Assembly: GCF_030867145.1 (NCBI RefSeq) | Contig: NC_134454.1 | Coordinates: 67,128,308-67,192,307 of the forward strand | Source of the DNA: Opisthocomus hoazin | Lineage: Eukaryota > Chordata > Aves > Opisthocomiformes > Opisthocomidae | Length of the DNA stretch: 64,000 bases | Reading direction: 5' to 3' | In this document: in pieces, positions 1 to 64,000 of the stretch | Layout: each line of letters opens with the position of its first letter | Numbering within the stretch: the stretch's first letter is position 1 | Translations under genes and position numbers: made by a program | Notes under the pieces: generated by a model | Told to the model about the DNA's origin: nothing | The model's database searches: none | The model's input: only the letters and a program-made list of their open reading frames with translations

Positions 1-495
1 TTTTAGGTTGGAAAAGACCCTTAAGATCATCGAGTCCAACTCTTAACCCAACACTGCCAAGTCCACCACTAAACCATGGCCCTAAGTGCCACACCTATAC
101 ATCTTTTCGATACCTCCAGGGATGGTGTCTCAACCACTTCCCTGGGCAGCCTGTTCCAATGCTTGATAACGCTTTTGGTGAAGAAATTTTTCCAAAAGAC
201 CAATCTAAATCTCTCCTGGTGCGACTTCAGGTGATTTCCTCTTGTCTTATCGCTAGTTACTTGAGAGAAGAGACCAATACCCACCTTGCTACAACCACCT
301 TTCGGGTAGTTGTAGAGGGCAATAAGGTCTCCCTTCAGCCTCCTTTTGTCTCAGTTCCCTCAGCTACTCCTCATAAGACTTTTTCTCTAGACCCTTCACC
401 AGCTTCATTGGTCTTCATTAGATGCACTTCAGCACCTCAGTTTTTCTCTTGGAGTGAGGGGCCCAAGACTGAACACAATATTTGAGGTGTGGTCT
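1..495 (-). mobile_element. CR1 LINE 3' fragment, reverse strand
   Basis: Read on the minus strand, this is the 3' end of a chicken-repeat-1 (CR1) non-LTR retrotransposon. The frame at 69-284 encodes a peptide with [16 protein letters not shown], the conserved CR1 reverse-transcriptase C-terminal tail. The first 40 bases resemble the CR1 3' UTR (GGTTGGACTCGATGATCTTA on the minus strand). The terminal octamer repeat would lie just left of the window. Stops and indels show that it is an inactive 5'-truncated copy. The edge with the next fragment, near 495, is approximate. Confidence 0.85.
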
Positions 496-690
496 CAATA
501 TCTGCAAGGAGGAAGACTCCACAACCTCCCTGGGCAACTTGTGCAGGTGCGCAGTCGCCCTCACAGTAAAACAGTGTTTCCTGATGTTCAGAGGGAGCCT
601 CCTGTGTTTCTGTTTGTGCCCATTGCCACTTGTGCTGTCACTGAGCATCACTGGAAAGAACCTGGCTCCGTCCTCTTTGCATCCTCCATC
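496..690 (-). mobile_element. Second CR1 fragment abutting the first
   Basis: This is another piece of CR1 on the minus strand. It repeats a part of the element already represented in the first 495 bases: the [13 protein letters not shown] peptide encoded near 510-540, followed by DNA matching the CR1 region for the (H/N)KLRHRKF-type peptide. Because the same CR1 segment appears twice in a row, these are two insertions. The simplest reading is a younger CR1 (1-495) that landed inside an older one. No intact reading frame remains. Confidence 0.75.
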
Positions 691-3600
691 TGATAGCTAT
701 TGTGAAATATGTTATTTTAATTGGTAGAGTCCACTGTGTTCAACACACTGTTATTTCAAACATCACAATGAGTTCTTAACCAGGGAAATATCTCTAAATG
801 TGTCATAGTTGTTTCGGCATTGAATCTGTTTGGTTTAGGTTTTTTTCCCCTATTTTTATGTGCAAACACAACTGCGATCAGAAAATCAAAGTGTATTCTT
901 TTCTTCCAATATTCAGCAAAGTTGTAGTTCTGCATAGGTCACATCTGACTGATGAGGAGTTAAATCCTGCTTTCTGCTCCGTAGCTGAACAGCTCTGTTG
1001 CACTAATAGACACAGGAGAGATTTAGCCTTTTCTTTATATCAGATTTTCTAATGCTTCAGTGAATGCGACCCTGTACAATGAAGGCAGAATTTAGATCTC
1101 AGAAGAATAAAATTGGTGGATTATACACATCAGTCACTGAAGGAGCTATGTTCTTTTATCGGTATTGAAAGAATACAAAATGGTAAAAGACTGCAGTCTG
1201 TGGCCCATTACAGTAGTTTTCTTCCAGCATCTTTCTGCAAAGCTGCCCTGAAAGAAGATGTAGCTTTTAAAGGTTTCAGTTGTGTTGGTACCATGCTCCA
1301 CCAGGCCCTTGCATGGAGCCTACGTCATTGAGGATTGATTCTAGATTCAAAAGTGGTGCCAGTGCTGGGTAGAAGGTACACTAGGCTGAATAACAAAATT
1401 TCTCTAATCTCCATATGTGTAAAACAAGCAAAAAAACCCCAAATTTATCCGAGGACTAAGAAACAAAAAAATAGTTTCATGATGCGTGTAGATCACCTAA
1501 ACTAAGCAACATGTCTCACGGGAACAGGAGACATTAGAACATAATCATCCTGCTTCTACAAAGAACTCCATGTATATATAACATTTTCAAAAGAAGTAAC
1601 ATGCTTTAAACTCACAGGTTGCTATTTTAACAGTCCTGTGCTTAAGCCACACTTCATTAACAGCTGTAAAGAAATACCCAAATTAAGAGAAGAAAATTAT
1701 TCCCAACTGAGAAGGGGTCAGGCTACAAGCAGACTCAGCTGTCCACATGAAGAAAACAGTTGAAGAGGGCTCTTGTGCGGATCTTTACTGGATATTGGAA
1801 ATGATTATGAATATTTACATCAGTTGTCTGTTTGGCAAGATGTATGAGCAAAATAAAAATTGCTGAATTTGTCTCTTCCACTAAAATGACTATGAAATGA
1901 TAAGAGAGGATTGTCAGGTTATCTATTCAAGATTCTACTCTTTACAAATAATTTGGAGGTATTTTCCTCTTTTTGATGTATCAACCTGTTCTACTCAAGA
2001 AAATTTTTTAGAATAGAGTCTGATATAATTTCCTCTGTTACTGAACTGGTCATTGTATTTCTGCACACTTCTCTTCAAGAAGGTGCAAAAGGTGCCCAAG
2101 AGAGATAGCCAGCATAAAAAGTTCTGCAATTGAGGAGATTTCTTATTTTCATGGACAGGGGATTTTCCACATGTGGGAGAGCATTTAACAACAGATTTGC
2201 CTGGCTGTGTGTATCAGTAGATATACAAGAAGCCATCTCTTTAAAATTATAACCTCTATAATTTGCCCATAAAAACGTTGACCTTTTCTGACACCTCACT
2301 TATACAACATTGCATAGTCTTGCCTATATGTTTGGATATGTATTTCAATTTCATCTTCATGCCTATCCATTCAAACCACTGAGTCACAATTCCTTAGCAC
2401 AAACTGCAGTAACCTTGATTCTTTCAGTTACAAAAGTTCTCCATTTTGTCCTTGTGTGTTGAGCAGGCGGCAGCCTTTGCAAACTGAGATCCCTTTGGGT
2501 TGCCTGCATGTCTAAAATGTTGCAGCAGCATAAATGAAAGCATCTTACACAGAGCAGCTGAAAGGCCTAAAAAAATATGCTTGAGGTATTTTGATTATTG
2601 TTTAACTGAATTAATTTGAGTAAGCAAGTTACCTGTGCAAAATAGCCATAAGCACATGTTCAGCTAATTTGAGTGTCTGTAAGAAGGGCCTTTTTAGAGT
2701 TTGGTGAGCAGTAGGGAAAGATCTGAAAATGTTCATCTTCAAAGGCTCAGAAAACAGGAGTCTAGTAAACGTGATTTTTACTTTGACTTCAGAAATGCAA
2801 TCTTATTTGGACTACTTGTCAATAGTACATAGCAGTAAAATATTTTCCAATGAAAAATGTTGTCCTTGTTTTTTTGCAATACGGTACCTAAAGATTACGT
2901 GGCTATGCTTAAAGTTTGTGATTAAAATTAAGATTTCCCTGTGCTGATATCATAGGCTGCACTCTGATAAACCTTATAAATCACAGTTTGCCTGACGCTT
3001 ACAGATTACCAGTTAAGTTCTGTGTGATTAATCTAAAACTCCTGTTGCAAACTATTTTGTTATTGTAATGATCTTTGATAGAGTAGGGTCACAGGGTATT
3101 TTTGTACTGGTTCCCTTCTCTGTGTATGTGTATGTCCAGGCAAAACTGGGATTTTTTTTTTAATACATATTAATTAATATTTTTAAAATAGCATTTAAAA
3201 AATCTAGAACAGACATTTTGTATTTTGAATGCATTAGGTAGTCAAGAAAAACTCTTATCTCAAGGATTTTATTCTTCCAGATTTCCTTTTGACAAAATCT
3301 AACATGTTAGATTACAATTTGCCTTTAAAAAGTGACAGATTTAAGAAGTGTTAGCCAGCACCCTAAGAAAGAAGCACAACCACTGACTGTTGTGCTCTGA
3401 GGTGACTATTGCATAGTTGCTTTAATCTGACCTAAATGCCCTGTTCTCTATCTGCAGCCACTTGTTCCTGGTCCCTTTCTTGTGCAGATCTTCACATTGA
3501 GGTGAGTGAGCTGAGCCTGGGAAGTGATCCAGCTGGAAACAGCAAAATAAAAAAGTAACTTAAAAGATTAATTTTCAGCTGGATCAGTTTCCTGTTCTGA

Positions 3601-3902
3601 TTCATCGAATGATAAAACAAATGTTCATGTGTGCTGTGAATGTGTTGATGAGGTTGTGTGGATAATGTAAATCACTTTCTTCAGTAGCAACCTGTATTTA
3701 TGTTGGAATTAAAGTAATATGAAACCACATTGTAAATGTACCCAGCAAAAGTCTTAGCCAGTAATGATGGACATCTGGCTCCACTGACATTTATTGGGAA
3801 GTAATCCTAGTTATGTCTTACCTTATAATACTAAATAGCCAAATGCTATGTTTAGCACTAAAAAATAATTACATTGGATTTGCTGTTTCATTGATGTTTC
3901 AG
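691..3902. other. AT-rich intergenic DNA, no gene seen
   Basis: Unique AT-rich sequence. The longest open frames are 60-85 codons, as expected by chance. None shows a recognisable domain, and none has a run of linked splice signals. No repeat family was recognised. Confidence 0.6.
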
Positions 3903-4008
3903 TCTTTCTTGTCATTTTGGGACCTACTTAACAAGAAGAAGGACCAGCCCAAAGCTTTAGTGTGTAGTACATGTAGCATGACGTATGCCACCAGAGTCTG
4001 TAAATCAT
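3903..4008 (+). other. Possible internal exon with a CxxC-x9-CxxC pattern
   Basis: A 106-bp open segment is preceded by a pyrimidine-rich stretch ending in TTTCAG (acceptor, AG at 3901-3902) and followed by GTAAGC (donor at 4009). The open frame reads FWDLLNKKKDQPKALVCSTC and continues to CKSC, giving a CxxC-x9-CxxC arrangement like a small zinc knuckle. Codon choice in the segment looks more protein-like than in the surrounding AT-rich DNA. I do not recognise the protein, and no partner exons could be identified, so this may be chance, a decayed retrocopy or an exon of an unannotated transcript. Confidence 0.25.
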
Positions 4009-4536
4009 GTAAGCATTATATAATGTGACAAAAGTGGATTTGTCCATAAAAGGAAGAGATTTTATCTTTGGCTCTTCCCTCTTTCAGCTTCACCTGCCTC
4101 TTCTCCACTTTTTTCCAGCACTGAGTCTGCATCGTTTCTATTACTTTTTTACAAAATTATGGAATATGACACAGCTGATTCAGCCTTGCTGGATGTGTTT
4201 GATCTAGTAGTCTGATATAAACACCATGCACTGATTCTCAGAGGAATCACTGCCACAGTGAGTACAAAGCTCCCAGAAAGATTGTATCTGCTTTTCCTGA
4301 CTTATTCCCAGCTCCTCTTGGAAGTGAAATTATAAAAAATGGCATCCTGCTGCTGTCCTCATGGTACAGTAGTTTTTTACATCATTATAAGCTGTAACCA
4401 CTGGGAAAATTGGTCAGCAATTGATGTGTTCTCTTTTAAAACAGTTAAACATCTTGAGCAATAGATTGCCAGTGGGAATTTTCTGGATGAAAAGTGAAAA
4501 TGAAATATTTAAATATAGTAAATATTTAAACATTTA

Positions 4537-4564
4537 AATAGAATAGAATAGAATAGAATAGAAA
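4537..4564. repeat. (ATAGA)n pentanucleotide microsatellite
   Basis: Four to five perfect copies of ATAGA/GAATA in a row within an A/T-rich stretch. Confidence 0.9.
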
Positions 4565-7500
4565 TATAAAATCTCTGAGAGTTTGACCAAGGAAAATATG
4601 TTAGTACTGTTATCCTCACACTATCACGTGTTTTGTTCTCGAGTATACTTGGCCCTTGAGTTTCAACATCGTCATCTAGCTATTAAGATGTTCTTAATAC
4701 CCCTCAACCTGACCATAAGTCCTAAACTGAGAACCTGTTTTCTAGTACATGTGAAACCTGAGGTATAAATAAAGAATAAAATCTTGCAATAATGGAATTT
4801 TTTGATTCCCTGGTAATATGAAAGACAGTGACCTTTCTGCTAGCATTTCTTAGGTATTCAGCTCTCCAGGTGCATTTAAATTCCTCCAATTTCTTTTTTT
4901 AAAAAGTTCACATCAAGTGAACTTCTCTTCATGTCAGATTCTACTGGCTTTTTCAGAAGTAACGTTTATGGGAGAAATATTAACAGAACTTCATGGAAAA
5001 GTGATTGCCCCATTGAGGCTTTTTATAATCATCCAAGACCATACAATTATTTAAATAAAATCCTTTTGGGGGGATGTTTTTATAGAATACAAATCATAGC
5101 TTGTTTGAGTAATTTCTGCAATGTGATTTTCTAATCTCTTGCTTGATTTTCTTCACTTTTGCATTCCATAGGACTTTCCTAGGGAGCTTGCTATTACTCT
5201 AAGCAACTCACAACAGCATGAATCATAACAGACATCTGGATATTGAAAAACTGTTTTTTATTACAAGAAATAAAAATTCATTGGATCTAGAAGACTATGC
5301 AACTTTAGCCAGGATTAATGCCAACATCAAGATTTTTTTCTCTTTTACTTAGGCCAAAACAGAAAATGTATAACTTTTCCTGAGACTTTGATGACTCTGT
5401 GCTTTCTAATTGTCTAGATAGTCAGGTTATAGATATACAGAAAACTGTCTTCATAAAGAACTGTGCTACAGTATGTTTTTTATGGAGCTTTATGAGCAAG
5501 AAAATAACCAATACTTTTGGGGGAATAAATTGATTTAGATTTATCTAATTGTAGTTGTCTAAAGGTGACTGGATTTTGAAGGTGAAAAAACTCTGGCAAA
5601 TGTTTAAAACAGAAATATCAGGGAAAAGTTACCACAGTCGTAGCAGCAAAGCAGAGGGAAATTGAAAGAAAGATAGGTGTTCAAGGGACAACACAGTCTT
5701 GCACTGTAATTTTATGATTCTCTGCCAGTGAACAGCCTAGGAGAGATCAGGTTGGACAAACAGAGGTGAAGAGGATATCAACATAGATCAACCATGAATT
5801 TCAATCAAATAAAGGAAAAATGTGCAGAACCACGTTTCTATTAATGCACAGAGAATTCTGTAATGACAGGAAAATTTACTCAGCTATGATCTAAAGAGAA
5901 TGAATGTTCGTACTGTGTATACAGATAAAGTGTGAAAATACACAATCTTTTCATTGCTAGGACTATAAGCAAGTCCAACTTTGAGCAGGAAGTGCTTAAT
6001 TATTTTCACTGCTGAGAAGTGTGTACAGTGAAAATGCAACTGCTCATTTTTTTAATATACTTTTTACATTTTGTTCTCCAATTTTATCTATGCTTAACTG
6101 TCCAAGTTTCAGTGCAATTTACTGTGGTTTCTGTCTGCTCTTTCAGACTTTAGGAAAATATTTCCTGTACATATTTCACTGAGGTGCTGTCTTTCTTCAT
6201 GCCAGGCCCTTGCCCTCTTATGTACTGGTGGCATAAAAATTTACTTGTTAGCATTTGCTGATGTTACAGAATCTACCTATTCAGTGGCAAACATTAAGAG
6301 TGAGGTCACTTGACTGATGGAAAAACAGACCCTGAAGTTCTCATGGGAAGAGTAGATGAAACACATTAGCATGCAGGCATTGACTTGCTCCTCAGCTCAC
6401 AGATAATACTGAAAGTTTTGTTCCTAGAAGACTATGCCACAAATATGCCTGTGTAGGTCGTTGTGAATGAGAAAACTGACAAGTACGTTTGGGCTTTCAA
6501 AGTGACTTACATTTCTCGAGTTATAACTGTATAAAGTTGACTGTGTGATGGAGGCAAATGTCAAAATCAAGGACACAGGGAGAAGGCTGAAAGAACACAG
6601 CAGTTGAGGGGTGGAAGGGGGAGAGAGGGCAAGCATCTTGCCACAGATTAAATAATTTAGTTTGAACTGGTTTGATGAAGCACAGAATTAGCACCTATTG
6701 TTTTTTTCTGTGCAGGTTTTTTCTGAAAGGGCCATGTCTCATGTGTTTGCCCCTCAGAACAGATCCTAAGGAGAAGACACAAAAGATGGCATCTCCAGGA
6801 GTTATGTAACTCACCTAAAATCCCCAGACACAGTCTTGGGTACTGGAAGGAAAAAAACCAGCTGTTCAACAGGAGTGGGTATGACTTGTAAGACTCAGAC
6901 TGTCTTGTAAAGATATGCTGGAGTTAGCAGATTCCTTCTGAATCTACACCTGACGAATGTTAATGACCAGAGGCAGGATTGCTCCCACAGGCCAAAGCTA
7001 CTGCTGACTCACTGTACTGCTATTTGCATTATCTAGGGCACATGGAAATAAGCCTTCGGAAAATGCTAATAAAACAAGTGAAGACCTGTGAATGAATGAG
7101 TCCTGTCAAACATTTGGGTCCAATACTCCCGAAAGAACTACAGTCCACCTGTGGTATTAGCATGGTCTACAGGTTCCTGCCTACAAGAACAGAATGGCTG
7201 CCCTGTTTTGAAGGACAACACACTGCATATGGTACAGATATACTGGGCAGGAAAGAGGAGCAGTGTAAGAGGTTTCTGCTCCCCTGTTAATGGAACTGAT
7301 TTGTAGCAAGCACTGTCACTATTGGAAAGAGAGTTTTATTTTTGTGTTGTGTATCTAGCTGTGTGTTTACTGTGTCTCTGCCTGTATAAAGTCTGTTATA
7401 GTTTTGAGAAGCTGTAGCTGCCTTATTCTTTCTAGCATCCTGTGAAGTCAGAAAAATATGGAGAAACAATGAAACAAATAAATCTCTGGTATATGTATCT

Positions 7501-8323
7501 AATAGGTTTATTTAACTAAGTTTCAATCTTGACTATTTTTTTTATTATTTTAGTGATTCTATGCAGATAGAGAGGGTTCCAGTAGAAAGTGATTCATCAC
7601 TGAACATGATTTCCATTGCAGAGACTATTGCACAATGTCTGAATAAATCTGTTTTAAAGAATATACACTCCCTGCATGTGATATATGGCATGCAGCAGTA
7701 TACTATTTTTACAATCAGTAAATACAGGGAGACTTCGAAAAGATTAGACACCTCCGAAGACGTTGCTCACAGCCTTTAAGTGCTTCATACCAGGAGTGAC
7801 TGACAGTCTTTAGGCAGACAGAAATTACAAACTCTGAGTGTCATTTTTCTATTCACATTTAAGAAATGGTGAAATAAAACCTTCTTCTATATTGTTACAT
7901 TTTATATGGAGATTAGGTCCTTAAAAGAATAATTCTCTATTACACTGCACTATGTGGTATTTGTCAAAGCAAAAAGAAGCATAAAATACTGTCATCCGAT
8001 CTTGGCAACATTTCAGCATTTGCAATGTATTATTGTATTACATGTATGAGGTGGTTAAGATTATATGTTTACCTTTGTAATATCTTAGCACAAGTCTGTA
8101 CATTCTTCCCTCTTACAATGTGCATGTATGATTTACATAGCGTAAAGACAAAACATAAAGGTGTAAAAATTTGCATTCATCCCTTTAGTGTTAGCAGAAC
8201 CCAGAAGTCCTTAGAGAGAGACAAATAGCGTTTTAAGCTTTCACTAACTGGCCTGTCTCAGAGGTGAGGTAAAACTTGGCTGCTGCTAAAGTTCGAACTA
8301 GTCTTGAAGAAGACATATGTGTT

Positions 8324-8346
8324 TATATACATATATATATCTATAT
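8324..8346. repeat. (TA)n-rich simple repeat
   Basis: Alternating TA interrupted by single C residues. Confidence 0.8.
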
Positions 8347-9611
8347 GGATTTTTCAGCAAGTCCACTGCTAACCAAAGTCCTAATCTAATGGCTCCATAT
8401 AGCTGAAATGTGCACTAGTGCTAAGCAAGTTGCCAAAATTCGCTTCCTTTGGGCACTGTGAGATGTGTGTTGTCAGAGCAAAACAAGAAAGCTTACCATC
8501 CTAACCTTGCTGCTTAGCTCCTTGATAGCGCTGCTTCCTCTGAAGCAAACCCACCTGAACAGTCATGAATCAGCTCAGTTTTCACTCAGCCTACTAAGTT
8601 AAGCCTCACTTCACACAAATGCAAACAGGTGGATACGAGAAATATTGTCTATGTCAGACACCACACCAGAACACTTTACCTATCAATCATGTGATTGTTC
8701 AGCTAATTTCTACCATAATGCATAAGTAACCTACAGACTACAAGTCTGTTACCTTTTGGCTGGAATCACCTGTGATTGCTTGAGATAGGGTATAGTATAA
8801 TTTCTTCTCTTACTTTATTTGTTTTCTTCCAATACTGAATGAATCTGATACTATTCTGAATTGGTGGCTGGAGTCTTATCTAGGAGGAGCCAACAGATAA
8901 TCAGAAAAAACAGCAGGAGGTGTTTGCTAATATGTTATACCAGAGAACTAATGGGAATGACAATACTGTTGAAGACAATGAAAATTCCTTAAGGAACAGA
9001 AATTACTAAATAGCAAGTAGAAACTGTTTAGATTTGCATATTTATTAGTCACAATCATGCATGCAGAAAAGTACAAATGTAGATGTAAAAAAGCTTCCAT
9101 TTACCTTGGGAATTGGGAGTACTTTAATGTAGAACGGATTTCAGCTGTTCTTATGTTCCTGAAAGGAGACCTGAATGAATGCAAAGAACTGGTCTATGGG
9201 GTCTTAGAGTGATCATTTCAAGATATGTGAGAGAAAGTAATTAGTGAAAGAAACTTTATTGAAATCAGAATGGCACACTGACCTGCTATGGAGAAAAAAC
9301 AGTAGGTAACATATACAGGGAGAAGTATGGCTGCGTCTGTCTTTCTTGAATGGACAAGCAAGCACTGGCATATAAGGACAAAATTCAAAAGACTAAAATT
9401 GACAAAAAGTGACACAAAAAATCATCAAGAAACAGACATTGTTGTGGAAGAGAATGGAACAGATAGGCCTATTCTCTGAAGGGTAGTGGTGGTTAAATAA
9501 TCACAGTTACAGAAAAGGAAGAAACGTTGTCTCAGAGCTGTTTATTACCACTTGGTTAATGAACTTTTCTTTATGAGGGTAAACAAACCATAACACAAAG
9601 GAAAATGAAAT

Positions 9612-9675
9612 GTGCATATATGCTGTACGACTACAAGGGCTGGTGCGTATATGCTGTATGTTGCAAGGGCTGGTG
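9612..9675. repeat. Imperfect 2 x ~32-bp tandem repeat
   Basis: Two adjacent copies begin GTGCATATATGCTGTA and GTGCGTATATGCTGTA, and both end in CAAGGGCTGGTG. They differ by a few substitutions and a short indel. This is a small local duplication with no coding potential. Confidence 0.8.
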
Positions 9676-12600
9676 AATCTCAGTTTGGTTTGCTGAAGAT
9701 ATCCTGAACAACCTTGGAATCAGTAGAGATTATCACTTTGAATCTGGAAAGGATAAGGCAAATATGGCATACCTTGAAAAGGAGCAGGGAAATACTTGGA
9801 GAATTGTAGGTGTGTCAACCTAATGTTAGTATTGGTTAAAGGGCTAGAAAAATCAATTTTGTGAGCACCAATGTTTTAATAATGCTGATTAAGTTATTCA
9901 GTGTAGATTTGTAAAGATCAGATAGTGGAAGCCAATGTGATTTTCTCTTCTGGTGGGAGAAGCGTTCTAATAAGCGAGGGAGAAGCAATTTATATGATAT
10001 ACTGGCTTCAGTAAGACTTGTCACTGTCCTGCATGACCTTCTCATTTGCAAATTGAGGAAATACAGTCCCAGTGAAATAAAGTAGTGATCCAGTGGGGAA
10101 ACACAATGCGATTCTCAATGGTATGCTCTTATTCCGGGAGGTCATTTCAGGAGTACTGCACAAATCTGTCTAGGGCATGCTTCTGTTCAAGAATTTCATT
10201 AATGGTCTGTATGGTGAAATAAAGAACATATTGAGAAAGTCTGCAGATATTGCTGGACTACAATGGGTTTTAAATACCCTGGAGGAAAGACAGGAGGACT
10301 GGAATTTAGAGAGTTCTTGCAATACTAAAGAGTCCAAACTCAAAAGAGCATTCCTTTTTTAAAATCACATCCATGAAACAAATGTAAGTAATGTTCCCTT
10401 TATTTATATATATTCTATTTTAAAGGTTAGCTTCTTCTTTAAATCCAAAGCAGGATTGTGTAGACACTAGGGGAAAATACCTTAATAAGCACTCACTAAT
10501 CTTCGCAGAATGGAGAGACACTGGAATTTACTGAACCAAACTGCACAAAATGACAGCAGAAGTGTACATATTTTCTGAGGAATACATGAGTAAGATTTTC
10601 ATAATTCGTTAAGCAACTGATGTGATTAGAAGCTATTTTTTCCTTAACCTAGAGAAACAAACCAGGCCAGACAGATGAAATAAACTGTGGTGAGAGTTTA
10701 GGAACAAGCAGTCAAGCATAATCACACAGAAGATACATGGATATAATTCACAGAATTGGGTGCTCTAGGGCGAGATACTAATGGAACATGATGGGAGGTG
10801 AACAGAACGGAATAGAACTGATGAAGTCCATTATTACAGAACTACAGTGGAAAAGCACATTTAAAATAACAGCTAACATCATGGTACGCAACAAGCCATA
10901 TTGTTAACACTAGGGGAGAAGATGCATAAACCCACCATCAGGCTGTCTAGACTGGCAACACCAGTTTATACACACAGAGAATAATTTCATCACAGCAAAA
11001 CAAGATATTCCTGATACCTGTTTTTACTTTGTGTTTTTTCTCTGTGGAAGAGGACTCCTGAAATGGACCGTGAACTTTTCCACAGCTGTGTTTGGTATTA
11101 CAGGCTGTTGACTCCTTTTGTGCTTCCCTAGTGGAGCTGTGTTAGTTTTTTGGAAATCCATCAGTGGATCCACTCAGGCACGTCTGACCATCTGCTGTTT
11201 GCTGTGAAATGGAGGAATACAGCCTGCAGTGGTGTTTCATGAGGTGTGACTCCAGATCTTCTCATTAAAATAAAGGGGGATGGGGTATCCCTTTAATATT
11301 TCTGATTGGGGTTTTTATTGTTTGTTTTCTGGTCTGAAAGGACGAGATACTGGTGGAACCATATGTGCTTTCTGTATTGTAAATCATTAAATAGGTAGAA
11401 TTTTTGGTCTGGTCTTACTGTGAGGGATGTGATGAAAGTGATTCGAGACCAGGAAAGCTGTGTGGCTGGAAACGTTCCTTCAACCACTGCATGACACTCC
11501 TCATTCATGCGTAATGTGAAAAATAGTTATCACAAAAAGATTGCAGAATTCTTTATCACAGGAAACAGATCATCTGTTTTTTAAATTAGTGTGAAGAGAG
11601 GGTAGAAGAGTAGAGCAGAACACTGTCCTGCTTACACAATCCCTAACTCAAAGAAAGATTCCAGTTTATTACAGCCATTCTGTACTTGAGGAGGCAAGGG
11701 AGTGGATATTTTAAGTATCTGTATGTGTATATAGGAGAAGAGATGATATTTGACTTAGCCACTACCCCGCAGTCCTAAACTTTGAATAATGGGAGATTTT
11801 TCCAGCCCTTACTGGAAATTCCCATCAGACATCAGTTAGAATAATAGTGAGATAATTGTACCACAGATACCTCTTTAATGGCTGTTGTTTTAAACTGTCT
11901 CACTCCAGAGTGAGGCCACAGTTTCACAGTCATCAATACCACATAAATACATTATTGAATCACTCATTTATAAGAAATTGATCCAAATCAAACATGCAGT
12001 TTATGGCTGTGTTTATGTTGCTTCAGCTGGAGCACACTGTGAAATTCATGACTGGTGTTATGTGAAAAGCCAGATACAGGAAGCCAGGTGATGCTTGTCT
12101 CATAGTAAAAAGTCAGCCCATCAAAACACGTGTGAAAACATCCCAAGCTCCAATGAATTTGTGCTGGATCAGTGTCTTTGTGTCATGTGATGGTAGTGAT
12201 TTTGGTCTGGAACTGGGAGCCCTAAAGCCAGACTCAGAGTGTCATGGAACTATGGACTGATGGCATAGTTGCAGCTATTTTCCGAAGTGTATTCCAGCCG
12301 GTATAAAAAATTTCCTCCTGCTTTGCTTGTGGATGCATGTTCTTGTTTCTACATTGCAGTTTGTCTGATGACCTCACTTTTGGCAGTGCCAGAATACATG
12401 AAGTGTGCTGCACCTTTGGCCATGGGAAGGAAGTTTCCCTCAAAATATTGTTGCTTGTGTATTCTTTTTTAAACTGGGCGATCTCAGTGATTCAATTTGC
12501 AGTGGGACTCCACTAAGCTGTGCAAAAACAGCTGAGGAGTGATGCCTCGTGGCATGAGGTAGGAATGAGTAGCCAGAGTCACTACTGAGTCTGACTGCAG

Positions 12601-13803
12601 CCAAATCCTCAGCTTTGCCCTGAGCCTACAAGATCTTGAATTGTCTCAAATAACCAGTACTCTGCAGCTGACGCAAAGTCTGCTGCTTTGCAGTGGAATC
12701 AGCATAGCAGAATTACTGAACATTACAGATTTATATTTTTTTTAGTATTTGGAGAAGTGCTGTGTATTAAATATGCATTTATCATACCCAGAGAGTATGA
12801 ATATCCTTCACAAATTATGATAGCATCACAGACTGGAATAGGCTTTGTTAAGGTTGAAAATATAATCGGTCTCCATTTTCCTTGAAAATAAAAAGTGATT
12901 TTGAATGTTTTTATTTTCAAAATGAGTGAGTACTTTAGTGTTCAAACAATGAATCAAGGGCAGCAGCTGTTTGCTTATGAACAGATGCAGAAACACCTCC
13001 AAAACTGCTAGTGAATATGACCCTTGTGAATGGAGAAGTACGGCGGAAAAATGTGCCGCAAACTTTTTTAAAGAGTTTTTCCAAAATGGGAGAGATGACT
13101 GTTCTGAAAGTTACTACAATCTTTTCATTTCTTCTTTGAAATATCCTACAGCTGAAAAATCTCTTCTTTGACAGTAAAGGAAAAAATTGTTAAGAAGTGT
13201 AATTGCTGTAAATTAGAACTGGAAGCTGGAATGAGAGTAATTCAAACTGGATTTGAAGTATAGGCTTTAACAATGAAGGTGTAAGATACTGGAACAAACT
13301 GTCAAAGTCCTTTTTTTTAGAAATAAAATTGAATAATAAATTATTTGGATAAGTATATGGGTAATTGGCAGAAATAAAATAGCCATGTCATGCAGAAGAC
13401 CAGGCTAAATGATCAGAAATTCCTTCAGGATTGAATTTTATAATCTGTGGAAAAATTCTTTCTTTACTACTGCCAAACCTGCCCTTTCTCTAGATGAGGA
13501 TCCTGCATAACCAGTTCTTGCATATTTTGTCATTTTATGGATATTGCTAATTTCAGCAACATCCCGTTACAGCAATCTTATACCAAAGACTAGTGACTGC
13601 AGCCTAGTTTGGTGCCAAAGTCCAACAAAATGAAAGAAAGAAAATCTGGGTGTGGAAAGAAAGTAGATGATTGACAAAATTTAGAATTGTATGAATTTTG
13701 TATCTGTTTAGATACAGGAGGAGTCCTTACTCTTCTAGAGTCCGGGCAGTTTATCACAGAAGATTCTTGAAGTGTGCAATTGTAACTGTTCAGATTTACA
13801 CAT

Positions 13804-13805
<2 letters not shown>

Positions 13806-13840
<35 letters not shown>
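13806..13840. repeat. (GT)n dinucleotide microsatellite
   Basis: About 17 uninterrupted GT units. On the opposite strand it encodes a spurious (TH)n peptide inside a chance open frame, so that frame should not be called a gene. Confidence 0.97.
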
Positions 13841-13842
<2 letters not shown>

Positions 13843-16800
13843 ATCAGACATCAAATTATGATTGTAGCAATGCACCTGAATTCTGCAGCTACATCCACCA
13901 CTGCAGTTTACAACTTCCCAAACTGCTAAGCAGTAGCCCAAACATTCCCATGTACCAGAGTATCTTCCCTTCTACTGCATGAGCTTTCCCTGGGATGCCT
14001 TCAGCTCTGGTCATTTACCACTTCCAGAGAATTCCTGTGCCTTCTCTGGGACTGTTACTAAAAGGCTTACTGCATGCAACTACCGTTTTCTGGGTGCTAA
14101 GAGAGTTTGTTAGCATAGCTGTGGGCCTTTTTGCACATTTCACTTCAGTGCCCAAAAGCATTCCCATTTAACTGACTAGAACAGACAGTGTGAGCTGCCT
14201 GTCTTGGTCTTTGTTGTATGTGGTTGCAGAACTGGGTGCTGTCAATGGCTGATGCTGCCCAAACTCTTTAAATTATTAATAGAAAATAATAACTAAAGCA
14301 GTAATTAAATATATTTAAATGCCTACTTGTTCTGTTACTACCTTCTTTCCATTAGGGAAGCATTTTCAAATGTACTAAGTGTTAGCCTACTTTTTCTCCC
14401 CTGCCATCCATGAAATTCCCAGCCCTTAAATACGCAGCATCTACAAAAATGTGTGTTTTATTTTATATCAAATATGACCCCGTATCTTAGAGTGACAAAT
14501 AGTGGATATGTGGAGCTAAAAATTGGTCAGACATACTTCTGTCCAGTTTCTGGCCATTTATCAAAACCAGTCTGGCTTGCTGAGGGAAGATGATACTAGA
14601 GAGTGCATATACATGTGAGTTTGCTGTCCCCTAGTCCCTCCGCACAGCCAGAATCTACATTGTTTGTCCTCTATGCCTACGGGAATAAGAAACGTACTAA
14701 GTGTGAGCAGGAAGAGTTTCTGGATGAGAGATTGCTAAATAGCTGTGGTTTGTCTGCTTTTTCCTCAGAAGCTCCAATACTTGCATATATACCATACGAT
14801 CACTATCACCCAGATAGAGCAATTTCACCATTTCCCTTCTAAAGGAAGGACTGTTGTTTAAACTACCACTTTCTTTGATGGTGAATTATATTCATTCAGG
14901 CCAGTCAGTTTTATTGTACTTCTTTCAACTCTAGCTATAAAAAACATATAACATAAAACCTTGACCAGGCTATTAAAAGTTGAGCTACTAGTGATTTAGT
15001 GAGAGAAGTTCTTCCCAACTTCATTCTGTTACGCTACAAAGACTTCTTCGCATTCATACCATAATAGCTTGTATTTGTTCATTTATTTTTTTCAGCATTT
15101 GCACCCTGTGTATATGAGGAACATTTGGTACGTTCTCAGACAAAAAATGACTTTTATCAGCTCAAGTCAGCCAAGACACTGACTTGTTTCATACAAGTGC
15201 TGAGGAGTTTTTTCTTCTAGAATGCGAAAACTATGCTTGTTCTTTCTATTGTTTTTGCACAACAGACTTCCTGAGGTCTGTAGTCAATTGGTTACGTTTC
15301 TCTTTAAAGAGTTACTAAGATATATTCACCTGGTCCGATATGCATTACTTCCAAATATATTTGTTACTTTATCACCAGATAAATCCCCCTCAAGCCCCAA
15401 ACAAGCAAAAGAATGACTTCTGTTAAAACCGAAGCAGTGTGTGAAATTTCCCACTTCGATTTTAAACCCGTTCAGTGTTTTCACCTGCACATGAGGGTAC
15501 TGGCAGCATTTCTGTCAATTCTTTTATCTCACTGCAGCCCATGCAGCAGCTGAGATCTGGTTTAATCTTAGGATTACTACCTGAACTGGAATGACGACTA
15601 AGAGCCAGCAAGCTCTATAGGAAGCTTAAAAAATGCTATTTGCCGGACTCAAAATGGACTGGTTTCATCCTGGAGCTGCTGAGGATTATGTATTACATAC
15701 TCTAAGGCTTCTTGCATTTTACCTATTAACTGATTCTTAATCACAGGTGGCTGAAATAAAAATTTAGAGATACCTGTCTGAAGTACGATCAAATGTTGGT
15801 TCATTCTGACCACTGCTTGTACACAGATATTTAAAGGTCATTCTCACCTACCCATGGTTTAGGACTGCGGCTCTAGTAATTCTCTCTTGTGTCCACATCA
15901 CCATTTAATGTGTTGATCTGATTTAGAGATTTGACAGATTTATCTGCTTCTCTGAGGCAGAAACACCACTGAAATTAGTAAAGAGTACTGGCCTGTATCC
16001 TAAAGCAAACATGCAGCTATGTGATTTCATTCAGCAGCACTGAAGAAAGTAAATGCTGGCTAGTTTGAACATTTTTTCAAGCATTTTGCTGAATCAGGAG
16101 TTATCTCTAAGCATAAAAATAGTTCCACTGAGGTCCCTGGAATCACCTGAAGTTAAAGGATATGCCTTGCTACTATAATTGTGAGCTTTAAACTCTTCAC
16201 AAAAATATTTGCCAAAAGCAGGACATTTACTAGTCCACTTTAATCTGCATGTTATCCCTTTTTGATGAGAATTTGTATAGCTTTTGCTGCTTCCTTGCTC
16301 TTCTTCATAGCTATAAGCTGACTTTCAAATGAAATTCACAAAATTCGGATTGCCTTCTTGCAGTTGAGTTGTATTCAAAAATTAGGCAAAGCGGTGGTTT
16401 CTGATTGCCAGCTAGAATACATTTAGGCACATTTTAATTTTATTTCAAAAAGTGGAGTTTTTTTCTTCTGCCTTTTTACCTGATGCATTCCAACAACGTA
16501 ATTTTTTTGCAGTGAATAAAATATATTTTGTCTTTCTAAAGTTATGCATTAATGGAACTTACAGTGTTCTTGTTTAAAATCTTGCCTGGCTCTGACTAGG
16601 AGAGCTGCTCACATCTATGTTTAGTGCAGAATTTTCACCTAGTGAAACTGGATGGGAACTCCGAATTTTGATGGAACTAGGATTTTTATTCACAAGTTTC
16701 ATACTCTTATCTGTGAGATTTCTTTTCTTTTCATGCTTCCAAGTCCTTTTTTTTTCCTTTCTCTGACTTTTCCATATGGTTCATGTCAAGTGCTCAAAAC

Positions 16801-17095
16801 ATTGGCCTCTACATTTTCATATGCAATTGTGTGTTGGCAGTTGTTTGACATATGATGTCTTTGCAGGAAAAACAAGCTCAGCGTTGTGGTCCTGAGCAAC
16901 AAATAAGACATTTAGTCTTAGCTATAGAAACTAAGACAGCAGACCTGGCAGGGTTTGCTACATTATTTTCATACATTTTGAACTGCTGAATGCTTCCTGC
17001 CAGTTAAACCATCAGTGCAGAAAACCATTGTCATTGATAGTGACTTATAAAAGACATGTGGACAGTCTTTGCTTAGACAGAACTTTAATCTAGGA

Positions 17096-17380
17096 CAGGG
17101 GTCTTCGAAGTGGGGGGTGTATACTCCAGGGGATGCACAAGATAAGCTGTTAGGGTGTGAGAAGAAAATATTTTTTGTACCATTAATAAATAAAACAAAA
17201 CAATTTTTAAAAATGTCTTTATTTCATCTTTATCTTATCCTTTTTAATTTATATTTTTATATGCATTTTATAATGTGCATAATATATTAGTACAGTAGTA
17301 CATGTATACAATTTATAATTGAAAAATAAATAAACATATATTGGGGGTGCGCAATCAAAAATGTTTTGAGACAACTACTG
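17096..17380. mobile_element. Small hAT-like non-autonomous DNA transposon remnant
   Basis: The left end starts CAGGGGTCTTCGAAGTGGGG. The right end, read on the other strand, starts CAGTAGTTGTCTCAAAAC and continues to a GCGCACCCCC block. CAGNGG/CAGTNGTT ends followed by a TCxAA block and a GC-rich step are typical of hAT-type terminal inverted repeats. The interior is AT-rich with no transposase frame. A clean 8-bp target-site duplication is not visible, although both flanks share a similar AGACAGAA...CTAG...ACAG string. The left breakpoint of the large duplication falls inside this element, so its last 45 bp also occur at 32829-32873. Confidence 0.45.
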
Positions 17381-20187
17381 TAAGACAGAATCCTAGACAG
17401 ATGGCAGAGTAGTATGCGGATGATCATACAGTTGATTTTGCTTTTACCTATTCCAATTTTAAACCAAAGTGGTTCTAGCTGAAGTATTTCTCATTCTGAT
17501 TCCAGTGTCAGATCATTGTCCTGCCATTCGTAGCTGGAAAAGTGGGGCCTTAATGCAAATGGAAACATTAGGTCAGCTGCAGGTTTGAAGCTGCTGAATC
17601 ATGAATAGAAGTGTCTTAGATCTCAACAGCATGCTGTGAGCTTGGTTTTCGTCACCTTGTTTTAATCTAGAAGTGCATTGAATTATACTGGAGTAAATCT
17701 GGTGCATGGGAAAGAAACAAATGCCTAGTCACTCTAAGGGTATCTATCTGTGGCTGAAAGCATCTAGAGACTTGACAGAGACTGTGCTCCTAGGAATTCA
17801 TTTTTGGGACTGAGATTTTATAGGACAAGTTATGGTCTGCAGTTTGATTTTTTGAAAAACAGATTTTTTGAAAAAGGGTTATTATCCAGTGCACAGATAA
17901 AAAGCCACCACTACATACCTGCACTTAGGGAGTATTAGCCGTTTGGTCCAATGAAGGATCGTGTTGTGAAAGAAGAAGTTCCAGCCTTCAGGTATCCAAA
18001 GCTTCTGGTGTCTCACACCACTCATGGTTTGCCAGTCTAAAATCGTGAATGTGGAGACAAGTGCTTGTCCTTGGCCTTTGCAAACAGGCTGTTGCTGTGA
18101 CAAATTCAGAGAGAGATGTTGAATTACCGAATGTGCAACAGAATCTGAGGCTGCCAGGAAGGAAATACCTGTCTAGCCTGGACTGTTCTAGCTTTTTTGG
18201 GAAAACTCCCTCCTGGTGCAAAAATGCAACTTACTGATTAATCCAGAGCCTGAAAAGAGACCTCCCATCTCAGTTCAGCAAATAATGGTCTGGCCGTGAA
18301 AGATGTTATACTGCTTGATAGTCAGATAAACTGCCATGAAGATGTGGGAGATCTATGGCTATTGAGAAAACAGTCATTACCCATGGCTACTATGGATAGC
18401 AATTATCTGTGATAACTACTGACTTTTTTCAGCTTGGAAAAAGGCTGCCTGCTTTACTGTTTGTTAGGCTAGAACTTGTCAGGGTTAGAATTTAAAGGAG
18501 TTGGATTTCCGTGACAGTCTGACTTGTCTTCAGCAAACTCTCTCAGACACCAAGACTACAGAATGTGACATTGGAGGAAAAAATATTGACATGAAGAATA
18601 ATTTCATTTCAGGATAGAAGTACAGATTTAGGGTAGTATCTGTAGCAAGGAAAGTAATATTTAGATGAAATCACTTTTCCTCAGAAAAGGCCTGAAACTG
18701 AAAAAATCTTCTAATTGACAGCTGGATCAATAGGATATATCCCTTAGGTCTTGAACACGTGGACTGAAGTCCTCCAAACTCTGCTTAATTTATGGGATAA
18801 ACTTGAACTTAGGTCTTCTCCATGCTCAGAAGGCATCCTGGCCGTGAGGCTATTGGCTATGCTGAAGTAAGGCACTTTTCATCTCATGGTGGAGGTATTT
18901 GACAGCTTGTTAGAGCTGTGCCACTTTGTATAAACAATTAACTTGTCATAGGGATAGGGGTCTGAAACCACTTTACAGCTATATGCACAGAGCCACTGAA
19001 ACATTATCCCTAAGGACTAATGGATATCTATTTATTTACAGAAAGTAAAGTAATCAAGAGACAATTAGAGAGACAAACACTGACTATACTTTCCCTTGCT
19101 AACCTTCTTCTATTTAGGAAATGAACAATCAGCTAGTATTAACAATAACTTAATAGAAGCACCATTATTTGAATTAGGGTGACCACTGAGTCTCATCGTC
19201 TTTTAGATTTAGCCAGCTGTGTTATTTGCTGTTAATACTAGTGATTCATATTAATTTTTACAAAGTACTTTTGAATTGGGGATTTTGATGTTCTGGGAAA
19301 ATAAAAGAGAATCTATTCCAACAGATGATAAACATGAAAAGAAAAAGTTGAAAGAAAGCCTGTCCTCGCTGAAGACAATGTGAAGAACTTCAGTGCAAAA
19401 AAATCTTGCTTTTAACATGGCCAGAGCTTCATCCATTGTTTCCCCGTGAATTCTGAATATCTGTGAGATATAATATGTGTTGGCTTTCCCATAAATCTCA
19501 GTGGGACATACCCATGCAAACTGACCTGTATGTTTGCTAAGCATTATATATGTACTTAAAATACTTTGCAAAATCTGCACCCTCAACTGCCTCTGGCTGA
19601 ATCGAATTCACTTCATGAACAGAATAAAATAATTTGTGGTTTGAACAAAGACTCTTATTCCAAGAGTCCATTTATGGATGGAATTTTGCTTGCCATAATC
19701 TTTATTTTCATGTGGTTCTAAAGAAAATTGGTATTATGAAGCTGTCCACATATACTTGGTAAACACGTAGCCCTTATAAATGCAGAACTTCCATTAAAAT
19801 CGGTGGGGATTTTCCTGAGGAGTGAGCTGCTTTAACTTACAGCTGTCTTCATCTGGTGTCCATTCTGTGAACATCATCCTCAGGAGAACTGGAACATCCA
19901 CCTCAGGTATGAAGAAAACCAGGAGCCTAGTATAACCACAGAAGAAAGAAGCTGATAAAGATCCATCTTCAGTGAAACTCAACAGAAGACAAATCAAAAA
20001 TGGAAAAAGGAGTTAGAAAAAGTGACATGTACATACCAGAACTTCTCTTAAGGTGGTTTTCATGACAATGACCCCCAATAGAGCAGGCAAAAGGAGCTGC
20101 CATACAGGTAACAACTATTACAGAAAGAGCATTTGCTAAAAGCTGATTAGAATGCCATGATAAACATTACAGCAAAAAAGGGCAGAT

Positions 20188-20223
20188 ACCCAAAGTCAGG
20201 AATGTACCCAAAGTCAGGAATGT
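20188..20223. repeat. 2 x 18-bp perfect tandem repeat (unit 1)
   Basis: ACCCAAAGTCAGGAATGT occurs twice, back to back, with no mismatch. It is carried unchanged in the second duplication unit. Confidence 0.95.
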
Positions 20224-23200
20224 AGCCCTAACAGCAGTGATCTTGTGGATGAAGACTGATGGGTGCAGGGTTACTGTCATCAGGCAGCAGAGCTGATATT
20301 CCAACACTGTCTCCTAGAACAGTTTGCAGTTATTTTCATGGTCTTGGATGTATGCATTCCTATACTGCCTGTATTTTAAAGGAATGACACATTTGCATCC
20401 AGTTTCTTGTGTCTGACAATACCACCCTCATTTGCATCTCAGTAAGAAAGGTGGGATATGCCTTATTAGATGAAAAAGGTGCAAATATTATTGTGGTACA
20501 GAGTAACCAAGAAACCATTTCCTTTCAACAGCAAATTTTTCAGCCTACCTGTTTTCCTCCATTCAACTACCTTAAAAATGCAGAATAACGGGATATTATT
20601 TACAGCAGCCAAGATCTTTAACCTGCACTTGGTGACAAAGTGCAATGGAAACCAGTATTACATTTTTGTCTGTGCTCATTTGACAGAGTATATTCTAATT
20701 TAGTTGTCACAGACTTCTTTGAATCTTACTATGTTCTCAGTTTTTGTAAGATTTATGGCCATTGTTAACTACATTTTGATTTAACTATCCTGATTTACAG
20801 CAGCTGGGAAGGCAAACCCACATCTCTCAATAATGACATTTATTCTAACTAATTTCCACTGTTCTTAATCCAGAAACTTTTTTTGACTTTTAAATTTAAA
20901 TACTGATTATTACTTTCTATCTTCACTTATGATTAATAATACGACCTATGCTATTACATATTGAAAAGGCTTGAAATCCATTTCTCTACTTAACCACCAG
21001 AAAGATGGATGCAAGAAGAACCAAATATTATGCAGAAGTAGGAGTTTGCTTCAGACTATATATGCATTGAGTAAGGTAGTTCAAGGAGAGCGAAGAGCTG
21101 TTTATAGAGTTAGTTACTGATAATGCTCTTCTGAAAATTGAAACTAGACGCAAGTAAATTAGTTTCTCAGGTGGAAATTTCACATCTGCCGAAGTGAATC
21201 CTCTCAGAAAAAAAAGAACTTTACGGGCTCTCTTCTCCTGGGACAATGCTTCCAAGAGACACAACAGGTACTCCAGTTTTGAGAAGAGCTTAGAGAGCTA
21301 GGAAAGCTTCCCTATGATGTGAAGAAACTGGAGTAATTCTATTCAGACAGAACCTCTTTAGGAAGATGTATAAGAGGTAGAAAAAATAAGGGTATAGAAG
21401 GTATTTCGGGCTTTTCTTAATGCACAAATACAAGGCTTGCTAATAAAAACATAAAAATCCATTTATAATACTTTACACAACATATAATTAAACTATTCAA
21501 GTTGTTGGCAAATGTGAAATAAAGGGCATGAGCAAGATATGCTTCCTTTTTGAACCTGACATTTTTATGACCTTAATTACATTAGGGTAAATATTTATGT
21601 AAAGATATATGAATAGATTCTGTCTTTTTTTTTTGAACATACATTAATCATTAACTGTGTGGGACTGCAAAATCTTTCAGTAATTTCTCCAGTAGGTATA
21701 TTGCTCATAATTGTCCAACAAGGTTTTATGCCTTCCTCTGAAACTCCAGTTTGTGGCCACTGACAAATAAAAATGCATCACTTGTCTGAATGAGTGGAGC
21801 TGCTCCCAGCTGCAGGTTGCACTTAGCCTACATGGACTTCAGAATAAAAGGGGAAGAGGCCAAATCTCCCTCTGAGTTATCCTGACAAAACCCCTTGGAC
21901 TTCAATAATTTCAATCCAATCAACTCCACTTTTTGTAGATTAATAGGAAAAAAATGCACTTAATTATTGGGAAGAGCCAGACACAATGTCCTGACCCCAT
22001 GTCGCCTTCGTTGGCGTGGCGACCCCCCATAAGACTTAAAGGCAGGATTTCTGGTGGCAGAAATGAAGCAAAGGCATTTCTCCCTCTCTGAACCTTAAGT
22101 ACTTACCTACCACTTAGTGAATGATCAGATAGAAGTCCCCACAGAGGATGATGCAGCCACAGTCTAAAATGTGAGTCCCTAAATGAACATCCAGGATTTG
22201 ATCGGTGTGAGGAATAGAATGGGTAATTATTTTTTTCCTGTGATCTTCTGTTGTGTGGTTTAAAGCCAGACAGATTATTAACTTGAATGATAATGCGGAC
22301 ACAAAGAATCATAAATACCACCTTCTTCAGCTCTAGTCTCTCTCATTGTCTTGTAATAATCAAATACAAGTAAATTTGTCCCTGTGGTGACAATGTTACT
22401 CTGACACCAAGATAAACAAAAACAGATATGTGCATTTCTGCAGAAAATTATTTACTCCCCTTTTTGTTTGAAAAACCTTAGCCAGCATAATTACTTATGA
22501 AAGTCCTGCAGAAACAGAAATGGAGAATAAGCAAAAAGTAATTGAATTCAAGGGCGATATCATAATATTGATTTCTTACTAAAAAAGGAATATGATGCAG
22601 AAGACGATACAAAGTGAAGAGATACATGAAGTATATGTATGGCTGTAATGTTAATTTTCGTGGAACCCTCTTTGGAAAAATCTAAGAATAACTTCTTTCG
22701 ATTAGTGGATGAACTATGTTGTTTCTTGATTCACATAATCAGGATGTTGGATGGAGATAGGAGAATGTCCCACAGATATTCAGACAGGGAGGAAAAAAGA
22801 GCTTTTTGCCATAGTCCTCTTGCTTCTAAAGGAGATGGACATAAACAGGTAACAACTGTCCATTTACTTTCTCCTCCAGAGAAGTGGAAAGGAGAAAATT
22901 AATTGCTTCTCTCAGAGGCATAATTGTATGCTTCTTTACAATAATACAATTATATATTGCACCAGAGTACAGGTGAAAGAAAACTTATCTAGCCTTGCAT
23001 GACTAACATAAAAGCATCTTCACAAGAAAAACTCTGATGACCTTGAGGGATACATGAGGTACTGGATACATAAAACACATTGTGACTCTTTTGTATGAAC
23101 AGTGGTGAAGATAATATTTTTGGAGAGAATAGAGAAGAAGGGTCTAGTTTGTTAGAATTTTCTTAATGTCTTGTTCTCAGACATTGTTTTGTAGTGGTAA

Positions 23201-26200
23201 AGACACCTGTGCTAGAATGCTGAGGTCTTGAATGTAACTAATTGGACACCACATCTAACAGAAGTAGTAAGGGCTAGCTTTCAGCCAAGTTCATTACTGC
23301 AACATGTGCCTATGGGCAAAATTTTGATCCTCACAAAACCTGCTGTAGATGAAGATTCCTGAAACTGTTGGCAGGATGCTGTGCACTACAATACACTTTA
23401 CAGCCTCCATGGTTGTGATCGGCCTTTCAGATAGTTTGAGGACCTCAAAATCTGATCCTATCTGGTCAGATGAGATTAAAAATTAGGAACTGACAACTAG
23501 GTGATGTCAGGCAGAAAAACCTGCCCGATTTTACTTAATTTGAGCTTAACTCAGCTGTAACAGAAACTGTGAAGAGGGAGTTCAGATGGCCATTGCAACT
23601 AGAAAGGAATGGTGAATGTCTGTGGCAGATGTGATGAAGCTCCTAAGAGCACAGAAATTTTGCCTAGCACTTAGGAGCTTATAAAAAGTGATTAATGGGA
23701 TAGGAGAGCAGAGAAGAAAAAAACATTGGGAAAGATCTAATGTCATCAAGGAACAGCACTAGCACCCAAGAAATAACACAACATCCCCCATACTGTTACG
23801 GTGATGTTTAAGATCTGATCAAATCTCACTTAACTGTACCTTCATTAGCTTTGTTTCTTTGTAGTAGACAGGGTCTGTTTAGCTTATTTTGGTAGTAAAC
23901 TCACCCATTAGGTTATGCAACGTGTTACTCTCTTTGTGTCTCTAAGTGCTGTGGTTAGCCAAAATATCTATTTCCCCTCATTGTATGTTTTCCCTTGCTG
24001 GCCTCCTTTAAGAATCATCTGGTGAATGGACTGAAAGTGAGGTGGGGAGCAGTGGCCTGCACTGCTCATCTGTGTCCTGGACTTTTCCACTGATCTGTTC
24101 TCCACTGGTGACTTCATTGGTTAACTTCAGAGAGCCTTCATTGTTACTGTGATGAATACACAGAACTGGTTATGTCCTGGCAAGACCAAGCTCACATCTA
24201 AGCTCCAGCTGGATTCCCAGACTGTCCAGCAAGTTTATTTTGAACTAACCTAATCCCATACAAACATAATCAAGAGGAGGTAGTAGTGGTGCCTCCCACC
24301 ATGTTATACCCCAAAACTCAGGACTTTTAAAACTATTTGACAGTAGACAGCAACTTCCTGAGGTTTCTAGTTCTGCTGATGGAATTATGTATCTGAACTA
24401 CCTTGGTGAGAACAGGCTAAGTAACCCCCTTCTCCCTAGCATTTGCTATTGGGAGGATTAAGAGGCTGTACTCTCAATGTGCCAACTTTAGTGGATGTTT
24501 TTGGGGGATCTCTGAACTCCATTTGTTTCATAGGAATCCTGGGTGATTAACTTAACCTGAACCCTGCTAGGTAGCAGAGTGCTTAGAAGTTAACGAACAG
24601 CAACAACGGGTCAACCCTTACAAACTGACCTCAAGTACAGGATGCTGCTAAAAGGGGTGTTTCTGCCTTGTCCTTTGCCATATACTCCAGCTGCCTCGAT
24701 GGGACTAGCATTTGTGCATGGTGCAGTGATCGTACTAGGAAAACTCACAAAGAAAAATAAGGGGTTTGCAGCTAATTCCTCAAGAGCACATTTACTTCCA
24801 GCAAGAAAAGAAGACAACTTTCATCCACGAGCAGAGTCCCAGGTTCCTGGGAAGACGTTGTGGTTTAGTGCTGTGCCAACTGATGCCTTAGGTAAAGAAG
24901 GTAAATAGATCTGGAAAGACAATATCCTCATAGCCTTTGTCAAGGTCACTCTGAAAGCAGAGTCATGTGGGCCTCTATGACTGGACGTGACTTGTTTCTG
25001 GGTAGATAAAATAAATTGATTTTCATTTAAAAGGAAAAAGTTAGTCTGCAAAGGCAAGACCTTCCTAAGATTCAGTGTCTGCACAGCAGCCCTACTTTCT
25101 CCAAATGGTATTTTGTATAAGAGTATTATATTTATTTTAATGTAAGGAAATTAAAATTAAATCATAATAACTTCTTTTTTTAAAAAGTGCACTTGGATTA
25201 AAATACTATTGAATTGCAGTCAATATTGTTGAGCTCCAGTCAGTGTGCATCAAGTAGGAAAGTTTATATCCTTTATAAGCAATGATGTTGAAATCCTAGC
25301 TGCCCTCTTTATCGATTAAAGAGACAATGATGCTATGCAATTTACTTTTGATCTCTAGTGTAGCAGTGAAGCTCTGACATGGTAAGAGCAGGGGAAGTCA
25401 TCAGTTGCTACGCCTGCAACTCAATTGTAAGATTCAAGTACCTTAACGTTGTTTTGGAAAATAGTGATGAACTTATTTAAATTGGCCTGATATTTAAAGC
25501 TGTGTCCTGTAGCAGTTTAGCTAGAGAAATGAGCTCTTTTTTCATAACTTACTGTTATTAGAGAATAATTTGCCTCTTACTTTGTCTCCTCTGAAGTGAA
25601 ATAATACAAATATATAAAAGCGGCAAAAATGACCCTTGCAATAAAAACCTTTGGAGCATAAATCTCCTTAAGCTAAAATTTATTTGGAAGTCTTTTAAAG
25701 CTCATTGTATAAAATTCCTTCTCATCTAGAAGCTAGTCCATACCTTTTTGGGGTGGGGGGGTGGAGAGAACAAAACAAAAAGAGCTTGAATGTGTCCACT
25801 AAAATATATCCATAAATAAAGTAACAAATAAGAGAAAAATATAGAAATGCTTGCAAAGTTTGGAATAGACCGGCAGTCCTTATTTGAACAATGATGCAAA
25901 TATTCTTTAATACCTGGAACAATTACATAAGATTTGGAATAATACTGGAATCTGGTATGTAATGCTTTAAGCCACTTGTTATTTTGATATAAGATGAATA
26001 CGAATGCTAAGTAAATAGATGGAATAATCTTAATTAGCTACAAGAAAAAGTGTGACTTAACCAAGAAGCTGCTCAGTGCTAGTCAGCAATTTTAGAATGG
26101 TTGTTATTAAGATGATTTATTTTGCAAACTTTGTTTGAGAAAAAATTACTGGTGAGCTAGTATTTTTAATTAAATTGCAAGTAGCAGATTACGGTTTTTA

Positions 26201-29200
26201 AGAAACCATTTATCCATTTTCTGGATTCTTGGGACTGTATTGCACCACGCAGGTGATTCTTAAGTAGTTACAAAATCTTTCTTCACAGAGACAGCTCCTA
26301 ATGCACCAGCTCTGTGTACTGCTCTCTCCCTTGTCTCTGACATGGGAGATGTACTGATAAAAACCTCAGCATAGCTGGAACATTGCTTTGTTCTCCACAG
26401 CATGATTAGACTCCACTAAATAGATTTTCCCAGAGTTTCTTTGAGTTCAAATCCGTGCTTAGCAGCTTAAGTATCAAGAAAATATCAAGAATATGCACTA
26501 ATGGTTAAGAAACAATCTTCTGGCTCTTTCTTCATCACAGCTGCACTGCGTATAGAAGGCGCAACACAGAAAATTTTGCCTAAAGTTGAGTTTTCCCCTA
26601 ATGTCAAAATTCTGAGAATTTTCTATAAACTTACGAAAACTTATGTTTGAACAAATCTGCTTGAAAGTCTCTTTCCTTCACAGAGGTACAATATTAAAGT
26701 GAACATCTTTCAAAATTCATCTTAAACTCAAAAGCTGCCCATGAGTTTGATAGCAGGCATCACCAGTAACAGTTTCATTTCAGTGATGCTGCTTGAATAT
26801 ACATAACATTGATTCACTTTGGATGAAATATTTACCTATTCTATAACTTGCAAGACTGTGACATAGAATGAATTATCCCCTTTTGTGGGTTATGCTGAAT
26901 TATGTTATAATTTCAGTTACTACTGTAAGCTCTTGGCAGAGAAAGGCAGAAGTGGCGAATAAATACTTGTATATGTGAATAATTTGTTTCTGGCCTTAAT
27001 AAAAATGATGAACATGAGAGTTGTGGTAAGGCAGCTGAACGGAATGAGAATGGGACTGTGGAACTTGCAGTTGGCTCACCATTTTCTAGGATGATAGTGG
27101 TGACCGGCATATCTGAGGCAAACAGAAAACATGATTAATAACGTGGGAAACGTAATAGACAGGCACTCTAGCATTCTGAGATGGTGGTTATCCCTGCGTG
27201 TTCCAAGTCGTTCCTCTGTGTTATCGAGCCCAGATTATTGACCTGGTTCTAACTATGAAATGAAGAGAGGCCAGAAATCTGACAGGGTTCGGTGCAGAGC
27301 CACCAGAAGCTGAATTAGCAGCATGTGAACCCAGCTGTACCACTCCCAAGACCTCTTCAAGCCATGAAGCAGCACTGCTGCTTTGACATGACTGGCACCG
27401 GAGCTAGCAGATCGTATCAGGCCTGACCTTGGCTGTCACTGTCCTGTGTCTGCAGAACTGGGAGTGTTAAGGGGCAGGTTGAGAGACATCTCACTGCCAT
27501 GCAGGACCTAAGTCAGCCTGAAGCTAAGTGTTGTGCTGATACTGTCACCTCTGTTAGAGACAAGTTGATGCTTGCAGAGCTACTGGGATGTCCCAGCGCT
27601 GCAGAGCTCCTAGTGGGCCACAGCCAGCCAGCTCTGAGCTGCCTGGACAGGGCTGCAGTGAGAACTAGCTTCCGTGCCCCAAAAGGGACAAGATAATGAG
27701 ATGGCACAAAGGCGATCCAGAATTTGAGAACATAGGCTTGCTTACTGTGCTATTGCACTGCATTTGGAGTCCACTGATTCTGAGCAGATGAACTGTAGGA
27801 TTCAAGTGGGATTTTTTTCCCCCTCTTCATATATACGAGTTGGACGTGCAGGGCTTCACACACTGGCCATAGCTAGAAACAGGACACAGGGAACAGTTCT
27901 GCTACTGGTACTGAAAGTTACTTAAATTCCTGGCTGGTTCATCTTGTCCACAAAGCCAGCACTAAACAGACGGCCACATTTGGACTCATTTTGAGCCAGA
28001 GCAATCTGGCTGAGATCTATGCAGCTACGACACTAGCAACGGCCTGAAACTTCTCTGTCCCCTTCCTATAGCTTTTGCTCTTTTACAGTACAAAGCTTAA
28101 ATATACTAATGTACTGTGAAATGTTTTGTGCTTTATGAAAGGTGGAAGCAGGTATCCTGAAGTGAATCTCTTAGCAAAATGCGTGTGCTTGTGTGAAAGC
28201 GATGAGTTTCAACGATATAGTCACTTCAGCCATTAAATTCTTGTTTGATTTCCTGTATTTTAAAGTCATAGCTATTCTTCAGAACGTTTTGAACAGTGTG
28301 GAGTAGTGCTAATTCCTGTTGGCTGTATTGCCAAGATGCCTAAAGAGAAAATTGAAGAAGGCTGTAGTTGGTAGGTTGTCTCTTGGCAGTTTTCCTTCCA
28401 CCCGTTTGGAACTTCTCTCACAGAAAACTGCACCTACTGGATCAGTTTCAGTGAACTGAAATCGTTAATTTCCTTAGCACCCTATTAAAGCCTATTCATT
28501 TTGAAACCATTACTGGAATATAATTTCTTTAATAACAGAAATGTGGTGTCTTATTCTGGTGAATAGTAAAAACCCCAAGAACAAAATCCTTTTCAAATCG
28601 AAGTATAACAGGCAACTACATGAAAAAAATGATGCGATCAAATTGTATCATTTCAGTTTTACTTTGGCAAATAGATAATACAATCATAGTGTGAGAGCAT
28701 GAAGAATATGTAGCTCTCCCTTTTTTTGAAATGTGTAGAATGACATTGCTCAGGAAAACATCTTCCACCACAGTTGATAATGCTTTTTCTTTTTATACTT
28801 ACTAAGGAATCTGTTGTTTGCTGCAGCTGTGTCATAGCTGAATAACATTAATATTTTAATTGGACTTTTTAAGGGTGTGTGGTGTTAGGGTTTCATTTGT
28901 TCTCAAGTCAGCTTGGATTTTATGAGGCTATGGCTTTCCTTAAAGAACTGCCCTAGGTGCTTCACCTAGGTTATCTAAAGACATTAGCACATCATTTAGT
29001 TGCTTGAAAGTTTAACCAGCGTTTTGCTGTTCAAATGCTTAGTAGGATTAAAGACATTATCACATCAAAAGACCGAGTTTTGCCTTCGTCTGCATCTTCC
29101 ACCTCCTACTCCCTCCCCTTCCTCCATGACTGCCTAAATTGCCTCTCAATTTAATTCAGAGTGAATTGACTTTCAGTCTCTGAACAAAAAATAAAAAAGT

Positions 29201-29387
29201 AAAGCCGATTTAAAAGATTTCAATTGAAAAAGAATCCTGTCGACTTTTCCCCACTGGAATTTCTCGACAAGAAGTGTCGGGGATTGACTTCGCTTGGCCG
29301 TGTCAGCGCAAAACACTTCTGGAAACAGTTTCCTCAAGAGCTCTTCGTGGACTCCTAAAACCTGCATCCCCCCCGGCTTTGAAACGC

Positions 29388-29416
29388 TAATTTCAGGCTA
29401 ATCTAATTAGGCTAAT
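29388..29416. promoter_or_regulatory. Cluster of four TAAT homeodomain cores upstream of HTR1A copy 1
   Basis: TAAT occurs at 29388, 29399, 29404 (as TAATTA) and 29413, i.e. four cores in 29 bp, about 1.9 kb upstream of the start codon, where GC content begins to rise. Homeodomain proteins, including the serotonergic-neuron factor LMX1B, bind TAAT cores. That this is an HTR1A enhancer is inference only. Confidence 0.3.
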
Positions 29417-30469
29417 GACTTGCACGCCACCGTGCAAAAAAGCTGGGACAATCCTCGAGATTTTCCTGCCTCCCAGACTTGCACTTTCTTCGTTGAATCC
29501 GGCTGGCTCTGAACAGCAAGAAGTACAAACTTCCATTTCACTGGAGGGAACGGGTCTTGAAATAGGCGGGCTGCTTAGCAGCCATCCTTGCCCTGCAGTT
29601 GAGGGAGACGTTGAAAAGAAAGTAGGTTTTGGTGGTGAAGGAGCAAAGCATACTTAAATATCGATTACGTATTGTCTGTGTCTCAGCAGGTTTGTCTGTT
29701 TCTCAGCGGGGTGAGTCTTCATTCAGCAGGGCACAAAGCTAGTGAGATCGGCCAACACAACGGGCGCGCAGGAGCCGGCTCTGCTCCGCCCTGCGCCTGC
29801 ATCGTTTACAGCAAAGATCGCAAGCCTAGGCGTGGAGAAAGGTAGCCTGGTCCCCTCGTAAAGAGGAACGGGCCAAAATCTGTCCAAACGCTGAGCAAGT
29901 TGTGAACTCATCCTTCTTTTTAAGTGCCGACCGGGAGGAGTAAACCTGAGCGTGTGCAAGCCAGGCTCTGCGCTCCTTGTCCCAAGTTTGATTAACTTAG
30001 AATCTGGCAAGTCTTCCCGTTCGGCATTTACTTACTTGGCTTTCTGCGTTTTCTGAGCTTGCGTGGCACAATCACAAAGCAGACCGAAAGATCTCATATC
30101 GTTAAAAATATTGAGCCGCAAGGTAGCGGAAAGCCGGCCACAGAAGTTATGTCAAAGGACTTTCGTTTACCTCTCACGGACAGCCAGAGTCAAGCCTGTC
30201 AATAACGCCCCCACCCCCCCCTTAAAATGACAGATGTTTCCCAGGTTTGTGACTGTTTGTTCTGTTTACTGGATATTAACTGATTTGCTTATGATGTGTC
30301 AGCCCGACACTCTTTCTTTTCTTCAAGATCGTTCCCAGAGATATTTTTCTCATTTCTCTTTCAGACTCAGCCTTTCCCCCTCCTGCCGGGAGGAAATGTA
30401 ACGCGTTTTATTTATTTTTTCTTTTCTTTTATTTTTTTTTTCTTATCTTTGTTGCTGCCTCGAGAGCCC

Positions 30470-31313
30470 GGTGACTCCAACCGCACGTCGCACTGTAGTT
30501 CGTCCGCCCCGCCGCCCCCCCCTCCCCGGGCATCGCCGGGGTGCGCGGTGCCCCCCGCCCCGGCCACAGACAGCCCCTCCCCGCCCCGCACAACACAGCG
30601 TTGGTCCCGAGGGGAAGCCCCCCCCCCCCCCAAGGGCACCCGCTGCCCGGGGCGGAGCTGCGGGGAGGAGATTTGGAGGGGGCGGGGGCTGGTTTGGGGG
30701 GGGGAGCCGCGGTGGGTTTCTCAGCGGTGTGTCGTGTTCCGTCCCCGTCCCCGTCCCCCCCAGAGGGGAGGAGGCGGCGGGGAGTGATGGACAGCGGCGG
30801 CCGCGGGGCCGCTCCGCCGGCGGCGCCGGGGGACGGAGGGGACCCGGCAAGACACCCCCCCCCCCCCCCCCCCCGCCGCGGAAGGGCGGGATGGAGGGGG
30901 GGGGGACGGAAGGGGAGGGGAAGGGGGGAGGGAGAAGGCGAGGGGAGAGCGGAGCGGCAGAGCAGGTGGGAGCGGCGCGGGAGAGCGGCGGAGCGAGGGG
31001 GCAGCGGCTCGGCGAGCGGCGCCGGGAGGGCCGCCCCCGCCGCCCGGGGCTGCGCGCTGGGCAGGGGCGGTGGGGATGGGCGGGCGCGGGGCGGCTCAGA
31101 CAGCCGCCGTCCTCCGAGCCCCGGCCGCCTCCCGCCGCGCTATATAGGGGAGGGAGGGGTGGCGGAGGACGGGGGGGGTTGCCCGGCGTGGCCGAAGCGC
31201 ACGGGGCGGAGATGCCTCCTGCCCGGGGAGCGCACAAGCGACTGGCGCCTCTTCCCATGCCCGTCTCCTGAAGGGACCCCTCCTCACCCCCCCTCCCCGG
31301 ACCCCTGCCCGGC
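30470..31313 (+). promoter_or_regulatory. CpG-island promoter and 5' UTR region of HTR1A copy 1
   Basis: An extremely GC- and CpG-rich block begins at about 30470 and runs into the coding sequence. It contains GGGGCGG/GGGCGG Sp1-type boxes, a 14-C run (30618-30631), a 20-C run (30855-30874), a 10-G run (30896-30905) and a TATA element. Long open frames occur in several phases on both strands here, but they are composition artefacts rich in Pro, Gly, Arg and Ala. The transcription start is not determined by the sequence; a site 20-35 bp past the TATA element is likely. Confidence 0.7.
31141..31146 (+). promoter_or_regulatory. TATA box candidate, HTR1A copy 1
   Basis: TATATAGG stands alone in a block that is otherwise nearly all G and C, 173 bp before the ATG. 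Its position fits a core promoter with a 5' UTR of about 140 nt. Confidence 0.55.
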
Positions 31314-32555
31314 ATGGATGTGGCCAACAACACTACCTCCCCAGCGCGGTCCCCCGAGGGGCCCGGCGGCCCCGGCCTCGCCGAGGTGACCCTGGGCTAC
31401 CAGCTGCTCACCTCCCTGCTCCTGGGCACGCTCATCCTGTGCGCCGTCAGCGGCAACGCCTGCGTGATCGCGGCCATCGCCCTGGAGCGCTCCCTGCAAA
31501 CAGTGGCCAACTATCTCATCGGCTCGCTGGCCGTCACCGACCTCATGGTGTCCGTGCTGGTGCTGCCCATGGCGGCCCTCTACCAGGTGCTGAACAAGTG
31601 GACGCTGGGGCAGGTCACCTGCGACATCTTCATCTCGCTGGACGTGCTGTGCTGCACCTCTTCCATCCTGCACCTGTGCGCCATCGCCTTGGACAGGTAC
31701 TGGGCCATCACGGACCCCATCGACTATGTCAACAAGCGGACTCCCCGGAGGGCCGCCGCGCTCATCAGCCTGACCTGGCTCATCGGCTTCCTGATCTCCA
31801 TCCCGCCCATGCTGGGCTGGAGGACGCCCGAGGACCGCTCGGACCCCGATGCCTGCACCATCAGCAAGGACCACGGGTACACCATCTACTCCACCTTCGG
31901 CGCCTTCTACATCCCTCTCTTCCTCATGCTGGTGCTCTACGGCCGCATCTTTAAGGCGGCCCGCTTCAGGATCCGCAAGACCGTCAAGAAAGCTGAGAAG
32001 AAGAGGATGGCCGACACCTGCCTCACCCTCTCCCCGGCCGCCCTGCAGAAGAAGAGCAACGGGGAGCCCGGCAAGAGCTGGCGGCGGACGGTGGAGCCCA
32101 AGCCCGGCGCCTGTGTCAACGGCGCGGTGCGACTGGGCGAGGACGGGGCCGCCCTTGAGATCATCGAGGTCCAGCGCTGCGGCAGCTCCTCCAAGACTCA
32201 CCTGCCGCTGCCCAGCGAAGCGTGTGGCTCCCCGCCGCCCCCCTCCTTCGAGAGGCGCAACGAGAAGAACACGGAGGCCAAGCGGAGGATGGCTCTGTCC
32301 CGCGAGAGGAAGACTGTCAAGACCCTGGGCATCATCATGGGGACCTTCATCCTCTGCTGGCTGCCGTTCTTCATCGTGGCGCTGGTCCTACCCTTTTGTG
32401 ACAGTAAGTGCTACATGCCCGAGTGGCTGGGGGCAGTCATCAACTGGCTGGGCTACTCCAACTCCCTCCTCAACCCCATCATCTATGCCTATTTCAACAA
32501 AGACTTCCAAAGTGCTTTTAAGAAAATTATCAAGTGCAAGTTCTGCAGGCAGTGA
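31314..32555 (+). CDS. HTR1A: 5-hydroxytryptamine receptor 1A (serotonin 5-HT1A), copy 1
   Basis: A single-exon, 413-residue class A GPCR for serotonin. It couples to Gi/o, lowers cAMP and opens GIRK channels; it serves as somatodendritic autoreceptor on raphe neurons and as postsynaptic receptor. Visible landmarks: N-terminal NNTT glycosylation sequon (N5/N6), N48 (1.50), D76 (2.50), C103-C181 disulfide pair, D110 (3.32, amine-binding), DRY 127-129, S193/T194 (5.42/5.43), CWLPFF 348-353 with toggle W349, N377 (7.39), NPIIY 387-391, and C408/C411 near the end for palmitoylation. Intracellular loop 3 is long (about residues 212-330) and variable. Human HTR1A has 422 residues; the shortfall is in the N-terminus and loop 3. 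The ATG has G at -3 and +4. Transmembrane segments match mammalian 5-HT1A almost residue for residue, which separates it from HTR1B, HTR1D and HTR7. The product is identical to copy 2. Confidence 0.98.
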
Positions 32556-32827
32556 AGCCCGATGCTCCGGGACGGGGGCAGCGGGGGTCGTGCCGCTCAC
32601 TCCATCCGCCCGGCTGTCCCCGCCGCGGTGTCCCTTCCTCCCCCGCCCAGCCCCCCCCCCCCCCCGACGCCAGCAGAAGAGCGGGGGGCTCCTGGATCCC
32701 CCCCTCGGCATCGTGCCCGAGTACCCTCGCTCCTCCGCCCGTCGGACAAGCCCCGCGGGGCAGGGCAGGGGTCCACCGGGGACGGCGGGGGGACCCTCGG
32801 GCCGGGGAGGGGCGGCTTCGCGGCGGC
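32556..32827 (+). other. Truncated 3' flank/3' UTR of HTR1A copy 1
   Basis: GC-rich 3' flank matching that of copy 2 for about 270 bp, then cut by the duplication junction. It contains the C15 run (32651-32665). No AATAAA or ATTAAA occurs before the junction, so any transcript of this copy would need to use a poly(A) signal in the AT-rich DNA beyond it; an AATAAA is present near 34792. Confidence 0.75.
32651..32665. repeat. C15 homopolymer (differs between copies)
   Basis: Fifteen consecutive C residues directly after CCCAG. The equivalent tract of copy 2 (48144-48165) is CCT followed by 19 C. This is the only difference seen between the two 15.5-kb units. Confidence 0.95.
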
Positions 32828-32840
32828 GATATATTGGGGG
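32821..32840. other. Duplication junction
   Basis: CGGCGGC, the last bases shared with the copy 2 flank, is followed by one G and then ATATATTGGGGG, the start of the unit. The G at 32828 matches neither parent: C is found at 17335 and at 48328. The join therefore shows no microhomology and a one-base filler. GC-rich DNA switches to AT-rich DNA at this base. Confidence 0.9.
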
Positions 32841-35680
32841 TGCGCAATCAAAAATGTTTTGAGACAACTACTGTAAGACAGAATCCTAGACAGATGGCAG
32901 AGTAGTATGCGGATGATCATACAGTTGATTTTGCTTTTACCTATTCCAATTTTAAACCAAAGTGGTTCTAGCTGAAGTATTTCTCATTCTGATTCCAGTG
33001 TCAGATCATTGTCCTGCCATTCGTAGCTGGAAAAGTGGGGCCTTAATGCAAATGGAAACATTAGGTCAGCTGCAGGTTTGAAGCTGCTGAATCATGAATA
33101 GAAGTGTCTTAGATCTCAACAGCATGCTGTGAGCTTGGTTTTCGTCACCTTGTTTTAATCTAGAAGTGCATTGAATTATACTGGAGTAAATCTGGTGCAT
33201 GGGAAAGAAACAAATGCCTAGTCACTCTAAGGGTATCTATCTGTGGCTGAAAGCATCTAGAGACTTGACAGAGACTGTGCTCCTAGGAATTCATTTTTGG
33301 GACTGAGATTTTATAGGACAAGTTATGGTCTGCAGTTTGATTTTTTGAAAAACAGATTTTTTGAAAAAGGGTTATTATCCAGTGCACAGATAAAAAGCCA
33401 CCACTACATACCTGCACTTAGGGAGTATTAGCCGTTTGGTCCAATGAAGGATCGTGTTGTGAAAGAAGAAGTTCCAGCCTTCAGGTATCCAAAGCTTCTG
33501 GTGTCTCACACCACTCATGGTTTGCCAGTCTAAAATCGTGAATGTGGAGACAAGTGCTTGTCCTTGGCCTTTGCAAACAGGCTGTTGCTGTGACAAATTC
33601 AGAGAGAGATGTTGAATTACCGAATGTGCAACAGAATCTGAGGCTGCCAGGAAGGAAATACCTGTCTAGCCTGGACTGTTCTAGCTTTTTTGGGAAAACT
33701 CCCTCCTGGTGCAAAAATGCAACTTACTGATTAATCCAGAGCCTGAAAAGAGACCTCCCATCTCAGTTCAGCAAATAATGGTCTGGCCGTGAAAGATGTT
33801 ATACTGCTTGATAGTCAGATAAACTGCCATGAAGATGTGGGAGATCTATGGCTATTGAGAAAACAGTCATTACCCATGGCTACTATGGATAGCAATTATC
33901 TGTGATAACTACTGACTTTTTTCAGCTTGGAAAAAGGCTGCCTGCTTTACTGTTTGTTAGGCTAGAACTTGTCAGGGTTAGAATTTAAAGGAGTTGGATT
34001 TCCGTGACAGTCTGACTTGTCTTCAGCAAACTCTCTCAGACACCAAGACTACAGAATGTGACATTGGAGGAAAAAATATTGACATGAAGAATAATTTCAT
34101 TTCAGGATAGAAGTACAGATTTAGGGTAGTATCTGTAGCAAGGAAAGTAATATTTAGATGAAATCACTTTTCCTCAGAAAAGGCCTGAAACTGAAAAAAT
34201 CTTCTAATTGACAGCTGGATCAATAGGATATATCCCTTAGGTCTTGAACACGTGGACTGAAGTCCTCCAAACTCTGCTTAATTTATGGGATAAACTTGAA
34301 CTTAGGTCTTCTCCATGCTCAGAAGGCATCCTGGCCGTGAGGCTATTGGCTATGCTGAAGTAAGGCACTTTTCATCTCATGGTGGAGGTATTTGACAGCT
34401 TGTTAGAGCTGTGCCACTTTGTATAAACAATTAACTTGTCATAGGGATAGGGGTCTGAAACCACTTTACAGCTATATGCACAGAGCCACTGAAACATTAT
34501 CCCTAAGGACTAATGGATATCTATTTATTTACAGAAAGTAAAGTAATCAAGAGACAATTAGAGAGACAAACACTGACTATACTTTCCCTTGCTAACCTTC
34601 TTCTATTTAGGAAATGAACAATCAGCTAGTATTAACAATAACTTAATAGAAGCACCATTATTTGAATTAGGGTGACCACTGAGTCTCATCGTCTTTTAGA
34701 TTTAGCCAGCTGTGTTATTTGCTGTTAATACTAGTGATTCATATTAATTTTTACAAAGTACTTTTGAATTGGGGATTTTGATGTTCTGGGAAAATAAAAG
34801 AGAATCTATTCCAACAGATGATAAACATGAAAAGAAAAAGTTGAAAGAAAGCCTGTCCTCGCTGAAGACAATGTGAAGAACTTCAGTGCAAAAAAATCTT
34901 GCTTTTAACATGGCCAGAGCTTCATCCATTGTTTCCCCGTGAATTCTGAATATCTGTGAGATATAATATGTGTTGGCTTTCCCATAAATCTCAGTGGGAC
35001 ATACCCATGCAAACTGACCTGTATGTTTGCTAAGCATTATATATGTACTTAAAATACTTTGCAAAATCTGCACCCTCAACTGCCTCTGGCTGAATCGAAT
35101 TCACTTCATGAACAGAATAAAATAATTTGTGGTTTGAACAAAGACTCTTATTCCAAGAGTCCATTTATGGATGGAATTTTGCTTGCCATAATCTTTATTT
35201 TCATGTGGTTCTAAAGAAAATTGGTATTATGAAGCTGTCCACATATACTTGGTAAACACGTAGCCCTTATAAATGCAGAACTTCCATTAAAATCGGTGGG
35301 GATTTTCCTGAGGAGTGAGCTGCTTTAACTTACAGCTGTCTTCATCTGGTGTCCATTCTGTGAACATCATCCTCAGGAGAACTGGAACATCCACCTCAGG
35401 TATGAAGAAAACCAGGAGCCTAGTATAACCACAGAAGAAAGAAGCTGATAAAGATCCATCTTCAGTGAAACTCAACAGAAGACAAATCAAAAATGGAAAA
35501 AGGAGTTAGAAAAAGTGACATGTACATACCAGAACTTCTCTTAAGGTGGTTTTCATGACAATGACCCCCAATAGAGCAGGCAAAAGGAGCTGCCATACAG
35601 GTAACAACTATTACAGAAAGAGCATTTGCTAAAAGCTGATTAGAATGCCATGATAAACATTACAGCAAAAAAGGGCAGAT

Positions 35681-35716
35681 ACCCAAAGTCAGGAATGTAC
35701 CCAAAGTCAGGAATGT
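35681..35716. repeat. 2 x 18-bp perfect tandem repeat (unit 2)
   Basis: The same ACCCAAAGTCAGGAATGT doublet as in unit 1, unchanged. A two-copy minisatellite that has not expanded or contracted agrees with very low divergence between the units. Confidence 0.95.
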
Positions 35717-38700
35717 AGCCCTAACAGCAGTGATCTTGTGGATGAAGACTGATGGGTGCAGGGTTACTGTCATCAGGCAGCAGAGCTGATATTCCAACAC
35801 TGTCTCCTAGAACAGTTTGCAGTTATTTTCATGGTCTTGGATGTATGCATTCCTATACTGCCTGTATTTTAAAGGAATGACACATTTGCATCCAGTTTCT
35901 TGTGTCTGACAATACCACCCTCATTTGCATCTCAGTAAGAAAGGTGGGATATGCCTTATTAGATGAAAAAGGTGCAAATATTATTGTGGTACAGAGTAAC
36001 CAAGAAACCATTTCCTTTCAACAGCAAATTTTTCAGCCTACCTGTTTTCCTCCATTCAACTACCTTAAAAATGCAGAATAACGGGATATTATTTACAGCA
36101 GCCAAGATCTTTAACCTGCACTTGGTGACAAAGTGCAATGGAAACCAGTATTACATTTTTGTCTGTGCTCATTTGACAGAGTATATTCTAATTTAGTTGT
36201 CACAGACTTCTTTGAATCTTACTATGTTCTCAGTTTTTGTAAGATTTATGGCCATTGTTAACTACATTTTGATTTAACTATCCTGATTTACAGCAGCTGG
36301 GAAGGCAAACCCACATCTCTCAATAATGACATTTATTCTAACTAATTTCCACTGTTCTTAATCCAGAAACTTTTTTTGACTTTTAAATTTAAATACTGAT
36401 TATTACTTTCTATCTTCACTTATGATTAATAATACGACCTATGCTATTACATATTGAAAAGGCTTGAAATCCATTTCTCTACTTAACCACCAGAAAGATG
36501 GATGCAAGAAGAACCAAATATTATGCAGAAGTAGGAGTTTGCTTCAGACTATATATGCATTGAGTAAGGTAGTTCAAGGAGAGCGAAGAGCTGTTTATAG
36601 AGTTAGTTACTGATAATGCTCTTCTGAAAATTGAAACTAGACGCAAGTAAATTAGTTTCTCAGGTGGAAATTTCACATCTGCCGAAGTGAATCCTCTCAG
36701 AAAAAAAAGAACTTTACGGGCTCTCTTCTCCTGGGACAATGCTTCCAAGAGACACAACAGGTACTCCAGTTTTGAGAAGAGCTTAGAGAGCTAGGAAAGC
36801 TTCCCTATGATGTGAAGAAACTGGAGTAATTCTATTCAGACAGAACCTCTTTAGGAAGATGTATAAGAGGTAGAAAAAATAAGGGTATAGAAGGTATTTC
36901 GGGCTTTTCTTAATGCACAAATACAAGGCTTGCTAATAAAAACATAAAAATCCATTTATAATACTTTACACAACATATAATTAAACTATTCAAGTTGTTG
37001 GCAAATGTGAAATAAAGGGCATGAGCAAGATATGCTTCCTTTTTGAACCTGACATTTTTATGACCTTAATTACATTAGGGTAAATATTTATGTAAAGATA
37101 TATGAATAGATTCTGTCTTTTTTTTTTGAACATACATTAATCATTAACTGTGTGGGACTGCAAAATCTTTCAGTAATTTCTCCAGTAGGTATATTGCTCA
37201 TAATTGTCCAACAAGGTTTTATGCCTTCCTCTGAAACTCCAGTTTGTGGCCACTGACAAATAAAAATGCATCACTTGTCTGAATGAGTGGAGCTGCTCCC
37301 AGCTGCAGGTTGCACTTAGCCTACATGGACTTCAGAATAAAAGGGGAAGAGGCCAAATCTCCCTCTGAGTTATCCTGACAAAACCCCTTGGACTTCAATA
37401 ATTTCAATCCAATCAACTCCACTTTTTGTAGATTAATAGGAAAAAAATGCACTTAATTATTGGGAAGAGCCAGACACAATGTCCTGACCCCATGTCGCCT
37501 TCGTTGGCGTGGCGACCCCCCATAAGACTTAAAGGCAGGATTTCTGGTGGCAGAAATGAAGCAAAGGCATTTCTCCCTCTCTGAACCTTAAGTACTTACC
37601 TACCACTTAGTGAATGATCAGATAGAAGTCCCCACAGAGGATGATGCAGCCACAGTCTAAAATGTGAGTCCCTAAATGAACATCCAGGATTTGATCGGTG
37701 TGAGGAATAGAATGGGTAATTATTTTTTTCCTGTGATCTTCTGTTGTGTGGTTTAAAGCCAGACAGATTATTAACTTGAATGATAATGCGGACACAAAGA
37801 ATCATAAATACCACCTTCTTCAGCTCTAGTCTCTCTCATTGTCTTGTAATAATCAAATACAAGTAAATTTGTCCCTGTGGTGACAATGTTACTCTGACAC
37901 CAAGATAAACAAAAACAGATATGTGCATTTCTGCAGAAAATTATTTACTCCCCTTTTTGTTTGAAAAACCTTAGCCAGCATAATTACTTATGAAAGTCCT
38001 GCAGAAACAGAAATGGAGAATAAGCAAAAAGTAATTGAATTCAAGGGCGATATCATAATATTGATTTCTTACTAAAAAAGGAATATGATGCAGAAGACGA
38101 TACAAAGTGAAGAGATACATGAAGTATATGTATGGCTGTAATGTTAATTTTCGTGGAACCCTCTTTGGAAAAATCTAAGAATAACTTCTTTCGATTAGTG
38201 GATGAACTATGTTGTTTCTTGATTCACATAATCAGGATGTTGGATGGAGATAGGAGAATGTCCCACAGATATTCAGACAGGGAGGAAAAAAGAGCTTTTT
38301 GCCATAGTCCTCTTGCTTCTAAAGGAGATGGACATAAACAGGTAACAACTGTCCATTTACTTTCTCCTCCAGAGAAGTGGAAAGGAGAAAATTAATTGCT
38401 TCTCTCAGAGGCATAATTGTATGCTTCTTTACAATAATACAATTATATATTGCACCAGAGTACAGGTGAAAGAAAACTTATCTAGCCTTGCATGACTAAC
38501 ATAAAAGCATCTTCACAAGAAAAACTCTGATGACCTTGAGGGATACATGAGGTACTGGATACATAAAACACATTGTGACTCTTTTGTATGAACAGTGGTG
38601 AAGATAATATTTTTGGAGAGAATAGAGAAGAAGGGTCTAGTTTGTTAGAATTTTCTTAATGTCTTGTTCTCAGACATTGTTTTGTAGTGGTAAAGACACC

Positions 38701-41700
38701 TGTGCTAGAATGCTGAGGTCTTGAATGTAACTAATTGGACACCACATCTAACAGAAGTAGTAAGGGCTAGCTTTCAGCCAAGTTCATTACTGCAACATGT
38801 GCCTATGGGCAAAATTTTGATCCTCACAAAACCTGCTGTAGATGAAGATTCCTGAAACTGTTGGCAGGATGCTGTGCACTACAATACACTTTACAGCCTC
38901 CATGGTTGTGATCGGCCTTTCAGATAGTTTGAGGACCTCAAAATCTGATCCTATCTGGTCAGATGAGATTAAAAATTAGGAACTGACAACTAGGTGATGT
39001 CAGGCAGAAAAACCTGCCCGATTTTACTTAATTTGAGCTTAACTCAGCTGTAACAGAAACTGTGAAGAGGGAGTTCAGATGGCCATTGCAACTAGAAAGG
39101 AATGGTGAATGTCTGTGGCAGATGTGATGAAGCTCCTAAGAGCACAGAAATTTTGCCTAGCACTTAGGAGCTTATAAAAAGTGATTAATGGGATAGGAGA
39201 GCAGAGAAGAAAAAAACATTGGGAAAGATCTAATGTCATCAAGGAACAGCACTAGCACCCAAGAAATAACACAACATCCCCCATACTGTTACGGTGATGT
39301 TTAAGATCTGATCAAATCTCACTTAACTGTACCTTCATTAGCTTTGTTTCTTTGTAGTAGACAGGGTCTGTTTAGCTTATTTTGGTAGTAAACTCACCCA
39401 TTAGGTTATGCAACGTGTTACTCTCTTTGTGTCTCTAAGTGCTGTGGTTAGCCAAAATATCTATTTCCCCTCATTGTATGTTTTCCCTTGCTGGCCTCCT
39501 TTAAGAATCATCTGGTGAATGGACTGAAAGTGAGGTGGGGAGCAGTGGCCTGCACTGCTCATCTGTGTCCTGGACTTTTCCACTGATCTGTTCTCCACTG
39601 GTGACTTCATTGGTTAACTTCAGAGAGCCTTCATTGTTACTGTGATGAATACACAGAACTGGTTATGTCCTGGCAAGACCAAGCTCACATCTAAGCTCCA
39701 GCTGGATTCCCAGACTGTCCAGCAAGTTTATTTTGAACTAACCTAATCCCATACAAACATAATCAAGAGGAGGTAGTAGTGGTGCCTCCCACCATGTTAT
39801 ACCCCAAAACTCAGGACTTTTAAAACTATTTGACAGTAGACAGCAACTTCCTGAGGTTTCTAGTTCTGCTGATGGAATTATGTATCTGAACTACCTTGGT
39901 GAGAACAGGCTAAGTAACCCCCTTCTCCCTAGCATTTGCTATTGGGAGGATTAAGAGGCTGTACTCTCAATGTGCCAACTTTAGTGGATGTTTTTGGGGG
40001 ATCTCTGAACTCCATTTGTTTCATAGGAATCCTGGGTGATTAACTTAACCTGAACCCTGCTAGGTAGCAGAGTGCTTAGAAGTTAACGAACAGCAACAAC
40101 GGGTCAACCCTTACAAACTGACCTCAAGTACAGGATGCTGCTAAAAGGGGTGTTTCTGCCTTGTCCTTTGCCATATACTCCAGCTGCCTCGATGGGACTA
40201 GCATTTGTGCATGGTGCAGTGATCGTACTAGGAAAACTCACAAAGAAAAATAAGGGGTTTGCAGCTAATTCCTCAAGAGCACATTTACTTCCAGCAAGAA
40301 AAGAAGACAACTTTCATCCACGAGCAGAGTCCCAGGTTCCTGGGAAGACGTTGTGGTTTAGTGCTGTGCCAACTGATGCCTTAGGTAAAGAAGGTAAATA
40401 GATCTGGAAAGACAATATCCTCATAGCCTTTGTCAAGGTCACTCTGAAAGCAGAGTCATGTGGGCCTCTATGACTGGACGTGACTTGTTTCTGGGTAGAT
40501 AAAATAAATTGATTTTCATTTAAAAGGAAAAAGTTAGTCTGCAAAGGCAAGACCTTCCTAAGATTCAGTGTCTGCACAGCAGCCCTACTTTCTCCAAATG
40601 GTATTTTGTATAAGAGTATTATATTTATTTTAATGTAAGGAAATTAAAATTAAATCATAATAACTTCTTTTTTTAAAAAGTGCACTTGGATTAAAATACT
40701 ATTGAATTGCAGTCAATATTGTTGAGCTCCAGTCAGTGTGCATCAAGTAGGAAAGTTTATATCCTTTATAAGCAATGATGTTGAAATCCTAGCTGCCCTC
40801 TTTATCGATTAAAGAGACAATGATGCTATGCAATTTACTTTTGATCTCTAGTGTAGCAGTGAAGCTCTGACATGGTAAGAGCAGGGGAAGTCATCAGTTG
40901 CTACGCCTGCAACTCAATTGTAAGATTCAAGTACCTTAACGTTGTTTTGGAAAATAGTGATGAACTTATTTAAATTGGCCTGATATTTAAAGCTGTGTCC
41001 TGTAGCAGTTTAGCTAGAGAAATGAGCTCTTTTTTCATAACTTACTGTTATTAGAGAATAATTTGCCTCTTACTTTGTCTCCTCTGAAGTGAAATAATAC
41101 AAATATATAAAAGCGGCAAAAATGACCCTTGCAATAAAAACCTTTGGAGCATAAATCTCCTTAAGCTAAAATTTATTTGGAAGTCTTTTAAAGCTCATTG
41201 TATAAAATTCCTTCTCATCTAGAAGCTAGTCCATACCTTTTTGGGGTGGGGGGGTGGAGAGAACAAAACAAAAAGAGCTTGAATGTGTCCACTAAAATAT
41301 ATCCATAAATAAAGTAACAAATAAGAGAAAAATATAGAAATGCTTGCAAAGTTTGGAATAGACCGGCAGTCCTTATTTGAACAATGATGCAAATATTCTT
41401 TAATACCTGGAACAATTACATAAGATTTGGAATAATACTGGAATCTGGTATGTAATGCTTTAAGCCACTTGTTATTTTGATATAAGATGAATACGAATGC
41501 TAAGTAAATAGATGGAATAATCTTAATTAGCTACAAGAAAAAGTGTGACTTAACCAAGAAGCTGCTCAGTGCTAGTCAGCAATTTTAGAATGGTTGTTAT
41601 TAAGATGATTTATTTTGCAAACTTTGTTTGAGAAAAAATTACTGGTGAGCTAGTATTTTTAATTAAATTGCAAGTAGCAGATTACGGTTTTTAAGAAACC

Positions 41701-44700
41701 ATTTATCCATTTTCTGGATTCTTGGGACTGTATTGCACCACGCAGGTGATTCTTAAGTAGTTACAAAATCTTTCTTCACAGAGACAGCTCCTAATGCACC
41801 AGCTCTGTGTACTGCTCTCTCCCTTGTCTCTGACATGGGAGATGTACTGATAAAAACCTCAGCATAGCTGGAACATTGCTTTGTTCTCCACAGCATGATT
41901 AGACTCCACTAAATAGATTTTCCCAGAGTTTCTTTGAGTTCAAATCCGTGCTTAGCAGCTTAAGTATCAAGAAAATATCAAGAATATGCACTAATGGTTA
42001 AGAAACAATCTTCTGGCTCTTTCTTCATCACAGCTGCACTGCGTATAGAAGGCGCAACACAGAAAATTTTGCCTAAAGTTGAGTTTTCCCCTAATGTCAA
42101 AATTCTGAGAATTTTCTATAAACTTACGAAAACTTATGTTTGAACAAATCTGCTTGAAAGTCTCTTTCCTTCACAGAGGTACAATATTAAAGTGAACATC
42201 TTTCAAAATTCATCTTAAACTCAAAAGCTGCCCATGAGTTTGATAGCAGGCATCACCAGTAACAGTTTCATTTCAGTGATGCTGCTTGAATATACATAAC
42301 ATTGATTCACTTTGGATGAAATATTTACCTATTCTATAACTTGCAAGACTGTGACATAGAATGAATTATCCCCTTTTGTGGGTTATGCTGAATTATGTTA
42401 TAATTTCAGTTACTACTGTAAGCTCTTGGCAGAGAAAGGCAGAAGTGGCGAATAAATACTTGTATATGTGAATAATTTGTTTCTGGCCTTAATAAAAATG
42501 ATGAACATGAGAGTTGTGGTAAGGCAGCTGAACGGAATGAGAATGGGACTGTGGAACTTGCAGTTGGCTCACCATTTTCTAGGATGATAGTGGTGACCGG
42601 CATATCTGAGGCAAACAGAAAACATGATTAATAACGTGGGAAACGTAATAGACAGGCACTCTAGCATTCTGAGATGGTGGTTATCCCTGCGTGTTCCAAG
42701 TCGTTCCTCTGTGTTATCGAGCCCAGATTATTGACCTGGTTCTAACTATGAAATGAAGAGAGGCCAGAAATCTGACAGGGTTCGGTGCAGAGCCACCAGA
42801 AGCTGAATTAGCAGCATGTGAACCCAGCTGTACCACTCCCAAGACCTCTTCAAGCCATGAAGCAGCACTGCTGCTTTGACATGACTGGCACCGGAGCTAG
42901 CAGATCGTATCAGGCCTGACCTTGGCTGTCACTGTCCTGTGTCTGCAGAACTGGGAGTGTTAAGGGGCAGGTTGAGAGACATCTCACTGCCATGCAGGAC
43001 CTAAGTCAGCCTGAAGCTAAGTGTTGTGCTGATACTGTCACCTCTGTTAGAGACAAGTTGATGCTTGCAGAGCTACTGGGATGTCCCAGCGCTGCAGAGC
43101 TCCTAGTGGGCCACAGCCAGCCAGCTCTGAGCTGCCTGGACAGGGCTGCAGTGAGAACTAGCTTCCGTGCCCCAAAAGGGACAAGATAATGAGATGGCAC
43201 AAAGGCGATCCAGAATTTGAGAACATAGGCTTGCTTACTGTGCTATTGCACTGCATTTGGAGTCCACTGATTCTGAGCAGATGAACTGTAGGATTCAAGT
43301 GGGATTTTTTTCCCCCTCTTCATATATACGAGTTGGACGTGCAGGGCTTCACACACTGGCCATAGCTAGAAACAGGACACAGGGAACAGTTCTGCTACTG
43401 GTACTGAAAGTTACTTAAATTCCTGGCTGGTTCATCTTGTCCACAAAGCCAGCACTAAACAGACGGCCACATTTGGACTCATTTTGAGCCAGAGCAATCT
43501 GGCTGAGATCTATGCAGCTACGACACTAGCAACGGCCTGAAACTTCTCTGTCCCCTTCCTATAGCTTTTGCTCTTTTACAGTACAAAGCTTAAATATACT
43601 AATGTACTGTGAAATGTTTTGTGCTTTATGAAAGGTGGAAGCAGGTATCCTGAAGTGAATCTCTTAGCAAAATGCGTGTGCTTGTGTGAAAGCGATGAGT
43701 TTCAACGATATAGTCACTTCAGCCATTAAATTCTTGTTTGATTTCCTGTATTTTAAAGTCATAGCTATTCTTCAGAACGTTTTGAACAGTGTGGAGTAGT
43801 GCTAATTCCTGTTGGCTGTATTGCCAAGATGCCTAAAGAGAAAATTGAAGAAGGCTGTAGTTGGTAGGTTGTCTCTTGGCAGTTTTCCTTCCACCCGTTT
43901 GGAACTTCTCTCACAGAAAACTGCACCTACTGGATCAGTTTCAGTGAACTGAAATCGTTAATTTCCTTAGCACCCTATTAAAGCCTATTCATTTTGAAAC
44001 CATTACTGGAATATAATTTCTTTAATAACAGAAATGTGGTGTCTTATTCTGGTGAATAGTAAAAACCCCAAGAACAAAATCCTTTTCAAATCGAAGTATA
44101 ACAGGCAACTACATGAAAAAAATGATGCGATCAAATTGTATCATTTCAGTTTTACTTTGGCAAATAGATAATACAATCATAGTGTGAGAGCATGAAGAAT
44201 ATGTAGCTCTCCCTTTTTTTGAAATGTGTAGAATGACATTGCTCAGGAAAACATCTTCCACCACAGTTGATAATGCTTTTTCTTTTTATACTTACTAAGG
44301 AATCTGTTGTTTGCTGCAGCTGTGTCATAGCTGAATAACATTAATATTTTAATTGGACTTTTTAAGGGTGTGTGGTGTTAGGGTTTCATTTGTTCTCAAG
44401 TCAGCTTGGATTTTATGAGGCTATGGCTTTCCTTAAAGAACTGCCCTAGGTGCTTCACCTAGGTTATCTAAAGACATTAGCACATCATTTAGTTGCTTGA
44501 AAGTTTAACCAGCGTTTTGCTGTTCAAATGCTTAGTAGGATTAAAGACATTATCACATCAAAAGACCGAGTTTTGCCTTCGTCTGCATCTTCCACCTCCT
44601 ACTCCCTCCCCTTCCTCCATGACTGCCTAAATTGCCTCTCAATTTAATTCAGAGTGAATTGACTTTCAGTCTCTGAACAAAAAATAAAAAAGTAAAGCCG

Positions 44701-44880
44701 ATTTAAAAGATTTCAATTGAAAAAGAATCCTGTCGACTTTTCCCCACTGGAATTTCTCGACAAGAAGTGTCGGGGATTGACTTCGCTTGGCCGTGTCAGC
44801 GCAAAACACTTCTGGAAACAGTTTCCTCAAGAGCTCTTCGTGGACTCCTAAAACCTGCATCCCCCCCGGCTTTGAAACGC

Positions 44881-44909
44881 TAATTTCAGGCTAATCTAAT
44901 TAGGCTAAT
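44881..44909. promoter_or_regulatory. Cluster of four TAAT homeodomain cores upstream of HTR1A copy 2
   Basis: Duplicate of the cluster at 29388-29416, with the same spacing to its gene (about 1.9 kb before the ATG). Enhancer function is inferred, not shown. Confidence 0.3.
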
Positions 44910-45962
44910 GACTTGCACGCCACCGTGCAAAAAAGCTGGGACAATCCTCGAGATTTTCCTGCCTCCCAGACTTGCACTTTCTTCGTTGAATCCGGCTGGC
45001 TCTGAACAGCAAGAAGTACAAACTTCCATTTCACTGGAGGGAACGGGTCTTGAAATAGGCGGGCTGCTTAGCAGCCATCCTTGCCCTGCAGTTGAGGGAG
45101 ACGTTGAAAAGAAAGTAGGTTTTGGTGGTGAAGGAGCAAAGCATACTTAAATATCGATTACGTATTGTCTGTGTCTCAGCAGGTTTGTCTGTTTCTCAGC
45201 GGGGTGAGTCTTCATTCAGCAGGGCACAAAGCTAGTGAGATCGGCCAACACAACGGGCGCGCAGGAGCCGGCTCTGCTCCGCCCTGCGCCTGCATCGTTT
45301 ACAGCAAAGATCGCAAGCCTAGGCGTGGAGAAAGGTAGCCTGGTCCCCTCGTAAAGAGGAACGGGCCAAAATCTGTCCAAACGCTGAGCAAGTTGTGAAC
45401 TCATCCTTCTTTTTAAGTGCCGACCGGGAGGAGTAAACCTGAGCGTGTGCAAGCCAGGCTCTGCGCTCCTTGTCCCAAGTTTGATTAACTTAGAATCTGG
45501 CAAGTCTTCCCGTTCGGCATTTACTTACTTGGCTTTCTGCGTTTTCTGAGCTTGCGTGGCACAATCACAAAGCAGACCGAAAGATCTCATATCGTTAAAA
45601 ATATTGAGCCGCAAGGTAGCGGAAAGCCGGCCACAGAAGTTATGTCAAAGGACTTTCGTTTACCTCTCACGGACAGCCAGAGTCAAGCCTGTCAATAACG
45701 CCCCCACCCCCCCCTTAAAATGACAGATGTTTCCCAGGTTTGTGACTGTTTGTTCTGTTTACTGGATATTAACTGATTTGCTTATGATGTGTCAGCCCGA
45801 CACTCTTTCTTTTCTTCAAGATCGTTCCCAGAGATATTTTTCTCATTTCTCTTTCAGACTCAGCCTTTCCCCCTCCTGCCGGGAGGAAATGTAACGCGTT
45901 TTATTTATTTTTTCTTTTCTTTTATTTTTTTTTTCTTATCTTTGTTGCTGCCTCGAGAGCCC

Positions 45963-46806
45963 GGTGACTCCAACCGCACGTCGCACTGTAGTTCGTCCGC
46001 CCCGCCGCCCCCCCCTCCCCGGGCATCGCCGGGGTGCGCGGTGCCCCCCGCCCCGGCCACAGACAGCCCCTCCCCGCCCCGCACAACACAGCGTTGGTCC
46101 CGAGGGGAAGCCCCCCCCCCCCCCAAGGGCACCCGCTGCCCGGGGCGGAGCTGCGGGGAGGAGATTTGGAGGGGGCGGGGGCTGGTTTGGGGGGGGGAGC
46201 CGCGGTGGGTTTCTCAGCGGTGTGTCGTGTTCCGTCCCCGTCCCCGTCCCCCCCAGAGGGGAGGAGGCGGCGGGGAGTGATGGACAGCGGCGGCCGCGGG
46301 GCCGCTCCGCCGGCGGCGCCGGGGGACGGAGGGGACCCGGCAAGACACCCCCCCCCCCCCCCCCCCCGCCGCGGAAGGGCGGGATGGAGGGGGGGGGGAC
46401 GGAAGGGGAGGGGAAGGGGGGAGGGAGAAGGCGAGGGGAGAGCGGAGCGGCAGAGCAGGTGGGAGCGGCGCGGGAGAGCGGCGGAGCGAGGGGGCAGCGG
46501 CTCGGCGAGCGGCGCCGGGAGGGCCGCCCCCGCCGCCCGGGGCTGCGCGCTGGGCAGGGGCGGTGGGGATGGGCGGGCGCGGGGCGGCTCAGACAGCCGC
46601 CGTCCTCCGAGCCCCGGCCGCCTCCCGCCGCGCTATATAGGGGAGGGAGGGGTGGCGGAGGACGGGGGGGGTTGCCCGGCGTGGCCGAAGCGCACGGGGC
46701 GGAGATGCCTCCTGCCCGGGGAGCGCACAAGCGACTGGCGCCTCTTCCCATGCCCGTCTCCTGAAGGGACCCCTCCTCACCCCCCCTCCCCGGACCCCTG
46801 CCCGGC
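45963..46806 (+). promoter_or_regulatory. CpG-island promoter and 5' UTR region of HTR1A copy 2
   Basis: Identical to the copy 1 promoter block, including a 14-C run, the 20-C run (46348-46367), the 10-G run (46389-46398) and the TATA element. Identical lengths of these homopolymers in both copies are notable because such tracts normally change length quickly. Confidence 0.7.
46634..46639 (+). promoter_or_regulatory. TATA box candidate, HTR1A copy 2
   Basis: TATATAGG in GC-rich surroundings, 173 bp before the ATG, exactly as in copy 1. Confidence 0.55.
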
Positions 46807-48048
46807 ATGGATGTGGCCAACAACACTACCTCCCCAGCGCGGTCCCCCGAGGGGCCCGGCGGCCCCGGCCTCGCCGAGGTGACCCTGGGCTACCAGCTGC
46901 TCACCTCCCTGCTCCTGGGCACGCTCATCCTGTGCGCCGTCAGCGGCAACGCCTGCGTGATCGCGGCCATCGCCCTGGAGCGCTCCCTGCAAACAGTGGC
47001 CAACTATCTCATCGGCTCGCTGGCCGTCACCGACCTCATGGTGTCCGTGCTGGTGCTGCCCATGGCGGCCCTCTACCAGGTGCTGAACAAGTGGACGCTG
47101 GGGCAGGTCACCTGCGACATCTTCATCTCGCTGGACGTGCTGTGCTGCACCTCTTCCATCCTGCACCTGTGCGCCATCGCCTTGGACAGGTACTGGGCCA
47201 TCACGGACCCCATCGACTATGTCAACAAGCGGACTCCCCGGAGGGCCGCCGCGCTCATCAGCCTGACCTGGCTCATCGGCTTCCTGATCTCCATCCCGCC
47301 CATGCTGGGCTGGAGGACGCCCGAGGACCGCTCGGACCCCGATGCCTGCACCATCAGCAAGGACCACGGGTACACCATCTACTCCACCTTCGGCGCCTTC
47401 TACATCCCTCTCTTCCTCATGCTGGTGCTCTACGGCCGCATCTTTAAGGCGGCCCGCTTCAGGATCCGCAAGACCGTCAAGAAAGCTGAGAAGAAGAGGA
47501 TGGCCGACACCTGCCTCACCCTCTCCCCGGCCGCCCTGCAGAAGAAGAGCAACGGGGAGCCCGGCAAGAGCTGGCGGCGGACGGTGGAGCCCAAGCCCGG
47601 CGCCTGTGTCAACGGCGCGGTGCGACTGGGCGAGGACGGGGCCGCCCTTGAGATCATCGAGGTCCAGCGCTGCGGCAGCTCCTCCAAGACTCACCTGCCG
47701 CTGCCCAGCGAAGCGTGTGGCTCCCCGCCGCCCCCCTCCTTCGAGAGGCGCAACGAGAAGAACACGGAGGCCAAGCGGAGGATGGCTCTGTCCCGCGAGA
47801 GGAAGACTGTCAAGACCCTGGGCATCATCATGGGGACCTTCATCCTCTGCTGGCTGCCGTTCTTCATCGTGGCGCTGGTCCTACCCTTTTGTGACAGTAA
47901 GTGCTACATGCCCGAGTGGCTGGGGGCAGTCATCAACTGGCTGGGCTACTCCAACTCCCTCCTCAACCCCATCATCTATGCCTATTTCAACAAAGACTTC
48001 CAAAGTGCTTTTAAGAAAATTATCAAGTGCAAGTTCTGCAGGCAGTGA
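46807..48048 (+). CDS. HTR1A: 5-hydroxytryptamine receptor 1A (serotonin 5-HT1A), copy 2
   Basis: Second intact 413-codon HTR1A reading frame, with a protein identical to copy 1: same sequon, D110, DRY 127-129, S193/T194, CWLPFF 348-353, NPIIY 387-391 and C-terminal CKFCRQ. This copy keeps the uninterrupted native 3' flank with a candidate poly(A) signal, so it has the arrangement expected of the ancestral 3' end. Its 5' flank is native only back to the junction at 32829, about 14 kb upstream; copy 1 has the native sequence further upstream. If only one gene exists in the real genome, the correct locus is 1-17335 joined to one unit and then to 48328 onward. Confidence 0.97.
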
Positions 48049-48143
48049 AGCCCGATGCTCCGGGACGGGGGCAGCGGGGGTCGTGCCGCTCACTCCATCC
48101 GCCCGGCTGTCCCCGCCGCGGTGTCCCTTCCTCCCCCGCCCAG

Positions 48144-48165
48144 CCTCCCCCCCCCCCCCCCCCCC
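48144..48165. repeat. CCT + C19 tract in copy 2 3' UTR
   Basis: Seven bases longer than the matching C15 run of copy 1 and containing one T. Length and base errors in long C runs are common in sequencing, so this difference is weak evidence for two true loci. Confidence 0.95.
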
Positions 48166-48481
48166 GACGCCAGCAGAAGAGCGGGGGGCTCCTGGATCCC
48201 CCCCTCGGCATCGTGCCCGAGTACCCTCGCTCCTCCGCCCGTCGGACAAGCCCCGCGGGGCAGGGCAGGGGTCCACCGGGGACGGCGGGGGGACCCTCGG
48301 GCCGGGGAGGGGCGGCTTCGCGGCGGCCCTCGCCTCGCCTGGCCCCGCCGGGTCTCCGCTGCCGGGCGCCGGCGCTCCCGCCTCCCCCCCCCCCCCCGTC
48401 CTTCTGGGCAGATTTAGGGTTTGCAGGTCGTTGCTTGTGGTCGCTGTAAACCACGGTGTCTGCCCGAGTAGCATCGGTAAA

Positions 48482-48487
48482 AATAAA
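48482..48487 (+). terminator. Candidate poly(A) signal AATAAA for HTR1A copy 2
   Basis: First AATAAA on the coding strand after the HTR1A stop codon, about 433 bases downstream, in an AT-richer pocket of the GC-rich flank. Absent from copy 1 because the duplication junction comes first. Whether it is used cannot be read from sequence. Confidence 0.45.
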
Positions 48488-48999
48488 CCACCCTATGCAG
48501 AAAGCCGCCGCGTCGGGGGTTTCGCTCGGATTGACGAGGAGGCGGCGGGGGGGCTCAGAGCCCGAGCTCGGTCTGGCGGTGTGAGTATGGAGGATGGAGG
48601 CCACTTCCCGAGCGGAGGAAGGGGCTTCGGGCTCCTCGCTTCCCGGGCTGTGAAACCATCGAGTGGATTTTCCTAGGAGGAAAAGCGACCGTGTTTTGTC
48701 ACCTCGCAAGCTACGTTAGAGCAACACCCCCGTCTGCGTTATGTCTGTCTAACAGCTCTCCTGCTACGCTAGGACCTTCCAGTTCACCGGGCTTCCCTTC
48801 GTCAGAGCGCGCGGAGGTGATGCGGCTCCAAGCACAACCGCACGCCTCGTTATACGGGGATATTTTTTTAAAATGCCTTTGACCAAGGGTTTCCCACCGA
48901 GGAAAGGCTTGGCGCTGTGCAGCTGGCTCTGAGCTCGCCGCGCACGCAGCGGCACAGGGAGTTCCAACAGCCTGCGGGGTAGCGTTGCTTTCCTCCTTC

Positions 49000-49003
<4 letters not shown>

Positions 49004-49034
<31 letters not shown>
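49004..49034. repeat. T31 homopolymer
   Basis: Thirty-one consecutive T residues flanked by GC-rich DNA. No LINE or SINE body is recognisable next to it in either orientation, so I do not call it a retroposon tail. It creates a spurious poly-Lys peptide on the minus strand. Confidence 0.95.
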
Positions 49035-49038
<4 letters not shown>

Positions 49039-50520
49039 AGCCGCTTGAAAGTTTCTCCGGAGACTTTGCGGTTGCTTCGGAGGCAGCCAGCTGCGGCCCG
49101 TTTTGCTCGGGGGTGATGGGGGGGTGGGAACCCCAACCCACAGACAAGAACAAACCGAACCCAACCGATCGGCCGCGACTCCGCCGTGTGCTCCGCAGCG
49201 GCTGGGCGTCCCGGCGCGGCTCCGACGGGCCAGGGTCTCTCATCCATCCCCTCCATACCCCCCCTCCCACCCCATCGGCGATCCCAGCTGCTTGGCCCCG
49301 GGAAACCCGGGGTGCTTCCTTCTCCTTCCCCGCCCGGCCCGGGCCCGGAGCGGGACAGCCCTGCCGGACACACAACCGCTCCGCCCGGCCGGCCGCCCTG
49401 CCCCGTCCCCGCCGTGCCCCCGGCTCTTTCCCCGGCTGCGGCCGGGGCCTGGGGCCGTTGTCGGGCCGGAGGATGCTGCCGCGGGCAGCCTGAAGTGAAT
49501 GCTTGACCAAATATACACACATATTTATTTTTTTTTTCCTGTTTATTTTTGTGTAATCTGTGTTACCTATAGGTAAACGGGAATGTTAAATCTGTGCGTC
49601 GCGTGAATGTAACTGTCCGGTCATTTCTGAACTTCAGCCGCTGATATTAAACGACAATAGTGCTTTTAACAGCCTCAGATATACAGCTGATTTTCTGAAA
49701 ATCTTCTTTGACCTCATTTTCGCAGTTAAAGTGATCATTGATCGTATATCCTCTTTGATCGCTCCTAACCACGTGTGTCCCAGATACCCCTGAAGCGCCG
49801 GCCTGTCCGAAGAGCCCGCCTGCGGCCATCGGAGGGAGACGGAGCTTCTCCGGAGCGCTGGGACGTACCGCGACTCCGGGACCCCGACACCCGCCCTGGG
49901 GTGCGGGATGGGCAGAGCCGCCGGGCTCCTCGGGACAGGGCCGGGGGCGGGAGCGGGTGCGGGGACGGGAGCAGGGATCCGAGGGGGACGGGAGCCCGGG
50001 CCGTGACGGTGGGAGAGGTGCCCCCTCCCCCGAGTGCCGCCGACTCCAGCGAGTGCGTTTCTGCACGTTTTGCCCTTCTTTTTAAAATAAAACCAAAATT
50101 CTTTTTTTCTTTTTTTCTTTCCTGCAAACTCCTCGGGAACGATCGCAGCTGGGAAAGCACGGCCGCCCTCCGGCCCCGCACGCCAGACCGCCCGGGGTCC
50201 CTCCCTGCGCCCGGAGGGCTGGCACCTGGCTGCGGGAGGGGGGACGCCCGCCCCCCGCCCGGAGCCCCGGGACCTCCAGGCAGGGCCCACCCGGAGCCGC
50301 ATCGGGCAGGGCGGGAAGGGGGGGTGCAGCTCCTGTGCCCCCTCCACCTGCCTCTGTCCCCACCCCGTCCCCCCGTCCCCGTCCAGCTTAGCCGCCTGCC
50401 TGCCGGTGCGGGCGGGACGGAGGGAGCGGCCCCGGACCCCTGCCAGCCTCCGCCAGGCGGAGGGTCCGCCGGAGCCCCGTCCAGCCGGGGACGGTGGTAC
50501 TCTGAGCGGCTTTACGCTTC

Positions 50521-53500
50521 CTGCTCTCTCGGCTGTTTCGTTTTTTTTTTCTCCCCCTTATTAAATTCCGTGATGCGGAGAGAACGGACTGCTTTAAAGG
50601 ACGGGGCTTTTTGTTTTTGTGCTGTAGTTTTCAAAGTCCTAATTTCATTTCCACTGAGATTTAAAAAAAAACTAACCAAACAGTGGATTTACTGTTTTTC
50701 GAGGGAGAAATCAATGCTACATTAAATGAAGATTTGTGGTTGGTCGCAGTATTGTATTTGCTCCACTAACGAGCAACCTCCTCACAGTTTAGAGAGCTTC
50801 TTCAGTTTTAAAGGACTTATGGAAGCTCAAGCAATGAACAGAGAAGAATCCAAATAGGCAGTGAAAGGTTCTATGTTTTGAATAGGGCTGCAGAAAATTG
50901 AGTTTTAAAGACTTGAGTCAGTTGTGAATACCAAAGATGGGCGAAGAAGGGCTTTAACCTTTGCTTCCTTTAAAAATGCTTCTTTAGCCTGCTGTAAAAC
51001 AAGAAGGAAGTTCCATAACTTTGAATGTTCTCTGCTCTGTGGCTCCAGTCCAGGCTGAGTTTGGGTCTGAATCCACATCTGACAGGAAGCACTGGCAGAA
51101 CAAGCCAAGCACACGTGCACTGTCCAACAGTACTTATGGTTGGGGATGGGGAGACAAAGGTCTAGGAAAAAGCAAAAGATGTGCTGGCACAATCTATGCT
51201 GGAAGAAACTGCAAAATGGATTTTGTGACCATTCAATTTCTCCTATTTAAATAGAAATCTTTCCCGTAAAATGTTTAAGAGCACCTACTTTTCCCCATCA
51301 TTCCCGTCCTGACAGAAACGTGGCTGTAAGTCTGGCAGAAGCAATAACAAAATCACCCAAACAAATGCTCCCCTCTATCTCCTCATAGTTTAAAAACCTG
51401 GTCTTTAGAGTCTGCAGTTTTGAACATTGCTCAAGGCAATGTTTTGAGTCTTACGTTAAAACACATAACCAAGAAATTTATCCCTCAGAGAGAAGAAACA
51501 GAAAAGGATGCTGCAGCTGAGTTTCTGGTTCATAGCTGCTTGGAGAAGCATTTTTGACAGTATGGGTGGCTATTACCTCTTTGGATACAGCTGGAGAAAA
51601 TCCAAAATGGCTGTTGTGTAGCATGCAAACAGTCCTGGTGGGGCTCTGTGAAATCTAGAAGCGATCACACCTCTCATACTCTCAAAAAATACTGTATCTT
51701 CTCTCTTTCTGGATCTTAGCCCAGGTCACCCTGCTTGGGTATATGTTGCTGTGATCCTCACCTTGTCTTGCTGCCTGCACCTGAGCTCCTGCTCTCTGTA
51801 GGCAGCCCACGTGACTTCCAGCCACAGAGACAGGCAGCTCCGCAGCGTGAAATTCCTTCTGTTGGACTGGAAGCAAAAAACTTCTGGTGGATGATCCTTT
51901 CCACAGCAAGAATATAGTCTGAACTATTTGACCTAAAGGGATGGCTTCTTGACTTGGGCAGTGAGGGACGGAAGATTTGTTGATGTTTTCATACCTTGCT
52001 CAATTAAGAGAAAAGGCAAATGCTCGGGCATGTGAAGGGCTGGAGACTCAACGCTTACAAACATTTACATGTGGCCACAAATCCCAGCCTTGCAGATGTC
52101 TGTGCCAAGTTAGTTTGGCAGGCTGTCAGCATTGTCCTGTAGAATGTAGATGAGGGATGTGAAACAGATGGATTATAAAATATTTTAAAAATTACTAAAC
52201 CTGAACAAAATCTGATAGGACTACAAAAAAATGAGGAAAAGGCACGTGACCATCCAGATGGCTCTCGCAAGCTACACAGACCTACTGAAAATAGTGAGAG
52301 TCTTAAAAAGGAAAAAAAATTCTTACAAACAAACTGACAGACAAAGAAGGCACGAGAGTCTTGTGATGAAAATGCTGGCCAGCACAAGCAGAGGTCAGTA
52401 TCTTCTCCCTTTGTAATAATGTCTTATTTTGTTGTTTGTGCTAAACAGCACTGGAGGCATCCTTTGCTATTAAGCAGAGTCAATATAATCCTTCCAAATC
52501 GACTTTCACATTTCAGAGCTATTTACACCCACTCTGTTGAACCATAACTTACACACAGAAGCGAGGAGGATGATGTAAGCTAAAGGTGTTATCTGTGGCC
52601 TATTTTAACTTGTACCTTGTTCCTACTTCTTGGCATTCCTGCTGCGGTTGGTTTGGTGGGCGGACGTAGGCCTACGGGATTTTGTACAGAATGGACTGGG
52701 GGGAGTATCACACAGCATACACTACAGCATTTCACACGTATCCTCACTAGGGAGTGTCATGCGCAATCCCATCTTTAAACTGAAATCAGCTTGGTAGGAC
52801 AGAGTTGGCTTATACCGTAATCTTTTGTTCAAGTGGCTCAGAAGGCAAAAGTCATTATTCAGTTTGATACCTAAGCAGCTGGTTAGGATTTTACACTGCC
52901 CAGTGACTAAAAAAAATAGAGATAATGGTCCTCTGCTTTCCACGTGTAAGTCTTTTGAACCAAAGTAGGTTATGAAATATTTGAGCAGTAGTCAAATTTG
53001 ACATGTAAACATTATGTCTTGGAAGTCAAGATCTCAGTAGACGTTCATTTCTAGACAGGCTTTGGAAGAATGCTGCTACCATGTGAAGGGAAGCTGGCTT
53101 GGATTTGAAGACAGACACAGGAAGCATCAGATACAGCACCTGGACCACACTCGGGGGTGTTGCCTGGACTCAGGTTTGGCCTGCTGCCTGTCATCCAGGT
53201 GCTGATCTCAGGCAGAGATTGTGGAAAAATGCCAGTGAAATGTCAGGCTGGGTGTTGCCTTCAAATTGGTGGCCCTTCGGCTTCCACCATTGTCCAGCCT
53301 CTTTTTCTGGCTTCCCATATGTGGTGAACAACATGAGCAATTCACATGGGACTGTGCAGGCAACAGCCCCACGGGAGAGTTGCTTCTGATAGTCTTTGGG
53401 GTTTGCCCTGGAGGAGCTTTTTGGCACCTGCGGTCTCTTGAAGGCAAGAAAGGAGCAGTCAGAAAGTGGGAGCATTTGGGACAGAGAGTCAGCTCAGCCT

Positions 53501-56500
53501 GCTTCTGGAGAGGAGGCTTGACACTGAAGAGCAGTCTCAGAAATATCTGCTCCTGAAATGGAGACAACTGCTCTTGTCACACTGGGCGGACTATTACAAA
53601 CCTCAGGCCAGGCCAACACTGAGCCGAAGAGGGTCTGGTCTGGTCAAACTGCCCATTGAAAATTGCTTCCAGCGCACTTTGTTCTTTGTCTTCACTGTGC
53701 CCAGTACTAAGAGCTACTGCCAGCTTTGGGCAAGCCAGGCAGGTGGCTTTTCCTCCTGCCTTTGAATGCTCATTCATGGACTCTCTCCCAGCCTCTGGCT
53801 CGAGCCTCGGCACTGATGACATGGAGTTAGTGGCACACATCCGCGAGGGGTTGTCTCTTTGTCCGAAACGGCCTTGACTGTCCGGGCTGCCTGGAGCTCC
53901 TGCGGTTCTAGCCAAGCAGAGCTGAAAACTGCTGGAGAGCTGATGTAGGCGGGACAGTAACACCCTTTTGGGTTTGGCTTGATTCGCTACTTTTGATGTC
54001 CAAGAGTGTGCAATGTTTAAAGACTCTGGCTTTTTCTTACACCTCAAGAGAATAAATGCTCTGTAACAAATCAGAAAAGCTTGTTTAACTGCAAAATAGG
54101 TGTAGAATTTGTCCTTTTTGATAGGAGTTACGCTTAGGATACACAGCTATTTTCTTTAATATCATGTATGTCTTTATTCCCATAATGTGCATGTGTGATT
54201 AGATAGCAATAGACTTGGAGGAAAAACTGTGAACTTCCAGGTTCAAAGCTCTCCTCGCAAAGCCTAACACCCTCTTTTATCCATCTTCTATGCAAAGGAA
54301 GAAATATCCAGACAGAAAAAAAAAAGGTAGGAAACTAATTGGATCAAGTCTGTCACTTGAAGAACATTGCTGTCTTCAGAAGAATGGCAGAAGACATGAA
54401 TTTAGTTTATTCTTTCTTGAGCCAGCTGATAGGCTACCTTACGTTGTCATAGTTCAGTGCTCGTGCACTAAATCAAAACACCATATGGGTCAAAGAGGCA
54501 ATGTTCCTCACTGTACTTCAATTACAGACATCTGCTGTGAAAATCCTTGGGCTGGTTGCCTGAAAATGCCATTTTCAGTAGCCTTCAGAATTTATTTCTC
54601 CCCTTTCCTGTGGGCAAGTCAGCCAATTGCTCAAAATTGCTGGGAAAAAATTCTTCAGTTTTTCAAAATTACTGCTGTGAAATTACTATGAGATCTGTCT
54701 TTGAAGACTCATTTTCTTCTGCACTTCCATAAAACTTAAAAAGAAATTGGATTAGCACAAATTCTAGTCTTGCTTCAGCAAGGGAAACAGAGGGTGACAA
54801 GCACTCTGTCTCTCCATCAACCAGTTTACATAGCTGTGGCTTTTTTAGTAGATACAGGCGAAACAATGCTTCCCTATGGAATTTAACTAAATGTGTGTGG
54901 AATATTTTTGAAAATGTTGCAACTTTTCACAGCACCACAACAGAATGTGATCAGTTGTAAAAGGTCAATGTAACAGCATAAAAAGATTTTTTAAGTTATT
55001 AAAATGAAAGACAAGTATCATCTTGTCTCACCTAGATATAATCATCTCCTTTATGAGCCACTCAGTGGAGAAAAATGTTTCAAGCAATATGAAGTAGCAG
55101 CTGTGTTTAGTGACTTATGGCATAGACACAGTTTATGTCCCATAACACATTGCTAATATTGGCATAATGAAATCATGTGAAAATAGTCATGTAAGAGGCA
55201 CTAGCCACACTCAGAAATGAAACAAATTACTGAAGTTTTAGAATTTTATAGTATCTCATTTGAAAAGTAATGTATTTTATACAAAACAGGTGTTTTGGCT
55301 AAACTGTTTTCTCCCCATCCAATGACTGCCCAGGCACAAGAGTTTCTGAGGCAGCAGTGCTATTCATAGGAGAGGTGGGCACTTAGATGTGCCTCTGCAG
55401 TCCCCATCGCCGAAGGATGCCAAGGCTGAACACACATCCCTGTCTTTGCAGGGATCTCTCCATTGGTGTGGGCAGCTGCCCAAGTGACCTGCTTTGGGAG
55501 CAAAACTTCTGGTGCAGCTCCTGGCTGCCAGTAGGATACTGCAGTACCTACCCACTGCTAAGTCTTGGTGTTGGCATGCAGTCCATGGAAAACTGCATCA
55601 CTCGCACTGCGAAGTAAGGGATTTACATATCTGTACACATGATTGTAAAAAGTGACAGTATTTATGAAAACCATGTGAAGAAGAAGTAGACAAATTATGT
55701 TTGGAATTGAAGTATTTTGTAAATAAAAAATGAGTAAGGCTTGATTTTACAAGTATTTTGTTTACTTGCAACTTCCAAATCAGTCTAATGCTGCCCTAGG
55801 AAACATTACTAGGTTGCTGAAGACAAAGGTGATAACTTGCTAAGAGAGAAAACTAGCAGTGGATTGTGGGCTAATCAGAAATGCACCAGCATGGCAACAA
55901 GCAGAGAACTTCAATGGCCTGCTGATATGTCACATAGACCTTTTTTTATTTCACTCAAATACCAGAAGTCCCAACCATGACTCACCTTTCCAGTCTGGAA
56001 ACATTATATTCTTCAGTAACTGTATTTTACCACAAAAGAGAAAGAAAAAGCAAAGGATAGTGACCTGTGCCTTGGAAGGAGACACAATTACATTTCATTC
56101 TAAGAACTTCCTTCAGATATTGATAAATAAAGAGTAAAAAAAAAGCAATGCCATTTCGGTTATAATTCATTCAACTTTTACAGCTGTGTTTCAATGAGTA
56201 AGGACGGTTATGGTCAGCATGCTCCCTTGCATGGAAGGCTTCCTGTTTATTGAACAATTGAATTTTTCCTTTGCTTTTCTTGGTGGATTTTAGGATTTAT
56301 TGTGTGCAGGAGATTAGTTGCTGTAATAGTAATGTGATACAATGTAATACAGAGTAGATTATGATAGAGAGCAAAGCAATTCACGTATATAATCTGCAGT
56401 AGAAGTCTTTACAGCCAGAATAAAGATTAGCTTTTTTTTCCTTTTGTTGGATTTGTAAAATATATTTGTGGAGTTTTACCACTTTTATCTTGTGTCATAA

Positions 56501-56877
56501 ATTAGCCTGGTAAATCTGTAATTCTAAAGGCAGTTATTATAGTTGTTATTCTGGAATGCTACTGGATTTTGGTATCACTGCTCATGAATAGAGACAGTAG
56601 TTGCTGTAACGAGAATCTGTCAGTAAGCTTGTAGAGTGGATCCATACCACATACCGCTTATTATAAACTTGACTGGTTATGTTTTCTTCTGGATGTAATT
56701 CCCCAGGAAAGTCTACACAAAAATGCCAGCTCCTCCAAAGAACATAACCTTGAGAGACCCAGAGAACTCACTTTAATTTAAAGAGTTTGCATCTGAAACC
56801 AAGCACTTTGTATTCCTCCCAAAGTATCACACACAGAGTGCAGCTCATTGTTATGTTTGCTGCAGCCTGCGCCAGAA
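50521..56877. other. Intergenic DNA, no recognised gene
   Basis: AT-rich sequence with a moderately GC-richer patch at about 53090-53950, where open frames of 90-156 codons overlap on both strands (longest: minus 53577-54047). None contains a domain or conserved motif I know, and opposing overlapping frames argue against coding. A similar short GC-richer patch lies at 55320-55620. No repeat family was recognised up to the CR1 element. Confidence 0.55.
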
Positions 56878-57805
56878 TGTCTGGATGAAGAGTTAGAATG
56901 TACCCTCTGCAAGTTTGCTGATGACACCAAACTGGGAGGTGTGGTAGACACACCGGAAGGCTGTGCTGCCATTCAGCGTGACCTGGATAGGCTGGAAAGC
57001 TGGGCAGAGAGGAACCTGATGAGGTTCAACAAAGGCAAATGCAGGGCCCTGCACCTGGGGAGGAACAACCTCATGCACCAGTACAGGCTTGGGACGGACC
57101 TGCTGGAGTGCAGCTCTGCGGAGAGGGACCTGGGTGTCCTGGTGGACGACAGGTTAACCATGAGCCAGCAGTGTGCCCTGGCTGCCAAGAAAGCCAATGG
57201 GAATCCTGGGGTGCATCAAGAAGAGTGTGGCCAGCAGGACGAGGGAGGTTCTTCTTCCCCTCTACACTGCCCTGGTGAAGCCTCATCTGGAGTACTGTGT
57301 CCAGTTCTGGGCTCCCCAGTTCAAGAAAGATGAAGAGCTACTGGAGAGAGTCCAGCGGAGGGCTACAAGGATGATGAGGGGACTGGAACATCTCCCCTAC
57401 GAGGGGAGGCTGAGGGAGCTGGGCTTGTTCAGCCTGAAGAAGAGAAGGCTGAGAGGGGACCTAATAAATGCTTATAAATATCTGAAGGGTGGGTGTCAGG
57501 AGGATGGGGCCAAGCTCTTTTCAGTGGTTCCCAGTGACAGGACAAGGGGCAATGGGCACAAACTGAGGCACAGGAAGTTCCGTCTGAACATGAGGAAGAA
57601 CTTCTTCCCTCTGAGGGTGATAGAGCACTGGAACAGGCTGCCCAGGGAGGTTGTGGAGTCTCCTTCTCTGGAGATATTCAAGACCCGCCTGGACAAGGTC
57701 CTCTGCAGCCTGCTGTAGGTGACCCTGCTTCGGCAGGAGGGTTGGACTAGATGACCCACAGAGGTCCCTTCCAACCCCTACCATTCTGTGATTCTGTGAT
57801 TCTGT
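56878..57805 (+). mobile_element. 5'-truncated CR1 LINE with nearly open RT C-terminus
   Basis: A CR1 retrotransposon copy of about 930 bp. It starts within the reverse-transcriptase domain and ends with the diagnostic 3' octamer ATTCTGTG, present twice plus a partial third copy (57783-57805). The first frame (to about 57200) carries FADDTKLGG, the RT catalytic FADD box, and then the [17 protein letters not shown] and [10 protein letters not shown] segments. The second frame (57173-57718) carries [15 protein letters not shown] and ends with [16 protein letters not shown]. The two frames are offset by one base: a single-base insertion near 57202 breaks the protein. Otherwise decay is light, suggesting a relatively young insertion. 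Upstream ORF1 and the endonuclease are missing, so it cannot move on its own. Confidence 0.95.
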
Positions 57806-60800
57806 CTTGCTCTTGAGTTCAAGGCACTGGTAACTGCACAGCTGACTGCCATTCTCCTGCAAGGTAAATTTGAAATAAAACCAGAATGTAAGAACTATTC
57901 AGGTCAAGGCATAAGTATGACATCTGAAGTACCCCTGGCATTGAAGACTGCGAAGATCAATACTAAGGTGCACCTACTATGTGCCTTTAAATTGAAGAGG
58001 AAGGGAGAAAACAAAATCTTTCTCCTTCCTCACAACTTCATTCTCTTTTTCCTGAGGAAGCAGGTAAAAAAGCAAAAAAAACCATCATGTCATAGGATGC
58101 CTGAATTCAAAATCTAAAAGCAGCTACTTTTGTTGTAGATTGAAATTGTAATTTTAAACTTAAAAATATACATTTAGATCAGTCAATGTTATTGAAAACA
58201 ACACTTGCATTACTAAAGTAAAAAAAAAATCAGCTAGTTCTAATCAAGATATCTCTTTGCTACAAGCATGGTAGCACGCTGAACCCCTGTTGGTGAAAGG
58301 TGTTTGACTGTGCCGTGGGGCTGGTTAGATGCTCGTCAGAAGGCAGTGAGAAGGGGGAGACACCTGCAGCAGTTCCTGCAGAAAATGGGTTTTGGCTTGA
58401 ACTTACCTGAAAGCCTGAAATACTGATAAAAAGAGTTCTGTTCCTGAAGCTTGAAGATATCTGTGTGATCAGAATCACAAGGCACAGCAAGCAAGTCATA
58501 TTTAATCCTTTGATGCCACTAATGTCTAGGACAGTCCGTGCAGCCTTCTTCCTTTCTTTCTATTTCTCCATCAAAACACGGTAATTGGCAGGAATCACAG
58601 TTCCTTTGGGATTGTTTTGTGTGTGTTTGGTAGTTTTGCTGTTTTTTTTGTGATTGTGGATTAATTTTTTTTCCTTCAGTGCATGTAAGAGCAGCAGGAA
58701 GGAATGCAGGAGAATATCAGCACTTAATCCCTGTCCCTAACCAGACAAAAGTTTAATAAAAAATGTATTGCAGCAGGATGAAATTCAAATGTTAAACCAG
58801 CCTGGGATACAATCAGTCTCTGGAAGAAGGAACAATGAGGAGGAGAGAACTCCCCTAATGCACTCAGCACTAGCATTCGATGAAGTAAACATCAGTTATC
58901 AGACATCTCATTCATGCTGGCATTTTTAAAAATCAGATAGGATTAATTTTTAAGAAACGTTTTGGCAGTGTCCTGCTACCATTAGTTTTGTGTGTTAAGG
59001 ATCAAACTCAATATAATTTGGGAAGTTAATCACAGCATGCATGAAACAGTTTTCAGTAGTGATGTCCGAGGCAAAATGCCTGTGGCTCAGTCTGCTTATA
59101 GATACAAAAATTTGCATATACAAGAGTTTTTGGTGAGAAGTCTCAGAGGGCAAGATGGAGCAGGACACACTGGAAAAAAGCACCAAATCCTTTCCCCAGA
59201 GCAAATCTTTGATCTTAACATTTGTAGCTGTCATGAGTGGCAGAAGGTTTAAAATACCAGGAGGAAGACTGTTCTTATTCTGTTGCTAAATGTTAGGAAA
59301 GGAATTATTCACATGCAGTGCCCTGTCTTCAGGCAAGAGAGTGTCGCATGGTTTAGTTAAGTGCCAAATGAAGACCGAGAGCTGCGCTATCTGCCTGCAC
59401 TGAACCAGGAGCCTGTGGCTTTTCAGCTTCCCCTGTTTCTACTTCTCTGCCCCATTCTGGTAATCTCTGTTTTACACAGCTATTTCTACCAACAGACCTG
59501 GGCCATCTCTCTATCACTGTGTTGGTGAAGAGAAAGCATCATAAGATGACATTATACGTATATATGTATATATGTATACACACATATGCATTTCAGCTTC
59601 CTGTGTATAGCAATTGTTACAGATGCTCACACCAGTTCTCCATGGGTGCTATATCCTGCAGGCTGCAATACAACCCTTAGAGAGAAATGTTTTATATATG
59701 GAGCTGGATCCAGATAGTCTTTTCCACTTGTCACAGTTTGGATGAAGGCTTATGACTGCAAGACTTGGCAGACAGGCAGTCAGACCATATTAATTCAAAT
59801 GGGTTCTATATAGGGTTGGCTGGACTGCATGGCTATCTGTACGCCAGCAGACACAGACTCTGACGAATGCGCTACAACACCCAGCTTTGAAGTCTTACAT
59901 TTTTACCACAAAACTGTGGTAACTGTAAATTGCACAAGTCAGAAGCTGAATCTAAGGGAGGTGTCTGAAAAAACAACCAAAGGGAATATTTTTCCACCTA
60001 GAATAGCAGCTGAATGTAGAACTCACTAAGTTGTATTTTATCATTTGTTTGCCCAGGAAGTCAAGGCACCACATTCAAGTAACTGCTTCACATTGCTGCA
60101 TCCGGATTTACACTAGTGTTTTGCAGGTGCATAATTTACAGGTTCAGCATGGGTTTAAACCCCCATTACCCTCAGTTTTCATCCTTGCTAAGGCTGCTTT
60201 ACAGTTCAGAGAAGTTCCTTTGTACGGGGTTTGCAGTGCCATGCAACCAGGAGTCATTTTCAAACAACATTTATTGTAGAGGAGGGCTGGTAAATGGCTC
60301 GACAGTATTTCCTCCAGGAATGCTCTCTGAGGTAGTGATGTATCAAAAGTGCCCTCCTACAAAAATCTGAGAGGTCCGTTAAAATGGGCCACTTCAGTGA
60401 AAGCTGGTCAAAGTGCAGGTCTCTTCATCCATGTTTTACTACTTGCAGCTTTGAGGTGGAAGGGTAGTTTCCAGAGCAGGATGACAGGGAAACTGAGCGC
60501 TTGTAGTACTTGCTTTTCTTATGCATTTTCATAAGGCAGGTGAAGCAGAGATACAGGTATTACTGGGAAACAAAGTCGAATTTGTCATTGTGAACAAATT
60601 ATTGAGAATTTTTAAGTTCTTTTTTTCTGCTCACAGGCTACTAATGAACATACTCCACGCCGTTGTGACACTCAGCTCTGCCTGGTGCTGTAGCATTGCC
60701 AAGAGTTTGGAAAGTCACATTGGGCACTTTCTTCTAGAGCTTTCAGTGAACTCATTCTGGTTTTGGGTGTTCATGAACACTGCTGTTGCCCACCTCCCGT

Positions 60801-63800
60801 TCTTCATCTGTGGGTGCCGCTGATTGCCCCTGTCACTTAGCAGAGGCTCTGCTTCAGGATTAGAGCAGACTGTTTAACGGCAGCAGAGGGGTGGCAGCAG
60901 CAGGCGGGCAGTTGTGAACGGAGGTGCTCTTTCCTCAGGAGCAGTACCTACCGTTGTGGGAGGAATTGTCCTTTGCCGAATGCAAAAGCCCCACTGAAGC
61001 ATGTGTTCAAAACAGCTATTTAAGAATGCTGTAAGAGCTGTGGTTCAGAGTATGGCTATTTGTAAAAAATGTTTTTGCAGGGTTAGCCAGCTCTATATGT
61101 TGTATGACTCCTTACATGCCATTTTTTTCTGTATAAAACGTGCCTAAAATGAATCGTACATTTCTGCATGAACAAGATCAAAAGAATCAATGGACTTAGT
61201 CATGTTTAATTATTGTTTATAGGTATAATATCTATACATACCTGATACCGTAATTCATGTGATGTTGAACAACCTGTTAATGATTTCCCTTAATCAAATG
61301 CAGATCCTTACACATAAGTAAACTGTTTCTCTTAATTTAGTCTCTTTTCCTGTTTGCAAAGCCTTGTGTGTTGCACTGTAAAAAATTAAAGAGCTTTCTG
61401 AATAGGAGCAAGGACAACTGTTACCACTGGTACAAAATTTTACAAACTTTCTCTGAACGTTCTTATTAACAAGATGTAGTTAGCAACATACAAATAAAAA
61501 CAAATAAGAAAAGGGACCAAAACCTTGTCTTACTCTTGGTTATATGAATGTTGGGGTTTTTCTTTCATAGTGTATTTCAGGTACACAGTATGTTTGCCCA
61601 ACCACTTCATCTCTTTCTACAGTATTGCTGAAGGCTGTTAATGACCATTTCAGTCAGCTGAAATAAACTGTGCCATAATGAGGGCAGATCAGTACAGAGA
61701 ACAAGTGAATTTAAAGCTCTAACATTAACAGTCTGTACTTTAATGTATGCCTCTCACCCCAACATTAGACCTCTGAGACAGGTGCAGCAAGATCTGAAGG
61801 AAGCATACACCTGAGCATACCTGGACAGAGCTACTCTTTGCCTTTGTGTTTGGGCTGCTCATGTCAAAGCTGTGACACCTACTATTGCTCCACAATCTTT
61901 ATCAACCAAAGGATCACCTAATACTTTTAAAAAATCACCCAAGATGGTCCAATTATTTTGAAAATAATCCACTTACCATTTTTCCAGTGCTCACACTGTA
62001 GTGCTCGTTTTGAACCAAATATAAGCTGGCATGTATTCAATGTTTATTACTTTTAATCTTCCCCAATTTTATTCCATTCCCATTCACAGGGAGGGTTGTG
62101 TGTTTTCATAATGTTCTGCAGTTGTAGCATTTCATAATTTATGGCCCACCAGCGATTCACTGCACACAGATTGATACATTTCTAGACAAGGACAATACGG
62201 CACACATTCAGTCTTGGTTTTTTTTTGTAGTCTCGTGAATATATTACCTTGGCTTTCAGAAATGTGTAGCCATCAGAATCAATTATTAAAGAATTAATAG
62301 CATCTACTCTCCCTGTAGATTTCTGAATACAGAAAACAGAGGTATTTTGACTTGTTTTTCCTGAACAAATTCAACTGCTTTCTGCCATAAGCATTAACTG
62401 ACAAAATGAAGCAATTTCTCTTCTGTGAAAAAACCTATGGAACAAATTGCAAAATCAGTGGTGGTTAATATAGCAGGAGAAACTCATCTAGCAGCATAGT
62501 CACCGTCCCTGATGTCAGATGAGATCATTGTTGATATGAAGACAATAAGGCTTGTTTAATGATGCAGGTCTACTGTTTTGTTGCAAGAAGGTTATGTACA
62601 ATGTGGAAGCTTACTCACTTTGCATAATACAGATAGAACAGGCCATTGTCAGGAAAAAAACGTGACAAAAATTAACCAGTCAATGGAAGTAATTCTCACG
62701 CTGCAGGTGTATGGGGACTCGAACAATTGATGTGAGCTTCACACACTGGCTGCGACTGCTATAAAATTGGTGACCAAGGCGATTCGTGACTGTTAAAACA
62801 ACTGGTCAAGAAAATCGACCTTTTTGTCCCTCTCCTTCTTGACTACTTCCATTTAGAAGAGCTTTGTGCAGCGACAACAGTGCATGGGCTGGCTGTGTGT
62901 GACCCCAGGCACCTGCTGGCTCCCCTCCAGCAACCAGCAGTCCCTCCTGCAGCTGAATGGGTCAGAGGACAGGCCTTTTTTTTGGCACAGCAGGAGGCCC
63001 AGCAGGGCGAGGGATTTTATTTGACTTTCGCCAATCGCTATAACTCAAGAAACATGAAAAGTCAGTGTTAAAACAGTGTTGTAAATGGTGAAAGAGATGT
63101 AGAGGTAGATGTTTGTCTTATCCTGGGATGGGATGGGTTATTTTTATATTGTTTTGTCTTTTAAATAGAAACAAAAAAGTGAGCAGATGTCCTGAGGAGT
63201 TAGACGTACCTGTAGCTGATTAGAAATGGTCAGGTCACTGCTATTAACCTACTTGAACCAAAACAGCACTATAAATGGTCATTACCATCCATGTCTGTTA
63301 TTTATTCCTGTTGGCATCTGTATTTTCAGGTGCCTGATGTAGTAAGAAAATCAGCAAGCCTGGCTGATTGCTTGTTCAATGGGGGAAGTAAGGACTGTTT
63401 CCCAGGCTTTGTGGCCCAGAAATTGAACACTTTTTCCACTGGAATCATTGTACCATAACTTCTTGGAGTGTTTACTGAAAACACATGTTACGGAAGTAAA
63501 GCAGCGAGCTGCAATCTACACATGTGATATTTAAAAGAGATAAATGCCTCATTTTAAAATGTCATGTGTGAAATGTTTTTACTGAGGGCTACTGCTGCTT
63601 TTCTCCTTCAGCACCTTCTAGGGAGTAATTAGCCCCACCTTCCTATACCTTTTGCTGCTCCTATTTCCCTTGCGCAAATCCGCTGCAAGTCTGTTGTTTG
63701 TCTGCAGGCCAACAGACCAAGTTAAATAAAACTTTTGCAAAGCAGTTAACACATATTGTCTGAGGTACCCCTTGGCAAAAGCAGACACACTTTTGCTCAC

Positions 63801-64000
63801 CAGCTGGTCATTCTTTGCATAGCCAAAATATTCTGCCAGATTAACAAAGAAAGGCAAAGAGATCTCATACGCTTTCTTTGCTCCCTTTCATTATCAGCCT
63901 GGACTTCATCAGTTTCAGGTTTTAGTAGAAAGAGAGACTTCTGAACAATGTAGTAAATTTTAGCTATACTTTGGGTGTGGCTATCTAGCAGACTCCTAAT
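57806..64000. other. AT-rich intergenic DNA, no recognised gene
   Basis: About 6.2 kb of unique AT-rich sequence. Open frames do not exceed about 100 codons (longest 60521-60823 plus) and show no recognisable domain. Apart from a TA-rich simple repeat near 59555 I see no repeat or RNA gene. Confidence 0.6.
59555..59590. repeat. TA/TG-rich simple repeat
   Basis: Alternating purine-pyrimidine run built of GTATATAT-like units passing into ACACACATATG. Confidence 0.8.

Follow-up and report, generated by a model that had tools for sequence, protein, structure and literature searches.

The question raised by this locus of Opisthocomus hoazin is whether the bird carries two adjacent HTR1A genes on its Z chromosome or a single gene that was assembled twice. 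The original prediction offered a very recent duplication and an assembler error as the two options, and this choice of alternatives holds. The copies differ by 0 substitutions. Self-BLASTN (word size 28, E 1e-20) of the window, the whole 64-kb stretch of DNA that was analysed, finds one repeat pair with exactly the predicted block limits: copy A at 17336..32827 (+ strand, 15,492 bp) and copy B at 32829..48327 (+ strand, 15,499 bp). The alignment contains 0 mismatches and one gap opening, and the copies agree exactly over 15,317 bases from the left end and 177 at the right. Their sole difference is a poly-C tract located about 180 bp (within 182 bp) inside the right end of the unit, which reads AG-C15-G in copy A (15 C without a T, 32651..32665) and AG-CC-T-C19-G in copy B (CC-T-C19, 48144..48165). 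Base runs of at least 8 number 11 in the unit, and 10 of them, including C14, C20 and G10, are equal between the copies, the poly-C tract being the exception.

The gene in each copy has an intact coding sequence. In copy A it lies at 31314..32555 (+) and forms one uninterrupted frame of 413 aa, while the frame at 46807..48048 (+) in copy B encodes an identical protein of 413 aa, which bears out the predicted pair of identical proteins. The best match of the copy A protein in the PDB is the 5-HT1A receptor (E 4.5e-222); among the best 60 of 885 distinct sequences (E<=0.001), the top seven are 5-HT1A and the next is 5-HT1B (E 2.5e-92). The 7tm_1 domain is matched with an E value of 2e-79. On these matches, the gene is predicted to be that of the 5-HT1A receptor (HTR1A), a rhodopsin-class receptor nearest 5-HT1A.

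Both genes had been described as complete, which holds for the coding frames of both copies but is not supported for the 3' end of copy A, where the AATAAA is missing. In each copy, 13,978 bp of the unit precede the ATG, and in copy A 272 bp follow the stop codon. The first AATAAA after copy B (48482..48487, +), a candidate polyadenylation site by its motif, is found 434 nt past the stop codon of that copy and 155 bp past the right edge of the unit, and the same motif occurs in the W sequence. Because it lies outside the unit, it is absent after copy A, where the first AATAAA is encountered 2,238 nt past the stop codon, inside the upstream DNA of copy B. Copy A appears complete in coding sequence, and its 3' end is perhaps incomplete.

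The existence of two HTR1A genes is not in itself without parallel. The zebrafish genes htr1aa and htr1ab are old paralogues differing in sequence, unlike the hoazin pair, which is adjacent and identical. The likeness lies in a vertebrate genome having HTR1A twice: an excerpt of a zebrafish gene table gives both htr1aa and htr1ab (PMC5515482), and the earlier statement that HTR1A is single-copy in vertebrates was consequently too broad. Among the open-licence matches listed, there was no useful literature on bird HTR1A duplication, HTR1A false duplication or HTR1A gametologs.

The chromosomal setting determines which explanations have to be considered. The window lies on C41, which measures 91.3 Mb in a genome of 1.48 Gb, and C40 measures 50.4 Mb. 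Three of the five DM-domain matches are located on C41, in a cluster that we take to be DMRT1/2/3, and none on C40. C41 reads as the bird Z and C40 as the W, and the predicted Z-linkage of HTR1A agrees with the presence of the DM-domain cluster on the sequence bearing the window. The W gametolog of HTR1A, the sole whole-gene match on C40, lies at C40:44437508-44438737 and is 87% identical to the Z gene. An in-frame stop at codon 230 disrupts it, together with a shifted end; in alignment with the Z, the neighbouring W sequence reaches about 75-82%. Since the presence of a W implies a single Z, side-by-side alleles cannot cause the repeat. Two haplotypes laid in tandem are thereby ruled out, and the zero substitutions agree with this. 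The allelic differences between copies that define a heterotype (two-haplotype) false duplication are absent. The copies instead have the form of a homotype false duplication, in which they are identical but for errors and lack allelic variants: 0 substitutions and one poly-C difference were found.

The join between the copies is gapless and novel, as that of a real tandem duplication would be. No N bases occur in the whole 64-kb window, the join included, and the only spacer is a single G (32828), with a C before copy A (17335) and a C after copy B (48328). A real, very young 15.5-kb head-to-tail duplication on the Z, which we consider unlikely, would have arisen by end joining or replication error with one base inserted. 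Its left breakpoint would fall within a dispersed repeat, at a site rich in AT, and its right one in a C-rich, break-prone stretch. The left edge is indeed AT-rich (GC 0.28), without the GC-rich or C-run feature of the right edge, and the unit starts 32 bp before the end of a dispersed repeat copy (17086..17367) that has at least 39 other matches across the genome. A comparison of 300 bp on each side of the two unit edges revealed no homology between them at E<=1, which argues against a repeat-mediated origin and does not count against end joining.

The right edge is unusual in composition. Within 100 bp its GC content is 0.81. In 128.5 kb of de-duplicated Z, 0.8% of positions reach this value, and when 150, 250 or 500 bp are taken on each side, 1.5, 1.1 and 2.4% of positions, respectively, reach that of the edge. 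The edge is flanked by runs of 19 C and 14 C, the latter being a second poly-C run (48384..48397) that starts 57 bp past the edge. In the same 128.5 kb there are four C/G runs of at least 11, two of which flank the right edge. C/G runs of at least 14 within 200 bp on both sides are found at 0.33% of positions, and a G4-like motif within 200 bp at 3.1%, the right edge being included in both cases. The GC and C-run measures were picked after the edge was seen and are descriptive only. A right edge at one of few C-run sites, beside the sole difference between the copies, speaks against a real duplication, although G4-prone DNA may also break in vivo.

The repeat is probably a homotype false duplication, that is, a contig end assembled twice, and most likely not a biological feature; under this reading, the bird has one Z-linked HTR1A. 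The observations from which the reading starts are the identity of the copies, the site of their sole difference, the GC-rich edge with its C runs, the Z/W setting, and another tandem repeat in the assembly, which spans a gap. Zero substitutions over the aligned 15.5 kb are expected if one hemizygous locus is assembled twice, and the single HTR1A copy carried by the W also supports this reading. A length of 15.5 kb is close to a typical HiFi read length. What we infer is the type of read used, that an overlap went unmerged and that the contigs were joined without a gap. Reads going right past HTR1A would meet the C-rich stretch, and one contig, its poly-C tract aberrant, would stop at 32827. 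Another would start about one read length earlier, at 17336, cross the C-rich stretch, and continue past 48327. The poly-C difference, lying in a run beside the right edge, could keep the overlap from being merged during assembly, and both contigs would then be placed end to end.

Passages of the assembly literature bear on this account. Homotype duplications are described as often lying at contig boundaries, with a size of about the read length (Rhie et al. 2021, PMC8081667), and HiFi dropout is described in long A/G- or T/C-rich sequence (HiCanu, PMC7545148). For human assemblies made mostly with hifiasm, an excerpt of the HMM-Flagger preprint (PMC12991106) gives false duplications of 0.62% in release 1 and 0.22% in release 2. 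The passages on homotype false duplication (PMC8081667; PMC9516828) depict features shared by the HTR1A repeat, namely adjacent copies without allelic differences, an edge in hard sequence and probably a length in the long-read range; unlike the duplications depicted there, the HTR1A copies have no N between them.

Comparisons within the same assembly show how its other duplications look. The lists of family matches were read by eye for adjacent matches of the same score. They comprise 150 rows for 7tm_1, where 147 of 1158 candidates were scored, 150 rows for homeodomain, where the scored candidates were 150 of 323, and 54 rows for forkhead, for which all 60 were scored. The forkhead list contains no adjacent same-score pair. 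Among the homeodomain matches listed, one pair stands out from the 11 of a HOX-like cluster (C26:5106598-5256974). It belongs to a tandem repeat at C26:5172837-5193706, the copies of which are 10.3 kb long and 98.5% identical in BLASTN, with 22 mismatches and 85 gap openings. They flank a 200-N gap, one ending at the gap and the other starting two bases after it. A 9.2-kb MAFFT alignment of the copies yields 49 mismatches and 60 indels, of which 34 are near runs of at least 7. The HOX repeat very probably arose by false duplication of a contig end, with the gain of one homeodomain match. It resembles the HTR1A repeat in its adjacent copies, here of about 10 kb and adding a homeodomain match to a cluster, but differs in its 200-N gap, in its 98.5% identity with many indels, and in being autosomal, so that alleles can contribute. 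A 60-N run also occurs in the examined C26 stretch; consequently, the N runs of the assembly are not all of 200. A 7tm_1 gene on C1 (C1:140278801-140281300) recurs in the unplaced C248 and C410 with 99.9% identity over 2.1 kb; these two are mutually identical over 2,490 bases and read as residual duplicate contigs. Together with the HOX repeat, these copies demonstrate that residual duplication exists in the assembly. By score alone, same-score pairs are also seen between C13 and C54 (7tm_1) and between C39 and C393 (homeodomain).

Among the 7tm_1 matches listed, no genes other than those of HTR1A stand next to each other with the same score, and no second gapless duplication was seen among the 7tm_1, homeodomain and forkhead matches listed; the former counts against a real duplication. 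In addition, an identical 15.5-kb tandem repeat would be more easily collapsed than separated by reads of similar length. A real second HTR1A is the less likely reading, but several features fit it. Apart from the gapless join with its one inserted base, both copies are clean, C14 and C20 runs included, both frames are intact and identical, and the sole difference sits in an easily slipping tract. If mutation rates between 2e-9 and 1e-8 are assumed, finding zero differences across 15.5 kb limits the age to about 10,000-48,000 generations or years, depending on the unit of the rate. With such an age, a real duplication would probably be polymorphic. The repeat is like a young tandem gene duplication or copy-number variant in being head-to-tail and identical, with a gapless join and one inserted base; it is unlike one in that the HTR1A pair is known from the sequence of a single assembly.

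The false-duplication reading also has to accommodate evidence that does not suit it. The HTR1A join contains no N, in contrast to the 200-N runs seen in the HOX repeat and the W stretch, and the HTR1A copies show far fewer discrepancies than those of HOX. That no second allele exists accounts for the absence of substitutions, though not entirely for the absence of indels. The single inserted G would be in keeping with end joining. The join could also stem from a minor molecule, such as a chimeric read or an extrachromosomal circle connecting unit end to unit start, that was threaded into the contig. Such an origin would explain the gapless join and the identical copies together, but a rare molecule would have to outweigh the ordinary path, and no sequence feature demands one; we regard it as very improbable. 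In the relevant passages of Ko et al. 2022 (PMC9516828), false duplications are mostly separated by gaps and sometimes joined by sequence without read support. It is on account of this norm of gap separation, the absence of N, the equal runs and the inserted G that a real duplication keeps a small share of the probability and a chimeric or circular molecule a very small one. The probabilities attached to the three readings are judgements and not calculations.

The consequences depend on which reading holds. If the repeat is an error, the gene lists of the species would carry a second HTR1A, misleading studies of copy number or dosage. It would also exemplify how a false duplication that is gapless and nearly base-perfect can pass gap-based filters. 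If the repeat is real, it would represent a sex-linked dose change of a central serotonin receptor in a species with a broken W copy, and thereby test Z dosage effects naturally. Because the W gene is broken, a ZW female would then carry two coding copies of HTR1A rather than one. The full picture, which we hold to be rather doubtful, would be a ZW bird with two Z-linked coding copies from a very young, perhaps polymorphic tandem duplication, a pseudogene as W gametolog, and a female dose doubled from one to two. Copy B would keep the native 3' end, while copy A would be placed on a foreign one and would need another polyadenylation site.

Some further features of the window and of the sex chromosomes were observed. 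Within the window, the frames at 56797-57718 and 69-696 resemble what we take to be avian CR1 LINE fragments; of four CR1-like frames tested, one matches a reverse transcriptase weakly (RVT_1, E 0.0054) and below the cut-off. The W stretch around HTR1A (C40:44378001-44498000) contains long near-identical direct and inverted repeats, the longest measuring 14.4 kb at 99.9%, and one 200-N run. The same homeodomain match (score 57.2, 641-aa frame) occurs at the Z end (C41:91232111-91232248) and at the W start (C40:109518-109655), with a same-score repeat match close to it on both chromosomes; Z and W thus both seem to include the pseudoautosomal region.
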